NCBI RefSeq assembly: GCF_022479115.1
Contig: NZ_CP092497.1
Span: 3,596,001-3,660,000 of the forward strand
Reading direction: 5' to 3'
DNA: 64,000 bases
DNA from: Amycolatopsis sp. EV170708-02-1
GTDB lineage: Bacteria > Actinomycetota > Actinomycetes > Mycobacteriales > Pseudonocardiaceae
Positions 1-64,000 of this stretch are shown here, piece after piece (position 1 is the first letter of the stretch; the number at the start of each line of letters is the position of its first letter). Position numbers and translations under genes: made by a program. The notes beneath the pieces were generated by a model. It searched no databases. It worked only from the letters and a program-made list of their open reading frames with translations, and was not told the DNA's origin.

Positions 1-691
1 GGATCTCGACCAGTTCGGCGCCGGGGATCCCGGCCGCGAGCTCGCGGGAGTGGGCGGGCGGGACGAGCCCGTCGCGTGTCGTGGCGACGACCAGCGTGGG
101 GACCGCGATCGCGGCCAGTTCGGCGCTGGTGTCGACACTCGCGACCAGGTCCACCTGTTCGGGGCTGCCCTCCGGGATGAACCCGGCGAGTCCGTCGATG
201 GCGGCTTCGAGCTCCGAAGGCGACAGCGCGTTCAGGTGCTGTCCGCCGGTGGCGGCGAAGGTGGCGAACTTGGCCACCAGCCTCCGGTCGCCGTCCAGCA
301 GCTCCCGCCAGATGTCGAGGGCCAGCCGCAGCCGGTTGTCCGGTTTCGCGAACCCGGCGGTCAGGATGAGTCCGGTGACCCGATCGGGGTGCCGGGTGGC
401 GGCCCGGACGGCGACTGCGGTGCCGAGCGAGTAGCCGAGGATCGCGAAGCGCTCGAGACCGGCGTCGAGAGCGATGGAGACCAGTTCGTCCGCGACGGTG
501 TCGAGGTCCAGCGGTTCGGTGCTGCGCGGAGTCGCCCCGGAACCGGGGTAGTCGGGGCCGACGACGGTGTGGGTGCCGGCGAGGTCGTCGAGGATGCTCC
601 CGAAGTTGCCTTCGACGCTGCCGCCGGCACCGTGGGCGAGCAGCAGGCCGGGACCGGAACCGCGGACGACGTGCGCGAAATGATTCGTCAT
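1..691 (-). CDS. alpha/beta-fold hydrolase, 3' end cut by window
   Basis: A soluble serine hydrolase whose substrate cannot be told from sequence. About 230 residues are visible and the stop lies beyond base 1. The N-terminus carries the oxyanion-hole segment HGAGG (residues 20-24), then the nucleophile elbow GYSLG with Ser88 and a downstream TTRDG strand that probably holds the acid. The catalytic His would lie outside the window. ATG at 691 is the start. It has no Shine-Dalgarno sequence, but a -10-like TAACGT ends 7 bases before it, so the message is probably leaderless. It faces away from the MerR gene, which is the likely regulator. Hydrolase fold is sure; function is open. Confidence 0.85.
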   Translation of the reverse strand, partial: MTNHFAHVVRGSGPGLLLAHGAGGSVEGNFGSILDDLAGTHTVVGPDYPGSGATPRSTEPLDLDTVADELVSIALDAGLERFAILGYSLGTAVAVRAATRHPDRVTGLILTAGFAKPDNRLRLALDIWRELLDGDRRLVAKFATFAATGGQHLNALSPSELEAAIDGLAGFIPEGSPEQVDLVASVDTSAELAAIAVPTLVVATTRDGLVPPAHSRELAAGIPGAELVEI

Positions 692-698
692 GCCGGCG

Positions 699-730
699 AC
701 GTTAGGTACTGACATCGATGTGAAGGTCAA
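699..730 (-). promoter_or_regulatory. MerR-type promoter of the hydrolase with dyad in the spacer
   Basis: On the minus strand TTGACC (730-725) and TAACGT (704-699) are 20 bp apart, and the spacer contains the perfect palindrome ACATCGATGT (712-721). An over-long 19-20 bp spacer with a central dyad is the known arrangement of MerR-activated promoters, and a MerR gene starts at 751. Transcription would begin at about the hydrolase ATG. Seen: the motifs. Inferred: that this MerR protein uses them. Confidence 0.5.
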
Positions 731-750
731 ACTCGGATGACGGGGGTCAC

Positions 751-1098
751 ATGCTGATCGGCGAGCTGTCCCGGCGGACCGGCGTGAGCCAGCGGCTGCT
801 GCGCTACTACGAGGAGCAGGGGTTGCTGGTGCCGCGGCGCGATTCCAACGGCTACCGCACCTTCGACGACGACGCGGTCATCACGGTGCGGCAGATCCGC
901 GCGCTCCTCGCGGCCGGGCTGAGCACGCAGGTCATCGCGAAGATGCTGCCGTGCGCGAACGGTGAGCTGCCGGAACTGGACATGTGCCCCACAGTCGTGG
1001 CGGAGATCCGGCGCGAACTGGCCGAAATGGACGACCGCATCGACACGCTCCGGCAGCGGCGCGGGACACTGGCCGGATATCTCACCGTCGACGCGTAG
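751..1098 (+). CDS. MerR family transcriptional regulator
   Basis: A 115-residue one-component regulator. The N-terminal winged helix (residues 1-70) has the family pattern IGELSRRTGVSQRLLRYYEE followed by GLL and a GYR wing. A short helix with an EIRRELAEMDDRIDTLRQ heptad pattern (about 80-105) is the usual antiparallel dimerisation coil. There is almost no C-terminal effector domain. Two cysteines (in MLPCANG and MCPTV) flank the coil, but the pattern does not match a known metal-sensor signature. It is divergent from the hydrolase at 1-691 and the shared 59 bp holds a MerR-like promoter. Eight bases separate it from the HD gene downstream, so both may be co-transcribed. Confidence 0.9.
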   Translation: MLIGELSRRTGVSQRLLRYYEEQGLLVPRRDSNGYRTFDDDAVITVRQIRALLAAGLSTQVIAKMLPCANGELPELDMCPTVVAEIRRELAEMDDRIDTLRQRRGTLAGYLTVDA

Positions 1099-1106
1099 GA
1101 GACCTT

Positions 1107-1655
1107 GTGGAAGCCCTGGCCAGATTCGGCTTCGAACTGGGTGTGCTCAAGCGGATCCGGCGGGCCGGCTGGTGGCAGGCGGGCGTCCGCGATCCCGAAT
1201 CGGTGGCCGAGCACACCACGCGGGTCGCGCAGCTGGCCGGCCTCCTCGCGGCCGAGGGCGGCGCGGACCCGGCGAGGGCGGCGTATCTCGCGCTGTGGCA
1301 CGACACGCAGGAGACGCGGACCGGCGATCTCCCGCACACGATCAAGGGTTTCGTCGAGAAGCCGGATCCGCGGGCGATCACCGCCGCTCAGACATCGGCC
1401 CTCCCCGGCGCCGCGCGTGACTCGGTGCGTGACGCCGTCGACGAGTACGAGTCCGCCGAAAGCCCCGAGGCGCTCTACGCGCGCGACGCGGACAAGCTCG
1501 AAATGTTGCTTCAGGCCGTCGAGTACCGCGACATCGGTGTACGGAACGTAGACGAATGGATCGCTTCGGCGACGAAGAGCCTCCAGACCGACCTCGCGCG
1601 GCGGGTGGCCGAAGCGGCGCTGACGTTGTCTTCGCTCTCATGGCGGGTGCGCTGA
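1107..1655 (+). CDS. HD-domain phosphohydrolase
   Basis: A 182-residue metal-dependent phosphohydrolase of the HD superfamily, resembling the YfbR/HDDC2 type that removes phosphate from 5'-deoxynucleotides. The substrate is inferred only. Visible ligands are His36 (AEHTTR), His65-Asp66 (LWHDTQE) and a late Asp in RDADKLEML, the usual H...HD...D order. GTG at 1107 is chosen because TAGGAG (1095-1100) sits just upstream. The longer open frame starting inside the MerR gene has shadow-type composition. It follows the MerR gene by 8 bp. Confidence 0.8.
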   Translation: MEALARFGFELGVLKRIRRAGWWQAGVRDPESVAEHTTRVAQLAGLLAAEGGADPARAAYLALWHDTQETRTGDLPHTIKGFVEKPDPRAITAAQTSALPGAARDSVRDAVDEYESAESPEALYARDADKLEMLLQAVEYRDIGVRNVDEWIASATKSLQTDLARRVAEAALTLSSLSWRVR

Positions 1656-1739
1656 AAGGAATCGATACCCTGAGCCCGCGTGTATCGACCCCGGCACGCG
1701 TGCCTCGTGTGTCAGGCTTGACTCTGTGAAGGAACACCA

Positions 1740-2606
1740 GTGAACCGGCAGCCGTTGCGCCTCGCCATCATGGAAGCGACCCGCATCCTCACCGAGGCCG
1801 GAGTGGCGTCACCGCGTTCGGACGCGGAACTGATCGCCTCCCACGTCCTCGGTGTCGAACGCGGCCGCCTGCCGATGGTGCCGCTGGTGGACCCGCCCGT
1901 CATCGACGCGATCGGCCAGCTCGTGAACCAGCGGGCCAAACGGATCCCGCTGCAGTACCTCACCGGCTGGGCCGCGCTCGGCGACATCACGGTCAACGTC
2001 GGCGCCGGGGTGTTCGTCCCGCGCCCGGAGACCGAACTGCTCCTGGAATGGGGCCTCAAACTGCTGCACGGACGCGAGTACCCGGTGGTGGTCGACCTGT
2101 GCACCGGATCCGGCGCGCTGGCGCTGGCCGTGCAGCACGCGCGGCCGGACGCCGTCGTCTACGCCGTCGACATCGACGCGCAGGCGCTCGCGTGGGCCCG
2201 GCACAACGCCGACGTCCACGCCGACGCGGGGGACACGCCCATCCGGCTGTACTCCGGCGACGTGGCGGACAGCACGATGTTCGCCGAACTCGACGGGCTC
2301 GTCGACCTGGTCCTGTGCAACCCGCCGTACGTCCCGGAAGGCACGCCGGTGCCGGCCGAGGTCGCCGAGCACGACCCGCCGCGGGCGGTGTTCGCGGAGG
2401 AGAGCGGGCTGGCGGTGATCCGGCACGCGATCGCGGCCGCCGCGCGCCTGCTGCGGCCCACCGGCGGGATGGCGATCGAGCACGACGACACGCACGGTTC
2501 CGCCGTCCCGGCGCTCGTGCGGGCACGGCGGGTGCTCACGGACGTGCAGGGGCACCTCGACCTCGCCGGCCGGCCGCGTTTCGTCACCGCGTTGCGCGTC
2601 TCCTGA
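1740..2606 (+). CDS. prmC: peptide chain release factor N5-glutamine methyltransferase
   Basis: PrmC (HemK) methylates the Gln of the GGQ motif of release factors RF1 and RF2, using S-adenosylmethionine, in the cytoplasm. The 288-residue protein has an N-terminal helical substrate-docking domain (about 1-85). A Rossmann methyltransferase fold follows, with motif I VDLCTGSGALALAV near residue 120 and the catalytic NPPY at 194-197 followed by VPEG. GTG at 1740 follows AAGGAA. In related actinobacteria the order is rpmE-prfA-prmC-sua5-wecA-atp. Here prfA is not directly upstream and a protease gene separates prmC from sua5, so the neighbourhood is disturbed on both sides. Confidence 0.9.
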   Translation: MNRQPLRLAIMEATRILTEAGVASPRSDAELIASHVLGVERGRLPMVPLVDPPVIDAIGQLVNQRAKRIPLQYLTGWAALGDITVNVGAGVFVPRPETELLLEWGLKLLHGREYPVVVDLCTGSGALALAVQHARPDAVVYAVDIDAQALAWARHNADVHADAGDTPIRLYSGDVADSTMFAELDGLVDLVLCNPPYVPEGTPVPAEVAEHDPPRAVFAEESGLAVIRHAIAAAARLLRPTGGMAIEHDDTHGSAVPALVRARRVLTDVQGHLDLAGRPRFVTALRVS

Positions 2607-2610
2607 CCCT

Positions 2611-2675
2611 CGCGTTTCGTCCTCTGGATGCGGTAGTTCGTGATGTGAACCACCGCATCCAGAGGACGAAACGCG
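2611..2675. repeat. palindromic repeat, family A copy 1
   Basis: Arms of 24 bp (2611-2634 and 2652-2675) are perfectly complementary and the stem continues past one mismatch with GTTC/GAAC. The sequence is the family A consensus except TTTCGTCC/GGACGAAA where other copies have TTTAGTCC/GGACTAAA, a change made in both arms. It begins 4 bp after the prmC stop and could act as a terminator, but no T-tract follows. The rest of the prmC-protease gap shows nothing clear except the protease ribosome site. Confidence 0.85.
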
Positions 2676-2796
2676 GTAGGGCGTTCGGCGGATAGTTAGC
2701 GAGACTCACGACTTCCGGCGGTGCCCAGGGCAAAGCCCACCTCCTAACGTCGATCACGGCCGCCTCATCGGCGGTCCGACTGGGAGGTGTACCCCG

Positions 2797-4782
2797 ATGC
2801 GATCGTCTCTCCGACGAGCCCCACTCAGAACACTCGCCGTCCTCGCCACCGTCGCGCTACTGCCGGGTCTGGTCGCCCAGCCCGCGTCCGCCGCGGCGCC
2901 GGTGCGAGGCTGGCCCGCCGCGATCGACGGGTCGACCTGGGAGAACCAGGACCACATGACGTGGGACGACTACCGCAAACCGCCCGGCACCAACTGGGCC
3001 GACCCGGCGCTGAAGCCGACCAAGCGGATGTTCAAGGGCGCCGTGGTGCTCGCGGACTACCCGGACCAGGAATTCGCCGTCACGCAGGCCCCGCGTTCGA
3101 CGGTGTTCGGGAACCCGGGCCCCGCCGCGAGCAACATCCCCCGCGTGGAAGTCGCGAAGTTCTACCAGGACTTCCTCAACAAACCGCAGGCGCTCAACCA
3201 GGGCCACACGATCAACGAGTACTGGATGGAGGACTCCGGCGGCAGGCTGGGCGTCGAACTGACCGCGTTCGGCCCGTACCGCCTGCCCGGCAAGTCCTTC
3301 GAATACGGCATGGAGTTCCAGCCCGACGCGTGTCCGCCGGACGCGAACTGCAAACGTGACCTGCGCACCGACGCGGGCGCCGCCTGGCGGGCGGACGTCG
3401 GCGACGTCTCCAAGCAGTTCGATTTCGTCTTCTATCTCTCCGCCGGTCAGGACGAGAGCTCGACCTGGCAGGAATTCGGCGTGATGAAGTTCGGCGAGAA
3501 GGAGAACGTGCCCGACGAATTCGGGCCCGGTGTCGCCGGCATGCCGAACGCCGCGTCCACCCGCTACGTCCCGTGGACGTCGTGGAAATCCGCGGCGAGC
3601 ATCTGGCCGAACGCGATCACCGGCTCCTCGACCCAGGCGGAAAGCTCGGGCCAGGGCGTCTACGCGCACGAATTCAGTCACATTCTCGGCATCGGCGACA
3701 ACTACAACAATCCCTTCGGCAATCCGCCGTCCCGTACCTACACCGGGCCGTGGGAGATGATGTCGCGCGGCAGCTTCAACGGCCCCGGCGGACCGCACAC
3801 CCGCTGGCAGATCCCGGCGACGCAGGGCGGCTCGATGGGCTCGCACCACATGCTGCGCACCAAGATGAAGCTCGACATCATCGACCCCGAAGACGTCCTG
3901 AAACTCGACCGGAACTCCCTCGCCAAGACCGGCCCGGTTTCGGCGAGGATCACGGCGCGTTCGGTCCTGCCGGGACAGGGTGCCTACAGCGGCATCAACA
4001 TCGCGCTCACCGGCGGGGACCTTTCGCCGAAATGCGACCGCTCGAAGGATCCGTTCTGCGACGGCGGCGGCTACCACAATTACACCGTCGAGGTCGTCGA
4101 CCGGATGGGCAGCGATTCCTTCGCCCCCGATTCCGGTGTCCTCATCGCGAAGACGAAGAACCAGGACAACGCGCCGTTCGAATGGATCGTCGACGCGAAC
4201 CCGGCCGACATCGGCATGACCGACTACAAGAAGCCGGACGGCACCCCGGTGCCGATCCCGATCGGCGACTACCGCCAGCTGAACGACGCCGCGTTCAAGG
4301 CGGGCACCGGGTCCGCGAGCAAGTACGAGTACACCGACGAGGCGAACAGGCTGAAGTTCCTCGTCTCCGACATCGAGCGTGACCGCAAGGGCGTGCTGTC
4401 CTACGTCGTCACGGTGGCTTCGCTCGACGGCGCGGGCTCGCGGGCCAGGGGTGTTTCGCTGTGGCCGTCGGCCCCGGCGTTCGCCAAGCAGGGGCTCGCG
4501 ACCTGCTCGTTCCCGGTGATCAACACGGGCGACGCGAAGGGCGCGGTGGCGCCGTACAACACCGACACCTATCGCCTGAGCGCGTCCACCAGCGCGAAGG
4601 GCTGGGAGGTGCGGCTGCCGAACGAGCTGTCCACCGTCCCGTTCGGCGGCCGGTCTTCGGCGACCGCGCACGCCAAGCGGGCCGCGGGCGGTGACCACGT
4701 CGCGCACATCAAGCTGACGGCGACGTCGATCGCGGACCCGGCGAAGACGGCGTCCGCAACCTGTACCGCTTTCGCCTTCTGA
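2797..4782 (+). CDS. secreted M6-type zinc metalloprotease
   Basis: A 661-residue exported protease. Residues 1-33 are a Sec signal peptide with a basic start, hydrophobic core and a PASAAAP cleavage region. The zinc site is HEFSHILGIGD from His291, matching HExxHxxGxxD of metzincin-like proteases, and the whole resembles the immune inhibitor A/M6 group. The C-terminal 250 residues look beta-rich and may be a binding or prodomain region. ATG 2797 follows GGGAGGTGT. The gene interrupts the usual prmC-sua5 order and has a family A palindrome before it and a family B palindrome after it, so it looks like a cassette placed in a conserved locus. Confidence 0.85.
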   Translation: MRSSLRRAPLRTLAVLATVALLPGLVAQPASAAAPVRGWPAAIDGSTWENQDHMTWDDYRKPPGTNWADPALKPTKRMFKGAVVLADYPDQEFAVTQAPRSTVFGNPGPAASNIPRVEVAKFYQDFLNKPQALNQGHTINEYWMEDSGGRLGVELTAFGPYRLPGKSFEYGMEFQPDACPPDANCKRDLRTDAGAAWRADVGDVSKQFDFVFYLSAGQDESSTWQEFGVMKFGEKENVPDEFGPGVAGMPNAASTRYVPWTSWKSAASIWPNAITGSSTQAESSGQGVYAHEFSHILGIGDNYNNPFGNPPSRTYTGPWEMMSRGSFNGPGGPHTRWQIPATQGGSMGSHHMLRTKMKLDIIDPEDVLKLDRNSLAKTGPVSARITARSVLPGQGAYSGINIALTGGDLSPKCDRSKDPFCDGGGYHNYTVEVVDRMGSDSFAPDSGVLIAKTKNQDNAPFEWIVDANPADIGMTDYKKPDGTPVPIPIGDYRQLNDAAFKAGTGSASKYEYTDEANRLKFLVSDIERDRKGVLSYVVTVASLDGAGSRARGVSLWPSAPAFAKQGLATCSFPVINTGDAKGAVAPYNTDTYRLSASTSAKGWEVRLPNELSTVPFGGRSSATAHAKRAAGGDHVAHIKLTATSIADPAKTASATCTAFAF

Positions 4783-4792
4783 CAGGAGGGGT

Positions 4793-4838
4793 CTCGTGAG
4801 TGGCAAGGACGGTTAGAACCGTCCTTGCCACTCACGAG
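4793..4838. repeat. palindromic repeat, family B copy 1
   Basis: Perfect inverted repeat with 22-bp arms (4793-4814, 4817-4838), left arm beginning CTCGTGAGTGGCAAGGACGG, around a central AG. It lies 10 bp after the protease stop and 28 bp before the sua5 start. It would fold as a strong RNA hairpin in either direction but lacks a T-tract. Confidence 0.9.
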
Positions 4839-4866
4839 AGATCGGGCAGGGCTACGCTCACTGGCC

Positions 4867-5517
4867 ATGAGCGCGGTGTACGACTGCAGCAAGCGTGAAA
4901 CGCGGGCCGACGGGCTCGCCGCGGCGGCGAGCGCGGTGCGCTCCAGCCGCCTCGTCGTCCTCCCGACCGACACGGTCTACGGCATCGGCGCGGACGCCTT
5001 CGACGGCGGTGCCGTCCAGTCCCTCCTGCGGGCCAAGCACCGCGGCCCGGACATGCCGGTCGGCGTCCTGGTCGGCTCCTGGTCCACTGTGGACGGACTC
5101 GTGCTCGGCACGCCCCCGCAGGCCCGCGCGCTCATCGAGGCCTTCTGGCCGGGCGACCTCTCGATCATCCTGCCGCACGCGCCGAGCCTGCAGTGGGATC
5201 TGGGCCAGTCACGCGGGACGGTGATGCTGCGCATGCCGCTGCACCCGGTCGCGCTGGAACTGCTGCGTGACGTCGGCCCGATGGCGGTCTCGAGCGCCAA
5301 CGTCTCCGGCCGCCCGCCCGCCACCACCGCGCAGGAAGCCGTCGACCAGCTCGGTGACAGCGTCGCGGTGTACCTCGACGGCGGTTCGTCCGGCGAGCCC
5401 GTCCCGTCCACGATGGTCGATCTCACCGGCGACGACCCGGTCGTCCTGCGGGAGGGCGCGGTCAGCCGGGCCGCCGTCGCGGAAGTACTGGGTGTGCCCG
5501 CGGAGTCACTCGCCTGA
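4867..5517 (+). CDS. L-threonylcarbamoyladenylate synthase (Sua5/YrdC)
   Basis: Makes threonylcarbamoyl-AMP from threonine, bicarbonate and ATP, the first step of t6A37 tRNA modification. The 216-residue protein is the YrdC domain without the C-terminal Sua5 extension. Seen are the RLVVLPTDTVYGIG signature near residue 40, the basic KHRGPDMP segment, and SSANVSGRPP near 145. ATG 4867 is preferred over an upstream frame start at 4825 that falls inside the palindrome. It keeps the actinobacterial position upstream of the wecA-like gene and the ATP synthase operon. Confidence 0.9.
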   Translation: MSAVYDCSKRETRADGLAAAASAVRSSRLVVLPTDTVYGIGADAFDGGAVQSLLRAKHRGPDMPVGVLVGSWSTVDGLVLGTPPQARALIEAFWPGDLSIILPHAPSLQWDLGQSRGTVMLRMPLHPVALELLRDVGPMAVSSANVSGRPPATTAQEAVDQLGDSVAVYLDGGSSGEPVPSTMVDLTGDDPVVLREGAVSRAAVAEVLGVPAESLA

Positions 5518-5605
5518 TTCACCGGGTGTCAGTACCGTTCGCCGCCGTATCCCCCTGGCGCGGTAGCGTGTTCGAGTGACTTGGACCTCGGCGGCGTAAC
5601 GCACC

Positions 5606-6757
5606 ATGCCTCCTACGCAAGGCCTCCCGATCCGGGAGTACCTCCTCGTCGCCCTCACCGCGGCGGCCGTGACCTTCCTGCTCACCGGTGTCGTGCGCCG
5701 GGTCGCCATCCGGATCGGCGCGATCGCCAACCCGCGGGCCCGCGACGTCCACGTCACCCCGATCCCGCGTATGGGCGGGATCGGCATCTTCCTCGGTGTC
5801 GCCGCCGCGATGGGGCTCGCGCACCAGCTGCCCGCGCTGAGCCGCGGCTTCGACTTCTCCTTCGACTCGCTGGGCGTGCTGCTCGCCGCGGGCGTGATCT
5901 CCCTGATCGGCGCGCTCGACGACCGGTTCGAGCTGGACGCCTGGACGAAGCTGGCGGGCCAGGTCATGTGCGCCGGGATCCTGGTGATCTTCGGCGTGCA
6001 GTGGGTGTCGTTCTGGGTGCCGTGGGGCGGCGGTGGCGAGTCCTTCGGGCAGGTCCTGGTGCTGGACAAGAACCAGGGCGCGCTGCTGACCGTCGTGCTG
6101 GTGGTCGTCATGGTCAACGCGATGAACTTCGTCGACGGTCTCGACGGCCTCGCCGGCGGCCTCGGCTTCATCGCCGCCGCGGCGACCTGTTCCTTCTCGC
6201 TCGGCCTGCTCGACTCCTCGGGCGGGGACGTCGGCGCGTACCCGCCGGCTCTCATCGCCGCCACGCTCGCCGGGGCCTGTCTCGGCTTCCTGCCGTACAA
6301 CTTCCAGCCCGCGAAGATCTTCATGGGCGATTCGGGCTCGATGATGATCGGGCTCATGCTGGCGGGCGCGACGACGTCCGCGTCGGGCCGCGTGCCGTAT
6401 CCGCAGTTCAGCGGCAAGGACGCGCTCGCGCTGCTCTCGCCGCTCGTCGTGGTCGCCGCGGTGCTGTTCGTGCCGCTGCTCGACCTGATCATGGCGGTCG
6501 TCCGCCGCACCCGCCGCGGCGAGAGCCCGTTCGCGGCGGACAAGATGCACCTGCACCACCGCCTGCTGGAGATCGGGCACTCGCAGCGCCGCGCGGTGCT
6601 GCTCATCTACTTGTGGGCGGGGCTGCTCGCGTTCGGCGCCGTTTCGGTGACGCTCTTCGACAGCGTCGCGGTCTTCTGGATCGTCGGATTCGGCTTCCTG
6701 CTGGCGACCCTGGTGTCGATCGTGCCGAGACTGCGGTCCCGGAACCGGACCGCCTGA
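5606..6757 (+). CDS. MraY/WecA-family undecaprenyl-phosphate sugar-1-P transferase
   Basis: Integral membrane transferase that puts a GlcNAc-1-phosphate-type sugar on a polyprenyl phosphate to start cell-wall glycan linker synthesis (WecA/TagO type). The 383-residue protein has about ten hydrophobic helices. It carries the family motifs GALDDRFELD (Asp pair for Mg2+), NAMNFVDGLDGLAGG (catalytic loop), FMGDSGSM and the late histidine-rich MHLHHRLLEIGHS. The exact sugar is inferred from M. tuberculosis, where wecA (rfe) sits in the same place before atpI. ATG 5606 is the only sensible start. Confidence 0.9.
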   Translation: MPPTQGLPIREYLLVALTAAAVTFLLTGVVRRVAIRIGAIANPRARDVHVTPIPRMGGIGIFLGVAAAMGLAHQLPALSRGFDFSFDSLGVLLAAGVISLIGALDDRFELDAWTKLAGQVMCAGILVIFGVQWVSFWVPWGGGGESFGQVLVLDKNQGALLTVVLVVVMVNAMNFVDGLDGLAGGLGFIAAAATCSFSLGLLDSSGGDVGAYPPALIAATLAGACLGFLPYNFQPAKIFMGDSGSMMIGLMLAGATTSASGRVPYPQFSGKDALALLSPLVVVAAVLFVPLLDLIMAVVRRTRRGESPFAADKMHLHHRLLEIGHSQRRAVLLIYLWAGLLAFGAVSVTLFDSVAVFWIVGFGFLLATLVSIVPRLRSRNRTA

Positions 6758-6814
6758 ACCGCCCGCCTCGGCGCGGGCCTACACTGGCGGGCTGAGACGA
6801 GCAGGGAGTTTTCT

Positions 6815-7270
6815 GTGAGCGAGACCGAGAAGACCGTCGAGGCGGAGGAGAACCCCCACGCCAAGGTGGTTCTGCAGGCGGCCAACGCGATGATGAAGGC
6901 TTCCCTGAAGCTGGTTCCGCCGGCGGTGCTGATCTGCATCGTGGTCTTCACCATCCTCAATGGACTCCCGGGCCTGCTCGGCTCGGTCATCGGCGGCGTG
7001 CTCGCCATCGTGTCCGCGCTCGCGACGCTGGGCTTGATGCGCTTCAGCGCGGGCATGGACCCGATGTTCGTGATGGTGATCGCGCTCGGTGGTTACGTGC
7101 TCAAGGTCGTCGTCCTGTTCGCGGCGCTGAGCCTGCTCCGCGGAGTGACCTCGATCCACCCGATGGCGCTGGGCGTGACCATGATCGTCGCGATCCTCGT
7201 GGCCGCCGCGGTGGAGTTCGCGGCCTTCCGCAAGACCAAGATCCCGACGATCATCCCCGCCTCCCGCTGA
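6815..7270 (+). CDS. atpI: ATP synthase protein I (AtpI-like)
   Basis: A 151-residue protein with a charged N-terminus and four predicted membrane helices (about 33-52, 54-75, 86-108, 118-138). Its place directly before atpB marks it as AtpI, a helper thought to assist c-ring assembly or Mg2+ supply. Sequence conservation in this family is weak, so the name rests on position and topology. GTG 6815 follows GCAGGGAG. A 379-bp gap separates it from atpB, so the synthase operon probably has its own promoter. Confidence 0.8.
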   Translation: MSETEKTVEAEENPHAKVVLQAANAMMKASLKLVPPAVLICIVVFTILNGLPGLLGSVIGGVLAIVSALATLGLMRFSAGMDPMFVMVIALGGYVLKVVVLFAALSLLRGVTSIHPMALGVTMIVAILVAAAVEFAAFRKTKIPTIIPASR

Positions 7271-7274
7271 TTCC

Positions 7275-7312
7275 GGGACCGAGGTCCTGACCTGGGGCGG
7301 GACCTAGGTCCT
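7275..7312. promoter_or_regulatory. pair of DevR/DosR-like boxes before the ATP synthase operon
   Basis: Two near-identical sites, GGGACCGAGGTCCT (7275-7288) and GGGACCTAGGTCCT (7299-7312), lie 24 bp apart. Each has the GGGAC-N4-GTCC spacing of the mycobacterial DosR (DevR) box, with one change at the last position. They are just after the atpI stop and about 340 bp before atpB. Hypoxia or redox control of ATP synthase is inferred. Confidence 0.5.
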
Positions 7313-7649
7313 CGGCCGATCGGGGGCAATGTAGTACGCCTGTACGGCCCGTCGGTACCCCCTGATATGGTCCGCGTATGGGCGGCGGCCTCGGCTGCCG
7401 GCTCCTGATGACGAACCCCGAACAGCAGTGTGGCGGCGGCGTTGAATCGTCCCTCATTACCCGCTGGTAGGCGTCTGTCTCCCGGGAGCACTGCATCGAG
7501 AATCCTCGTGTGCGGAACGTGAAACCGTGTTCAGCACATCGTGGGGTGGCCGCCTCCGACGGCCCGATACGTGTCGGGTACGTTAAGTCCAGATCGTGAC
7601 GATTCCCCCGGCGGAGTGAACGCCGGCCGGGAGAACCGGAAGGAGCCCA
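7313..7649 (+). other. long untranslated leader/promoter region of the atp operon
   Basis: No convincing reading frame was found in these 337 bp. A -10-like TATGGT (7366-7371) is present but its -35 match is poor. The segment ends in GGAAGGAG, the atpB ribosome site. No known riboswitch fold was recognised. Confidence 0.5.
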
Positions 7650-8447
7650 GTGGGCGCGCTGGTACTAGCCGAGGGTGCGGAGTTCGCGCCGCCTGGTGTC
7701 AAAGACTTCAACCTGCCGCCGTTGTTCGGTTCCGGCTATTGGTTGAGCTTCACCAAGCCGATGCTGCTGGTGGTCATCTCCCTGATCATCATCGTCACCT
7801 ACTTCATGGTGACGTCGCGCCGCCTCAAGGTCGTCCCCGGCAAGGGACAGTTCATCGCCGAAAGCATTTACAACTTCGGCCGCAACAACATCGCGCGTGA
7901 GCAGATCGGTTCGGCCGACTTCAAGCCGTTCATTCCGCTGATCCTGGGGTTGTTCAGCTTCATCCTGGTCAACAACCTCTTCGGGATCATCCCGTTCTTC
8001 CAGTTCCCGACGATGGCCCGATTCGGCTTCCCCGTCGCTCTCGCGTTCCTCGTTGTTTACCCGGTGTACCACTACGTCGGCATCAAGCGCCACGGCTTCG
8101 GTCACTACATGAAGAAGGAACTGGCGCCGCCCGGCATCCCCGGATTCGTTCTGCCGCTGTACTCCACCATCGAGTTCGCGCAGAAGTTCTTCATCGCGCC
8201 GGCCACCCTGGCCATCCGAGTCTTCGCGGCGATGTTCGCCGGGCACCTCATCATCATGGTCTTCACGCTCGGCGGGAGCTTCCTGCTGACCGAAGGTGAA
8301 GGCATCGTGAAGGTCGCGTCGCCGGTGGCGTTCCTGTTCGCCATCGCGATGACGTTCCTGGAGGCATTCATCCAGGTCCTGCAGGCATACATTTTCGCAC
8401 TGCTGTCCGCAGGGTACATCGGCGCCGCGCTGGCGTCGGAGCACTGA
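7650..8447 (+). CDS. atpB: F0F1 ATP synthase subunit a
   Basis: The stator subunit of the membrane proton channel, 265 residues with about five to six membrane helices. The conserved long helix with the essential Arg appears as PATLAIRVFAAMFAGH (about residues 186-201), and the C-terminal helix AFIQVLQAYIFALLSAGYIG forms the second half channel. GTG 7650 is set by GGAAGGAG eight bases upstream. It opens the eight-gene operon atpBEFHAGDC, all on one strand in standard order. Confidence 0.97.
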   Translation: MGALVLAEGAEFAPPGVKDFNLPPLFGSGYWLSFTKPMLLVVISLIIIVTYFMVTSRRLKVVPGKGQFIAESIYNFGRNNIAREQIGSADFKPFIPLILGLFSFILVNNLFGIIPFFQFPTMARFGFPVALAFLVVYPVYHYVGIKRHGFGHYMKKELAPPGIPGFVLPLYSTIEFAQKFFIAPATLAIRVFAAMFAGHLIIMVFTLGGSFLLTEGEGIVKVASPVAFLFAIAMTFLEAFIQVLQAYIFALLSAGYIGAALASEH

Positions 8448-8509
8448 GAAAACACCAAAAGCCCCCGATCCGCGTGAGTCGCGCGGACCGAGTTTGAAGG
8501 GAAACGCAC

Positions 8510-8767
8510 GTGAGCAACATCGTTCTTGCGCAGGCTGCCGAGGCCGCTTCCAACATCAACCCGGGTCTCGCCGCCATCGGCTACGGCCTCGGCGCGATCG
8601 GCCCCGGTATCGGTGTGGGTCTGATCTTCGCCGCGGTCATCAACGGCACCGCCCGTCAGCCGGAGGCGCAGGGCAAGCTGCAGAGCATCGCCTTCTCGAC
8701 CTTCGTGCTGACCGAGGTGCTGGCGCTGATCGGTATCGTTATCTACTTCCTCGCCTCCGTCGGCTGA
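8510..8767 (+). CDS. atpE: F0F1 ATP synthase subunit c
   Basis: An 85-residue hairpin of two membrane helices that forms the rotating proteolipid ring. Helix 1 carries the glycine repeat [15 protein letters not shown]. The polar loop is ARQPE, and the ion-carrying carboxylate is Glu69 in [11 protein letters not shown] one-residue pattern of this kind indicates proton rather than sodium coupling. GTG 8510 is preceded by GAAGGGA. The protein is the target of diarylquinolines in mycobacteria; whether this one binds them cannot be read from here. Confidence 0.97.
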
Positions 8768-8801
8768 GTTTTTCCTGGCTCATCTCGCTTAAGGAGACGT
8801 T

Positions 8802-9359
8802 GTGCTGAAGACCGAATTGGTGTTGGCCGCAGGAGACGCGCCCAACCCGATCGTGCCGCACGTTCCCGAGCTCATCCTCGGGTTCATCGCCTTCCTTCTG
8901 CTGCTGTTCGTTCTGAAGAAGTACGTCGTTCCCCGTTTCGAGGCGACCTACGAGGAGCGGACCAAGCTGATCGAAGGTGGCATCGAGCGGGCCGAAAAGG
9001 CTCAGGCCGAAGCCGAAGAAAACCTTGCGCAGTACAAGGCGCAGCTGGCGGAAGCCCGATCCGAGGCCGCGAAGATCCGCGACGACGCCCGGCTCGAAGC
9101 CGAGCAGATCAAGGCGGAACTGCGGGCCGAAGCGGAGGCCGAGTCCCAGCGCATCGTCGCCCAGGGGCAGGCTCAGCTGCAGGCCCAGAAGGCGCAGATC
9201 ATCGCCGAGCTGCGCGCCGAACTCGGCCGTAACTCCGTCGAGCTGGCCAGCCGCATCGTCGGCGAGTCGCTCGCGGACGACGCGCGCCGTCACGGCACCG
9301 TGGACCGGTTCCTCGCCGAGCTGGAGACCGCTGGTGCCTCCAACGGAGCAGGAAAGTAG
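8802..9359 (+). CDS. atpF: F0F1 ATP synthase subunit b
   Basis: Peripheral-stalk subunit, 185 residues, with one N-terminal membrane helix (about 20-43) and a long charged, Ala/Glu-rich coiled coil (50-165). GTG 8802 follows AAGGAG at 8791. Subunits b and delta are separate genes here, unlike the fused b-delta of mycobacteria, which supports a Pseudonocardiaceae rather than a mycobacterial origin. Confidence 0.95.
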   Translation: MLKTELVLAAGDAPNPIVPHVPELILGFIAFLLLLFVLKKYVVPRFEATYEERTKLIEGGIERAEKAQAEAEENLAQYKAQLAEARSEAAKIRDDARLEAEQIKAELRAEAEAESQRIVAQGQAQLQAQKAQIIAELRAELGRNSVELASRIVGESLADDARRHGTVDRFLAELETAGASNGAGK

Positions 9360-9365
9360 ACCAGA

Positions 9366-10187
9366 ATGACGCTGCATGCTGCGAGCCGTGAAGCGCTCGA
9401 CCTCGCCGAGAAGCGTCTCGGCGAGGTTCTGGCCGCCGCGGGTACGGACCCGGCGACGGTCGGCGACGAGCTGCTTTCGGTCGTCGCCCTGCTGGACCGG
9501 GAGATCGGCCTGCGCCGGGCCGTCGCCGACGGTTCGGCCTCGTCCGAAGCCCGGATCGGCCTCGCCCGCGGGATCCTCGCGGGCAAGGTTTCCGAACCGG
9601 CCCTGCAGGTGCTCGACTCCGTGGCGGGCAGCCGCTGGTCGAGCCCGCGCGAACTGACCGACGGGCTCGAGGCCCTCGGCCGCTCGGCGCTGCTCACCAG
9701 TGCGGAGAAGTCCGGGAACATCGACGCTGTCGAAGACGAGCTGTTCCGGGTCAGTCGTATCGTCGCGGGTGAGCCGGAGCTCGAACGGGCACTGTCCGAC
9801 CTGACCGCCCCCGCGGAGGCGAAGCGGACCCTGGTCCGCACCTTGTTCGCCGACAAGGTGGACGTGGTCACCAAGACCCTCGTCGAGCAGGTCGTCCTGC
9901 GCGCCAAGGGCCGTGGGGTCGGCAACGCCCTCGAAGAGCTGGTCCAGCTGGCCGCGGAACGCCGTGAGCGCTCGGTCGCCCGGGTGACCAGCGCGAGCGC
10001 GCTTTCCGACGAACAGCAGGCCCGGCTGAGCGAGAAGCTCAACGCCCTTTACGGGCGGCAGCTCGCGCTGCACGTCGAGGTCGACCCGTCACTCGGCGGC
10101 GGGCTCGTCGTCCGCGTCGGCGACGAGGTCATCGACGGCAGCACCGCGGGGCGCATCGACGCCCTGCGTCGCCGGCTGGCCGGCTGA
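9366..10187 (+). CDS. atpH: F0F1 ATP synthase subunit delta
   Basis: Links the peripheral stalk to the top of the F1 hexamer. At 273 residues it is about 90 longer than the E. coli protein, as is common in actinobacteria. The extra part is an N-terminal helical segment rich in Leu and Arg. The C-terminal family signature is seen as DPSLGGGLVVRVGDEVIDGS (about 239-258). ATG 9366 lies 6 bp after the atpF stop. Confidence 0.93.
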   Translation: MTLHAASREALDLAEKRLGEVLAAAGTDPATVGDELLSVVALLDREIGLRRAVADGSASSEARIGLARGILAGKVSEPALQVLDSVAGSRWSSPRELTDGLEALGRSALLTSAEKSGNIDAVEDELFRVSRIVAGEPELERALSDLTAPAEAKRTLVRTLFADKVDVVTKTLVEQVVLRAKGRGVGNALEELVQLAAERRERSVARVTSASALSDEQQARLSEKLNALYGRQLALHVEVDPSLGGGLVVRVGDEVIDGSTAGRIDALRRRLAG

Positions 10188-10241
10188 ACCCACAACAACG
10201 ACTTTGCACACTGGCACGAACGAAGCGAGAGCGGGAACGAA

Positions 10242-11879
10242 ATGGCGGAGCTGACGATCTCCTCGGATGAGATCCGTAGCGCGATCGAGAACTACGTCTC
10301 GAGTTACGCCCCGGACGTGAGCCGGGAAGAGGTTGGCGTCGTCGTCGACGCCGGTGACGGTATCGCCCACATCGAGGGTCTTCCCTCGGCGATGGCCAAC
10401 GAGCTGCTCGAGTTCCCCGGCGGGGTCCTCGGCGTGGCGCTGAACCTGGACGCGCGCTCCATCGGTGCCGCGATCCTCGGTGACTTCGAGACCGTCGTCG
10501 AAGGTCAGGAAGTCAAGCGGACCGGTCAGGTCCTCTCGGTTCCGGTCGGCGAGGGCTACCTCGGCCGCGTCGTGAACCCGCTGGGCGCCCCGATCGACGG
10601 CCTCGGCGAGATCGAGACCACCGAGCGTCGCCCGCTGGAGGTCAAGGCCGCTTCGGTGGTCGAGCGCCAGCCGGTGTCGGAGCCGCTGCAGACCGGTATC
10701 ACCGCGATCGACGCGATGACCCCGATCGGCCGTGGCCAGCGTCAGCTGATCATCGGTGACCGCAAGACCGGTAAGACGGCCGTCGCGGTGGACACGATCA
10801 TCAACCAGAAGGCCAACTGGGAGACCGGCGACCCGAAGAAGCAGGTTCGCTGCATCTACGTCGCGGTCGGCCAGAAGGGCTCCACGATCGCCGCGGTCAA
10901 GAAGTCCCTCGAGGACGCCGGCGCGATGGAGTACACCACCATCGTCGCGGCCCCCGCGTCGGACTCCGCCGGCTTCAAGTGGATCGCGCCGTACACCGGC
11001 TCGGCCATCGGCCAGCACTGGATGTACGAGGGCAAGCACGTCCTCATCGTGTTCGACGACCTGACCAAGCAGGCCGACGCCTACCGCGCGATCTCGCTGC
11101 TGCTGCGTCGCCCGCCGGGCCGTGAAGCCTTCCCCGGCGACGTCTTCTACTTGCACTCCCGTCTCCTCGAGCGGTGCGCGAAGCTCTCGGACGAGCTGGG
11201 GGCGGGCTCGCTGACCGGTCTCCCGATCATCGAGACCAAGGCGAACGACGTGTCGGCCTACATCCCGACCAACGTCATCTCGATCACCGACGGTCAGTGC
11301 TTCTTCCAGTCGGACCTGTTCAACGCCGGTCAGCGCCCGGCCATCGACGTGGGTATCTCGGTCTCCCGCGTGGGTGGTGCCGCGCAGGTCAAGGCGATGA
11401 AGGACGTTTCGGGTTCGCTCCGTATCGACCTGTCGCAGTACCGCGAGCTGGAGGCCTTCGCGGCCTTCGCCTCGGACCTCGACGACGCGTCGAAGGCGCA
11501 GCTCGAGCGTGGTGCCCGGCTGTACGAGGTGCTCAAGCAGCCGCAGTACTCGCCGATCCCGGTCGAGGAGCAGGTCGTCACGGTGTACCTCGGCACGAAC
11601 GGTCACTTCGACACCGTTCCGACCGAGGACGTGCGCCGCTTCCGCGACGAGTTCGTCGACTCCGCGCGTCGCAAGCACGGAGAGCTCCTCAAGGACATCC
11701 GCGAGTCGGGCAAGTTCTCCAAGGAGACCGCCGAAGGGCTGGTCGACGCGGTGAACGAGTTCAAGAAGGAGTTCACCACCTCCGAGGGCAAGAGCCTGGT
11801 CGAGGTCTCCGACGCGATGGACGCCGAGAAGGTCGGGCAGGAGACCGTCAAGGTCAACAAGCCCGCCCCGAAGAAGTGA
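10242..11879 (+). CDS. atpA: F0F1 ATP synthase subunit alpha
   Basis: Non-catalytic nucleotide-binding subunit of the F1 hexamer, 545 residues. A beta-barrel crown (1-95), a P-loop GDRKTGKTA near 172-180, the arginine-finger region [10 protein letters not shown] and a helical C-terminus are all visible. The C-terminal tail is about 35 residues longer than in E. coli and lysine-rich. In mycobacteria a comparable extension suppresses ATP hydrolysis; the same role here is inference. ATG 10242 begins the frame after a weak GAGAGCGGG site. Confidence 0.97.
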
Positions 11880-11890
11880 GCTGATAGCTC

Positions 11891-14253
<2,363 letters not shown>

Positions 14254-14263
14254 TGTTCCGATG

Positions 14264-14306
14264 AGCGGCGGGATCAGTGTCTACTGTGGACGCTGGTCCC
14301 GCCGTT
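14264..14306 (+). promoter_or_regulatory. 19-bp RNA hairpin between atpD and atpC
   Basis: Left arm 14264-14282 and right arm 14288-14306 pair along all 19 positions as RNA, with about five G-U pairs, around a 5-base loop. No T-tract follows, so it is more likely a processing or attenuation element within the operon than a full terminator. Confidence 0.6.
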
Positions 14307-14367
14307 CGCTTACTGGGATCGTCGACTATTACACTCGGTGCCAGCACCTGAGGTGAAGGGAAGCTAC

Positions 14368-14733
14368 GTGGCTGAGATTTCTGTCGAGCTGGTAGCCGTC
14401 GAGCGCCGTCTCTGGTCCGGTACCGCCACGTTCGTGGTGGCGCAGACCACCGAAGGCGAGATCGGCATCATGGCCGGTCACGAGCCGGTTCTGGGCCAGC
14501 TCGTCGAGGGTGGTGTCGTGAAGGTGACGACCACGGACGGCGAGACCGTGACCGCCGCGGTGCACGGCGGGTTCCTGTCGGTCACCGCGACCGGCGTGAG
14601 CATCCTCGCCGAGAGCGCGGAGCTTTCGGACGAGATCGACGTCGACGCGGCCAAGAAGGCGCTGAGCGGCGAAGACGAGCAAGAGCGGGCTAGGGCGACC
14701 GCCCAGCTTCGCGCGGCCGGTCAGTCAGTCTGA
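14368..14733 (+). CDS. atpC: F0F1 ATP synthase subunit epsilon
   Basis: Small rotor subunit that regulates hydrolysis, 121 residues. The N-terminal beta-sandwich begins [20 protein letters not shown] and contains [15 protein letters not shown] and HGGFLSV. The C-terminal part is a short helical hairpin ending in a charged tail. GTG 14368 is chosen over a GTG 30 bases upstream because GAAGGG precedes it and the protein then starts as in mycobacterial AtpC. It is the last gene of the operon. Confidence 0.95.
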
Positions 14734-14758
14734 CCGGGCGAAGGACAGGGGCCGGGCC

Positions 14759-15193
14759 GTGGAAATCGCCGTGGGTGTTCTCGGGGCCCTGACCGTCCTG
14801 GCCGTTCTCGCGGCCTGGTATTCGTTGCGGTGGGTCCGGATGCGCCGCGGTGGCGGCGTGAGCGTCGCGCTGCGGTGGCGTCCGGACGAGGCGCGGTCCA
14901 GCTGGCATCTGGGGCTGGGCCGCTACGAGGGCGAGAAGTTCGTCTGGTTCCGGGTGTGGAGCCTGCGGACGGGCCCGGATCGCGTGTTCGAGCGCGAAAG
15001 CATGGAGATCGCGGACCGGCGGGACCCCTCCGGCACGGAGGCGTACGCCGTCCCCGAAGGTTCGATCGTCCTGCGGTGCGAGTCCGCCAGGCAGGAGGCG
15101 ATCGAGATCGCGATGGGTCCCGGCGCCCTCACCGGCTTCCTTTCCTGGCTGGAGTCGGCCCCACCGGGCCGCCGCCTCCCGCGCGCTTCCTGA
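14759..15193 (+). CDS. DUF2550 family membrane-anchored protein
   Basis: A 144-residue protein with one N-terminal membrane helix (about 3-23) followed by a basic RWVRMRRGGG stop-transfer segment and a small beta-rich cytoplasmic domain. No catalytic motif is visible. A protein of this family follows atpC in M. tuberculosis (Rv1312), and that conserved place is the main reason for the family call. GTG 14759 is 25 bp after atpC, so it may belong to the operon. The stop is followed at once by the 21-bp repeat array. Confidence 0.8.
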   Translation: MEIAVGVLGALTVLAVLAAWYSLRWVRMRRGGGVSVALRWRPDEARSSWHLGLGRYEGEKFVWFRVWSLRTGPDRVFERESMEIADRRDPSGTEAYAVPEGSIVLRCESARQEAIEIAMGPGALTGFLSWLESAPPGRRLPRAS

Positions 15194-15195
15194 GA

Positions 15196-15300
15196 TACGC
15201 CTCCAATCACGCGAGTTACGCCTCCAAGCACGCGAGTTACGCCTCCAATCACGCGTGTCGTCCCTCTGATCACGCGAGTTCGCCGTTCCGGCACGCCGTA
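15196..15300. repeat. array of five 21-bp direct repeats (family E)
   Basis: Five exact-length units start at 15196, 15217, 15238, 15259 and 15280. The first three are nearly identical, with core CCTCCAAGCACGCGAGT; the last two are diverged. There are no spacers. The array fills the gap between the DUF2550 stop and the EPSP synthase start. A longer version in both orientations occurs at 51289-51575. Confidence 0.85.
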
Positions 15301-15310
15301 TGCTCACGCC

Positions 15311-16546
15311 GTGACCATCGTCGACATCCCCGGTTCGAAGTCGATCACCGCCCGAGGCCTGTTCCTCGCGGCCGCCGCCCACGGGACGACCGTGCTGAGC
15401 AGGCCGCTGCGTTCGGACGACTCCGAGGGCTTCGCCGAGGGCCTCCTCAAGCTCGGCTATCAGGTTTCCCGCGCTTCCGGCGAGTGGACGATCGAGGGCA
15501 GGCCGGAGGGCCCCGCCGTCGACAGCGCCGACGTCTTCTGCCGTGACGGCGCCACCACCGCGCGCTTCCTGCCCGCACTGGCCGCCGCCGGGCACGGCAC
15601 CTTCCGGTTCGACGCCTCCGAGCAGATGCGCGCCCGGCCGCTGGGGCCGCTCACCGACGCGTTGCTGGAGCTGGGCGTCGACCTGACCTTCGAAGGCTCG
15701 CCGGGCCACCATCCGCTGGTGGTGCGCGCCGCCGGGATCAAGGGCGGCGAACTGACGCTGGACGCGGGGCTGTCCTCGCAGTTCCTGACCGCGTTGCTGC
15801 TGGTCGGGCCCCTGACCGCCGAGGGCCTGCGGATCACCGTCACGGATCTCGTTTCGGTGCCCTACGTCGAGATCACCATCGCGATGATGCGGCGCTTCGG
15901 CGTCGAGGTCGTCCGTGACGGCGACACGTTCGTCGTGCCGCCGACGCCGTATCAGGCCTGCCGCTACGAGATCGAGCCCGACGCGTCGACGTCCAGCTAC
16001 TTCTTCGCGGCGGCGGCGTTGACCGGTCGTTCGGTGACCGTGCCGGGGCTCGCCGAGGGCGCTCTGCAAGGGGATCTGGCCTTCGTCGAGGTCCTGCGGC
16101 AGATGGGCGCGGACGTCGAGGTCGGCCCGGACGCCGTGACCGTGACCGGGACGGGCGGGCTGCGCGGCGTCACGGTGAACATGCGCGACATCTCCGACAC
16201 CGTGCCGACGCTCGCGGCCATCGCGCCGTTCGCGGACGGGCCGGTGCGGATCGAGGACGTCTACAACACGCGGATCAAGGAATGCGACCGGCTGGCGGCG
16301 TGCGAGGAGAACCTGCGCGCGATGGGCGTCTCGGTCGAGACCGGGCGGGACTGGATCGAGATCCGGCCTGGCACGCCGGCGGGGGCGCTCGTGAAGTGCC
16401 GCCGGGACCACCGGATCGCGATGGCGTTCAGCATCACGGGACTGCGGACGCCGGGGATCACGCTGGACGACCCCGGTTGCGTGAAGAAGACCTTCCCCGG
16501 CTTCCACGACGCCCTGGCTTCGCTTCGGGCTTCCTGGGGCCTCTGA
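15311..16546 (+). CDS. aroA: 3-phosphoshikimate 1-carboxyvinyltransferase (EPSP synthase), atypical
   Basis: Transfers the enolpyruvyl group of PEP to shikimate-3-phosphate, the sixth step of the shikimate pathway. At 411 residues it is of normal length. Catalytic and binding segments are present: PGSKSITAR near the start, SSQFLTALLL, TRIKECDR (Glu341 and Arg344 of E. coli), RRDHRIAMAF (Asp384-Arg386) and KKTFPGF (Lys411). The PEP pocket reads CRDGATTARF where E. coli has GNAGTAMRP. Aligned on TxxR, Gly96 becomes Ala and Pro101 becomes Phe. Ala at that place is known from glyphosate-insensitive enzymes. It is not at this locus in mycobacteria, so it is an insertion and perhaps a second copy. 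GTG 15311. Confidence 0.85.
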   Translation: MTIVDIPGSKSITARGLFLAAAAHGTTVLSRPLRSDDSEGFAEGLLKLGYQVSRASGEWTIEGRPEGPAVDSADVFCRDGATTARFLPALAAAGHGTFRFDASEQMRARPLGPLTDALLELGVDLTFEGSPGHHPLVVRAAGIKGGELTLDAGLSSQFLTALLLVGPLTAEGLRITVTDLVSVPYVEITIAMMRRFGVEVVRDGDTFVVPPTPYQACRYEIEPDASTSSYFFAAAALTGRSVTVPGLAEGALQGDLAFVEVLRQMGADVEVGPDAVTVTGTGGLRGVTVNMRDISDTVPTLAAIAPFADGPVRIEDVYNTRIKECDRLAACEENLRAMGVSVETGRDWIEIRPGTPAGALVKCRRDHRIAMAFSITGLRTPGITLDDPGCVKKTFPGFHDALASLRASWGL

Positions 16547-16548
16547 AG

Positions 16549-16569
16549 CATTTAGTCCTCTGAATGCGG
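16549..16569. repeat. half of a family A palindrome
   Basis: Only one arm of the family A element is present (TTTAGTCCTCTGAATGCGG), a few bases after the EPSP synthase stop, and no complementary arm follows. It looks like a decayed or incompletely inserted copy. Confidence 0.6.
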
Positions 16570-16614
16570 CATTTCTACCGGGCTTCGGACGTGATCCGCG
16601 TCTATTCTCGGTCC

Positions 16615-16773
16615 ATGACTCAGAGCGAGGACACGAACCGCTGGAGCCACCTTCCCGAGCCCGTGTCCCTGGAGGACACGATCACGATGAAGGCGATCGA
16701 CCCGGGCAAGGACGGCACGCCCGACGTCGACCTCGAGCGTTATTGGGCAGCACAGGAGCAGGGCCGATTGTGA
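16615..16773 (+). CDS. small conserved-looking hypothetical protein, 52 aa
   Basis: A hydrophilic, acidic 52-residue protein with no signal or membrane segment and no motif I recognise. ATG 16615 is chosen over an upstream open frame because a -10-like TATTCT (16603-16608) ends exactly 6 bases before it, implying a leaderless message. The codons are G/C-ending as in real genes here. Its stop TGA is the first part of a family C palindrome. It converges on cobO. Confidence 0.6.
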   Translation: MTQSEDTNRWSHLPEPVSLEDTITMKAIDPGKDGTPDVDLERYWAAQEQGRL

Positions 16774-16774
16774 G

Positions 16775-16821
16775 CTGACGGACGCTTTCGCCGCATCGGA
16801 CGCGGTGAAAGCGTCCTTCAG
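16775..16821. repeat. palindromic repeat, family C copy 1
   Basis: Arms of 20 bp (16775-16794 and 16802-16821) with two mismatches around a 7-base loop, built on GGACGCTTTC / GAAAGCGTCC. It lies between the small gene and cobO, which converge, and starts one base after the small gene's stop. The normal cobO stop (16818-16820) is inside its right arm. The as-read frame of cobO runs through it. Confidence 0.8.
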
Positions 16822-17389
16822 TCCGCCCCGCCGGGCTGCCACAAGATGTCCCGTCCGGATTCGCCAGCCGCGACAGGATGAACAGCAGATCCGAGAGCCG
16901 GTTCAGGTATTTGATCGCCAGCTGGTTCGTCGTGGCCTGCTCGGCCTCGAACAGTGCCCAGCCGGACCGTTCGGCCCGCCGCGCGACCGTGCGGGCCTGA
17001 TGCAGGAATGCCGCCCCCGGGGTGCCACCCGGCAGGATGAACGACGTCAGCTTCGGCACGCGCTCGTTGAACTCGTCGCACCAGCCTTCCAGCCGCTCGA
17101 TGTACCGCTCGGTGATGCGCAGCGGCTCGTACGGCGGGTTCTCCACGATCGGCGCGCACAGATCCGCGCCGACGTCGAAGAGATCGTTCTGTACCGCACG
17201 CAGCACCTGCGTGATCTCCTCGGGAAGACCGCCCATCGCGAGCGCGAGCCCGATGACGGAGTTGGCTTCGTCGACGTCGGCGTACGCGCCCAGCCGTGGC
17301 GACGTCTTCGGCACGCGGGAGCCGTCGCCGAGCGCCGTGGTGCCGTTGTCGCCGACCTTCGTGTACACGCGGTTGATGCGAACGACCAT
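16818..17389 (-). CDS. cob(I)alamin adenosyltransferase, PduO type, with 3' frameshift
   Basis: Attaches the adenosyl group of ATP to cob(I)alamin to form coenzyme B12. The start MVVRINRVYTKVGDNGTTAL and RLGAYADVDEANS carry the PduO ATP-binding residues, and SFILPGGTPGAAFLHQARTV carries the family signature. The C-terminus should end near NPDGDILWQPGGAD. The frame as read turns into NPDGTSCGSPAG and continues to 16682 (235 aa). The expected ILWQPGGAD stop is in another frame at 16818. One base missing from the CCC run at 16850-16852 explains this. Position before murA is as in M. tuberculosis (Rv1314c). It can supply B12 to the mutase at 23442. Confidence 0.85.
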
Positions 17390-17450
17390 GAAGCCGACTC
17401 TACCGGCCCGGCGTAAGGCAAATCCGGGCGAGAGGGCATGATTGGCGCCC

Positions 17451-18725
17451 ATGAGCGAGCACTTCGACGTGCACGGCGGAGCACGGCTGGTCGGCGAGGT
17501 CGACGTGGTCGGGGCCAAGAACAGCGTGCTGAAACTGATGGCCGCGGCCCTGCTGGCCGAGGGTACGACGACCATCACGAACTGCCCCCAGATCCTGGAC
17601 GTTCCCCTGATGGGCGACGTCCTGCGCAGTGTCGGCTGCGACGTCGTCATCGACGGTGACACCGCCAAGATCACCACCCCGGCCGAGCTGTCGCACCGGG
17701 CCGATTCGGCCGCGATGGGCAAGCTGCGCGCGTCGGTGTGCGTGCTGGGACCGCTGGTCGGACGGCTCAAGCAGGCCGTCGTGGCGCTGCCGGGCGGGGA
17801 CGCCATCGGTTCGCGGCCGCTGGACATGCACCAGAACGGCCTGCGCAAGCTGGGTGCCACCAGCACCATCGAGCACGGCTGTGTCGTGGCGAAGGCCGAC
17901 GGGCTGCGCGGCGCGCAGATCTGGCTGGACTTCCCGAGCGTCGGCGCCACCGAGAACATCCTGATGGCCGCCGTGCTCGCCGAGGGCACCACGGTCATCG
18001 ACAACGCCGCGCGCGAGCCCGAGATCGTCGACATCTGCACGATGCTGACCGAGATGGGCGCGAAGGTCGAAGGCGCGGGCACCTCGACCCTGACCGTCGA
18101 GGGCGTCGAGAAGCTGCACCCCACCGAGCATCGCGTGATCGGCGACCGGATCGTCGGCGCGACCTGGGCGTTCGCCGCCGCGATGACCCGCGGCGACCTG
18201 ACCGTCCGCGGCGTCAACCCGCACTACCTCGACCTGGTCCTCGACAAGCTCCGCCTGGCGGGCGCCGAGGTCGAGACGTTCGACGACAAGGGCTTCCGCA
18301 TCGTCCAGAACGAGCGCCCGAAGGCCGTCGACTGGGTGACGCTGCCGTACCCCGGTTTCGCGACCGACCTGCAGCCGTTCGCGGTGGCGTTGTCGGCGGT
18401 TTCCGAAGGCACGTCGATGATCACGGAGAACATCTACGAGGCCCGGTTCCGGTTCATCGAAGAGATGATGCGGCTTTCCGGCGACGCGCGCACCGACGGG
18501 CACCACGCCGTCGTCCGCGGCGTGGAGAAGCTTTCGAGCGCTCCGGTGTGGGCGGCGGACATCCGTGCCGGCGCCGGGCTCGTGCTGGCCGGGCTCTGCG
18601 CGGACGGCGTCACCGAGGTCTGGGACGTCTTCCACATCGACCGCGGTTACCCGCATTTCGTCGAGAACCTGAACCGGCTCGGCGCCCGCATCGAACGCGT
18701 CGCGGGCGAACCCGAGCGGGCTTGA
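17451..18725 (+). CDS. murA: UDP-N-acetylglucosamine 1-carboxyvinyltransferase
   Basis: First committed enzyme of peptidoglycan precursor synthesis, adding enolpyruvate from PEP to UDP-GlcNAc in the cytoplasm. The 424-residue protein has [15 protein letters not shown] at 21-35 (catalytic Lys23) and the flexible loop [10 protein letters not shown]. The loop has Asp117 where E. coli has the fosfomycin-alkylated Cys115, as in M. tuberculosis, so the enzyme should be insensitive to fosfomycin. ATG 17451 is used; an in-frame TTG at 17442 is closer to GAGAGGG and is an alternative. Confidence 0.95.
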
Positions 18726-18775
18726 GCGAAGTTGCAGAGTTGCTGGTCGGCGCCGCTCCCAGAAGGGCGACCGAC

Positions 18776-18832
18776 GTGAGGGGTGTGTGGATATAGGGAC
18801 ATTGAACGTCCCTATATCCACACACCCCTCAC
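18776..18832. terminator. 25-bp perfect hairpin between murA and the serine protease
   Basis: Arms 18776-18800 and 18808-18832 are perfectly complementary around a 7-base loop (ATTGAAC). The stem core GGTGTGTGGATATAGGGAC is unlike families A-C. It separates two convergent genes and may stop transcription from both, although no T-tract is present. The remaining bases to 18921 show nothing clear. Confidence 0.75.
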
Positions 18833-18921
18833 TAGCGGTAACACTTGCGCGCCGCCGGCCACAGCGAGCGACGTGACCGGCGACGTCCTGCGACTTTGCC
18901 GAGCCTCGGCGTTAAGCGCGA

Positions 18922-19794
18922 TCAGGGCAGGGCGACGAATGGCGCGAGGAAGTCCCGCGACGTCGGCGAGTCCAGCCGGTAGGTGACGTTGGTGGCGTAG
19001 CAAGGGCCGTCACCGGTGATGGTCGTCGACACGAGGACGCGCTGACCGCCGATCGTGGCGAAGTTCGGCCCGCCGGAGTCGCCGTAGCAGGCGCCGCCGT
19101 TGCCCTGGGGCGCCGTCATCGCGAGCCGCACCCAGGTCTTGTTGAGCGCGTCGAAGGTGACGGGCGCCTTCATCCGGACGCCGCCGCCGGGATGCGTGTG
19201 CCCGCCCGGCCCGTTCACGGCTTCCTGCGTGCCGTAGCCCGCGACCACGAACGGCGTCGAGTTCAGTCCCTGCGGGCCGAGCTTGTCGAGCTGACCGGCG
19301 CTGGGCAGCTTCGCGGGGGTGAAGCTCCAGCGTGCGGCGACCTGCTTCGCGGGCAGCTGGACGACGGCGATGTCGTGCGAGTCGGCCGAGTTGCCGGGGT
19401 AGCCGGGCTCGTTGTGCGCGACGCCCTCGACGGCGACGGCCTTGGCGACCGCCGCCGGGTCGCCGGGGTACTTCTTCGCGGCCGCGTCGAGTCCCGCTTG
19501 CACGTCCTGGTCGAGCGAGACGAAGAACCGCACGTTGGCGGGCCAATCGGTGGTGCAGTGCGCGGCGGTGAGGAACGTGTCGGCGTCGATCATGGTGCCG
19601 GAGCACACCCAGTCGACCCGGTCGGGTGTGGCGGGGTCGCCGTCGTTGTCCCAGGTGGCGACGAGCGCGCCGACCTCGGTGCGCTCGGGCGCCGGGGTGG
19701 CGTTGTAGGAGTTGATCGCGGTCGCGGCGGTGGCGCCGCCCAGCAGCAGGGCGGCGGCCATCGCCGCGACGGTGGCGGCGGGGGTGAACCTCAC
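18922..19794 (-). CDS. secreted trypsin-like serine protease
   Basis: A 290-residue exported S1-family protease. Residues 1-27 form a signal peptide. The triad is complete: His79 in TAAHC, Asp141 in SHDIAVVQL, Ser240 in CYGDSGGPN. Cys64/Cys80 and Cys236 with a later Cys can form the usual disulfides. The substrate-pocket residue six before Ser240 lies in NGGACYGDS and does not show the trypsin Asp, so Arg/Lys specificity is doubtful. It faces murA and is followed upstream by a cell-wall protein and two exporters on the same strand. Confidence 0.88.
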   Translation of the reverse strand: MRFTPAATVAAMAAALLLGGATAATAINSYNATPAPERTEVGALVATWDNDGDPATPDRVDWVCSGTMIDADTFLTAAHCTTDWPANVRFFVSLDQDVQAGLDAAAKKYPGDPAAVAKAVAVEGVAHNEPGYPGNSADSHDIAVVQLPAKQVAARWSFTPAKLPSAGQLDKLGPQGLNSTPFVVAGYGTQEAVNGPGGHTHPGGGVRMKAPVTFDALNKTWVRLAMTAPQGNGGACYGDSGGPNFATIGGQRVLVSTTITGDGPCYATNVTYRLDSPTSRDFLAPFVALP

Positions 19795-19872
19795 GAACGG
19801 CCTCCTCGGCTAGATGCTTCTGGAGACGGGATTCAACGTGGTGGACGCGGGAAAGTCACCCGCCGAAAGTAG

Positions 19873-20534
19873 TCACGCGTTCCCGCGCCGCCGGGTTCCG
19901 GCGTAGAGCGCGGCACCGCCCGCGGCCAGCGCGCCCAGCCCGGTCAGCAATACGGGTTCGAGATCGAAACCGGTCTTGGCCAGTGCGGGCGAGCTCGCGA
20001 CCGCGACGTCGGCGCGGGGCGTGGCGGCCGCGGCGACGGCCGCCACCGGCACGGCCGCGGGGCGGACGGCCTCGCGCGCGGTCCCCCGGGCGGGGGAGTC
20101 TCGACCGGCGGCTTCGTGGCGGGCGGCGTCCGGTCCGGCACGCAGGCGGTGTGCGCGGGGTTGCCGCGTCCGACGCCGTGGTTGCGGTCGCATTCGTAGC
20201 CCGCGTTCGCGTCGGAGCCTCCGGGCAGCTGCCCGGGCGGGTTCTTGTTGTCGGCCTTGCCGACGCAGCCGGCGCACGGCTTCCCGGCGGCTTCACCACC
20301 GCCGTTGCCGTTGGCCGACGGCGAACCGTCGCGTGTGGAGTCATAGGGCCCGTGCTTGTTGGCGCCGTGGCCGGAGAAATCCGCTTGGGACGGAGGCTGC
20401 GGTTTGGTGGTGTCCTTGGCGTGGCCGGGAGGAGCGCCGCCGTTGCCGCGCCCCTCGGCGTCGGCGGGGCCCGCGCCGAGGAGAAGGAGGGAGAAGGCGG
20501 CTCCGGCGATAACGCCGTAGGTCTTCTTGTTCAT
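19873..20534 (-). CDS. sortase-anchored surface protein (LAKTG), frameshifted
   Basis: An exported Gly/Asn/Pro-rich protein. ATG 20534, with GGAGG upstream, starts a signal peptide (about 1-26, ending PADA). The mature part has four cysteines in CAGC, YECD and TACVP. The open frame from the start drifts into Arg/Pro-rich nonsense and stops at 19944. The frame just beyond carries a perfect sorting signal: LAKTG (about 19969-19983), a hydrophobic helix and a TRRRGNA tail ending at 19873. Adding one G within the run at 20083-20097 joins them. LAxTG is the known motif of class E sortases of high-GC actinobacteria. The break is sequencing error or homopolymer phase variation. Confidence 0.75.
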
Positions 20535-20596
20535 CGAAGCCTCCTAGAGGTCGCGCCATTGCGACAACTGGAGTATCGCGTAAACGACCGAAGGGG

Positions 20597-21220
20597 TTAC
20601 TCCAGCACGAGCGCGGCACCGAAGCCGACGAGCGCGGTGCCGGTGACGCCGTCGAGCGCGCGGCGCACCTTGCGGCGTTCGAGCCAGGTCCGCACGCGGT
20701 GCACGAAGAACAGGAGCAGGAGCTGGGCGACGGTGCCCGCCGCGGCGATCGTGTACGCCAGCAGCAGCGCGTCCCCGGTGCCGGTGACGCCCGGGGTCAG
20801 GAACTGCGGCAGCACCGACAGGTACAGCACGAGCACCTTCGGGTTGGTGACGTTGGAGAGGAAACCCTCCCGCCAGCGGCGGAATCCGCTCCGCCGGGCG
20901 GCGGCGGTGTCGGCGAGCCCGCCGTAGTCGCCGCGGAAGGCGCCGATCAAGGCCCGGACGCCGAGGTAGCAGAGGTAGGCCGCACCCGCCCATTTCACGG
21001 CCTCGAACACCGGCCGTGAGTTCATGATGACCGCGCCGAGACCGAGCGCGGCCGCGGTCGCCTGCGCGAGGTTCGCGGCGGCGACGCCGAAGCAGGCCCA
21101 ACCCCCGCCGCGGACACCGCCGGACAGCGCGTTCTTCAGCACCACCATGTTGTCCGGGCCGGGGACGAGCGCGAGCGCCAGCATCATCAGCGCGAAACCG
21201 CTGTACACACCCCAGGTCAT
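20597..21220 (-). CDS. LysE family exporter (second of a tandem pair)
   Basis: A 207-residue amino-acid or metabolite exporter of the LysE/RhtB family with six predicted membrane helices and the family start region LVPGPDNMVVLKNALSGG. The substrate is unknown. ATG 21220 overlaps the stop of the upstream paralogue by 4 bp (ATGA), so the pair is translationally coupled. Its last 35 residues are almost identical to those of the paralogue while the N-terminal half has diverged, which suggests gene conversion at the 3' end. Confidence 0.88.
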   Translation of the reverse strand: MTWGVYSGFALMMLALALVPGPDNMVVLKNALSGGVRGGGWACFGVAAANLAQATAAALGLGAVIMNSRPVFEAVKWAGAAYLCYLGVRALIGAFRGDYGGLADTAAARRSGFRRWREGFLSNVTNPKVLVLYLSVLPQFLTPGVTGTGDALLLAYTIAAAGTVAQLLLLFFVHRVRTWLERRKVRRALDGVTGTALVGFGAALVLE

Positions 21221-21849
21221 GACTCGAACACCAAAGCCGCGCCGAAGCCGACGAGCGCGGTGCCGGTGACGCCGTCGAGCGCGCGGCGGACCTTGCGGCG
21301 TTCGAGCCAGGCCCGCACGCGGTGCACGAAGAACAGCAGCGTCAGCAGCCAGATCGCGCCCAGCACGGCGACCGTGTAGGCGAGCAGCAGCGCGTGCCAC
21401 GCCGACGTCGTCACCGGGTCGAGGAACTGCGGCAGCACCGACAGGTACAGCACGAGCACCTTCGGGTTGGTGATGTTGGACAGGAAGCCCTCGCGGAAGC
21501 GGCGGAACCCGCTCGACCGCTGCTGCTTCACCGCGGTGACACCGGAATAGTCGCCCCGCCACGCGCCGCGCAGCGCCTGGAAGCCGAGGAAGACCAGATA
21601 CGCGGCGCCGACCCATTTGAGCGTCACGAACACCGGCTGCGACTGCGCGATCACGACTCCGAGGCCGAGCGCGGCGGCGGTGCCCTGGACGGCGTTGGCC
21701 ACGAAGATCCCGGCCGTCGTGAGGAACCCGCCGCGGGTGCCGCCGGACAGCGAGTTCTTGAGCATCACCATCGTGTCCGGCCCCGGCGCGAGGACGATCA
21801 GGACGACGATGACCAGATAGCTGCTGTACGAACTCCACGTCACGGTCAC
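21217..21849 (-). CDS. LysE family exporter (first of a tandem pair)
   Basis: A 210-residue LysE/RhtB-type permease with the conserved LAPGPDTMVMLKNSLSGG and six hydrophobic segments. The stop overlaps the start of the next exporter. With its paralogue it could work as a heteromeric or two-substrate export unit; that is inference. The 5' side faces a family B palindrome at 21924 and then the divergent membrane protein gene at 22034. Confidence 0.88.
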   Translation of the reverse strand: MTVTWSSYSSYLVIVVLIVLAPGPDTMVMLKNSLSGGTRGGFLTTAGIFVANAVQGTAAALGLGVVIAQSQPVFVTLKWVGAAYLVFLGFQALRGAWRGDYSGVTAVKQQRSSGFRRFREGFLSNITNPKVLVLYLSVLPQFLDPVTTSAWHALLLAYTVAVLGAIWLLTLLFFVHRVRAWLERRKVRRALDGVTGTALVGFGAALVFES

Positions 21850-21923
21850 CCACGCTAGACGCCGGGCGCGGGGGAGTCTCGCGGATTTCGGTCACAGTCC
21901 ACGGCGCGGTCAGGCTGCTCCGG

Positions 21924-21969
21924 CTCGTGAGTGGCAAGGACGGTTAGAACCGTCTTTGCCACTCACGAG
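21924..21969. repeat. palindromic repeat, family B copy 2
   Basis: 22-bp arms (21924-21945, 21948-21969) around AG; one position is G-T instead of G-C. It is the only copy between two divergent genes (exporter start 21849, membrane gene start 22034), so here it cannot be a simple terminator for either neighbour. Confidence 0.9.
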
Positions 21970-22033
21970 GACCGCGGGCACCCGACGAACGGACACTCCT
22001 CGTGCGTGCCCCGGACGGGTAGTGTGCCGTGGC

Positions 22034-22585
22034 ATGCATGAGGGGCAGATCGACCTCCTTCCAGGCGAACGGGTCATCTGGGCCGGGCAGCCGGTGCGCA
22101 GGCCCCTCTTCAATCCCGGCGACTACTTCAACGTCCCTGTCGGCCTGCTCTGGCTCGGCGTCGTCACGGCGTTCTTCGCGGGCAACCACGACACCGCGTT
22201 CCACACGGCCGCGTGGGTCGTGCTCACCGTCGCGGGCGTTCTGCATCTCGCCGGCAGGCCGCTGATCCGCTACCTCAGGCTCGCCTCGACCACGTACGCC
22301 GTGACGGACGGCCGGGTCATCGCGACCAGTTCGCTCGTCCGCCGCAAGGAGGAGTCCGCGGCGCTGGCCGGGCTGGCGGACCCCGTCGTCACCCCCGGGC
22401 CGGGCAAGACCGGGACGATCACCTTCGGCAGGCTCGGCGTGCTGGCGTGGGCTTCGGCGAACTTCGGCGCGGGTACCGGGAAGGACCGGAGGCCCCCGGT
22501 CATCCTGGTGGGCGTCAGCGACGTGGCGAAGGTCCGGGAGAAGCTGGCGAAAGCCGTCGAAGAGGCGCGAAACCGGAACCCTTAG
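22034..22585 (+). CDS. two-helix membrane protein resembling bacterial PH-domain proteins
   Basis: A 183-residue protein I do not assign to a named function. Two hydrophobic helices (about 36-55 and 62-80) follow a short N-terminus with ERVIWAGQPVRRP. Then comes LASTTYAVTDGRVIATSSLVRR, the pattern of the bacterial PH (DUF304/YdbS-like) fold, and a C-terminal amphipathic helix. ATG 22034 has a -10-like TAGTGT ending 8 bases upstream and no Shine-Dalgarno, so it may be leaderless. Confidence 0.65.
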   Translation: MHEGQIDLLPGERVIWAGQPVRRPLFNPGDYFNVPVGLLWLGVVTAFFAGNHDTAFHTAAWVVLTVAGVLHLAGRPLIRYLRLASTTYAVTDGRVIATSSLVRRKEESAALAGLADPVVTPGPGKTGTITFGRLGVLAWASANFGAGTGKDRRPPVILVGVSDVAKVREKLAKAVEEARNRNP

Positions 22586-22670
22586 CGGCCACAACACCTT
22601 CACAACATTTCCCGGTGGTGCCGGATGTGACTCTCTCCGCGTTGGCACGGATTCCCGACAGGAGAGAGAA

Positions 22671-23297
22671 ATGCGCAAGCTTTGGAGCAGAAACCTCGCC
22701 CTGCTGGCCGCGGGCGGGCTGTTCGTCACCGTCGCCCCGGCGACGGCGGAGGCGGTGGAGCCGCCCAACTTCAGGATCGGTATCCAGCTGGCCGACAACG
22801 GCGGCCGGGGCGGATTCGGGGTCGAGCAGTTCACCGGGTTCGCCAATTTCGGCACCAGCGTGTCGCAGTGGGCCGGGGACAGCAACAACTTCGACCCGGA
22901 CGGCGCCAGAATCGATCTCAACCCCGCGTTCGGTGGCGGCAGGCTGAACCAGATCGACTTCCGGATCGGCGGACAGGCCCGCGACGGCGGCAGGGAACTC
23001 GGCCCCGTCGCGTACACGCCTTGGGCGAGCCAGGGCGGTGGCACGACCGACCTGATCACCGACAGCAACTCCTTCGACCCGGACCAGTACCGGCTGTTCC
23101 TGGAGACGCGCCCGCTGCCGCCCGGCGTGCAGATCACCGACCTGCGCCTGTCCATCCTGGCCGTCGACCGCGGCGCGCCGGAGGGCGTGCCCGCCTTCAC
23201 CCGCTGGGCCAGCCAGGGTGGGGGCCACAGTGGCTTCGCCCTGGACTCCGACGCCTTCGACCCGGACGGGTTCCGGATCGGGCTCGAAGTCGTCTGA
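22671..23297 (+). CDS. secreted protein with three internal repeats
   Basis: A 208-residue exported protein of unknown function. Residues 1-27 are a signal peptide (cleavage near TAEA). The mature chain is three imperfect repeats of about 55-60 residues. Each ends in a D-S-[ND]-x-FDPD motif: SNNFDPDGARIDL, SNSFDPDQYRLFL and SDAFDPDGFRIGL. Repeats 2 and 3 contain WASQGGG; repeat 1 has FANFGTSVSQW. The acidic FDPD loops could bind calcium or sugar, but this is a guess from composition. ATG 22671 follows GGAGAGAG. It has its own short upstream region after the membrane protein gene. Confidence 0.7.
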   Translation: MRKLWSRNLALLAAGGLFVTVAPATAEAVEPPNFRIGIQLADNGGRGGFGVEQFTGFANFGTSVSQWAGDSNNFDPDGARIDLNPAFGGGRLNQIDFRIGGQARDGGRELGPVAYTPWASQGGGTTDLITDSNSFDPDQYRLFLETRPLPPGVQITDLRLSILAVDRGAPEGVPAFTRWASQGGGHSGFALDSDAFDPDGFRIGLEVV

Positions 23298-23395
23298 TCC
23301 CGGCGCTCGGGTCCCGTGCCGTCCACCGGGGCCCGGGCGCCTTCCAGCCGGGAAGAATGACCCGACTGTGTTCGATTCAACTGCGCATCGCATGT

Positions 23396-23407
23396 TACCG
23401 GCCGGTA
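23396..23407. promoter_or_regulatory. palindromic operator-like site before the B12 mutase
   Basis: TACCGGCCGGTA is a perfect 12-bp palindrome 34 bases upstream of the GTG start. Sites of this shape bind TetR-family regulators of acyl-CoA metabolism in actinobacteria; which regulator acts here is unknown. Confidence 0.4.
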
Positions 23408-23441
23408 CACTCAGGCGGTCGTCCAGCGCCGGAGGTAGACC

Positions 23442-25463
23442 GTGCCCTATCCCACGGACCGTGAACGGGACCGCCCCTGGGTGATGCGGACCTACGCGGG
23501 TCACTCGTCCGCGGCCGCGTCCAACGAGCTGTACCGCCGCAATCTCGCGAAGGGGCAGACCGGCCTCTCGGTCGCCTTCGATCTGCCGACGCAGACCGGC
23601 TACGACCCGGATCACCAGCTGTCCAAGGGCGAGGTCGGCAAGGTCGGCGTCCCGGTGTCGCATATCGGCGACATGCGGCGCCTCTTCGACGGCATCCCGC
23701 TCGCCGAGGCCAACACGTCGATGACGATCAACGCGCCCGCGATGTGGCTGCTGGCGCTCTACGTCTCCGTGGCGCGTGAGCAGGCCGAAGCCGAGGGCCG
23801 CGACGTGGACGAGGTGCTGGCGAAGCTCACCGGCACCACGCAGAACGACATCATCAAGGAATACCTTTCCCGCGGCACCTACATCTTCCCGCCGGGCCCG
23901 AGTCTCCGCCTGATCACCGACATGATCGCGTGGACCGTGCACCACGTGCCGAAGTGGAACCCGATCAACATCTGCAGCTACCACCTGCAGGAAGCCGGCG
24001 CGACGCCGACGCAAGAGGTCGCGTACGCGTTGTGCACCGCCATCGCCGTCCTCGACGCGGTCCGCGATTCCGGCCAGGTCGAGCAGGCCGACATGGCCAA
24101 GGTCGTCGCGCGGATCTCGTTCTTCGTCAACGCCGGCGTGCGGTTCGTCGAAGAGATGTCGAAGATGCGCGCGTTCACCGCGCTCTGGGACGAGATCACC
24201 CGGGATCGTTACGGCGTCACGGATCCCAAGGCGCGGCGGCTGCGCTACGGCGTGCAGGTCAACTCGCTGGGCCTGACCGAGGCGCAGCCGGAGAACAACG
24301 TCCAGCGCATCGTGCTGGAGATGCTCGCGGTCTCGCTTTCCCGCGGCGCGAGGGCCCGCGCCATCCAGCTGCCCGCGTGGAACGAGGCGCTCGGCCTGCC
24401 CCGGCCGTGGGATCAGCAGTGGGCGCTGCGGATGCAGCAGGTGCTGGCGTTCGAGACCGACCTGCTGGAGTACGAGGACATCTTCGACGGCTCGCACGTC
24501 ATCCAGGCCAAGGTCGACGAGATCATGACGGGCGCGCGCGAGGAGATCGCGCGGGTGCAGGATCTCGGTGGCGCGGTGGCGGCCGTCGAGAGCGGCTACA
24601 TGAAGTCGCAGCTCGTCGCCTCGCTCGCCGAGTACCGGCGCGGCATGGAGAACGGCGAGCGGATCCTGGTCGGGGTCAACAAGTTCGAGACCACCGAGCC
24701 GTCCCCGCTGCAAGCCGAAGGCGCGAAGGCGATCGAGACGATCGACCCCGCCGTCGAGAAGCAGGCGGTGACCGCGATCGAGGAATGGCGGACGCACCGC
24801 GACGACACGGCCGTCGAGTCGGCGCTGGAGAAGCTGAAGGCCGTCGCGAAGACCTCGCAGAACCTGTTCGAAGCCACCATCGACTGTGCCCGCGCCGGGG
24901 TCACCACCGGTGAATGGTCGGGTGCGCTGCGCGAGGTGTTCGGCGAATACCGTGCTCCCACCGGGGTTTCCGCGTCGGCGGCCGCGGGCGAGGGCAACGA
25001 GGAGATCCGCCGCGTCCGTGACCGGATCAAAGCGACGAACACCGAGCTCGGCGAGCGGCTGCGGATCCTGGTCGGCAAACCCGGCCTCGACGGGCATTCC
25101 AACGGCGCCGAGCAGGTGGCCGTGCGGGCGCGTGACGTCGGCTTCGAGGTGGTGTACCAGGGCATCCGGCTCACACCGGAACAGATCGTCGCGGCCGCCG
25201 TCCAGGAGGGCGTGCACGTGGTCGGGCTTTCCGTGCTCTCGGGTTCGCATCTCGAGGTCGTGCCGCAGGTCGTGGACGGCCTGCGGGCCGCGGGCGCGGG
25301 CGACATCCCGGTCATCGTCGGCGGCATCATCCCGCCCGACGACGAGAAGCTCCTGCTGGAGCGGGGAATCGCGCGCGTGTTCACGCCGAAGGACTACGAA
25401 CTCACCGACATCATGGACGGGATTGTCGGATTGGTACGCGAGCGCCACGGTCTGAGCACCTAA
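23442..25463 (+). CDS. meaA: ethylmalonyl-CoA mutase (MeaA-type), B12-dependent
   Basis: Single-chain acyl-CoA mutase of 673 residues that converts ethylmalonyl-CoA to methylsuccinyl-CoA in the ethylmalonyl-CoA pathway for C2 assimilation. The N-terminal barrel starts with the MeaA-type DRPWVMRTYAGHSSAAASN and KGQTGLSVAFDLPTQTGYD. The C-terminal B12 domain has the cobalt-ligand motif DGHSNG (Asp550, His552, Gly555). The one-polypeptide form and the TYAGHS start favour this enzyme over methylmalonyl-CoA or isobutyryl-CoA mutase. The usual partner, crotonyl-CoA carboxylase/reductase, is not adjacent. GTG 23442 follows GGAGG. The cobO product at 16818-17389 could make its cofactor. Confidence 0.87.
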   Translation: MPYPTDRERDRPWVMRTYAGHSSAAASNELYRRNLAKGQTGLSVAFDLPTQTGYDPDHQLSKGEVGKVGVPVSHIGDMRRLFDGIPLAEANTSMTINAPAMWLLALYVSVAREQAEAEGRDVDEVLAKLTGTTQNDIIKEYLSRGTYIFPPGPSLRLITDMIAWTVHHVPKWNPINICSYHLQEAGATPTQEVAYALCTAIAVLDAVRDSGQVEQADMAKVVARISFFVNAGVRFVEEMSKMRAFTALWDEITRDRYGVTDPKARRLRYGVQVNSLGLTEAQPENNVQRIVLEMLAVSLSRGARARAIQLPAWNEALGLPRPWDQQWALRMQQVLAFETDLLEYEDIFDGSHVIQAKVDEIMTGAREEIARVQDLGGAVAAVESGYMKSQLVASLAEYRRGMENGERILVGVNKFETTEPSPLQAEGAKAIETIDPAVEKQAVTAIEEWRTHRDDTAVESALEKLKAVAKTSQNLFEATIDCARAGVTTGEWSGALREVFGEYRAPTGVSASAAAGEGNEEIRRVRDRIKATNTELGERLRILVGKPGLDGHSNGAEQVAVRARDVGFEVVYQGIRLTPEQIVAAAVQEGVHVVGLSVLSGSHLEVVPQVVDGLRAAGAGDIPVIVGGIIPPDDEKLLLERGIARVFTPKDYELTDIMDGIVGLVRERHGLST

Positions 25464-25490
25464 AGTCACCGTAAATCTCGGTCGCGTAAC

Positions 25491-25512
25491 AGCGGGTGGT
25501 TCGCCACCCGCT
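25491..25512 (+). terminator. hairpin with TTCG loop after the mutase gene
   Basis: AGCGGGTGG, TTCG and CCACCCGCT form a 9-bp perfect stem with a stable UUCG tetraloop, 28 bases after the mutase stop. No T-run follows, so termination is probable, not certain. Confidence 0.5.
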
Positions 25513-25543
25513 CACACTGCTCACGCATGGGTACCCACCTACG

Positions 25544-25568
25544 TTTCGATTAAACCGATTAATCGAAA
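25544..25568. promoter_or_regulatory. AT-rich operator before the ehu operon
   Basis: Perfect inverted repeat TTTCGATTAA-ACCGA-TTAATCGAAA with 10-bp arms, ending 12 bases before the ehuB start and abutting its GAGGTG ribosome site. Such an AT-rich dyad stands out in this GC-rich DNA and fits a LacI- or GntR-like repressor site. The regulator gene is not adjacent. Confidence 0.6.
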
Positions 25569-25580
25569 AGAGGTGCCGCG

Positions 25581-26474
25581 ATGGTGCACGGCGAATGGTC
25601 GAGGCGGGAGTTCTTCCGACGGTCAGCGGTTCTGGGCGCGGTGACGATCGGCGGTCCGGTGCTGTTGTCCGCGTGCACGTCGACGTCCTCCGGAGACGCG
25701 CTGCAGGCCGCCAAGGACGCGAAGAAGATCAAGATCGGGATCGCGAACGAGGCGCCGTACGGTTTCACGGACCAGAGCGGCAAGGTCACCGGCGAGGCGC
25801 CCGAGGTCGCCCGCGCCGTCTTCAAGGCCATGGGCATCGACAACGTGGAAGCCGAAGCGGTCTCCTTCGACCAGCTGATCCCCGCGCTCAACGCCAGGAA
25901 GTACGACATCGTCGCGGCCGGGATGAACATCAAGAAGGAACGGTGCGACGCGGCGGCCTTCTCGATCCCCGACTACTCGGCGCTGACCGCTTTGCTGGTA
26001 CCCAAGGGAAATCCGCAGCAGGTGCTGAAGTTCGAGGACATCGCGGCCAAGAAGGTCAAGGTCGCCGTGCTCTCGGCGGCCGTGGAGAAGGGGTACGCCA
26101 CCGACTCCGGCGTCGCCGAGGACCAGATCGTCACTCTCGATTCCCAGGACAACATGCTCCGCGCGGTCACCGACGGCCGCGTCTACTGCGCCGCGCTCAC
26201 CGACATCTCCCTCAAGGACGTCCTGGCGAAGAGCCCGGGTGCCGCGGCGGAGGTGACGCCGGGCTTCGACCCGATCAAGGACGGCAAGCCGGTCATCTCC
26301 GCCGGTGCGTTCGTCTTCCGCAAGGACGACAATCCGTTGCGTGAGGCCTTCAACGCCGAGCTCAAGAAGCTGCACGACAGCGGCGAATGGACCAAGATCG
26401 TGACGCCGTTCGGGTTCTCGGCGGACAACCTGCCGAAGGCCGACGTCACCACCGAGAAACTCTGCGCGGTGTAG
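25581..26474 (+). CDS. ehuB: ectoine/hydroxyectoine-type ABC transporter substrate-binding lipoprotein
   Basis: Extracytoplasmic solute receptor, 297 residues. The N-terminus combines a twin-arginine-like SRREFF motif with a lipobox LLSAC, so export as a Tat lipoprotein is likely. The mature part is a type II amino-acid-binding fold with IKIGIANEAPYGFTDQSGKV and GEAPEVARAVFKAMGI. As I recall EhuB proteins, these features and VTLDSQDNMLRAVTDGRV match closely. It opens ehuBCDA. No ectoine synthesis or breakdown genes are nearby, so the ligand is inferred from similarity. Confidence 0.8.
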   Translation: MVHGEWSRREFFRRSAVLGAVTIGGPVLLSACTSTSSGDALQAAKDAKKIKIGIANEAPYGFTDQSGKVTGEAPEVARAVFKAMGIDNVEAEAVSFDQLIPALNARKYDIVAAGMNIKKERCDAAAFSIPDYSALTALLVPKGNPQQVLKFEDIAAKKVKVAVLSAAVEKGYATDSGVAEDQIVTLDSQDNMLRAVTDGRVYCAALTDISLKDVLAKSPGAAAEVTPGFDPIKDGKPVISAGAFVFRKDDNPLREAFNAELKKLHDSGEWTKIVTPFGFSADNLPKADVTTEKLCAV

Positions 26475-26488
26475 GTGGGGCTGACGTC

Positions 26489-27184
26489 ATGTCGTCGTCG
26501 GTATCGCATATCATCACGACCGTCCTCAGTGGACTGACCGCGACCGTCGCCGCCGCCGTCGGCGGGATCGCGCTCACCGTGGTGCTCTCCCTGATCGCCG
26601 GGCTCGCGCTGGGCTCTCCATCCCGGACGGTGCGGGGAATTTCCCGTGTCTACGTCGAGATCTTCCGTGGCACCTCGGAAGTCGTGCAGCTGTTCTGGCT
26701 GTACTTCGTGCTTCCGGTGCTGGTCGGTTTCCAGCTGGTGCCGATGTTCGCCGGGATCCTGGTGCTGGGCCTCAACCACGGGGCATACGGCGCGGAAATC
26801 GTCCGCGGCGCGGTGAACTCGGTCCCCCGCGCGCAGTTCGAAGGCGCCGTCGCGCTCAACCTGACACCCGCCCAGCGGATGCGGCGGGTGATCCTGCCGC
26901 AGGCGTTCGCGGAAATGCTGCCACCGTTCAACAATCTCTTCATCCAGTTGCTGAAGAGCACCGCGCTGCTGTCGTTCATCGCTGTCCCGGAGATGGCGCG
27001 TCAAGGTGAACTGCTGCGGCCGGTGTTCGGCGCCGAGCTGGGCTGGATCTACGGCACCGAACTGGTGCTCTACCTCCTGCTGGCGTTGCTGATCACCAGC
27101 GGGATGCGGCTGCTGGAACGGATCGCCGCGCGGCGCCTCGGCCGGGCCCCGGCCAAGATGACGGCCACCGCGGGAGGTGTGTGA
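26489..27184 (+). CDS. ehuC: ectoine-type ABC transporter permease
   Basis: Membrane subunit of the polar amino-acid (HisM/GlnP) permease type, 231 residues with about five helices. The EAA coupling loop reads GAVALNLTPAQRMRRVILPQA (about 131-151), where it meets the ATPase. ATG 26489 is chosen because the longer frame upstream lies inside ehuB. The stop overlaps the next start (TGATG), giving a coupled pair with ehuD. Confidence 0.85.
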   Translation: MSSSVSHIITTVLSGLTATVAAAVGGIALTVVLSLIAGLALGSPSRTVRGISRVYVEIFRGTSEVVQLFWLYFVLPVLVGFQLVPMFAGILVLGLNHGAYGAEIVRGAVNSVPRAQFEGAVALNLTPAQRMRRVILPQAFAEMLPPFNNLFIQLLKSTALLSFIAVPEMARQGELLRPVFGAELGWIYGTELVLYLLLALLITSGMRLLERIAARRLGRAPAKMTATAGGV

Positions 27185-27840
27185 TGGACTGGAGCTGGGA
27201 ATCCGCCGCGAAATCGGTTCCCCTTCTGCTGGAAGGGCTTCTCGTCACCGTCGAGATCACCCTGCTGGCCTCGGTGGTCGCGTACGCGCTCGGCCTGGTG
27301 TTCGCGCTGATCCGCCGGACGGGGATTCCCGTGCTGTCCCAAGCGGTCCTGCTGTTCATCGAGTTCGTCCGCAGTACGCCCTTGCTGATCCAGGTGTTCG
27401 TGCTCTACTACGTGATCCAGCCGGTGGGCGGGATGACGTTGTCCCCGTTCACCACCGGTGTCATCGCGCTCGGCGTGCACTACGCGACGTACGCCGCCGA
27501 GGTCTACCGTGCCGGGATCGAAGCGGTCCCGAAAGGACAGTGGGAGGCCACGACCGCGCTGAACCTGCCGAGGTCGCGGGTGTGGACCGCGGTGGTCCTG
27601 CCGCAGGCGGTGCCGCGGGTGCTGCCCGCGCTCGGCAACTACACGATCTCGATGTTCAAGGAAACCCCGCTGCTGCTGGCGATCGGCGTCGTCGACGTCC
27701 TGGCGAGGGCGAAGGAGGTCGGCGCCGACACGTTCCGCGTCACCGAGCCGTACACCCTGGCCGGGGTGCTGTTCCTGCTGGTGAGCCTGCCGGCTTCGAT
27801 TCTGGTGAGAAGGTTGGAGCGACGTGCCGCCCACAGTTGA
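27184..27840 (+). CDS. ehuD: ectoine-type ABC transporter permease
   Basis: Second permease of the importer, 218 residues, five predicted helices. The coupling loop is present as ATTALNLPRSRVWTAVVLPQ, and VRSTPLLIQVF is the typical HisM-type segment. ATG 27184 overlaps the ehuC stop; an in-frame GTG at 27181 is possible. Its 3' end overlaps the ehuA start by 17 bp. Confidence 0.85.
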   Translation: MDWSWESAAKSVPLLLEGLLVTVEITLLASVVAYALGLVFALIRRTGIPVLSQAVLLFIEFVRSTPLLIQVFVLYYVIQPVGGMTLSPFTTGVIALGVHYATYAAEVYRAGIEAVPKGQWEATTALNLPRSRVWTAVVLPQAVPRVLPALGNYTISMFKETPLLLAIGVVDVLARAKEVGADTFRVTEPYTLAGVLFLLVSLPASILVRRLERRAAHS

Positions 27841-28612
27841 TTCCCCGATGATCCGGTTCTCGCAGGTGGTCAAGTCCTACGGCGACCACGTGGTGTTGCG
27901 GGACCTCGATTTCACCGTCGCGCCAGGGGAGTTCGTCTCGCTGATCGGGCCGAGCGGGTCCGGGAAGACGACGATCCTGCGGCTGTTGATGACGCTGGAG
28001 AAGGTCGACGGCGGCACCATCGAGGTCTGTGGTGACTACCTGAGCCATATGAAGCGCGGCGAGAAGCTGGTGCCCGCGGACGAGAAGTACCTGCGGGAGG
28101 CGCGCAAGCGGATCGGGATGGTGTTCCAGCAGTTCAACCTGTTCCCGAACATGAACGTGTTGCGCAACATCACCGAGGCGCCGATCCATTCGCTCGGTGT
28201 CCCCCGGGACGAGGCCGAGGCGCGGGCCGTCGAACTGCTGGAGATGGTGGGGCTCACGGACAAGAAGGACGAGCACCCCACCCGGCTTTCCGGCGGTCAG
28301 CAGCAGCGCGTCGCGATCGCCCGCGCGCTCGCGATGCGGCCGGACGTGCTGCTGCTGGACGAGGTGACTTCGGCGCTCGACCCGGAACTCGTGGCCGACG
28401 TCCTGCGCGTGCTGCGCGAGATCGCGACGTCCACCGACATCACGATCCTCTGTGTCACGCACGAAATGCAGTTCGCGCGGGACGTTTCGGACCGGGTGAT
28501 GATGTTCGACCAGGGGCAGGTGCTGGAGGACGCCACGCCGGACAAGCTGTTCAACGATCCGGACCACGACCGGACGCGGCGGTTCCTCAAAGCGGTGATC
28601 GACCGCGCCTGA
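27824..28612 (+). CDS. ehuA: ectoine-type ABC transporter ATP-binding protein
   Basis: Cytoplasmic ATPase of the importer, 262 residues. Walker A is GPSGSGKTT, the Q-loop VFQQFNLFP, the ABC signature LSGGQQQR, Walker B VLLLDEVTSALD, and the H-loop THEM. An insertion of about 20 residues (HMKRGEKLVPADEKYLRE) after the first beta sheet is as in other polar amino-acid ATPases. GTG 27824 lies inside ehuD. A family B palindrome closes the operon 7 bp after the stop. Confidence 0.9.
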   Translation: MPPTVDSPMIRFSQVVKSYGDHVVLRDLDFTVAPGEFVSLIGPSGSGKTTILRLLMTLEKVDGGTIEVCGDYLSHMKRGEKLVPADEKYLREARKRIGMVFQQFNLFPNMNVLRNITEAPIHSLGVPRDEAEARAVELLEMVGLTDKKDEHPTRLSGGQQQRVAIARALAMRPDVLLLDEVTSALDPELVADVLRVLREIATSTDITILCVTHEMQFARDVSDRVMMFDQGQVLEDATPDKLFNDPDHDRTRRFLKAVIDRA

Positions 28613-28619
28613 GGGTGCC

Positions 28620-28673
28620 GGGTCTCGTGAGTGGCAAGGACGGTTCTAACCGTCCTTGCCACTCACGAGACCC
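28620..28673. repeat. palindromic repeat, family B copy 3
   Basis: The longest family B copy: 26-bp perfect arms (28620-28645, 28648-28673) around CT. It separates the convergent ehuA and cysteine hydrolase genes and probably ends both transcripts. Confidence 0.92.
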
Positions 28674-28690
28674 ACGGCTCTCCGCCGGCC

Positions 28691-29251
28691 TCAGAACCCG
28701 CTGAGGATCTCGTTCGTCGAGGTGACCGTGGCGAATCCGCCCCCGTGCAGGTTCGTCGCGGTCGCCCGGTACAGCTCGTCCGCGGTCAGGACGCCGCCGT
28801 CCGGCCCGGCGAGGTCGAAGGTGAAGGTGGCGTCGAGCGCGAACGTCACGTCGTAGCCGAGGTTCCCGCCGACGCGCGCGGTGGTCTCGCAGCAGAAGTT
28901 CGTCTGGATGCCGGCGAGCACGAACGAGGTGATGCCGCGCGTCTTCAGCCAGCCGTCGAGATCGATGTCGCCGTGGAAGGCCGAGTTGACCTTCTTGCCG
29001 AACACCAGATCCGCGCGCACGCCGTCGAGTTCCGGCTTGAAGTGGTTGCCCTCCTGCCCCGGCCGCAGCGACGAGCCGGGTTTCACGGAGTCGTGGTGCA
29101 CCAGCACGATCGGCAGCCCGCGGTCTTGCCAGGCGTCGACGAGCGCCTTGATGTTGGCCTCCGCGCCGGGGTTGTTGCGCGGGCCCCAGACGGGCTTGTC
29201 GAAGCCGCGCTGGACGTCGATCACGATCAAGGCCTTGGTCTCAGTGGTCAT
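28691..29251 (-). CDS. isochorismatase-like cysteine hydrolase
   Basis: A 186-residue hydrolase of the isochorismatase/nicotinamidase superfamily. The catalytic Asp is in LIVIDVQRGF, the Lys in VFGKKVNSAF, and the nucleophile Cys in IQTNFCCETTARVGGNLGYD. The region VHHDSVKPGSSLRPG may shape the substrate site. The substrate is unknown. ATG 29251 gives the canonical start just before ALIVIDVQ. The divergent AraC gene at 29324 is a possible regulator; such GlxA-type regulators often sit beside small hydrolases. Confidence 0.85.
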   Translation of the reverse strand: MTTETKALIVIDVQRGFDKPVWGPRNNPGAEANIKALVDAWQDRGLPIVLVHHDSVKPGSSLRPGQEGNHFKPELDGVRADLVFGKKVNSAFHGDIDLDGWLKTRGITSFVLAGIQTNFCCETTARVGGNLGYDVTFALDATFTFDLAGPDGGVLTADELYRATATNLHGGGFATVTSTNEILSGF

Positions 29252-29323
29252 GGCTTCGAGTTTCGTCCCTCGCGTGGCAGCCGAGGGAGTGGCAGAAGAC
29301 GCGCGATGCGGTACTTTTCTGCC

Positions 29324-30310
29324 ATGCGAACCGTGGGTGTGCTCCTCCTGCCGGGCAGCCGGTCCTTCGACCTCGGCGTGATCGGCGAGGTCTGGGGCGT
29401 GGACCGGACCGACAGCGGCATCGGCCCCTTCGAGGTCCGGCTCTGCGCGCCCGGCCGCGGCCGGGTCGCCATCCACCCGTTCGGCCAGGTCGAGGCGACG
29501 CATGGCCTGAGTGGGCTGGTGGGATGCGATCTCGTCCTCGTGCCCGGCCGGGTCGATCCGCACGCCGAGGTGCCCGCGGCCGCCGTCGCCGCGCTGCGCA
29601 AGGCGCACCGGGCCGGGATCACCGTGGCGTCGCTGTGCTCCGGCGCCTTCACCCTCGCGGCGGCCGGGCTGCTCGACGGCCGGTCCGTCACCACGCACTG
29701 GCGGCTGCTGGACGACCTCGAAACCGCCGCTCGCGACGCGATCGTCCAGCGGGACGTCCTGTTCGCCGACGAGGGTGATGTCCTGACCTCCGCCGGTGTG
29801 GTCGGCGGGCTCGATCTCTGCCTGCACCTGGTGCGCCGAGACCACGGCGCGGAGGTCGCCGCCGCGCTCGCCCGGCGGCTCGTGATGCCGCCCGCGCGGG
29901 AAGGCGGCCAGCGGCAGTACGTCGACAATCCGTTGCCGCCCAAGCCGTCGCGGCCGAGTGTTTCGTCCACAATGGACTGGGCGCTGGCGCGGATCGCCGA
30001 CGACATCGGCGTCGACGACCTCGTCGGTCACGCCGGGCTCAGCGAGCGGACGTTCCATCGCGAGTTCGCGGCGGCCACCGGTGTCACGCCGGGGCGCTGG
30101 CTGCGCGCGCAGCGGGTGCGGCTCGCGCGGCGGCTGCTGGAGACCACCGAGCTCCCGGTCGAGCGGGTCGCGCAGCGGTCCGGCCTCGGCACCGCCGCCA
30201 ACCTGCGGCGAAGGCTCCGGGCCGACGTCGGTGTCGGGCCCGATTCGTATCGCCGGACGTTCCGGTCGGTTACCGTCGAAGCATGGCCGAGTACGAACAC
30301 ATCCTCGTGA
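29324..30310 (+). CDS. GlxA-family AraC transcriptional regulator
   Basis: A 328-residue regulator with an N-terminal DJ-1/PfpI-like domain (about 1-180) and a C-terminal AraC helix-turn-helix pair (about 210-315). The DJ-1 nucleophile region reads ASLCSGAFTLAAAGLLDG, with the Cys kept as in GlxA proteins. The DNA-binding part has GLSERTFHREFAAATGVTPG. ATG 29324 has a -10-like TACTTT ending 6 bases upstream and no Shine-Dalgarno, so it is probably leaderless. It overlaps the enoyl-CoA hydratase gene by 28 bp. Confidence 0.87.
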   Translation: MRTVGVLLLPGSRSFDLGVIGEVWGVDRTDSGIGPFEVRLCAPGRGRVAIHPFGQVEATHGLSGLVGCDLVLVPGRVDPHAEVPAAAVAALRKAHRAGITVASLCSGAFTLAAAGLLDGRSVTTHWRLLDDLETAARDAIVQRDVLFADEGDVLTSAGVVGGLDLCLHLVRRDHGAEVAAALARRLVMPPAREGGQRQYVDNPLPPKPSRPSVSSTMDWALARIADDIGVDDLVGHAGLSERTFHREFAAATGVTPGRWLRAQRVRLARRLLETTELPVERVAQRSGLGTAANLRRRLRADVGVGPDSYRRTFRSVTVEAWPSTNTSS

Positions 30311-31056
30311 AGCGGGACGGCGACACCGTCACGATCACCATGAACCGCGCCGCCCGGCGGAACTCGCTGTCCGCCGACCACCTCGGCGAGCTGCTCGCGG
30401 CGTTCCGCGAGGCAGGGGACACGGACGCCACCGGGATCGTCCTGGCGGGCGCCGGGCCGGTGTTCTCGGCGGGACACGACTTCGGCGACGTCGCCGCCCG
30501 CGACCTGATGGGCGTGCGCGAGCTGCTGCGGCTGTGCACCGATCTGATGGGCACGATGCAGTCCGTGCCGCAGGTCGTCGTCGCGCGGGTGCACGGGCTC
30601 GCGACCGCGGCGGGCTGCCAGCTGGTGGCGTCGTGCGACCTCGCCGTCGCCGCGGAATCCGCCGGGTTCGCCCTGCCGGGCGGCAAGGGCGGCTGGTTCT
30701 GCCACACGCCTGCGGTGCCGGTGGCCCGCGCGATCGGGCGGAAACGGCTGATGGAGCTGGCGCTCACCGGCGACGTCGTCGACGCCGCGACCGCGCTGGA
30801 CTGGGGCCTGGTGAACCGCGTGGTCCCGGACGACGAGCTGGACGAGGCCGTCGCTTCGCTGCTGGGGCGTGCGACGCGCGGCGGCCGGGCGAGCAAGGCG
30901 ATGGGCAAGCAGACCCTCTACGCGCAGCTGGACCGGCCCGAGGCCGACGCCTACGCGCTGGCGCTGGAGGTGATGGCTTCGGCCTCGCAGCTGCCCGGCG
31001 CCCGTGAGGGGATGGCGGCGTTCCTGGAGAAGCGCTCCCCGGTCTGGCCGGACTGA
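30283..31056 (+). CDS. enoyl-CoA hydratase/isomerase family protein
   Basis: A crotonase-fold protein of 257 residues. The first oxyanion segment is FSAGHDFGDV and the second is HGLATAAGCQLVASCDLAVA. The usual catalytic Glu after the AAGC glycine pair is Gln-Leu here, and the second Glu position carries GGKGGWFCH. Hydratase activity is thus uncertain, and it is closer to ECHDC3-like members. The start lies inside the AraC gene. The pair may be co-transcribed. Confidence 0.8.
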   Translation: MAEYEHILVKRDGDTVTITMNRAARRNSLSADHLGELLAAFREAGDTDATGIVLAGAGPVFSAGHDFGDVAARDLMGVRELLRLCTDLMGTMQSVPQVVVARVHGLATAAGCQLVASCDLAVAAESAGFALPGGKGGWFCHTPAVPVARAIGRKRLMELALTGDVVDAATALDWGLVNRVVPDDELDEAVASLLGRATRGGRASKAMGKQTLYAQLDRPEADAYALALEVMASASQLPGAREGMAAFLEKRSPVWPD

Positions 31057-31063
31057 GCGGCCG

Positions 31064-31606
31064 TCACAGCACGCGCTCGCGCACGAGCAGGAGCGTGTAG
31101 GCGGCCAGGGTCTGCGCGTCGGTGATGTCCCCCGTGGCGATCATCTTCTCGAACTCGTCGAGGTCGAACCACGCCGTCCGCATGTCCTGCTCTTCGATCT
31201 CGCGCTGGGCTTCGCTCTGCGTGAGATCGGTGGCCAGGAACACGCGCCCGCGCTGGCTCGACATCCCGGCGGCGACGTCCGTCACGCCGAGCTCGGCCAT
31301 CGAACCCGCGACCAGCCCGGTCTCCTCGCGCAGCTCGCGGGCGGCGAGTTCGAGCGGCGGGACGTCGGCCAGCTCGGGAGCGGTGCCCATGGGGAACTCC
31401 CAGCGCCGCAGCCCGAGCGGGTAGCGGAACTGCTCGACCAGGTGAAACCTGGCCCCGTCGAAGGGGATCACGACGGCGCAGGTGGGTTTGTCGACGACCG
31501 CGTAGATCCCTTCGGAACCATCGAGCCGCCGGACGTCGTCCTCGCGCACGGTCATCCAGTTGTTCCGGTACACCTCACGCGAGCTGACACGCTGAACGGG
31601 GTCCAT
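31064..31606 (-). CDS. NUDIX hydrolase, ADP-ribose pyrophosphatase-like
   Basis: A 180-residue pyrophosphohydrolase. The Nudix box is recognisable as G-x5-E-x7-REETGL (around [18 protein letters not shown]), preceded by RRWEFPMGT, the usual ADP-sugar pattern WExPxG. ATG 31606 is preferred to an in-frame GTG two codons upstream. It diverges from nucS with only 37 bp between the starts. A housekeeping (metabolite cleaning) role is inferred. Confidence 0.88.
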
Positions 31607-31643
31607 GCGCACAGTATCGCCGTGCTTGTCCTACCCTCGCGGG
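31607..31643. promoter_or_regulatory. 37-bp divergent promoter region of the NUDIX gene and nucS
   Basis: On the plus strand TACCCT (31632-31637) ends 6 bases before the nucS GTG; on the minus strand TACTGT (31616-31611) ends 4 bases before the NUDIX ATG. Neither gene has a ribosome site, so both messages are probably leaderless and their promoters must overlap. Confidence 0.5.
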
Positions 31644-32303
31644 GTGCGCCTTGTGATCGCTCGCTGCCAGGTCGACTACGCCGGCCGTCTGACCGCCCAC
31701 CTGCCGATGGCCACCCGGCTGCTGCTCGTGAAGGCCGACGGCTCGGTGTCCGTGCACTCGGACGACCGTGCCTACAAGCCGTTGAACTGGATGAGCCCGC
31801 CGTGCTGGCTGATCGAGGACGGCAAGCTGTGGATCGTCGAGAACAAGCAGGGGGAGAAGCTCGTCATCACGATCGACGAGATCTTCCACGACCACGCCCA
31901 GGAACTCGGCGCGGAACCGGGCCTGCAGAAGGACGGCGTCGAGGCGCACCTGCAGGAACTGCTCGCCGAGCACATCAAGACCCTCGGCGACGGCTACACC
32001 CTGGTGCGGCGGGAGTTCCCGACCGCGATCGGCCCGGTCGACATCATGGCCCGCGACGCAGACGGGGCCAGCGTCGCCGTCGAGATCAAGCGGCGCGGCG
32101 AGATCGACGGCGTCGAGCAGCTGACGCGGTACCTCGAACTGCTCAACCGCGACCCGCTGCTGGCGCCGGTGCAGGGCGTGTTCGCGGCGCAGGTCATCAA
32201 GCCGCAGGCGCGGGTGCTGGCCGAGGACCGGGGGATCCGGTGCCTCACGCTGGACTACGACGCGCTGCGCGGCATCGAGTCGGACGAGTTCCGCCTGTTC
32301 TGA
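31644..32303 (+). CDS. nucS: mismatch-specific endonuclease NucS/EndoMS
   Basis: Cuts both strands at mismatches; it is the core of the non-canonical mismatch repair of actinobacteria lacking MutS/MutL. The 219-residue protein has an N-terminal dimerisation/DNA-binding domain ([33 protein letters not shown]). The C-terminal PD-(D/E)xK nuclease has its Asp in GPVDIMARD and Glu-x-Lys in VAVEIKRRG. It ends DEFRLF, like the clamp-binding tail of known NucS. GTG 31644 gives the canonical N-terminus. A family A palindrome follows 13 bp after the stop. Confidence 0.95.
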
Positions 32304-32316
32304 GGCTTCCCTCTCT

Positions 32317-32380
32317 CGCGTTTAGTCCTCTGGATGCGGTAGTTGCGCGCGCAACTACCGCATCCAGAGGACTAAACGCG
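32317..32380. repeat. palindromic repeat, family A copy 3 (64-bp perfect palindrome)
   Basis: All 64 bases form one uninterrupted palindrome centred on GCGC|GCGC, with arms beginning CGCGTTTAGTCCTCTGGATG. Without a spacer loop it could extrude as a cruciform as DNA. It sits between nucS and the patatin gene. Confidence 0.92.
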
Positions 32381-32632
32381 GCAGGGTTCGGGCGCTGAAC
32401 AGCCGATATCAAATCGAGTCCTCGGTTGTTGTATCTGCATTCTTTCTCGCGCCACAGAATGCCCGAAAGGGCGGCGGGAAATTAACGAACTCGCGTTCTT
32501 TCGCAAAAGAACCAGCTACTTCCGGGCCATTCGGGTGAACGCCGGATTCCCCGGTCTCGCGCTGTGTCACACTCGATTTCCGCGAGGGGTACCGCCGACA
32601 TACGGCGGTCGCGGGTGCAGAGGTGAAGTGCC
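32381..32632 (+). promoter_or_regulatory. AT-richer upstream region of the patatin gene
   Basis: Non-coding, and clearly lower in GC than its surroundings. It holds the inverted repeat GTTCTTT-CGCA-AAAGAAC (32495-32512) and, near the start codon, a small hairpin ACCGCCG/CGGCGGT (32591-32609). No -10/-35 pair is convincing. An operator role for the first repeat is inferred. Confidence 0.4.
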
Positions 32633-33595
32633 ATGGCTGATTCTCCGAAGTATGTCGATCTGGTGCTGGAAGGCGGCGGTGTCAAAGGCATCGGGCTGCT
32701 GGGCGCCGTGCTGGAGTTGCACGAAGCAGGCTATTCGTTTCCCCGGATCGCCGGGACGAGCGCCGGGGCGATCGTGGCGACGCTGGTCGCCGCCTATCAG
32801 AAGGCGGGGAAGGATCTCGGCGGTCTGGAAGCGGTGATGAACGACCTGGACTGCCGCCGTTTCCAGGATCAGTCCCTGCTCGACAAGGTCGCCGGCCCGC
32901 TCGGTGACGGCGTGGATCTGCTCCTGCACGACGGGATGCACTCCGGCGACTATCTCGCGGAATGGCTCACGCCGTTGCTCGAAGAGGTCGGCGTGCGCAC
33001 TTTCGCCGATCTCGCCATCGACGATCCGGAAAGCACTTTGCTTCCGTACCAACGGTATTCCCTCGTCGTCCACGTCAGTGATCTGACGCGCCGCGTGCTC
33101 GTCCGGCTGCCTTGGGACTATTCCCAGTACGGCCGGGATCCCGGTGCGGAGAAGATCGTCGACGCGGTCCGCGCGTCCATGTCGATCCCGCTGTACTTCC
33201 GGCCGGTGCAGTTCGACGTCCGCCCCGAGGGCACCGTCACCTGGGTCGACGGCGGGCTGCTGTCGAACTTCCCGATCACCGTCTTCGACCGGACCGACAC
33301 GAAGAAGCCGCGGTGGCCGACCTGGGGCGTCAAGCTTTCCGGGGAACCGGTGGGCGGCAAGGACAAACCGGTGAAGAGCGCGTTGCGGATCGCCATCGGT
33401 TCGCTCGAAACCCTGCTGTCGGACTGGAACCGTTACCGGCTGCACGAGGAGGGTGTGAACCGGCGGACGGTGTACGTCGACACGACCGGGGTTTCCGCCG
33501 TCGACTTCGGGCTCGGCGAAGAGGAGAAGAAGCGCCTCTTCGAAAGCGGGCGGGAGGCCGCGCGGCGGTTTCTGGAAAAGATTGTGCCGCAGTGA
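32633..33595 (+). CDS. patatin-like phospholipase
   Basis: A 320-residue lipid acyl hydrolase with the Ser-Asp dyad. The glycine-rich oxyanion loop is GGGVKGIGLLG (14-24), the nucleophile elbow GTSAG with Ser43, and the Asp is in WVDGGLLSNFP. No signal peptide or membrane helix is visible, so it acts in the cytoplasm or on the inner membrane face. ATG 32633 follows GAGGTG. A papain-like peptidase gene starts 45 bp downstream on the same strand, making a lipase-peptidase pair. Patatins of this size occur as effectors in some bacterial immunity systems, but no sensor gene is adjacent. Confidence 0.88.
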   Translation: MADSPKYVDLVLEGGGVKGIGLLGAVLELHEAGYSFPRIAGTSAGAIVATLVAAYQKAGKDLGGLEAVMNDLDCRRFQDQSLLDKVAGPLGDGVDLLLHDGMHSGDYLAEWLTPLLEEVGVRTFADLAIDDPESTLLPYQRYSLVVHVSDLTRRVLVRLPWDYSQYGRDPGAEKIVDAVRASMSIPLYFRPVQFDVRPEGTVTWVDGGLLSNFPITVFDRTDTKKPRWPTWGVKLSGEPVGGKDKPVKSALRIAIGSLETLLSDWNRYRLHEEGVNRRTVYVDTTGVSAVDFGLGEEEKKRLFESGREAARRFLEKIVPQ

Positions 33596-33639
33596 ACTCG
33601 CCGGCGGTATTCCGGTGGGATGAGGGATAGGAGGATCCC

Positions 33640-34416
33640 ATGCGTTATCGCCCGATCGGCAGTGACCCGGCGGACGGCCGCCTCGGCCGGTTCGTCCCGG
33701 ACGACTGGCGCCACGTCGAGCGCTATCCGCTGACCGCGCTGGCCACCGAGGACCGGCCCACCCGGTCGCCGGTCGTCATCGGTGTCAACTGGTACAAGGA
33801 ATTCGACGTACCGGAGAAGGACGAGAAGTCCGGCGAGTTCTTCGTCGCGAAGGGCGGCGCGAAATCGCTCACCAGGATCCGCGGCGGGCACTGCGTCTGC
33901 CTCGAACCCGGCGAGTCGACGGACGGCGAAACCCAGTACGCCTTCTACGACCAGGGCAAGGAAGGCGCCTGCGTCGGCTTCGGCTGGTCGCGCTGCATGA
34001 CGATGTTCAACGGCGACCTGTACGCCGCGCGGTGGCTGTGGGACCAGTCGAAGCTGCGTGACGAATGGGACGAGACCAACCCCGGTGACAACAACGGCAC
34101 GTCCGTCCGCGCGGCGGCCGAGGTCCTGCTCGAACTGGGCCACGTCCCGTGGTCGGAGACCTACGCCGACGACGACCACGTCGAGCGGGCCGCCTACACG
34201 CCCGATGCCAAGAACGGCCTCCAGGCCTATCGCTGGGCGACGTCGGTCGACGAGGTGCACGAGGTACTCGGCAACCCGCGTGCCGACGAACTCGGCGCCG
34301 TGCCGTTCCTCAACTCGTGGGGTTCGGGCTACCCGCACCGCACGTACATGCCGGACGACGTCCTCGCCCGGTTGATCAAGGAGGACGGCGAAGTGGGCCT
34401 GCCCACGGACCGGTAA
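33640..34416 (+). CDS. papain-like (C1) cysteine peptidase with swapped sequence blocks
   Basis: A 258-residue protein with all papain-type catalytic segments but in odd order. IRGGHCVCL (His84) comes first, then YDQGKEGACVGFG (Gln and Cys111), then FLNSWGSGYP (Asn225). In C1 peptidases the order is Gln-Cys, His, Asn. Moving block 45-102 to follow residue 222 restores it, giving AVP-VVIGVNWY and QYAF-LNSWG junctions that read naturally. So two adjacent in-frame blocks seem exchanged. No signal peptide is visible. ATG 33640 follows AGGAGG. Whether it is active is unknown. A strong terminator follows, so it closes the unit with the patatin gene. Confidence 0.65.
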   Translation: MRYRPIGSDPADGRLGRFVPDDWRHVERYPLTALATEDRPTRSPVVIGVNWYKEFDVPEKDEKSGEFFVAKGGAKSLTRIRGGHCVCLEPGESTDGETQYAFYDQGKEGACVGFGWSRCMTMFNGDLYAARWLWDQSKLRDEWDETNPGDNNGTSVRAAAEVLLELGHVPWSETYADDDHVERAAYTPDAKNGLQAYRWATSVDEVHEVLGNPRADELGAVPFLNSWGSGYPHRTYMPDDVLARLIKEDGEVGLPTDR

Positions 34417-34436
34417 ACCCCCACCGGTCACGGGAG

Positions 34437-34466
34437 AGGGCCGTTCCGGCGACGGAGCGGCCCTTT
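34437..34466 (+). terminator. intrinsic terminator after the patatin-peptidase pair
   Basis: AGGGCCGTTCC and GGAGCGGCCCT form an 11-bp stem (one G-T pair) with a 6-base loop, followed by TTT. It lies 21 bp after the peptidase stop. Confidence 0.75.
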
Positions 34467-34483
34467 TCCGCGATCATGACGGA

Positions 34484-35284
34484 GTGCCACGAGAACCGCT
34501 GTCGAGAACATGGCCGCTCGCGCCGTCCGGCGCCACCGACTGGCTGCGCGAGTTGTGCGGCGACGGCCTGACCGGGTTCATGCCGCCACCGATGCCGGAC
34601 GCGGTGTGGGTGCTCAACGCGATGTACGAGCACGAGCAGGGGCCGTCCGAAACGTCGTACCACGAGCATCGCCAGGCTCTGGTGGCCGAAGGGAGCGTCG
34701 AGCCGCACATCATCGGAGACCTCGACCTCGACCTCGACGCCGTGGGCGTGACCACCGGAGGGGGAATCGGCCGCGCCGGGCATCCCGGTCCCGGATGGCG
34801 GCGGCTGCGCTGGGCGGAACTCGCCCGCCGCACCGGCGATCCGGTGGTCCCGTCGGGGGTACTGCCGTGCTTCCGATGCTTCCCCTCGGTCAGGAAGGAC
34901 GGCAGCTGGCCGCTCGGGATCATCCCGCCGACCGAGGGGAGCCTGGACCGCGAGACCTGGACGAGGCTAGTCGCCGTGCTAGCCGAATTCAGTCCGGCGG
35001 GTCCGGATACTCCCTGCTTCGCCTACTACAACCCGCTGACCCTGGGCGCCGAGGACTTCGACAACCTCCACGTGCGCGCTGGGCGCCTGGGTGACGCCGG
35101 GTTCCTGTACGACCATTCCGAGGCGGACTTCAGCCCGTCCAATCTGTGGGCCGAAGATCGGTCCTGGTGCCTGTGCACCGACTACGACCTGTGGGCCACC
35201 AAGGTCGCCGGTCCGCGATCCCTGATCGAAGCGTTGCTGAGCGACCTCGAAATCGAAGCGATACGGCTACCGCGGTCGTCTTGA
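34484..35284 (+). CDS. hypothetical protein, 266 aa
   Basis: I do not recognise this protein. It is soluble, acidic and Trp/Pro-rich, with no signal peptide, membrane segment or repeat. Visible points are an N-terminal SGATDWLRELCG, a DLDLDLDAVGV stretch, and a cluster LPCFRCF in the middle. A C-terminal half, from about FAYYNPLTLGAEDFDNLHV to WCLCTDYDLWATKVAGP, resembles immunity- or SUKH-like small proteins only in general composition. GTG 34484 is the first start; no clear ribosome site. It stands alone after a terminator. Confidence 0.55.
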   Translation: MPREPLSRTWPLAPSGATDWLRELCGDGLTGFMPPPMPDAVWVLNAMYEHEQGPSETSYHEHRQALVAEGSVEPHIIGDLDLDLDAVGVTTGGGIGRAGHPGPGWRRLRWAELARRTGDPVVPSGVLPCFRCFPSVRKDGSWPLGIIPPTEGSLDRETWTRLVAVLAEFSPAGPDTPCFAYYNPLTLGAEDFDNLHVRAGRLGDAGFLYDHSEADFSPSNLWAEDRSWCLCTDYDLWATKVAGPRSLIEALLSDLEIEAIRLPRSS

Positions 35285-35448
35285 AGCGCCGCCGACCGGA
35301 CAGGAATTGTCAAGAATCGCCCTGAAACAGACACGTCAGGTCAGTCGTCGCCCACCCGCACTGCCGTTCCTGAATCCATGCAGTATGGTCCGCGATTGAC
35401 GCGATACCGGCGTTTCTCGTGGACATTTTCACTATGGAGGTGAGTCGG

Positions 35449-37146
35449 TTGCACGTGCTGGCCGATGCGAACCTGCGGCTCGACGCAAGTCCGATCGACT
35501 ACGTCCTGCTCGCCTTCTATTTCGCGCTGGTGCTCGGCATCGGGTACATGGCGCGGAGGTCGGTCTCGAGCAGCCTCGACTTCTTCCTCTCGGGCCGGTC
35601 GCTGCCCGCCTGGGTCACCGGTCTCGCCTTCATTTCGGCGAACCTCGGCGCGGTCGAGATCATGGGCATGTCGGCCAACGGCGTGCTCTACGGCCTGCCG
35701 ACCGTGCACTACTTCTGGATCGGCGCGATCCCGGCGATGCTGTTCCTCGGCATCGTGATGATGCCGTTCTATTACGGCTCGAAGGTCCGCAGTGTCCCGG
35801 AGTTCATGCTCCGCCGGTTCGGCAAACCCGCCCACCTGGTCAACGGCATCAGCTTCGCGAGCGCGCAGATCCTCATCGCGGGCGCGAACCTGTTCCTGCT
35901 CGCCAGCGTGGTGAACCTCCTGCTCGGCTGGCCGCTGTGGGTTTCGATCATCGTCGCGGCCGCGGTCGTGCTCTCCTACACCGCGCTCGGCGGCCTTTCC
36001 GCCGCGATCTACAACGAGGTCCTGCAGTTCTTCGTGATCGTCGCGGCCCTGCTGCCGCTGACCATCGTCGGCCTGGTGAAGGTCGGCGGCTGGCAGGGCC
36101 TGGTCGACAAGGTCACCGCGAGCCCCGGCGGCGAAGCGCAGCTGCACTCGTGGCCGGGTGACAACCTCACCGGCTTCGGCAACAGCTTCCTGTCGATCCT
36201 CGGCCTCGTCTTCGGTCTCGGTTTCGTGCTGTCCTTCGGCTACTGGACCACGAACTTCGTCGAGGTCCAGCGCGCGATGGCGTCGAAGAGCATGTCGGCC
36301 GCGCGCCGCACGCCGATCATCGGCGCCTTCCCGAAGATGCTGGTCCCGTTCATCGTGATCATCCCCGGCATGATCGCCGCGGTCACCGTTTCCGAGTACG
36401 TCCAGGACAAGCAGGTCCTGCTCGACGGCGGCGAAGCGCCGAGCGGCGTGACCGCGAACAACGCCATCCTGCTGCTGATGCGCGACCTGCTGCCCAACGG
36501 CATGCTCGGCGTCGCGCTGGCCGGTCTGCTCGCCTCGTTCATGGCCGGGATGGCCGCGAACCTGAGCTCGTTCAACACCGTGTTCACCTACGACATCTGG
36601 CAGTCGTACGTGAAGAAGAACGAGTCGGACGGCTACTACCTCCGGCTCGGCCGCCTCGTCACCGCCATCGGCACCGTGCTGGCGATCGGCACCGCGTTCA
36701 TCGCGTCGAACTCCGGGAACATCCTGACCTACCTGCAGGACCTGTTCTCCTTCTTCAACGCGCCGCTGTTCGCCACCTTCATCCTCGGCATGTTCTGGAA
36801 GCGGATGACGCCGACGGCGGGCTGGGTCGGCCTGGTGTCCGGTACCGCCTCCGCGATCACCGTGTGGCTGCTGTCGCAGGCCGGGGTCCTTGGGCTCACC
36901 GGGCAGGGCATCAGCTTCGTGGCCGCCGGTACGGCGTTCGTCGTCGACATCGCGGTCAGTGTCGGGGTCTCGCTCGCCACCGCGCCGAAGCCGGAGGCCC
37001 AGCTGGTCGGCCTCGTCTACTCCCTCACCCCGAAGGAGTCGCTGAAGCACGACGAGACCGGCGACGACGCGGGCTGGTACCGCAAGCCGGGCCTGCTCGC
37101 GGGCATCGTGCTGATCCTGACCATCGTGCTCAACATCATCTTCTAG
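35449..37146 (+). CDS. sodium:solute symporter family transporter
   Basis: A membrane protein of about 565 residues with 13-14 helices, of the SSS family (SglT/PutP type). Conserved features include the FFLSGRSLPAWVTGLAFIS start, GYWTTNFVEVQRAMAS, and SSFNTVFTYDIWQSYVKKN, the last typical of sugar-type members. The solute is not defined. TTG 35449 is chosen because GGAGGTGA (35436-35443) lies 5 bases upstream; in-frame starts at 35419 or 35434 would add 5-10 residues. A small two-helix membrane protein follows 10 bp later, and the two are likely a unit. Confidence 0.87.
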   Translation: MHVLADANLRLDASPIDYVLLAFYFALVLGIGYMARRSVSSSLDFFLSGRSLPAWVTGLAFISANLGAVEIMGMSANGVLYGLPTVHYFWIGAIPAMLFLGIVMMPFYYGSKVRSVPEFMLRRFGKPAHLVNGISFASAQILIAGANLFLLASVVNLLLGWPLWVSIIVAAAVVLSYTALGGLSAAIYNEVLQFFVIVAALLPLTIVGLVKVGGWQGLVDKVTASPGGEAQLHSWPGDNLTGFGNSFLSILGLVFGLGFVLSFGYWTTNFVEVQRAMASKSMSAARRTPIIGAFPKMLVPFIVIIPGMIAAVTVSEYVQDKQVLLDGGEAPSGVTANNAILLLMRDLLPNGMLGVALAGLLASFMAGMAANLSSFNTVFTYDIWQSYVKKNESDGYYLRLGRLVTAIGTVLAIGTAFIASNSGNILTYLQDLFSFFNAPLFATFILGMFWKRMTPTAGWVGLVSGTASAITVWLLSQAGVLGLTGQGISFVAAGTAFVVDIAVSVGVSLATAPKPEAQLVGLVYSLTPKESLKHDETGDDAGWYRKPGLLAGIVLILTIVLNIIF

Positions 37147-37156
37147 GAGGCCGGAG

Positions 37157-37420
37157 ATGGCTGCTTCGCAAGCTCCCAAGAAGGCCGGCGTTTTCGACAT
37201 CCGGCTGATCATCGCGCTGCTCATCGGCGGTTACGGGCTGGTGCTCACGATCATGGGCATCGGCTTCACCACCGAGGAGGAGCTGGCCAAGGCCGCCGAC
37301 GTCAACATCAACCTGTGGGCGGGCATCGGCATGCTGGTGTTCGCGGCGCTGTTCGTGCTGTGGGCGAAGCTGCGGCCCATCGTGGTGCCGCCGAGCACCG
37401 AGGGCGAGGGCGGCGAATAG
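37157..37420 (+). CDS. small two-helix membrane protein linked to the symporter
   Basis: An 87-residue protein with two predicted helices (about 15-36 and 52-69) and an acidic tail ending GEGGE. ATG 37157 follows AGGAGG directly after the symporter stop. A small two-helix partner behind an SSS gene recalls the small subunits known for other symporters, so an accessory role is likely by context. No sequence motif proves it. Confidence 0.7.
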   Translation: MAASQAPKKAGVFDIRLIIALLIGGYGLVLTIMGIGFTTEEELAKAADVNINLWAGIGMLVFAALFVLWAKLRPIVVPPSTEGEGGE

Positions 37421-37458
37421 CCGGGTTGTCCGGACAGCGGCGAAGGGCTCCGGCTACC

Positions 37459-38469
37459 GTGCATCTCGTGCTGCTCAACGCTCGACGTCGCCGGATCGCG
37501 TCCGTGCTGGCCCTGGTCGCCGCACTGGGCGTGCTCTCGGCCTGCGGTCAGAACCTCGGCAAGTCCAACTTCGCCCGCACCACCGTCGCCGCCGAACCCG
37601 GCTCCGGTTCCGGCTCGGTGCCCGACGGGGACATCAACGATCCGGCGGTCACCCCCGCGGTGCTGCGCACGATCGACCCGTGCGGGCTGGTGAGCAAGGA
37701 AGTGATGAGCGGCCTCGGCACGCCGGAGGAGCCGACGGCGAATCTCAGCTCGTTCGGCACCTGCCGGGCGAAGGCCGTGGACGCCGGCGGCAAGGCGCTC
37801 ACGGTCAGGGTCGAGATCGGCGCGTCGACCTACTCCTCGATCAACGGCGTCACCGTTTCGGCGGTCGACGGGCTGCCGCAGATCGAGCGGAAGGACAAGG
37901 ACGGGAAGAGCTGCGACGTCGGCATCATGACCCTGCGCAAGCCCGAGCGCGGGATCAGCTTCTCGGTCACCTACGACGGCGGCGACGCGTGCGCGACAGG
38001 CCGTGCGGTGGCCGCGAAGGCCGTGAAGAGCCTGCACGCGTCACCGGCGAAGTACCAGGCGGGCGCGGGCACGCTCACCGGGGTCGATCCGTGCACCGCC
38101 GCCGACAGCGCCGTCCTCAACGAGGTGGTGCCGCACGGCGCGACCACGCTGACCTCCTTCCACTCCTGCGACTGGACGCCGGGCTCCAACCCGAGGATCT
38201 CGATCGGCTTCCGCCGCGGCCTTCCGCCGGAGGAACGCGACGGGAACAAGAAGGTCGACCTCGACGGCGTCAGCGCGTACCAGAAGATCGGCAGCGGCAG
38301 CGACGCCGAGTGCAAGATCGAGTGGCAGCACAAGCCGTGGGCCGACGACGAGGTCGAGATCGCCAGCGTGATCTACAAGAACTACGACGAGAAGTCCGAC
38401 GAAGCGGCGTCGTGCGGCAAGGCCGTGAAGATCGCCAAATCGGTGATCTCCAAGCTGCCGAAGCCCTGA
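37459..38469 (+). CDS. lipoprotein with two DUF3558-like modules
   Basis: A 336-residue predicted lipoprotein. The signal peptide has basic NARRRR, a hydrophobic core and the lipobox VLSAC with Cys near residue 27. The mature part has two similar modules. One starts IDPCGLVSKEVMSGLG and contains SFGTCRAK; the other starts VDPCTAADSAVLNEVVP and contains SFHSCDW. The DPC...C pair is the pattern I associate with DUF3558 proteins, and a related double module is the outer part of the kinase at 59409. GTG 37459 has GAAGGG 11 bases upstream. Function unknown; surface exposure is likely. Confidence 0.75.
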   Translation: MHLVLLNARRRRIASVLALVAALGVLSACGQNLGKSNFARTTVAAEPGSGSGSVPDGDINDPAVTPAVLRTIDPCGLVSKEVMSGLGTPEEPTANLSSFGTCRAKAVDAGGKALTVRVEIGASTYSSINGVTVSAVDGLPQIERKDKDGKSCDVGIMTLRKPERGISFSVTYDGGDACATGRAVAAKAVKSLHASPAKYQAGAGTLTGVDPCTAADSAVLNEVVPHGATTLTSFHSCDWTPGSNPRISIGFRRGLPPEERDGNKKVDLDGVSAYQKIGSGSDAECKIEWQHKPWADDEVEIASVIYKNYDEKSDEAASCGKAVKIAKSVISKLPKP

Positions 38470-38538
38470 CGCTGGCGGCATCCGGCCGGGAGAGGTAGGA
38501 AGGGGACACCCCACCCGCCGACGTGCCGGAGGCCACCC

Positions 38539-39540
38539 TTGAAGAAGATCATCAACGACCCGAAGACGGTGGTCGCGGAATCGTTGCGCGGACTCGCCGC
38601 GGCGCACGCGGACGTCCTGCGCGTGGAGGACGACCCGGCGATCGTGGTGCGCGTGGACGCGCCACTGGACGGCAAGGTCGCGGTGATCTCCGGCGGCGGC
38701 TCGGGGCACGAACCACTGCACGGCGGCTTCGTCGGGCAGGGCATGCTCGCCGCCGCCGTCCCGGGCGCGGTGTTCACCTCGCCGACGCCGGACGCCGTGG
38801 AAGCCGCGGTCAAGGCCACCACCGGGGACGCGGGCGCGCTGCTGATCGTGAAGAACTACACCGGCGACGTGCTCAACTTCGAGACCGCCGGGGAACTCGC
38901 CGCCGCCGAAGGGCTGGACGTGCGCAGCGTGGTCATCGACGACGACGTCGCGGTCAAGGACTCCACCTACACCGCGGGCCGTCGCGGTGTCGGCGGCACG
39001 GTGCTGCTGGAGAAGATCACCGGTGCCGCCGCCGAACGGGGCGACACGCTCGACGCGGTGGAGGCTTTGGCGCGCAAGGTGATCGGTCAGGTGCGGTCGA
39101 TCGGTGTCGCGCTCACCGCGCCGACCGTGCCGCACGCGGGCGAGCCGAGTTTCGACCTCGCCGACGACGAGATCGAGTTCGGCATCGGCATCCACGGCGA
39201 GCCCGGTATCGAGCGGACCGCCGTGGTGACGGCCGACGAACTCGTCGCGCGCATGGTCGAAGCGGTGGTCACGGACCTGCCCTTCGCCGAGGGCGACAAG
39301 GTCCTGCTGTTCACGAACTCGATGGGCGGGACCCCGCTGGTCGAGCTGTACCTGGCCCACGGGATCGCCGAGCGGCTGCTGGCCGAGCGTGGGATCGTGG
39401 TCGAACGGCGGCTGGTGGGGCCGTACATCACCAGCCTCGAGATGCAGGGGATGAGCCTGACGTTGCTGAAACTGGACGACGAGCTGACCGAGTTGTGGGA
39501 CGCGCCGGTGAACACCCCGGCCCTGAGGTGGGGAGTCTGA
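38539..39540 (+). CDS. dhaK: dihydroxyacetone kinase subunit DhaK
   Basis: Binds dihydroxyacetone covalently through a histidine for phosphorylation by DhaL-ADP. The 333-residue protein has VISGGGSGHEPLHGGFVG near residue 50 (His56-type residue in GSGHEP) and GIGIHGEPGIER near 214, holding the substrate-linking His. TTG 38539 is used because GGAGG lies just upstream and the protein begins MKKIINDP like other DhaK. It overlaps dhaL by one base (TGATG). Confidence 0.95.
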   Translation: MKKIINDPKTVVAESLRGLAAAHADVLRVEDDPAIVVRVDAPLDGKVAVISGGGSGHEPLHGGFVGQGMLAAAVPGAVFTSPTPDAVEAAVKATTGDAGALLIVKNYTGDVLNFETAGELAAAEGLDVRSVVIDDDVAVKDSTYTAGRRGVGGTVLLEKITGAAAERGDTLDAVEALARKVIGQVRSIGVALTAPTVPHAGEPSFDLADDEIEFGIGIHGEPGIERTAVVTADELVARMVEAVVTDLPFAEGDKVLLFTNSMGGTPLVELYLAHGIAERLLAERGIVVERRLVGPYITSLEMQGMSLTLLKLDDELTELWDAPVNTPALRWGV

Positions 39541-40163
39541 TGGCCTGCACCGCCGAGACGCTCGCCGCCGCCTTGCGGGCGGCGGCCGCCGTGATCGCCG
39601 AGCACCGTGCCGAACTGGTCGACCTCGACCGCGCGATCGGCGACGCCGACCACGGCGAGAACATGGACCGGGGCTTCACCGCCATCGTGTCCGCTTTGGA
39701 CTCCGCCACGCCCGAGACTCCCGCCGCGGTCGCGAAGCTCGCCGCCACGACGCTGATCTCGAAGGTCGGCGGCGCGGCGGGCCCGTTGTACGGCACGGCT
39801 TTCCTGCGCGCGTCGGTGAAACTGGGCGACGCGGCCGAAGTGGACGGCGCGCTGCTGGTCGAGGCCCTGCGCGCGGCGCTCGAAGGAGTGCAGGCACGCG
39901 GCAAGGCCGTCGGGGGAGACGCGACCATGGTCGACGCCCTGATCCCCGCGGTCTCCGCCGCCGAGGAGGCCGCGGGCTCCGGCGTCGCGGAGATTCTGAC
40001 GGCGGCGGCGGACGCGGCGGACAAGGGTGCCGAGTCCACTGTGGACCTCGTGCCGCGCAAGGGACGGGCGTCGTACCTGGGCGAGCGGGCCAAGGGACAT
40101 ATGGATCCCGGCGCCCGTTCGACGGCGCTGCTGCTGCGCGCTTTCGCGGAGGCCGCCAAGTGA
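39540..40163 (+). CDS. dhaL: dihydroxyacetone kinase subunit DhaL
   Basis: Carries a permanently bound ADP that is phosphorylated by DhaM and passes phosphate to the substrate on DhaK. In the 207-residue protein the Mg-ADP motif is AIGDADHGENMDRGF (about 31-45), with GGAAGPLYGTAF and GDATMVDAL downstream. The first and last bases overlap the neighbours, so the three genes form one translational unit. Confidence 0.95.
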   Translation: MACTAETLAAALRAAAAVIAEHRAELVDLDRAIGDADHGENMDRGFTAIVSALDSATPETPAAVAKLAATTLISKVGGAAGPLYGTAFLRASVKLGDAAEVDGALLVEALRAALEGVQARGKAVGGDATMVDALIPAVSAAEEAAGSGVAEILTAAADAADKGAESTVDLVPRKGRASYLGERAKGHMDPGARSTALLLRAFAEAAK

Positions 40164-40834
40164 GCGTCGGAATCGTGCTCGTCTCCCACAGCGCCAAACT
40201 CGCCGAAGGGCTCGCGGAACTCGCCGCGCAGATGGCGCCGGACGTCACCATCGCGGCGGCGGGCGGCCTGGCCGACGGCGGGATCGGAACGGATTACGAC
40301 GAGGTCGTCGCCGCGACGCAGCGCGCCGATTCGGGATCGGGTGTCGTCCTGCTGTACGACCTCGGCAGCGCGCAGATGACCGCGGAACTGGCGGTCGAAT
40401 CGCTCGCCGACCCGTCGGCCGCGGTCGTCGTGGACGCGCCGCTGGTCGAGGGCTCGATCGCCGCCGCCGTCGCGGCGCAGGGCGGGGCGGACCGCAAGGC
40501 CGTCGCCGAAGCGGCCGCGTCGGCGGGCGCGCCCCCGGACCTGACGTTCGACGGAGGCGCGCAGGACGGCGAGAGCAGTGTCGAACTCACGCTGCGGAAC
40601 GACGTCGGGCTGCACGCGCGGCCCGCCGCTGTCCTGGTCCGCAGCATCGCGGGGCTGGACGCGCAGGTCACCGTGCGGCTGGGCGACGAGACCGCGGACG
40701 CCAACAGCGTGCTCGCGCTGATGGCGCTCGGCGCGCGCCAGGGCGACCGGATCGAGGTCCGCGCGAAGGGCGCGCAGGCCGACGAAGCGCTCACCAAGAT
40801 CAAGGACCTGGTGGACCAGAACTTCGGCGAGTGA
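40160..40834 (+). CDS. dhaM: dihydroxyacetone kinase phosphotransfer subunit DhaM with HPr domain
   Basis: Two-domain phosphocarrier of 224 residues. The N-terminal EIIA-mannose-like domain has its active His10 in GIVLVSHSAK. The C-terminal HPr domain (about 138-224) has the active His in VGLHARPAAVLV and a Ser in SVLALMALGA at the regulatory place. There is no EI domain, so phosphate must come from the general PTS enzyme I and PEP. GTG 40160 overlaps dhaL by 4 bp. The stop TGA is the beginning of a family C repeat. Confidence 0.92.
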   Translation: MSVGIVLVSHSAKLAEGLAELAAQMAPDVTIAAAGGLADGGIGTDYDEVVAATQRADSGSGVVLLYDLGSAQMTAELAVESLADPSAAVVVDAPLVEGSIAAAVAAQGGADRKAVAEAAASAGAPPDLTFDGGAQDGESSVELTLRNDVGLHARPAAVLVRSIAGLDAQVTVRLGDETADANSVLALMALGARQGDRIEVRAKGAQADEALTKIKDLVDQNFGE

Positions 40835-40915
40835 GCTGAAGGACGCTTTCCCCTCATCTCGCGCGGTGAAGGGCGCTTTCCCTGCGTCACATGCGGAGAA
40901 AGCGTCCTTCAGCTC
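40833..40915. repeat. palindromic repeat, family C copy 2, compound
   Basis: Outer arms of 18 bp (40833-40850, 40898-40915), beginning GAGCTGAAGGACGCTTTC, are perfectly complementary. The loop holds a third, diverged unit GTGAAGGGCGCTTTCCC in the same direction as the left arm. The dhaM stop overlaps the first two bases. Confidence 0.85.
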
Positions 40916-41025
40916 TCTTACGCGAGTGACACTTACTCGATTCGGAGGGTGACAGCCGCTGCTTTCCGCGCCCCGGCATGGCACGATCGGAGAAACTACC
41001 AGCGAGTAACCTCCGGAGGCCGGTT

Positions 41026-42801
41026 GTGGCGCGGGAAATCTCGAGTGTGGGAGTCATCGGTCTCGGCACCATGGGTGCCGGGATCGCCGAGGTGCTCGCG
41101 CGGAGCGGCGTGTCGGTGGTCGCGGTGGAGATCGACGACGACGGCGTCCACCGCGGCCGGGGTCATCTGGAGCATTCGACCGAACGGGCGGTGTCCGGCG
41201 GCAAGCTCGACGCCGACGGCCGGAGCGCTCTCCTGGACCGGATCCGGTACACCACGTCGTTGGCGGAATTGTCCGATGTGGACCTGGTGATCGAGGCGAT
41301 CCCGGAGAACCTCGAAGCGAAATCCGACGTGTTCGCGCAGCTGGACAAGATCACCGGCCCGGACACGATCTTCGTCTCGAACACCTCCTCGCTGTCGATC
41401 ACCGAGATCGGCGTGCACACCGCGCGGCCGGGCAAGGTCGTCGGGATGCACTTCTTCAACCCGGCGCCGATCCTCAAGCTGGTCGAGGTCGTCCGCACCG
41501 TCGTCACCGAACCCGACGTGGTCACCGACGTGGTCGCGTTCGCCGAACGGCTCGGCAAGACCCCGGTGGTGATCGGCGACCGCGCCGGGTTCATCGCCAA
41601 CGCCCTGCTCTTCGGGTATCTCAACCACGCCGTGCGGATGTACGAGCAGCGCTACGCCACCCGCGAGGATCTCGACGCGGCGATGCGGTTCGGCTGTGGA
41701 TATCCCATGGGGCCCTTGGCTTTGCTCGACCTCATCGGGCTGGACACCGCGTACGAGATCCTCGACACGATGTACCACCAGTCGCGCAACCGCCTGCACG
41801 CGCCGGCCCCGCTGCTGAAGCAGATGATCACCGCCGGGCTGCTCGGCCGGAAGACAGGTCAGGGTTTCTACACCTACGACGAGCCCGATTCACCGACGGT
41901 GACCGACGCGGTCACAGTGTCCAATTCGGACACCGCGGCGGCTCGCGAGGTGCGCAAGGTCGGCGTCGTCGGGACCGGGACCATGGCGACGGGCATCGTC
42001 GAGGTGTTCGCGAAACGCGGCTACGAGGTCATCCTGCGGGCCCGGAGCGCGGAAAAGGCCGCGGCATCGGTCGCGCGGGTGAAGAAGTCGCTGGACAAGG
42101 CCGTCGTCAAGGGCAGGCTGTCCGAGGAGGACGCCGCCGCCGCGCTCGGCCGGATCTCGCCGGCGGTGGAGTTCGAGGAACTGGCCGACGTCGACCTCGT
42201 CGTCGAGGCGGTGGCCGAAGACCTGGCCGTGAAGCAGGCCGTCTTCGCCGCGCTCGACGACGTCGTGAAGCCGGGCGCGGTCCTGGCGACGACCACGTCC
42301 TCGCTGCCGGTCATCGAATGCGCGGCCGCCACCTCGCGGCCTTCCGACGTGGTCGGCGTGCACTTCTTCAACCCGGCGCCGGTGATGAAACTCGTCGAGG
42401 TCGTCTCCACCATCGCGACCGCTCCCGACGTGATCGCGACCGTCGACGCCGTCTGCGCGGCCGTGGGCAAGCACCCCGTGCACTGTGGGGACCGGGCCGG
42501 GTTCATCGTGAACGCGCTGCTGTTCCCGTACCTGAACGACGCGGTGAAGATGCTCGAGGCGCACTACGCGGAGGCCGACGACATCGACACCGCGATGAAG
42601 GTCGGCTGCGGGCTGCCGATGGGTCCCTTCGAACTGCTCGACGTCGTCGGGCTGGACGTTTCGCTGGCGATCCAGCGGACGCTGTACAACGAATTCCGGG
42701 AAGAGGGCTTCGCGCCCGCGCCGCTGCTGGAGCACCTGGTGACCGCCGGACGGCTGGGCCGGAAGACGGGGAAGGGTTTCAAGGACTACTCGGCGCGGTA
42801 A
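41026..42801 (+). CDS. double 3-hydroxyacyl-CoA dehydrogenase (two fused HAD modules)
   Basis: A 591-residue protein with two complete 3-hydroxybutyryl-CoA dehydrogenase-like modules, at about 1-285 and 310-591. Module 1 has GVIGLGTMGAGIAEV and the acidic VVAVEIDDDG after the second strand, as in NAD enzymes. Module 2 has GVVGTGTMATGIVEV and the basic EVILRARSAEKA, which suggests NADP. Both keep the active-site HFFNPAP segment and the C-terminal GCG(Y/L)PMGP motif. GTG 41026 follows CCGGAGG. It probably serves beta-oxidation or C4 acyl-CoA interconversion. Confidence 0.85.
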   Translation: MAREISSVGVIGLGTMGAGIAEVLARSGVSVVAVEIDDDGVHRGRGHLEHSTERAVSGGKLDADGRSALLDRIRYTTSLAELSDVDLVIEAIPENLEAKSDVFAQLDKITGPDTIFVSNTSSLSITEIGVHTARPGKVVGMHFFNPAPILKLVEVVRTVVTEPDVVTDVVAFAERLGKTPVVIGDRAGFIANALLFGYLNHAVRMYEQRYATREDLDAAMRFGCGYPMGPLALLDLIGLDTAYEILDTMYHQSRNRLHAPAPLLKQMITAGLLGRKTGQGFYTYDEPDSPTVTDAVTVSNSDTAAAREVRKVGVVGTGTMATGIVEVFAKRGYEVILRARSAEKAAASVARVKKSLDKAVVKGRLSEEDAAAALGRISPAVEFEELADVDLVVEAVAEDLAVKQAVFAALDDVVKPGAVLATTTSSLPVIECAAATSRPSDVVGVHFFNPAPVMKLVEVVSTIATAPDVIATVDAVCAAVGKHPVHCGDRAGFIVNALLFPYLNDAVKMLEAHYAEADDIDTAMKVGCGLPMGPFELLDVVGLDVSLAIQRTLYNEFREEGFAPAPLLEHLVTAGRLGRKTGKGFKDYSAR

Positions 42802-42811
42802 CTTGGGTGCC

Positions 42812-43177
42812 ATGCCGGTTTCCTCGGGGGTCAGGAAACGGATCAAGGAACTCCTCGATCCGGACGACGAGATCCACTATGTGTTCCCGGCGGACGTCTT
42901 CGGCAGCACCAACCCCAGTGTGTTCTTCGCGGTGACCCGCGCGACGATCACGATCCTGACCACCGGGTACCTGAGCCGGAAGATGCCGAAACGCGTCGTC
43001 GCGACGACGACGCGAAACCATCGGATCGGGCCGGTCGACACCTCGACCGTCCCGTGGTTCAAGTTCAACGGCGTCGACTACGAGATCGACGACGAGTACA
43101 TCGCCGTCGTGCACGCCGCCGACGCGGAGATCATGCGGGACGGGGCAAAGCCTGAAGATCCGCTGCCGGACCTCTAA
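42812..43177 (+). CDS. hypothetical protein, 121 aa, PH-like
   Basis: A small soluble protein of unknown function. The middle part, FFAVTRATITILTTGYLSRK followed by TRNHRIGPVD, has the alternating beta pattern of small PH-type folds. ATG 42812 has a -10-like TAACTT (42799-42804) ending 7 bases upstream, formed partly by the stop codon of the dehydrogenase gene, so it may be leaderless. Confidence 0.6.
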   Translation: MPVSSGVRKRIKELLDPDDEIHYVFPADVFGSTNPSVFFAVTRATITILTTGYLSRKMPKRVVATTTRNHRIGPVDTSTVPWFKFNGVDYEIDDEYIAVVHAADAEIMRDGAKPEDPLPDL

Positions 43178-43187
43178 GCTCCCGGGA

Positions 43188-44021
43188 GTGCGTCAGCTCA
43201 CCTACGACGGGGTGCCCATCCCCGGTCTGAACGACCTGGTCCGGACGGCCATCCGGCTGCACCCCGCGCCGGGACTGCCTCGTCCGGACGAAAGCCACTT
43301 CGGCGGCCCGCTGCTCTGGCCGTCGGACGAGCCCTGGCCGGAGTGCCCGGTGACCTGGCCGCCGGACCCCGACGCGTCCGACGACGCGTGGCCGGGCGGG
43401 CATCCGCTCGACGAACCGGTCCCGGCGATGGTCGGCGCGGCGCAGTTCTTCCGCGACGACTTCCCGGAGCAGCCGTTCCCGGAGGGCACCGACGTCCTGC
43501 AGATCCTGTTCTGCCCCCTGGAGCACGACAACCCGTACCACCGCGGCCCTGCGGTCCGGCTGGTGTGGCGCGACTCCGGCGAGGTGGGGGACATCGCGGA
43601 CCCGCCGCCCGCCCCCGAAGACGCCGAAGACGCCTACCTGCCGGAACCCTGCGTCTTCGAGCCGTGCTCGATCGACGAGCTGCCCCGGCTCTGCGACTTC
43701 CCGCCGGAGACCCGCGCCGCGCTCGGCATCCCCGAAGGCGCGAGCGAAGACCCGGAGGGCTGGCCCGAGCTGGACCACTACGCGAAGATCGGCGGCTGGA
43801 CGGCCTGGCACGCGGCCGGTCGCGTCGATCTGGGCTGCCGGGAGTGCGGCGCCGAGCTGAGACAGACGATCGCGCTGGCCACGGAGGAACACGAGGTCGG
43901 CTGTGGCTGCGGGGTCGACGAGGACGGACCGGCGGGCTGGGCTTTCGGCGACCGGGGAGTGCTGAACATCTTCACCTGCCCCACCGATCCGCGGCATCCG
44001 TTCAAGGTCCGCATCGCCTGA
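43188..44021 (+). CDS. YwqG-like (DUF1963) protein
   Basis: A 277-residue soluble, acidic protein. HFGGPLLWPSDEPWPECP and the later MVGAAQFF and VLQILFCPL follow the YwqG/DUF1963 pattern (GG-x-P-x2-W-P, then A-Q-x-F). Near the C-terminus CRECG and GCGCG could bind zinc. The function of this family is not known. GTG 43188 has CCGGGAG upstream. Its stop is directly adjacent to the stop of the convergent Lrp gene, with no base between. Confidence 0.7.
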   Translation: MRQLTYDGVPIPGLNDLVRTAIRLHPAPGLPRPDESHFGGPLLWPSDEPWPECPVTWPPDPDASDDAWPGGHPLDEPVPAMVGAAQFFRDDFPEQPFPEGTDVLQILFCPLEHDNPYHRGPAVRLVWRDSGEVGDIADPPPAPEDAEDAYLPEPCVFEPCSIDELPRLCDFPPETRAALGIPEGASEDPEGWPELDHYAKIGGWTAWHAAGRVDLGCRECGAELRQTIALATEEHEVGCGCGVDEDGPAGWAFGDRGVLNIFTCPTDPRHPFKVRIA

Positions 44022-44495
44022 TCAGCCGGGTGGTAGCAAAGGTCCCCCGCTCCAGTGCTGGAAGACGAGGTTCGTGTGCACCCGGGCGACCTCGTCGCGG
44101 GCGGTCAGTTCGTCGAGCACCAGCCGTTGCAGCTCGGTCGCCGAAGCGGTGGCGACATGCGCGAGGAAGTCGTCCGGGCCGGTCAGGTGGTAGACGGCGC
44201 GGACCTCGGGCAGCGCGAGCAGATGCTCGACGAACGAGTCGACCAGCGCTCGCCGGTGCGGGCGGACCTGGACGAACAGGAGCGCTTCGAGCGGGCGGCC
44301 GAGTTTGGCCGCGTCCACCTCGGCGCGCTGGCCGATGATCACCCCGAGCTCGCGCAGCCGGTTGACGCGGTCGAGACAGGTCGAGGGCGCGACGCCGACC
44401 TCGGCCGCCAGATCCTTGTTCGAGATCCGGGCGTCGTTCTGCAAGAGCCGCAGAATTCGAAGATCAACCGTGCTCAGTTCGACAGAATCCGCCAT
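44022..44495 (-). CDS. Lrp/AsnC family regulator
   Basis: A 157-residue regulator. The N-terminal HTH includes VDLRILRLLQNDARISNKDL and VAPSTCLDRV; the C-terminal RAM domain (about 70-150) binds amino acids and forms octamers in the family. ATG 44495 has TATCAT ending 6 bases upstream on its strand and no ribosome site, so leaderless. It diverges from the PLP enzyme gene with 59 bp between, and probably controls it in response to a sulfur or branched amino acid. Confidence 0.9.
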   Translation of the reverse strand: MADSVELSTVDLRILRLLQNDARISNKDLAAEVGVAPSTCLDRVNRLRELGVIIGQRAEVDAAKLGRPLEALLFVQVRPHRRALVDSFVEHLLALPEVRAVYHLTGPDDFLAHVATASATELQRLVLDELTARDEVARVHTNLVFQHWSGGPLLPPG

Positions 44496-44554
44496 CGGCG
44501 AATGATATCCGAGCATATTGCGGCAGGTCCGGAGAAAATCGCACCATCTGGCGT

Positions 44555-45673
44555 ATGACCGCAACGCTGCGCACCCGAGCCGTCCACGCCGGCCGTGACG
44601 ATCTCACGGACCTCGGCGTCCACGCCGCTCCGCTCGACCTGTCCACGACCTACCCGTCGCGGGACAGCGTCGAGGAGGCGGGCCGCATCGACGAATTCGC
44701 CGCCACGGGCTCGCTGTCCGGGCTCCCGGTCTACGGGCGCCTGAGCAACCCGACCGTCGAGCGTTTCGAGAAGGCGCTGGCCGAACTCGAAGGGTTCGAA
44801 GACGCCGTCGCGTTCGCCACCGGCATGGCCGCGGTATCGGCCTCGCTGCTCGCCGCGGTGGCGCAGGGCAAGCGGCATATCGTCGCCGTCCGACCGGTCT
44901 ACGGCTGCACCGACCACATGCTCACGTCCGGGCTGCTCGGCACCGAGGTGACCTGGGCCGATCCGGAAAGCGTGGCCTCGGAGCTGCGCCCCGACACCGG
45001 GCTGGTGCTGCTCGAAACGCCCGCGAACCCGACCCTGCGCGAGGTCGACATCGCCGAGATCGTGCGTGCCGCGGGCGAGGTCCCGGTGCTGGTCGACAAC
45101 ACCTTCGCGACTCCGGTGCTCCAGCGGCCGGGACGGCACGGCGCCCGGTTCGTCCTGCACAGCGCCACCAAGTTCCTCGGCGGACACGGCGACGTCATGG
45201 GCGGCATCGTGGCTTGCGACGCCGAAGACGCGGGGATGTTGCGACAGATCCGCTTCGCCACCGGAGGCGTGCTGCACCCGCTTGCCGGATACATGCTGCT
45301 TCGCGGCCTCTCGACCCTTCCGCTGCGCGTCAACGCCGCGTCCGCGACGGCCGCCGAACTCGTCGAGCGGCTTCGCGGCCACGCGAACGTGAGCGCCGTG
45401 CACTACCCGGCCGTCGGTGGCCCGCTGATCGCGTTCGAGGTCGACGGCGATCCGCACGCGCTCATCGGCGCGGTCCGGCTGATCACCCCGGCCGTCAGCC
45501 TCGGCAGCGTGGACTCGCTCATCCAGCATCCCGCCTCGATCAGCCACCGGATCGTCGCCGAGGACGACCGGCGCGGCGCGGGGGTCACCGACCGGCTGAT
45601 CCGCATGTCGGTGGGGCTGGAGGACGTCGAGGACCTGTGGCACGACCTGGATCAGGCACTCAAGGCGTGCTGA
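44555..45673 (+). CDS. PLP-dependent trans-sulfuration enzyme (Cys/Met metabolism family)
   Basis: A 372-residue fold-type I PLP enzyme. The PLP lysine lies in LHSATKFLGGHGDVMGG (about residue 208), the Asp binding the pyridine nitrogen in VLVDNTFATP, and the phosphate site in FATGMAAVSA. Members act as cystathionine gamma-lyase, gamma-synthase or methionine gamma-lyase; the sequence alone does not decide. It is on the short side for the family. The divergent Lrp gene is typical of amino-acid-inducible lyases. ATG 44555, no clear ribosome site. Confidence 0.85.
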   Translation: MTATLRTRAVHAGRDDLTDLGVHAAPLDLSTTYPSRDSVEEAGRIDEFAATGSLSGLPVYGRLSNPTVERFEKALAELEGFEDAVAFATGMAAVSASLLAAVAQGKRHIVAVRPVYGCTDHMLTSGLLGTEVTWADPESVASELRPDTGLVLLETPANPTLREVDIAEIVRAAGEVPVLVDNTFATPVLQRPGRHGARFVLHSATKFLGGHGDVMGGIVACDAEDAGMLRQIRFATGGVLHPLAGYMLLRGLSTLPLRVNAASATAAELVERLRGHANVSAVHYPAVGGPLIAFEVDGDPHALIGAVRLITPAVSLGSVDSLIQHPASISHRIVAEDDRRGAGVTDRLIRMSVGLEDVEDLWHDLDQALKAC

Positions 45674-45683
45674 GTTCCTGTTG

Positions 45684-45798
45684 GTGAACCCGCGTCCGCG
45701 ATCGACGTCGGCAGGGCGCCGCCTGGTTGTCCACCTCACGGACGTGGATAAGGCGCCCTGCCACCGCGATAGCGGGGCCTTCGGCCGGGCGGGTTCAC
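45684..45798. repeat. nested long inverted repeat
   Basis: Outer arms GTGAACCCGC (45684-45693) and GCGGGTTCAC (45789-45798) enclose inner arms GGCAGGGCGCC (45710-45720) and GGCGCCCTGCC (45752-45762). A small third dyad GTCC/GGAC lies at the centre. It starts 10 bp after the PLP enzyme stop and is unlike families A-E. A terminator or mobile remnant are both possible. The rest of the gap to 45907 shows only a -10-like TAACCT (45896-45901). Confidence 0.7.
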
Positions 45799-45907
45799 GC
45801 GTCTGGTCACTTTCCGGATGGATCTCAGCTCCGCCGACAGGCTCTGAGTTCTGCGATCGTCATCACCGGGATGTCGACAAATCGTCCGGCCTGGTTAACC
45901 TGGTCGG

Positions 45908-46291
45908 GTGAAAGATCTGGTCTCGTCCTGGGTGGAATCTTCGGCTCGTAGCACGCTTTCCCGGCTGCACCAGCAGATCGGGGTGGCCGGGCTCGCCGCC
46001 GCGGCGGCCGTGCCCGGGCTGTCGGCCGTCTTCGATCAGCACTCCGCCGCGGTGCGGGACATCCTCGCGGTCGGGGTCGAAGGCTCGGCGGCGGTCGCGG
46101 GGGTCGTCCTCCTCGCCGGCTACACGCGCGGGCTGCTTGACGAGGCGAAGGCCAAGGGCTGGACGCTGCGGGCTCCGGCCGATCTGACCGCGTGGACCAC
46201 CAGCGACTGGCTGACCGCGCGGCTGGTCGGCGTGTGTTCGCTGGCCGCCTCGATGGACGACCGGCGGACCCAGCCGACCGGGAACGGGTAG
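45908..46291 (+). CDS. small hypothetical protein, 127 aa
   Basis: An alanine-rich protein whose middle (IGVAGLAAAAAVPGLSAVFDQ) is hydrophobic but broken by Pro and Gly. From memory it resembles short actinobacterial DUF6401-type proteins, unverified. The C-terminal part (LTAWTTSDWLTARL) is hydrophilic. GTG 45908 has TAACCT ending 6 bases upstream, suggesting a leaderless message. No function can be given. Confidence 0.6.
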   Translation: MKDLVSSWVESSARSTLSRLHQQIGVAGLAAAAAVPGLSAVFDQHSAAVRDILAVGVEGSAAVAGVVLLAGYTRGLLDEAKAKGWTLRAPADLTAWTTSDWLTARLVGVCSLAASMDDRRTQPTGNG

Positions 46292-46325
46292 GGCGGCCGG
46301 ACGCCCCACCCGCTCCCGTGGAAGG

Positions 46326-47246
46326 TCAGCGGTACTCCGGCGGAGGGGGCATGTTTCCACCGGGGGGCCGCTGGCCGGGATCCTGGTGCTGCGGCACCTG
46401 ACCCTGGCTGGGCGGGAACTGCTGGTGCTGCGTCGGCGCGTTCGGGTTCGCGGCGTGGTGTCCGGCGGACACCGGCTGGTTGACCGTCGTCCGCTCGGCG
46501 GGCACCTCACCCGAGCGGCCGGCGTCCTCGCGACCGCGCTGGTAGGCCTCGGCCTGTGCCTTCGCGGCGGGGATCTCCGCCTCGGCCCGGCCGAGCCAGG
46601 TCTCCCAGCGCTGCTGCATCGGCTTGATGAGACCACCGCCGACACCGACGACGGCGATACCGCCGACCGTGGCGAGCACGGTGATCAGCACCGGCATCGT
46701 GACCGCGGTGGCCACGCCGATCTGGTTCAGCGCGGCGATCGCGCCGAGGCCCCAGATGAACACCGACGCGATGGTGGCGAGCACCTTGCCGTAGGAGACA
46801 CCGCCGAGGGCGTTGCCGATCAGATCCTTGACCGCCTTGGCGACCGCGCCGGCGATCACCACGATGACGATCGCGACGATGGCGCGCGGCAGCCACGCGA
46901 CGATGTCGTTGAGCAGCGCGCTCACCGGGTTCGGGCCGAACACGCCGAACGCGAACTGCAGGGCGATCAGCAGGATCGCGTAGTAGACGATCTTGCTGAT
47001 GATGCCCGAGGCGTCGAACTGGCTGCGCGCGAGCATCTGTTTGAAGCCCCCGCGTTCGAGCAGCCGGTTGAACCCGACCTTCTCGAGCACCATGCTCACG
47101 GCCTTCGAGAGCGCCTTGGCGATCAGCCAGCCGATGAACAGGATGACCAGGAACGCGAGCAGTTTCGGGACGAAGGTGGCGACCGAACTCCAGGCGCTCG
47201 ACACGCCTTGACCGAAGTCGACGGCCGCCAGTGCTGATGTGGCCAC
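46326..47246 (-). CDS. mechanosensitive-channel-like membrane protein
   Basis: A 306-residue protein with about five hydrophobic helices (residues 28-45, 83-103, 112-140, 160-180, 184-205) and a long hydrophilic, Gln/Pro-rich C-terminal tail. The repeated helix pattern, VSMVLEKVGFNRLLERGGFK with AILLIALQFAFG, is that of CmpX/MscS-TM-helix proteins. The beta domain of classical MscS is missing, so gating is uncertain. GTG 47246 is preceded by GGGAG, which lies inside a hairpin (47257-47295). Confidence 0.75.
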   Translation of the reverse strand: MATSALAAVDFGQGVSSAWSSVATFVPKLLAFLVILFIGWLIAKALSKAVSMVLEKVGFNRLLERGGFKQMLARSQFDASGIISKIVYYAILLIALQFAFGVFGPNPVSALLNDIVAWLPRAIVAIVIVVIAGAVAKAVKDLIGNALGGVSYGKVLATIASVFIWGLGAIAALNQIGVATAVTMPVLITVLATVGGIAVVGVGGGLIKPMQQRWETWLGRAEAEIPAAKAQAEAYQRGREDAGRSGEVPAERTTVNQPVSAGHHAANPNAPTQHQQFPPSQGQVPQHQDPGQRPPGGNMPPPPEYR

Positions 47247-47256
47247 TGGACTTTCT

Positions 47257-47295
47257 CCCTTCCCACCACTGGAGCTTCCAGACTGGTGGGAAGGG
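47257..47295 (-). promoter_or_regulatory. leader hairpin covering the ribosome site of the channel gene
   Basis: Arms 47257-47268 and 47284-47295 (CCCTTCCCACCA / TGGTGGGAAGGG) pair perfectly, with a second small dyad CTGGA/TCCAG between them. In the channel mRNA the downstream arm overlaps the AAGGGAG ribosome site (47261-47255), so folding would hide it. Confidence 0.55.
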
Positions 47296-47344
47296 GGTAC
47301 CCGCCATTCGGGCGATCACACGTTCCGCCACCCGAACGGGTGGG

Positions 47345-47557
47345 TCAACTGCAGCAGCCTCCACCGCAACAACCGCCTCCACCTGCGGAAACAGGGGCAG
47401 GACCGGAAGCCGATCCGGTCAGCGCGACGGTCGTCAGCAGCTTGACGGTGTCCTGATGGCCCTCCGGGCACGGAGCGGGCGCACCGGACTCGCTCATCGG
47501 CCGCAGCAGTTCGAAGGTTCCGGCGCATTCGCGGCAGCGGTAGGCGTAGGTCGGCAT
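47345..47557 (-). CDS. FmdB-type zinc ribbon protein
   Basis: A 70-residue protein starting MPTYAYRCRECAGTFELLRPM with a CxxC knuckle and a second CPEGH knuckle, the FmdB regulatory-type zinc ribbon. The C-terminus is a Gly/Cys tail with CCGGGCCS, perhaps a metal-binding extra. ATG 47557 has GGAAGGAG and a GATAAT box upstream. Function of the family is unclear. Confidence 0.85.
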   Translation of the reverse strand: MPTYAYRCRECAGTFELLRPMSESGAPAPCPEGHQDTVKLLTTVALTGSASGPAPVSAGGGGCCGGGCCS

Positions 47558-47607
47558 TCCGCCATTATCCCATCTCCTTCCGGCCGCCGGGATGGCAAGC
47601 TGGCCTG

Positions 47608-48732
47608 GTGGAACTGCCTGTCGCGGCGCATGTGCCGCACCTCGGCCAAGTCGTCCCGTCCGTGCTGTCCGCCCTCGGCGCCGGAGAGTTCGCCAATTCG
47701 CTGAGCCTCACGGAGGCCTCCAGCGCCTGTGTCCTGCTCATCGACGGGCTCGGCTGGGAGCTGCTGGCCGAGCACGCCGCCGACGCGCCCGTCCTCACCC
47801 AGCTGGCGAAGTCGCCGCTGAGGGTCGGTTTCCCGGCGACGACGGCGGCCGGTCTCGGCGCGATCGGCACGGGGCTGGCGTCAGGGGAGCACGGCCTGGT
47901 CGGGTACAGCTTCGAGGTGCCGGGCACCGGCGTCCTGAACGCGCTGCGCTGGAGCAGCCACGTGGACGGCGGCGACCTCCGCGGGGCGTTGCCGCCGCGC
48001 GAGGTGCAGCCGCTGCCGACGACGTTCGAACGCGCGGCGGCCGCCGGGATCACGACCAGCGTGGTGTCTTCGGCGAAGTTCGCCGATACCGCGCTCACCC
48101 GGGCGACGCAGTCCGGCGCGCGCTATGTGGGTGTCCACGCGCTCGGCGACCTGGCCGCCTGCGTCCTGCACTGCCTCGAAGCGCGGCCCGCGTTCTGCTG
48201 GGGCTATCACAGCGAGCTCGACATGCTGGGCCACATCTACGGACCGGGTTCGGCGCCGTGGCGGATGCAGCTGCGGCAGGTCGACAGGCTGGTGGAGTCC
48301 ATTGTGGACGGGCTGCCCGCCGGGGCGCTGCTGGCGGTGGTGGCCGACCACGGGATGGTGACCGTCGAGGGCGCGCTCGACATCGACGAGACCCCCGCCC
48401 TGCTCGGCGGGGTCCGGGCCATCGGGGGCGAGGTCCGGGCACGGCACGTCTACAGCGAAGCGGGCGCGGAAACCGACGTCCTGGCGGCCTGGCGCGAGGT
48501 GATCGGCGACCGGGCCTGGATCCTCCCGCGCGACGAGGCCGTCGAGGCGGGCTGGTTCGGGCCGGTCGCCGATCGGGTCCGCCCGCGCATCGGTGACGTG
48601 GTCGTGGCGGCGAAAGGCCGTTTCGGGCTCGTACGGGAACTGGCGGAGGCAGTCGAGTCCTCCTTGGTCGGCCAGCACGGCTCGCTCACGCCGGCCGAAC
48701 AACTCGTCCCGCTGGTCCTCGCGCGCGGCTAG
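47608..48732 (+). CDS. alkaline phosphatase superfamily phosphodiesterase
   Basis: A 374-residue metal-dependent phosphodiesterase/nucleotide pyrophosphatase type. Seen are the first metal Asp in VLLIDGLGWE, the Thr nucleophile in FPATTAAGLG, the second metal cluster in YHSELDMLGHIYG, and the ADHGM motif. No signal peptide is visible, unlike many relatives, so it probably acts in the cytoplasm. GTG 47608. Its 3' end overlaps the stop of the convergent serine hydrolase gene by 4 bp. Confidence 0.85.
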   Translation: MELPVAAHVPHLGQVVPSVLSALGAGEFANSLSLTEASSACVLLIDGLGWELLAEHAADAPVLTQLAKSPLRVGFPATTAAGLGAIGTGLASGEHGLVGYSFEVPGTGVLNALRWSSHVDGGDLRGALPPREVQPLPTTFERAAAAGITTSVVSSAKFADTALTRATQSGARYVGVHALGDLAACVLHCLEARPAFCWGYHSELDMLGHIYGPGSAPWRMQLRQVDRLVESIVDGLPAGALLAVVADHGMVTVEGALDIDETPALLGGVRAIGGEVRARHVYSEAGAETDVLAAWREVIGDRAWILPRDEAVEAGWFGPVADRVRPRIGDVVVAAKGRFGLVRELAEAVESSLVGQHGSLTPAEQLVPLVLARG

Positions 48733-49853
48733 CCGCAGAACTCGGCGAACATCGCGCGCAACACGGCCGAGCGCGCGGCTTCTGAGGTCAGGTTCGTGGT
48801 GACGCCGACCGTGATCTGCCTGGCCCCGTCGGAGGTCCGCATGCTCCAGGTGTTGTAGCCCGGCACCGAACCGTTGAAGCCCCATGCCTCCGGCGCGGCG
48901 CAGCCCTGCGGGAGCCGGAGCCGCATGACGCCCAGGCCCGAGTCCACTCCGGGAACGCCGCTGGGCACGGTCTTGCGCATCTCGGCGAGCTGCGCGGCGG
49001 GGAAGAGCCGTCCGCTGAACAGGGCGCCATAGAACCGGTTCAGGTCGTCGGTGGTGGAGATCAGGTTCCCGGAACCCCAGAACCGCGACATCTCGTAGTC
49101 GGTGACATCGGTCAGCGGCGCGTCGGGGCCGTACAGCCGTTCGTAACCGCGGGCGGCCGCGTGGTGGACGTAGGGATAGCGGTACGGGAGGGAGCTGTCC
49201 CGCATCCCCGCCTTGTCGAGAACCCGTCGCTGCAGCACGGAGTTCAGCTCCTCGCCGGTGACCTTTTCGACGAGTTTCCCGAGCACGGCGTAATTGGTGT
49301 TGGAGTACACCATGCCCTGGCCGGGCGGGAAGGCCAGCGGCTTGCCCTCGGTGCCCCGCCGGATGGTCTCTTCCGGTGGCTGGTGCTGCCAGCGGGTGGT
49401 GTCGATCTCGGGCAGGCTGTTCCACCGGTCGGTCGCCGGGATCCCGCTGGTGTGCTGCAGCAACTGGCGTACGGTGATCGGCTCGGTGTACGGCAGCAGC
49501 CCGGGAAGGCGGTCCTGGACGCGGTCGTCGAGGCCGACCTCGCCCGCACCGGCCAGTTGCAGGACGGCGGCGGCCACCACGCTCTTGGTGATGCTGCCCG
49601 CCCGGAACCGGCCGCGGGGGTCCGGCGCGCCGCCCGTCGTGACGTCGCGGACGCCGCTCTGGCCGTGCCAGCCGCCGTCCTGGTCGAGCACCGCGGCGTA
49701 CGCGCCGGGCGCACCGGCGGCGACGGCGTCGTCCAGCGCCTTTTGCAGGCCTTCCCTGGCAGGGGCGGCGATGGCCTGGCCTGCGGTGAGTGTTCCGGAG
49801 AACAAGGCGGTGCCGGCGACGATCGCCGCCATACCGCGAAACAGACGATTCAT
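48729..49853 (-). CDS. secreted class C beta-lactamase-fold serine hydrolase
   Basis: A 374-residue exported protein with a signal peptide (1-29, ending AIAAPA). The SxxK motif is SITK near residue 87 and the YxN motif is YSN in GMVYSNTNYAVLGKL. This is the D-alanyl-D-alanine carboxypeptidase/esterase-type pattern. The third HxG box could not be placed with certainty (perhaps FNGSVPG). A true beta-lactamase role is not supported. ATG 49853. Confidence 0.88.
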   Translation of the reverse strand: MNRLFRGMAAIVAGTALFSGTLTAGQAIAAPAREGLQKALDDAVAAGAPGAYAAVLDQDGGWHGQSGVRDVTTGGAPDPRGRFRAGSITKSVVAAAVLQLAGAGEVGLDDRVQDRLPGLLPYTEPITVRQLLQHTSGIPATDRWNSLPEIDTTRWQHQPPEETIRRGTEGKPLAFPPGQGMVYSNTNYAVLGKLVEKVTGEELNSVLQRRVLDKAGMRDSSLPYRYPYVHHAAARGYERLYGPDAPLTDVTDYEMSRFWGSGNLISTTDDLNRFYGALFSGRLFPAAQLAEMRKTVPSGVPGVDSGLGVMRLRLPQGCAAPEAWGFNGSVPGYNTWSMRTSDGARQITVGVTTNLTSEAARSAVLRAMFAEFCG

Positions 49854-49913
49854 ACGCCCGACGCTAGGAGGCGCCCGGCGCCGGGACAGCCCCTATAAAC
49901 CCCTCTTAGCCGG

Positions 49914-50483
49914 TCAGGAGGGCTTCCTGGCCGAGAACCGCACGCTCCGCTTCGGCACGTGGTCGACCTTGATGTCGGTGAACCCGGCGTCGGTGAGCCG
50001 GGGCCAGAGCGAGACCGGGTCGAGCGTGTTCATCGTGTCGCCGATATGGAGGAGCCGGAACGGCAGGCTCTCCAGGCTGTCGATCGCGCGCAGGACACCG
50101 CCGGGGCGGAGCACGCGGAACGCCTCGGCGAAGATCGAGTCCTGCAACGCCGTGGTCGGCACGTGGTGCAGCATCGTGAAGCAGACGACCGCCGAGAACT
50201 CGCCGTCCTCGAAGGGCATCGCCGCTCCGTCGCCCTCGACGATCCGCACCCGGCCGTCGAATTCCCGTTTGAGGAGGTCCGCCGAGGCCTCGTCGATCTC
50301 GACGGCGGTGAGCCGGGGGACGAGCCCGACGAGCGCGCGCGTGGTCGCACCGAAGCCGGGTCCGATCTCCAGGACGGAGTCGCCGAGGTCGAAGCCGGCG
50401 ACGTTGCCCGGCATCTCGGCGGCGACGGCCTTCGCCCACAGCGCGGAACTGCAGAGTTTGCGGTGCACCAGGTTCATCGGCAT
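49914..50483 (-). CDS. class I SAM-dependent methyltransferase
   Basis: A 189-residue methyltransferase. Motif I is VLEIGPGFGATTRAL, followed by the acidic VEIDEASA, the GDGAAMPFEDGEF loop and a late VLRPGGVLRAID strand, all of the UbiE-like type. The substrate is unknown. ATG 50483 has TAGCTT ending 7 bases upstream on its strand and no ribosome site, so leaderless. It diverges from the AraC gene with 45 bp between. Confidence 0.85.
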   Translation of the reverse strand: MPMNLVHRKLCSSALWAKAVAAEMPGNVAGFDLGDSVLEIGPGFGATTRALVGLVPRLTAVEIDEASADLLKREFDGRVRIVEGDGAAMPFEDGEFSAVVCFTMLHHVPTTALQDSIFAEAFRVLRPGGVLRAIDSLESLPFRLLHIGDTMNTLDPVSLWPRLTDAGFTDIKVDHVPKRSVRFSARKPS

Positions 50484-50528
50484 GAATCCGAAGCTAACGG
50501 TGACCGGTAGGCGATAGGCTGCCAACCG

Positions 50529-51280
50529 ATGTCGAATATCGGACTCCTGCCGCCGATGTCCACGGCGATGGTGCTCGGTGAGATGGACCTGCCGGCGGGC
50601 ACCTGGCTCCCGTGGCACGAACACGACGGCCACCAGCTCGCCTGGGCGGCGCGGGGGATCCTGAGCGTGAACGTCGGCGAGCGGTATTGGGTGCTGCCGC
50701 CGACGCGGGCGCTCTGGATCCCGGCCGGGGTCGTCCACCGGACCGGCGCCACCGCGCAAACCGTGCTGCGGGGGATCTACGCCGCTCGCGACCGATGCCC
50801 GGTGCGCTGGCCCGAACCGACCCTCGTCGCCGTCCGCCCGCTGCTGCGCGAACTGCTGGAGCACCTCGGCGCGGCCGACCTCGGCGACGACGCGCGCCGC
50901 CGGGCCGAGGCGGTCGCCTTCGACCTGCTCGAACCGGTGGACGTCGTACCGATCACCGTGCCGATGCCGTCCGACGAGCGGGCGCTGGCCGTCGCGCGAG
51001 CGGTGATCGCCGATCCTTCGGACCGCCGCGCCCTCGCCGATTTCGTCCAGCACGCGGGTGCGAGCGAACGCACCCTCGCGCGGCTGTTCCTCACCGAATG
51101 CCGCACGACGTTCGGCGCGTGGCGGGTCCAGGCCCGCCTGCGCGCGTCACTGCCCTTGCTGGCCGGGGTATGCCGCTGACCGCGGTCTCCCGCCGGATCG
51201 GCTACTCCTCGCCGAGCGCTTTCGTCGCCGCGTTCCGCCGCGCGGTCGGGGTGACGCCGGGCGCCTACTTCGGCGGCTGA
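50529..51280 (+). CDS. AraC family regulator with frameshift near the 3' end
   Basis: An AraC-type regulator with an N-terminal cupin (HEHDGHQLAWAARG, residues 30-43) and a C-terminal HTH pair. The frame from ATG 50529 stops at 51179 after LPLLAGVCR. The next frame continues with GMPLTAVSRRIGYSSPSAFV and AFRRAVGVTPGAYF, the second HTH, to 51280. Adding one G to the GGGG run at 51165-51168 joins them into a normal 250-residue protein. A TAGGCT box ends 8 bases before the ATG. The likely target is the divergent methyltransferase or itself. Confidence 0.75.
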
Positions 51281-51288
51281 CCCCGAGT

Positions 51289-51575
51289 TACGCCTTCAAG
51301 CACGCGAGTTCCGTCTCTGAGCACGCGTGTTCCGGCTTCCGTCACGCGAGTTCCGTCTTCCGTCACGGATGTTCCGGTTCCGCCGCGCGTGATCGGGCGG
51401 ACGACACGCGTGATCCGATGGACGACACCCGTGATCAGGCGGACGACACACCCGTTGCCGAGTCCACCGCGCGCCGTCCTCCGGCATCGTCGTGCTTGGA
51501 GGCGGAACTCGCGTGCTTGGAGGCGTAACTCGCGTGCTTGGGGGCGTAACTCGCGTGCTTGGGGCGGATCTGATG
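51289..51575. repeat. inverted array of 21-bp repeats (family E)
   Basis: Five forward units begin at 51289, 51310, 51331, 51352 and 51373. Three units in the opposite direction start at 51394, 51415 and 51436, and three more reverse units at 51492, 51513 and 51534. The outer ones are closest to the 15196 array. The whole is a large imperfect inverted repeat filling most of the 351-bp gap after the AraC gene. No spacers and no supported gene. Confidence 0.8.
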
Positions 51576-51631
51576 TGACCCCGGGCGCTCAGCTCGCCGG
51601 CCGGGCGGGCCCGCCGTATACCGTTTCGGGC

Positions 51632-51919
51632 GTGCCACGACGTAACCGGCCCGAACGCGGTGGACGCCCCGACCTCGGCGCGTCGACCGGCTGGGCGCGC
51701 TCCGAATCCGCCTCCGACGGCGAGTGGCTGGTGCGCACCGTGCCCGGCGCGCAGGCCACCAAGGATTACCGCTGTCCCGGTTGCGACCACGAGATCCGGC
51801 AGGGGACCCCGCATGTGGTCGCCTGGCCCGCCGACGACACCGGCGGGGTCGCCGACCGCCGCCATTGGCACAAGGCGTGCTGGGGCGCGCGGTCCCGGCG
51901 CCGTCCGGGCCGCTGGTGA
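51632..51919 (+). CDS. small zinc-ribbon-like hypothetical protein
   Basis: A 95-residue protein. After a basic, disordered N-terminus (PRRNRPERGGRP) comes YRCPGCDHEIRQGTPHV and a later RRHWHKACW, giving a CxxC...H...HxxxC set that could hold one zinc. Proteins of this shape are frequent in actinobacteria but have no known role. GTG 51632. Its stop is 1 bp from the end of the convergent GNAT gene. Confidence 0.65.
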   Translation: MPRRNRPERGGRPDLGASTGWARSESASDGEWLVRTVPGAQATKDYRCPGCDHEIRQGTPHVVAWPADDTGGVADRRHWHKACWGARSRRRPGRW

Positions 51920-51920
51920 C

Positions 51921-52421
51921 TCAGCGCCGCATGTGCAGCGAGGGCGCTCCCTCGAACTCCTCCTCCGTGTGGACCTTGAAGCCGAGCCGCTCGGCGACCC
52001 GGATCGACGGTTCGTTGGACACCATGATGTTGGCGATCACCGGGACGTCGGGGATCTCCCGCTCGGCCCAGTCGACGACCGCGGCCGCCATCTCCGTCGC
52101 GTAGCCCTTGCCCCAGGCGAACGGCCAGAAGCGGTACGCGAGGTTCAGCACGCGCTCGCCGTTCCATTCGTGATACCGGACGCCGCCGAACCCGACGATC
52201 ACGTCCGGATCGTCCGAAGCGGACACCCTGAGATAGCCGAACCCGTGCTCGGCCCATTGCTTCATCCAGGCGTCGTACAGCTCACGCGCACCCTCGACGG
52301 TGTGCGGCACGACGTTGAACTTGTTCGTCTCCGGATCGGCCTGCAGCGCGACGATGTTCTCGCGGTCCGCCTCGCGCAGCCTCCGCAGCAGCAGCCTCTC
52401 CGTCTTGATCTCTGTCAGCAC
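51921..52421 (-). CDS. GNAT family N-acetyltransferase (RimJ/RimL-like)
   Basis: A 166-residue acetyltransferase. TERLLLRRLREADRENI at the start and YRFWPFAWGKGYATEMAAAV (acetyl-CoA loop) with NEPSIRVAERLGFK define the RimL-type. The acceptor is unknown. GTG 52421 follows TACCGT by 7 bases without a ribosome site, suggesting a leaderless message. It diverges from the hydrolase at 52462 with 40 bp between. Confidence 0.87.
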   Translation of the reverse strand: MLTEIKTERLLLRRLREADRENIVALQADPETNKFNVVPHTVEGARELYDAWMKQWAEHGFGYLRVSASDDPDVIVGFGGVRYHEWNGERVLNLAYRFWPFAWGKGYATEMAAAVVDWAEREIPDVPVIANIMVSNEPSIRVAERLGFKVHTEEEFEGAPSLHMRR

Positions 52422-52461
52422 GGTTCTGACGGTAGCGTCAGGGTGCGACAGAATTATCGCC

Positions 52462-53199
52462 ATGAACGATCTCCCGCTGGTCCTGCTGCACGCCTTCCCC
52501 GTCGACGCCCGGATGTGGGACGCGGTCCGCGCGCCGCTCTCGGAACGCCTGCGGCTGATCACCCCCGACCAGCGCGGTCTCGGCCGCAGCCCGTTGCCGG
52601 AAACGGACCGGGAGCCGGATCTGGACGACGCCGCCCGCGACGTGGTCGCGCTGCTCGACCGGCTCGGGCTCGACAAGGTCGTCCTCGGCGGCTGTTCGAT
52701 GGGCGGCTACCTGACGATGGCGGTGCTGCGCCTCGCGCCGGAACGCGTGGGCGGGCTCGTGTTCATCGACACGAAGGCGACGGCCGACACGCCCGAGGCC
52801 GCGCAGGCCCGGCACGACGTCGCGGCCCGGGTGGAAGCGGAAGGCGCCGGCTGGATGCCCGAAGCCGTTACACCCGGATTGCTCGCCGAAAAGGCACGCC
52901 CGGAAGTGGCCGAACGGCTTCGCGAACTGATCACGACTCAGCCGCCGTCCGGCATCGCGTGGGCGGCGCGCGCGATGGCGGCCCGGCCCGATTCGCTCGA
53001 ACCGCTGCGCTCGGCGGACGTGCCGGCGCTGGTCGTGGTCGGCGAAGAGGACGGCCTGACCCCGCTGGAAGCGGCGAACACCCTGGTGGAAACGCTGCCT
53101 GACGCGACCTTGGTCGTACTGCCGGAGGCGGGGCATCTGACGCCGCTGGAGGATCCGGCCGGAGTCGTCGAAGCGATCTTGGGCTGGTATCCCGCCTGA
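52462..53199 (+). CDS. alpha/beta-fold hydrolase
   Basis: A 245-residue hydrolase. The oxyanion loop is LLHAFPVDARMW, the nucleophile elbow GCSMGG (Ser near 74), the acid Asp in GEEDGLTP and the His in EAGHLTPLEDP. It has a helical lid of about 60 residues. This pattern is that of small esterases and of enol-lactone-type hydrolases; the substrate is not known. ATG 52462. Confidence 0.87.
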   Translation: MNDLPLVLLHAFPVDARMWDAVRAPLSERLRLITPDQRGLGRSPLPETDREPDLDDAARDVVALLDRLGLDKVVLGGCSMGGYLTMAVLRLAPERVGGLVFIDTKATADTPEAAQARHDVAARVEAEGAGWMPEAVTPGLLAEKARPEVAERLRELITTQPPSGIAWAARAMAARPDSLEPLRSADVPALVVVGEEDGLTPLEAANTLVETLPDATLVVLPEAGHLTPLEDPAGVVEAILGWYPA

Positions 53200-53310
53200 G
53201 AAAGGTTCCCCTCGCCCCTTTAAAGGTATAGCGGACCCCAGGGCTTGCGGCAAGCCCCCATTCCCGGTGCACAATTCGTGCCTTCACGTTTTTGCCGAAG
53301 GGGGATTCCC

Positions 53311-54519
53311 ATGCGTGTACTCCTGTCCACTATCGGGACGAGGGGTGAGGTACAGCCGCTGGTGGCACTGGCGGTGCGATTGCGGGAACTCGGCCGGGAA
53401 GTCCGGCTTTGCGCGCCGCCGGATTTCCGTGAGTGGGCCGAACGTCTCGGGATCTCCTTCGCGCCGTTGGGGCCGGAACTGCGGTCGACGGCGAAGCCGG
53501 ATTCCGCGATGACCAAGGCGATGGCCACGCCGGAAGGGCGGCGCGCGATGGCCGAGGCCATGGTGGTGAACCAGTTCGAGACGATGCCGGACGCGGCCGA
53601 GGGCTGCGACGCCGTCGTCGCGGGAATGGCCTTGAACATCGCCGCCCATTCGGTGGCGGAACAAAAAGGGATTCCGTATTTCTTCACCGCCTACTGCCCG
53701 ATAACGCTGCCTTCACTGCACCATCGTCCGCCCGTTTTCCCGGGATGGGCGCCGAAAGATCCCGATGCCGCGATACCGGCCTTGTGGGCGGACGACGCGG
53801 AACGGTGGAACGGCCAATGGGGCGGCGTGCTGAACGCGCAGCGGGAAAAGCTCGGCCTCGGGCCGGTGGACGACGTCCGCGGGCATATCTTCACCGAGCA
53901 TCCGTGGCTGGCCGCCGATCCGGTGCTGGCGCCGTGGCTGGGCCCGTCGGCGCTGGACGTCCACCAGACCGGTGCCTGGCTCCTGCCGGACCACAGCCCG
54001 TTGTCGCCGGAACTGGAGGCGTTCCTCGACGACGGGGAACCGCCGGTCTACTTCGGCTTCGGGAGCATCCGCGCGCCGGAGGAGATCGCGAAGGCGATGA
54101 TCGAAGCGGCGAGGGCGCACGGACGGCGGGCGATCGTGTTCCGCGGCTGGACCGAGCTGGCACTGATCGACGACGAACCCGACTGCATCGCGATCGGGGA
54201 CGTCAACCAGCAGGCGCTGTTCCCCCGGGTCGCGGCGGTCGTGCATCACGGCGGCGCCGGTACCACCACCGCGGCGACCCGGGCCGGGGTGCCGCAGGTG
54301 CTGGTGCCGCAGATGTTCGACCAGCCGTACTTCGCGCGGCGTGTCCGCGATCTCGGGGTGGGGACGTCGATCTCGGGGGAGCCCTCGGCCGAAGCGCTGA
54401 CGCTCGCTTTGGGCGAGGTGCTTCGCCCCGAGGTCGCCTCTCGGGCCGGGCAGATCGGCGGCGAGGTGCGGACGGACGGCGTCGATGTGGCGGCCCAGCT
54501 CCTGATTTCCAGCGTTTAG
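53311..54519 (+). CDS. glycopeptide-type GT-B glycosyltransferase
   Basis: A 402-residue UGT-family (GT1) sugar transferase closely similar in pattern to the vancomycin-group enzymes (GtfB/GtfE). Seen are MRVLLSTIGTRGEVQPLVAL at the start, the interdomain linker DHSPLSPELEAFLDDGEPPV, and the C-terminal donor-site HHGGAGTTTAATRAGVPQVL with PQMFDQPYFARRV. ATG 53311 follows GAAGGGGG. No peptide synthetase or sugar-pathway genes are nearby. Its stop codon TAG lies in the family A palindrome that follows. Confidence 0.85.
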   Translation: MRVLLSTIGTRGEVQPLVALAVRLRELGREVRLCAPPDFREWAERLGISFAPLGPELRSTAKPDSAMTKAMATPEGRRAMAEAMVVNQFETMPDAAEGCDAVVAGMALNIAAHSVAEQKGIPYFFTAYCPITLPSLHHRPPVFPGWAPKDPDAAIPALWADDAERWNGQWGGVLNAQREKLGLGPVDDVRGHIFTEHPWLAADPVLAPWLGPSALDVHQTGAWLLPDHSPLSPELEAFLDDGEPPVYFGFGSIRAPEEIAKAMIEAARAHGRRAIVFRGWTELALIDDEPDCIAIGDVNQQALFPRVAAVVHHGGAGTTTAATRAGVPQVLVPQMFDQPYFARRVRDLGVGTSISGEPSAEALTLALGEVLRPEVASRAGQIGGEVRTDGVDVAAQLLISSV

Positions 54520-54573
54520 TCCTCTCGATGCGGTACTTGCGCGTGCAACGACCGCATCCAGAGGACTAAACGC
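54512..54573. repeat. palindromic repeat, family A copy 4
   Basis: Arms of 23 bp (54512-54534, 54551-54573) with one uncompensated C-C mismatch, plus TTGC/GCAA inside. The GTTTAG at each end provides the TAG stop of both convergent genes: the glycosyltransferase on the plus strand and the phosphotransferase on the minus strand. Confidence 0.92.
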
Positions 54574-55405
54574 GGGAGGAGAGATAGCGCTCGAGGGCGG
54601 CTTCGGCCTCAGGGAGCCGCTCCGGGAACCGCCGCGCGATCACGAACCGCCACGGGACCTCGAACAGCCGTCGCAGCGCGATGAACGGCTCCAGCGACGA
54701 AGGCGCCAAGCCGGCCGGGTACGCGTCCAGAGTCGCGCGTCCGGCCTCCGCGTAGAGCACGCCGAGGTCCCAGCCGAGCGGCCCGCGCCAGGTGTCCTCG
54801 AAGTCGAGCCAGCACGGCCCGGCCGCCGTCGCGACGACGTTCCCCCGGTGGGCGTCTCCGTGCAGCGGCCGGGCCTCGCCGTCCGGAAGCGCCGCCGCGA
54901 CCCGTTCGAGTTCGTCGTACAACCGGGGCAGCGCGGGGCCCATGGCGGCGCCGTGCCGGTCGAGCAGCGTCCGGAGTTCGCGGACCGGCCCGAGTTCGGG
55001 CAGTTCACCGGGGTAGTCGGCGAGCGCGTCGTGCACCCGGGCGAGGGAAAGCGCCACCTCGCGTGGCGACAGCGTGTGCCCCGGCTCGTGCGGGGTGTAG
55101 TGCCAGAGAGTGACCGGGAGTCCGTCGGCGAAATGCGGTCCTGCCGGGGGATCCATGGTCGGTGAGACGACGAGCACATCACGTTCCGTGAGGTGCTTCG
55201 ACAGCTCGACGTCGCGCGCGAGCCACTCCTCGGGCGAGGACCGGGCGAGCCGGGTCGTGCCGGGGACCCGTGCCACCACCGGACCCAGTCTCACCAGCAC
55301 GTTCGACTTGAAATGCAGGACCTCGGGGCGGCCGGTCGGCAGGCCGAACCGGTCACCGATGGCGACCGCCGCCGCCACTCCCGCACGTGTGTGTCCGTCG
55401 GTCAC
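54566..55405 (-). CDS. aminoglycoside phosphotransferase-family kinase
   Basis: A 279-residue kinase-fold protein of the APH/choline kinase group. The N-lobe has LHFKSNVLVRLGPVVARVPG, the catalytic loop HGDAHRGNVV and the metal Asp WLDFEDTWRGP. The substrate may be an antibiotic, a sugar or a small alcohol; the sequence does not tell. The stop TAG is supplied by the palindrome. The antibiotic-resistance label is not supported by context. Confidence 0.83.
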   Translation of the reverse strand: MTDGHTRAGVAAAVAIGDRFGLPTGRPEVLHFKSNVLVRLGPVVARVPGTTRLARSSPEEWLARDVELSKHLTERDVLVVSPTMDPPAGPHFADGLPVTLWHYTPHEPGHTLSPREVALSLARVHDALADYPGELPELGPVRELRTLLDRHGAAMGPALPRLYDELERVAAALPDGEARPLHGDAHRGNVVATAAGPCWLDFEDTWRGPLGWDLGVLYAEAGRATLDAYPAGLAPSSLEPFIALRRLFEVPWRFVIARRFPERLPEAEAALERYLSSRV

Positions 55406-55540
55406 GGCCCGATCTTGCCAGCCGGTGCGCGCGACTGTCGGTAGTGAGGGCTACGATCCCCACTAGCCGCCGGAATGGGTCCCGAACCCGCCCGGCGACC
55501 GCAAATTGACCACCACAAGGTTTGAGTGTTGGAGGCAGGA

Positions 55541-57319
55541 GTGACGGCCGTAGCCCCCAAGCCGATCGCCACGCGCCCGTATCCCGCGCGCGAGTCGGTT
55601 AAGGGTTCGTACCTGCTGCGGTTGTTCCGCACGACGGACCACAAGCAAATCGGCATCATGTACCTGGTCACGTCGTTCGCCTTCTTCATGGTGGGCGGCG
55701 CGATGGCGATGCTGATCCGCTCCGAGCTGGCGCGTCCCGGGCAGCAGTTCCTTTCGCAGGAGCAGTACAACCAGCTGTTCACCATGCACGGCACGATCAT
55801 GCTGCTGCTGTACGCGACGCCGATCCTCTTCGGCTTCGCGAACTTCATCCTGCCGCTGCAGATCGGTTCGCCCGACGTCGCGTTCCCGCGGCTGAACGCG
55901 TTCTCGTACTGGCTGTACCTGTTCGGCGGCCTGATCGTGATGTCCGGCTTCCTGACCCCGGGTGGCGCCGCCGACTTCGGCTGGTTCGCCTACACCCCGC
56001 TGTCGGACGCCATCCACTCGCCCGGCGTCGGCGCCGACCTGTGGATCTCCGGTCTGGTCGTGTCCGGTCTCGGCACCATCCTCGGTGGCGTCAACATGAT
56101 CACCACGGTGATCTGCCTGCGCGCCCCCGGTATGACGATGTACCGGATGCCGATCTTCACCTGGAACATCCTGGTCACCAGCATCCTGATCCTGCTGGCG
56201 TTCCCGATCCTGACCGCGGCCCTGATGGGCCTGCTGGCGGACCGGCATCTCGGGGCGCACGTGTTCGACCCCGCGAACGGCGGCGTGATCCTCTGGCAGC
56301 ACCTGTTCTGGTTCTTCGGCCATCCAGAGGTCTATATCGTCGCGCTACCGTTCTTCGGGATCGTGTCGGAGATCTTCCCGGTCTTCAGCCGCAAGCCGAT
56401 CTTCGGTTACAAGGGCCTGGTCTGGGCGACGCTGGCGATCGCCGCGCTGTCGGTGGCCGTGTGGGCGCACCACATGTACGCGACCGGCGCCGTGCTGCTG
56501 CCGTTCTTCTCCTTCATGACCTTCCTGATCGCGGTCCCGACCGGCGTGAAGTTCTTCAACTGGATCGGCACGATGTGGAAGGGCCAGCTGTCCTTCGAGA
56601 CGCCGATGATCTTCTCGATGGGCTTCATCGTCACGTTCCTCTTCGGCGGTCTGACCGGCATCATGCTGGCCGCGCCGGCGATCGACTTCCACGTGTCCGA
56701 CAGCTACTTCGTCGTCGCGCACTTCCACTACGTGCTCTACGGCACGATCGTGTTCGCCACGTTCGCCGGGATCTACTTCTGGTTCCCGAAGATCACCGGC
56801 CGCATGATGGACGAGAAGCTCGGCAAGTGGCACTTCTGGACCACGTTCATCGGCTTCCACGCCACGTTCCTGGTGCAGCACTGGCTCGGCGCCGAAGGCA
56901 TGCCGCGCCGGTACGCGGACTACCTGCAGTCCGACGGGTTCACGACGCTGAACACGATCTCCACGATCGGCGCGTACATCCTCGGTGCCTCCACGCTGCC
57001 GTTCATCTGGAACGTCTTCAAGAGCTACCGGTACGGCGAGATCGTCACGGTGGACGACCCGTGGGGCTACGGCAACTCGCTCGAATGGGCGACGTCCTGC
57101 CCGCCGCCGCGGCACAACTTCACCGAGCTGCCGCGGATCCGGTCCGAGCGCCCGGCGTTCGAGCTGCACTACCCGCACATGATGGAGCGCATCCACTCCG
57201 AAGGTGAGATCGGCTTCTTCGGGAAGCAGAAGGTCAACACCCACCGGGCGCCGTCCCAGGTGCTCACCGAAGCGGCCATGCCGGGTGACCACTCCAAGGA
57301 CAACTCCAGCGAGAAGTGA
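55541..57319 (+). CDS. ctaD: cytochrome c oxidase subunit I
   Basis: Core subunit of the aa3-type terminal oxidase, 592 residues and 12 membrane helices. The heme and copper ligands are visible: MHGTIMLLL (heme a His), [18 protein letters not shown] (CuB His and the cross-linked Tyr) and AHHMYATG (His-His of CuB), then [10 protein letters not shown] (heme a3 and a His). GTG 55541 follows GGAGG five bases upstream and gives a mycobacterial-like TAVAPKP start. A strong terminator follows the gene. Confidence 0.97.
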
Positions 57320-59391
<2,072 letters not shown>

Positions 59392-59396
59392 CCTCA

Positions 59397-59402
59397 TATA
59401 CT
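59397..59402 (+). promoter_or_regulatory. -10 box of a leaderless kinase transcript
   Basis: TATACT, a near-consensus -10, ends 6 bases before the kinase ATG at 59409, so transcription would begin at the start codon. The -35 region is poor. Confidence 0.55.
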
Positions 59403-59408
59403 CCCCGC

Positions 59409-61160
59409 ATGGGTGACCGGCTGATCGCCGGGCGCTACCGCTTGGAGGAGCGGATCGGCGCCGGGGGTATGGGCGTGGTCTGGCGTGCCACCGATCTGGA
59501 CCTCGGGCGGGTCGTCGCTCTCAAGCGTTCGCAGGCCGGGGACAGCGGTCAGATCCGGCGCGAGGCGAGGATCGGCGCGGGCCTGCATCATCCGAACGTG
59601 GTCACCGTCTTCGACGCCGTGATCGACGGTGACGATCGCTGGCTCGTGATGGAGTACCTGCCCTCGCGCAGCCTCGCCGACGTCATCGACTCCGACGGGC
59701 CGCTGCCACCTGGCAAGGTGGCCAAGATCGGCGTCCAGCTCGCCGCGGCGCTCGCGGCGATGCACGAGAAGGGCATGGTCCACCGCGACCTCAAACCGGG
59801 CAACGTCCTGGTGGCCGAAGACGGCACCGCGAAACTCACCGACCTGGGCATCGCGCAGTGGGCGGAGGTCACCCGCACCGGCGGCGGACTCGACGTCGGC
59901 ACGCCCGGCTACGTCGCGCCCGAGATGGCCGAAGGACAGCAGGCGGGTGCCGCGGCGGACGTGTTCTCGCTCGGCGCGACCCTGTTCGCCGCCGTCGAAG
60001 GCACCTCGGTGTGGGGAGACGCGAGCGTGGGACCGTTCGTCCAGCTCCGGCGGGCGACGTCGTACAACCTGGAGCCGATCCGCCGGGCGGGACAGCTGGC
60101 GCCCGCGCTGACGGAACTCCTGCGGCGCAAACCCGCGGGCAGGCCGAACGCCGTCCGCGCCGCCGAACTGCTGTCCGAGGTCGCGGATGTCGGCGTGCCC
60201 GAGCGAATGCGGCGGTTCCGCGTGACCAGGCGCGCGGTCGCGATCGGTGCCGTCGCGGCGGTGCTGATGCTGATCGGCGGCCTGCTCTACGCCACACGGG
60301 AACCGGCGTCGATCGCGGCAGGACCCACGCCGATGGACTCGGTCGGGGATCCGCGCACGGCCGACCCCTGCGCGCTGGTGGACCCGTCCGCGCTGAAGCA
60401 CCTCGGGACGCCGCGGCTCGACACCGCGAGCGGCAACTTCAACGCCTGCGGTGTCCTGCTGAGGCTGACCCCGGACGAAGAGGACGTCGTCGACGTCCGG
60501 CTCGAATTGACCATCCCGGGGTCGCCGATGCTGGAGAAGCCCCTGCCCGGGCAGCTGCGGGTGCGTGAGTGGCCGAGTGACACCGAAGAGAAGTGCCAGC
60601 GGGCCATCGAGCTGCCGGACGGCAACCAGCTCTGGGTGCACTCCCGGCATGTCCAGAACTGGCACGCGCACCTGTGCGACTTCGTCGACGCGGTCGGCGC
60701 GCACGCCGCCGCGGTGCTGAACCGCGGACCGCTCGAACGGCGTCCCGCCCCGTTCCCCGCGGGTTCGCTCGGGACCCTCGACGCCTGCGCGCTCGGCGGT
60801 GAACTGCCCCAGGCGATCGTCGGCGGGCCGGCGAAACCGGATCCGGTGTTCGGCAGCTGGGAGTGCTACTGGAACCACCGCGAGACGGCGGTGACGATCC
60901 GGTTCGAGCGGGAGCAGGCGCCGCTCGAAGACGACGGCAGGCGCGTCGCTCTCGGATCGCGAGAAGCCTTCGTCGAAGTCTCGACCGAGTGGAAGGCTTG
61001 CCAGGCGGAGATCCCGCACCGGACGTTCACCGGCGACGGTCGTGCCATGATCGAAACGGTGGAGATCTACGTCGCGAACAAGGTCAAGCGGCCGGAGGAG
61101 ATGTGCCCGGCCGCGGAACGGCTCGCCGGCGAGATCGCTCCCCGGCTGCCGCCACTGTGA
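59409..61160 (+). CDS. membrane serine/threonine protein kinase
   Basis: A 583-residue PknB-type kinase. The N-terminal kinase has the ATP loop GAGGMGVVW (18-26), Lys39, HRDLKPGN (125-132) with catalytic Asp127, and DLG (145-147) in place of DFG. One membrane helix (about 276-295) joins it to an outer part of 290 residues. That part holds two DPCAL...C modules, DPCALVDPSALKHLG and DACALGGELPQAIVGG, like the lipoprotein at 37459. So the sensor domain is not PASTA. It probably senses the cell envelope. Leaderless ATG 59409. Confidence 0.9.
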   Translation: MGDRLIAGRYRLEERIGAGGMGVVWRATDLDLGRVVALKRSQAGDSGQIRREARIGAGLHHPNVVTVFDAVIDGDDRWLVMEYLPSRSLADVIDSDGPLPPGKVAKIGVQLAAALAAMHEKGMVHRDLKPGNVLVAEDGTAKLTDLGIAQWAEVTRTGGGLDVGTPGYVAPEMAEGQQAGAAADVFSLGATLFAAVEGTSVWGDASVGPFVQLRRATSYNLEPIRRAGQLAPALTELLRRKPAGRPNAVRAAELLSEVADVGVPERMRRFRVTRRAVAIGAVAAVLMLIGGLLYATREPASIAAGPTPMDSVGDPRTADPCALVDPSALKHLGTPRLDTASGNFNACGVLLRLTPDEEDVVDVRLELTIPGSPMLEKPLPGQLRVREWPSDTEEKCQRAIELPDGNQLWVHSRHVQNWHAHLCDFVDAVGAHAAAVLNRGPLERRPAPFPAGSLGTLDACALGGELPQAIVGGPAKPDPVFGSWECYWNHRETAVTIRFEREQAPLEDDGRRVALGSREAFVEVSTEWKACQAEIPHRTFTGDGRAMIETVEIYVANKVKRPEEMCPAAERLAGEIAPRLPPL

Positions 61161-61171
61161 AAGGGAAAACC

Positions 61172-61576
61172 GTGTCTTTGGAAGTCCAGCGCGACGGCGA
61201 GCATCGCTTCGTCGGCCGCAACGAACGCGGTGCCGAGGTAATGATCGGCCGCAAGGGCGCCGAGGGCGCCTTCTCGCCCGCCGAACTGCTGCAGATCGCG
61301 GCGGCGGGCTGCTCGGCCGTCACCGCCGAGAACCTCATCACGCGCCGGATCGGGGAGGACTCGAAGTTCCGGGTCGGCGTGACCGCGGACAGGCGCGAAG
61401 ACGCTTCGGAGCTCGACGCCGTCCACGTGGCTTTCGACGTCGACGTGTCCTCGCTGCCCGCCGCGGATCGAGAGGCGCTCGCGGCGGCGGTGGATCGCGC
61501 CATCGAGCGGCTGTGCACGGTGAGCCGGACGCTGAAGAAGGGCATCCCGGTCACGGAGAGCTTCCCGACCTCGTGA
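61172..61576 (+). CDS. OsmC/Ohr family peroxiredoxin-like protein
   Basis: A 134-residue thiol peroxidase-type protein with the first reactive Cys in IAAAGCSAVTAEN and the second in ERLCTVSRTLKKG, as in OsmC/Ohr. It likely reduces organic hydroperoxides. GTG 61172 is preferred because GAAAGGGA lies upstream; the in-frame GTG at 61157 overlaps the kinase stop and is also possible. The stop TGA lies in the family B palindrome. Confidence 0.87.
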   Translation: MSLEVQRDGEHRFVGRNERGAEVMIGRKGAEGAFSPAELLQIAAAGCSAVTAENLITRRIGEDSKFRVGVTADRREDASELDAVHVAFDVDVSSLPAADREALAAAVDRAIERLCTVSRTLKKGIPVTESFPTS

Positions 61577-61616
61577 GTGGTAAGGACGGTTAGAACCGTC
61601 CTTACCACTCACGAGG
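61569..61616. repeat. palindromic repeat, family B copy 4, with paired changes
   Basis: 23-bp perfect arms (61569-61591, 61594-61616). The sequence has GGTAAGGA/TCCTTACC where copies 1-3 have GGCAAGGA/TCCTTGCC, a compensated change in both arms. The OsmC stop TGA (61574-61576) is inside the left arm. It also ends the convergent gene at 61625. Confidence 0.92.
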
Positions 61617-61624
61617 TGCCGGGC

Positions 61625-61978
61625 TCAGTGTTTGGCGGGGTGGCCTTCGGCGCTCCAGACCACGTACGCCTCGTCGGCGTCGGTGGTCATGGCCTCGATG
61701 AACTTCTCGTTGTCGAAGCCGGGCAGCGTCTGCAGCCGCTCGATCAGCGCGTCGGCGGCCGGGTCGCCGCTGGGGATCGCGGTGCCCTTCCCGTCGGCGC
61801 CGGCGAGCATAAAGAAGACGTCTTCCTTCCACGGGCCTTCAGGGATCACTCTGACCACCACCGCGGACAGCTCGGACCACGTGACGGCTTCTTCGCTGCC
61901 GTCCGCGAGCTGGCGCCGCACTCCGGTGTCATCGACGCTGACGGTCCGGGATTGTGCGTTGGGCGACTCCTGGGACAA
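61625..61978 (-). CDS. small hypothetical protein, 117 aa
   Basis: A soluble acidic protein with a beta-rich middle (EEAVTWSELSAVVVRVIPEG, EDVFFMLAGADGKGTAIPSG) and a C-terminal helix. The pattern is reminiscent of small domain proteins of unknown function found next to DinG-type helicases; no catalytic residue stands out. TTG 61978 follows AGGGAG by 6 bases. It lies 57 bp downstream of the helicase end on the same strand. Confidence 0.7.
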   Translation of the reverse strand: MSQESPNAQSRTVSVDDTGVRRQLADGSEEAVTWSELSAVVVRVIPEGPWKEDVFFMLAGADGKGTAIPSGDPAADALIERLQTLPGFDNEKFIEAMTTDADEAYVVWSAEGHPAKH

Positions 61979-62035
61979 CCGGTTCTCCCTGTCTTCGGCG
62001 TTCCGTTAACGGTACTCGGCCGTGTTCCAGGCCAC

Positions 62036-64000
62036 TCAGGCCGGGGCGGCCGCGTCGAGGCGGCGCAGCGCGTCGCGGGCGACCTTCGGGTCCATGGTCG
62101 GCCAGAACGGCGGCAGCGAGGCGCGCAGGAAACCGCCGTAGCGGGCGGTGGCGAGCCGTGAATCCAGGATCGCCACGACGCCGCGATCGGTGACCGAACG
62201 GTGCAGCCGTCCGGTGCCCTGCGCGAGCAGCAGCGCGGCATGGGTGGCCGCGACGGTGAGGAACCCATTGCCGCCCCTGGCTTCCACGGCCCGCTGCCGT
62301 GCCGAGGAGACCGGGTCGTCCGGGCGGGGGAACGGGATCCTGTCGACCACGACCAGCTGGAGCGACGGGCCGGGCACGTCGACGCCCTGCCACAGCGACA
62401 GCGTGCCGAACAGGCAGGTGCGGGCGTCTTCGGAGAACTTCTGCACCAGCAGGCCGGTGGCGTCGTCGCCCTGGCAGAGGATCGGCAGGTCGAGCCGCTC
62501 CCGCATCTCCTCTGTCGCCTGCTTCGCCGCGCGCATCGAGGAGAACAGGCCGAGCGTGCGCCCGCCCGCGGCCTCGATCAGCTCGGCCAGCTCGTCCATG
62601 GTCGAGGGCTGCAACCCGTCCCTGCCCGGCGGCGGCAGGTGTTTGGCCAGGTAGAGGATGCCGTTGCGTTTGTGGTCGAACGGGGAGCCGACGTCGAGGC
62701 CGGTCCACTTCGGGCCGTCGGCGTCGTCGCTGTCGGCGGGGCGGCCTTGTCCGTCGCCGCGCCCGGTGCCTTCTCGACCCTGGCCCCGCCGGGCGGGAGA
62801 CCCCACTGCCGGGCCATCGTGTCGAACGTGCCGCCCAGGGTCAGCGTCGCCGAGGTGAGGACGGTCGTGTGCTGGTTGAAGACGCGCTCCCGCAGCAGAC
62901 CGGCGACACCCAGCGGAGCGACCTTCAGCGCGGGCGGGCGCGGATTCGTGGAGAAACGGTCCCCGGTCAGCCAGACGACGTCGCGCTGATGCGCCTTGTC
63001 GTCGTCGAAGGCTTCGAGCAGCCGGACCGCCGTGTCGTGGACCTCTTCGAGCAGTGACCGCGCCAGCTTGCGGGCGGTCGCCTCGTCGACGTCCTCCTTG
63101 CGGTCCTTGCCGAGCGCGGTGAGGCAGCGGTGCGCGGCGTCGCGGACCGCGGGGATCGCGCCGGTGAGGGCCTGCGGGAGCGAGTCCATCCGGCCGGACG
63201 GCAGGTCGTCGAGGATCAGGGCCAGCCCGTCGCTCGCCTCCAGCAGCTGATCGGCCACTTCGTCGTCGACCAGTTTCCCGCAGCGCCTGGCGGCGGCGGA
63301 GACCATGCCGCTGGTCAGCTCGCCGGTCGCCACTGAGGTGACGCGGTCCACCAGGTCGTGCGCCTCGTCGATGATCACCAGATCGTGCTCGGGGAGCACC
63401 TGGTAACCCTGCAGCGCGTCGATCGCCAGCAGGGCGTGGTTGGTGATCACGACGTCGGCCTTGCCCGCCTCGGCGCGGGACCGCTCGGCGAAACAGTCCG
63501 TGCCGATGGGGCAGCGTGACGCGCCCAGGCATTCCTTGGCGGTGACGGACACCTGGCGCCACGCCTGGTCCGAGACGCCGGGGACCAGCTCGTCGCGGTC
63601 ACCCGTTTCGGTGTCGGACGACCATTCCCGCAGCCGGGTGACCTCCTTGCCCAGCCTGGAGACGGCGAACGGGTCGAACAGCTGCTGATCCTCCGGCTCG
63701 TCCGGGGCGCCGGAATCGAGCCGGTGGAGGCAGAGGTAGTTACGGCGGCCCTTGAGGATCGCGAAGGTGGGCTCGCGGCCGAGGGGCTTCTTGAGCGCCT
63801 TCGCCAGCCGGGGGAGATCCCTGTCGACGAGCTGGCGCTGCAGCGCGATGGTGGCCGTGGAGACCACGACCGTGGCCTCCTTCTCGACCGCGTGCCGGAT
63901 CGCGGGAACGAGATAGGCCAACGACTTCCCGGTGCCCGTGCCCGCCTGGACGGCGAGGTGCTCACCGGTGCGGATGGCCCGGCCGACGGCGTCCGCCATC
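62036..64000 (-). CDS. DinG-type ATP-dependent helicase, 5' end cut, frameshifted
   Basis: A superfamily 2 helicase of the XPD/DinG type, about 650 residues visible; the start lies beyond base 64000. Walker A is GTGTGKSLA, and the Walker B/DEAH box VIIDEAHDL. The first frame covers to about 62,790 (LTSATLTLGGTFD) and then turns into an Arg/Pro-rich reading; the next frame continues WTGLDVGSPFD and on to the stop at 62036, with SLWQGVDVPG and GRLHRSVTDRGVVAILD. One missing base between about 62,745 and 62,810 explains it. Iron-sulfur Cys residues (YLC, HRLDSG, CLGASRCP) fit XPD-like helicases. Confidence 0.85.

Follow-up and report, generated by a model that had tools for sequence, protein, structure and literature searches.

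Long palindromes stand on or beside stop codons across the 64,000-nt stretch of DNA analysed here (the window; bases 3,596,001-3,660,000 of a single-contig, 9,660,387-base Amycolatopsis-like genome, hereafter the own genome). How did they come to lie there: by insertion, by selection at gene ends, or by old inheritance? For its NucS protein, the closest named records, 99-100% identical, come from Amycolatopsis orientalis DSM 40040, A. roodepoortensis and A. decaplanina. A sequence-only reading of the window had described nine full copies of three families (A, B and C), a further hairpin at 18776 and half a B copy, and all of them exist. The labels A, B, C, D, E, F, G, H and K are the analyst's own, not published names; single-link clustering of hairpins at 0.72 fuses C, E, F, G and similar families into one group. 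Each palindrome forms the same long hairpin read from either strand, and the full palindromes are listed without a strand:

2611-2675: family B palindrome, 4 nt past the prmC stop (2606); the corresponding slot of the relative G020 also holds a B copy
4793-4838: family A palindrome, 10 nt past the M6 peptidase stop (4782), ahead of sua5; the G020 slot holds family H
~16547-16574, + strand: half copy of family B, directly past the first EPSP synthase stop (16546)
16775-16821: family C palindrome, 1 nt past the stop of a 50-aa ORF that is convergent with the cobalamin adenosyltransferase gene
18776-18832: family D hairpin, 50 nt past the second EPSP synthase stop in a convergent gap of 196 nt
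21924-21969: family A palindrome between divergent genes, with a single mismatch
28620-28673 (core 28624-28669): family A palindrome between convergent ABC transporter and isochorismatase genes; relatives have other palindromes here
32317-32380: family B palindrome, 13 nt past the nucS stop (32303)
40835-40912: family C palindrome with the inner module doubled, directly past the PTS EIIA/HPr stop (40834)
54512-54577: family B palindrome containing the stops of both convergent genes, its own TAG (54517-54519) and the end of the facing gene (54566-54568)
61568-61617 (core 61570-61615): family A palindrome in a convergent gap, providing the osmC stop

The flanking genes are real by Pfam: PrmC, M6 peptidase, Sua5, ABC transporter, isochorismatase, NucS, glycosyltransferase, APH-like kinase, OsmC, EPSP synthase and PTS EIIA/HPr. 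The 50-aa ORF next to 16775 (stop 16771-16773) is uncalled by the gene caller; G020 and a second relative, G014, both conserve its DNA. Eight of the ten full palindromes start at most 14 nt from a stop codon or hold one, as had been claimed for nearly all; 18776, at 50 nt, departs from that rule, and 21924 had been correctly singled out as the exception between divergent genes. At 61570 (TGA 61574-61576) the repeat does itself provide the stop, and at 54512 it does so for each of the two facing genes. Stop codons on both strands, ascribed to every element, are found in nine of the ten; the minus strand of the B copy at 2611 lacks one.

Other features of the window deserve mention. The cobalamin adenosyltransferase frame reads through the C palindrome (16682-16865), and the G020 and G014 frames end at the palindrome edge. 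Arrays of a 21-nt unit (CGAGTTACGCCTCCAAGCACG-like) occupy 15191-15296 and 51284-51562 in opposite orientations; similar arrays fill palindrome slots elsewhere, e.g., at locus L103 of G034. Two neighbouring LysE-type translocator genes (20597-21849) share long stretches of 80-89% identity, which looks like tandem duplication. A simple terminator scan of bases 1-20000 found 7 candidates against 8.4 expected, the palindromes not among them.

Placement relative to genes

Placement was assessed in 60 evenly spaced 20-kb stretches of the own genome and a 456-kb block around the window; because the window, L054 and L055 (of 61 stretches) overlap the block, they were left out of the pooled 1.616 Mb. 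Genes were called by a home-made codon model; the cobalamin adenosyltransferase gene (between 16682 and 17400) escaped it. Of the palindromes in the window, the hairpin finder overlooked the outer B copies (2611, 54512) and the two C copies, which makes hairpin counts minimum values. One of 46 A-superfamily hairpins lacks a gene on one side and is left uncounted. The remaining 45 divide into 35 in convergent, 9 in same-direction and 1 in divergent gaps, and in 42 the centre lies within 60 nt of a stop codon, whereas 200 random sets of intergenic positions contain at most 11 convergent and 14 stop-near positions. Copies are thus not random relative to stops, and their position between convergent gene pairs, absent from the earlier note, is the strongest regularity of all.

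Unrelated palindrome families have the same placement as A. Convergent gaps contain 33 of 51 hairpins of a GAAGG-type group, 15 of 23 from the smaller families pooled and 25 of 56 single-site hairpins (random maxima 16, 9 and 14, respectively); 36, 13 and 38 of them are near a stop (random maxima 16, 8 and 15). In same-direction gaps, hairpins lie closer to the upstream stop than to the next start in 8 of 9 cases for A, 16 of 17 for the GAAGG-type group, 7 of 8 for the smaller families and 20 of 27 for single-site hairpins. Occupancy of convergent gaps varies with their size: hairpins are found in 0 of 104 gaps of up to 10 nt, 9 of 20 of 11-40 nt, 49 of 80 of 41-100 nt and 36 of 66 longer than 100 nt. 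They also occupy 65 of 908 same-direction and 7 of 273 divergent gaps, and are seldom called inside genes.

A separate set of own A loci, 24 of 27 of which fit the strict framework (the other three were left out), comprises 13 convergent, 10 same-direction and 1 divergent copies, 21 of them within 40 nt of a stop. Where gene ends beside A copies were inspected, the stop lies inside the element in 13 of 75 cases, eight of these being the outer TGA. Copies with the A framework behave similarly in G135, which belongs to another genus (12 of 15 within 40 nt of a stop, none divergent), and in G007 (10 of 15, with two divergent). Divergent copies include 21924, the two in G007, the one among the 24 own loci and one family G copy in A. 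roodepoortensis.

Sequence, copy number and mobility

The A half-site is TCGTGAGTG-N9-GTT, with the outer TCGTGAGTG and inner GTT conserved across nine genera. Allowing up to two mismatches, it has 232 forward and 241 reverse matches in the own genome (none for a reversed control), against 25 and 29 in G020; family H is amplified in the opposite way, with 15 and 10 half matches in the own genome and 120 and 122 in G020. The amplified family therefore differs by species, as A and H demonstrate. The full framework, TCGTGAGTG-N9/10-GTTNNAAC-N9/10-CACTCACGA, has 221 matches in the own genome. Half-site matches are present in 48 of 80 genus genomes, ranging from 0 to 343 per genome, with one control match over all. 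Sampling of the family found the framework in 45 of 297 genomes and in 9 of 46 genera, the highest count being 403 copies in G135; sampling across the class found it in 1 of 394 genomes, namely the own genome.

The halves are mostly paired: 2.55 Mb contain 62 short pairs, 6 long pairs and 12 forward plus 12 reverse singles. An apparent strand bias of A among the matches listed was dropped when the loci proved to be full palindromes. The segment of the own genome at ~3.89-4.66 Mb (0.77 Mb) has no exact A half among the matches listed, and six sampled stretches from it (L056-L061) contain a single A-like variant. Several G014 palindromes (the G014 block, L264) are broken by N or adapter-like sequence, probably reflecting assembly trouble at hairpins, so copy counts in such drafts may be low.

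The A core is predicted to fold with -40 to -42 kcal/mol. Across 89 A copies drawn from several genomes, T or C predominates at position 12, which is complementary across the arms in 80; elsewhere in the element there are 68 compensated pair changes, against 12.6 expected if the arms were independent, and 83 changes in a single arm. Since whole subtypes are copied, these changes do not count as independent events. Many G135 and G007 copies are built from two unlike halves, with N9 segments complementary at 2-9 and 3-9 of 9 positions, respectively, and their placement is retained; the unit exchanged may thus be a half-module. At least four T residues within 8 nt are found in just 8 of 152 A flanks; without a U-tract, classical intrinsic termination is not expected.

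The sequences also bear on how the elements move. A direct repeat of 3-9 nt, as left by target duplication, borders 0 of 76 A copies (shuffling mean 1.5 at 3 nt), which disfavours classical transposition. The Y1/TnpA_REP transposase (PF01797, Y1_Tnp) has no match in 80 genus genomes, the control search being positive in 5 of 14, and RAYT transposition is accordingly unsupported. Nested insertion into the loops of native terminators, an idea raised by the G020 palindrome at the 28620 slot and by one GAAGG-type palindrome inside a B-like one, was tested by comparing each left flank with its own right flank, mispaired flanks serving as the control. It was rejected as a rule for A (matching flanks in 2 of 59, 1.8% expected); the other two groups, with 5 of 86 and 1 of 34 against 1.3-1.4%, are slightly above the shuffles, and their mean scores are higher than the top of 30 shuffles.

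Some A halves extend into a longer common end (GTTAG-GCC-GGTACCTACTG-like) and enclose other palindromes, making composite forms of ~200-460 nt where both ends are visible (L043, L044, L090, L024, L026, L031, L288, L111 and the G014 block). An insertion sequence (IS) of ~1.3 kb lies inside A palindromes in both orientations, flanked by a 16-nt direct repeat that equals the palindrome centre (L004:1502-2872, L025:1502-2871 and L076:10279-11649 in the own genome, with matching half copies in the G014 block). Its transposase has rve and IS481 leucine-zipper Pfam matches (L004), and the element seems to home into family A. Among the matches listed, the one transposase gene between A halves belongs to this IS, which has its own ends and a 16-nt target duplication.

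Exchange of palindromes in orthologous gaps

If the repeats were kept by old inheritance only, relatives would have the same palindrome in the same gap. They often have another palindrome or none, even where the flanks are ~92-97% identical. The slot at 28620 was compared in 30 loci, the window included, five of them without one gene match. Fifteen relatives with flanking genes ~92-97% identical have an open gap. G015 has the A type of the window, with T for C at position 12; in other relatives the gap holds A with a different inner sequence, a palindrome of family K or G, a composite or an array of a 21-nt repeat. The more distant G009 carries a short palindrome in a gap of 33 nt, and eight distant genomes have no gap by alignment.

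Longer syntenic comparisons, in which slots were classed as same, intermediate or different at similarity limits of 0.8 and 0.65 chosen by the analyst, extend this picture. The block shared with G020 has 21 gaps with a stop-near hairpin in both genomes, of which 12 hold similar, 2 intermediate and 7 unrelated hairpins; nine of these gaps are A slots in the own genome, and there G020 has an unrelated palindrome in six, an intermediate one in one and a similar one in two. G014 shares 14 such gaps (6 similar, 5 intermediate, 3 unrelated). The own A slots with a hairpin in G014 are A-type in 4 of 4 cases and unrelated in 0 of 4, so replacement of A is not seen there. Unrelated palindromes have thus been swapped in the same slots, clearly with G020 and more weakly with G014. 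Inheritance is part of the picture, given the similar hairpins in 12 of 21 and 6 of 14 common slots, and the slots themselves are shared above independence: Fisher p is 9e-5 for convergent and 4e-9 for same-direction gaps with G020, and 5e-4 and 9e-5, respectively, with G014.

Single slots of the window illustrate the range of outcomes. A C-type copy stands at the 16775 place in all three genomes, shortened in G020 and lengthened in G014. The half B copy at 16547 is kept in G020 and shortened in G014, and the 21924 gap has A-like remnants in both. In place of the D hairpin at 18776, both have abutting stops, TGATCA. A search of the G014 gap matching the B copy at 32317 found no hairpin. The osmC gene ends at the TGA of A in the own genome, at a TAG ahead of H in G020 and at a TAG with no palindrome in G014. 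In nucS neighbourhoods of named species (50 of 80 loci used, slots not aligned individually), A. orientalis DSM 40040 has two copies of an A variant, A. decaplanina has two of A itself, and A. roodepoortensis has three of family G (one convergent, one same-direction, one divergent); 7 of 12 other Amycolatopsis-labelled loci, likewise not aligned slot by slot, have no such hairpin. The earlier suggestion of insertion or selection at gene ends is supported on both counts: placement is non-random, and old inheritance is not the sole source.

Probable two-way gene ends and known systems

What could hold a slot in place while its content changes? On balance, the palindromes are probably hairpins that work as 3' ends in both directions, whether as terminators without a U-tract, as protected mRNA ends or as both; they sometimes give the stop codon, and they are replaced and amplified. 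Both facing transcripts would fold a 20-30-bp hairpin, which would either end transcription without a U-tract or form a protected mRNA 3' end after Rho-dependent termination, and would stop facing genes from reading into one another. For Streptomyces clavuligerus, PMC8269248 reports that a U-tract is missing from 353 of 535 structured 3' ends and that bidirectional ends occur. In some cases, the outer TGA or TAG of the element is the translation stop as well. The slot would persist as its sequence changes, with the unrelated families (A, B, the C/E/F/G group, D, H, K) serving as interchangeable cassettes; their copying may proceed by recombination or conversion between half-modules, or by some mobile machinery, but probably not by RAYT transposition. 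The data fit insertion and selection alike; selection for a 3'-end function, acting on spreading palindromes, is the preferred reading. Several findings argue the other way. A terminator needs neither a conserved outer TCGTGAGTG nor an inner GTT, and their conservation in nine genera points to sequence recognition; many copies in G135 and G007 pair poorly in the inner part yet keep their place; divergent copies exist; the own A slots show no replacement in G014; and the element is dispensable, since none of the 104 shortest convergent gaps has one.

Selfish, MITE-like palindromes, steered to gene ends or existing hairpins by a putative transposase or recombinase and with an incidental effect on termination, would account for the swing in A half matches from 0 to 343 within one genus, for a framework whose outer and inner blocks are conserved in 9 of 46 genera, for the ~200-460-nt forms ending in A halves and for the insertion-like gain at 18776 relative to the abutting stops of two relatives. 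This is nevertheless rather unlikely: no A copy among 76 has a target duplication of 3 nt or more, Y1_Tnp is found in 0 of 80 genomes, in the stretches fetched none of the longer forms has a gene between its A halves (the IS with its own ends aside), and unrelated families would all require the same target choice. Recognition of the DNA itself, with the palindrome serving as the dimeric site of a roadblock, topoisomerase or nucleoid protein between convergent genes and the hairpin as a by-product, fits the symmetry, the convergent preference and the TCGTGAGTG and GTTNNAAC blocks conserved across genera around a variable N9. It appears more improbable still, because families without these blocks (the C/E/F/G group and others) are placed alike and the variable N9 retains its pairing in most own copies. 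Descent of ordinary terminators from a common ancestor, alike by descent only, suits the similar hairpins shared with G020 and G014 and the C copy at 16775 in all three genomes, but the unrelated palindromes in orthologous slots exclude it as a sole account, and with A and H amplified oppositely in two species it has next to no standing. Equally implausible is random insertion with survival only where harmless, which agrees with the scarcity of hairpins inside genes: the intergenic-only null already includes such a filter and still falls far short of the 35 convergent and 42 stop-near copies observed among 45, which refutes a filter acting alone on a uniform intergenic target.

The reading as exchangeable two-way gene ends can be taken further. 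In a bolder and rather doubtful version, a putative recombinase would join half-sites (TCGTGAGTG-N9-GTT) at a 2-bp core and place them at stops; they would be mobile two-way cassettes, Pseudonocardiaceae-wide, through which the currently winning family rewrites transcription and translation ends in bulk. If the palindromes are exchangeable 3' ends, many gene ends of these actinomycetes would be slots for competing repeat families, turning over as flanks change by ~5%, and three points become testable: long U-less hairpins ending transcription, replacement of one family by another in one gap, and repeats giving both stops. The palindromes are also candidate compact two-way terminators for actinomycete expression work.

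A literature search, covering few subscription journals, found no naming of these repeats among the papers listed, so an earlier description is possible. Several known systems invite comparison. MITEs have inverted ends, are non-coding and reach high copy number. The palindromes share these traits, with longer forms ending in A halves, but differ in the lack of target duplication in 76 A copies; among the matches listed, the long A forms are a few hundred nt and no parent transposon was found there. U-tracts set canonical intrinsic terminators apart from the A copies. Closer are the U-less (I-shaped) terminators of GC-rich bacteria, described, as cited in PMC8269248, as stable hairpins without a U-tract that can form bidirectional ends. 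The palindromes likewise are stable predicted hairpins at gene 3' ends without a U-tract; unlike those terminators, as described there, they are dispersed repeats, nearly identical to one another, with turnover between species, and their role as terminators is putative.

Sequence-conserved hairpins at actinobacterial gene ends are already represented by the TRIT family. TRIT, a repeated terminator-like motif of Mycobacterium tuberculosis named in PMC3526491, is similar to the palindromes by description only, and an Rfam search of the window returned no family at gathering score. In Neisseria, inverted pairs of the DNA uptake sequence act as terminators, according to PMC2397512 and PMC2267715. 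There as here, a short repeat in inverted pairs forms hairpins at gene ends in hundreds of copies. The Neisseria motif is also common singly, whereas A halves are mostly paired (62 + 6 pairs vs 12 + 12 singles), and here several unrelated families use the same slots. REP/BIME elements with RAYT are high-copy extragenic palindromes near gene 3' ends. Family A is similarly short, extragenic and abundant (221 full copies), with 42 of 45 at gene ends; unlike in REP/BIME systems, Y1_Tnp is absent from the 80 genus genomes, the stems are longer and near-perfect, and slots are swapped between unrelated families. The palindromes thus resemble uptake-sequence terminators and REP elements, but each of these has a tested feature that they lack; they are classed as neither, and stand as distinct dispersed gene-end palindromes.
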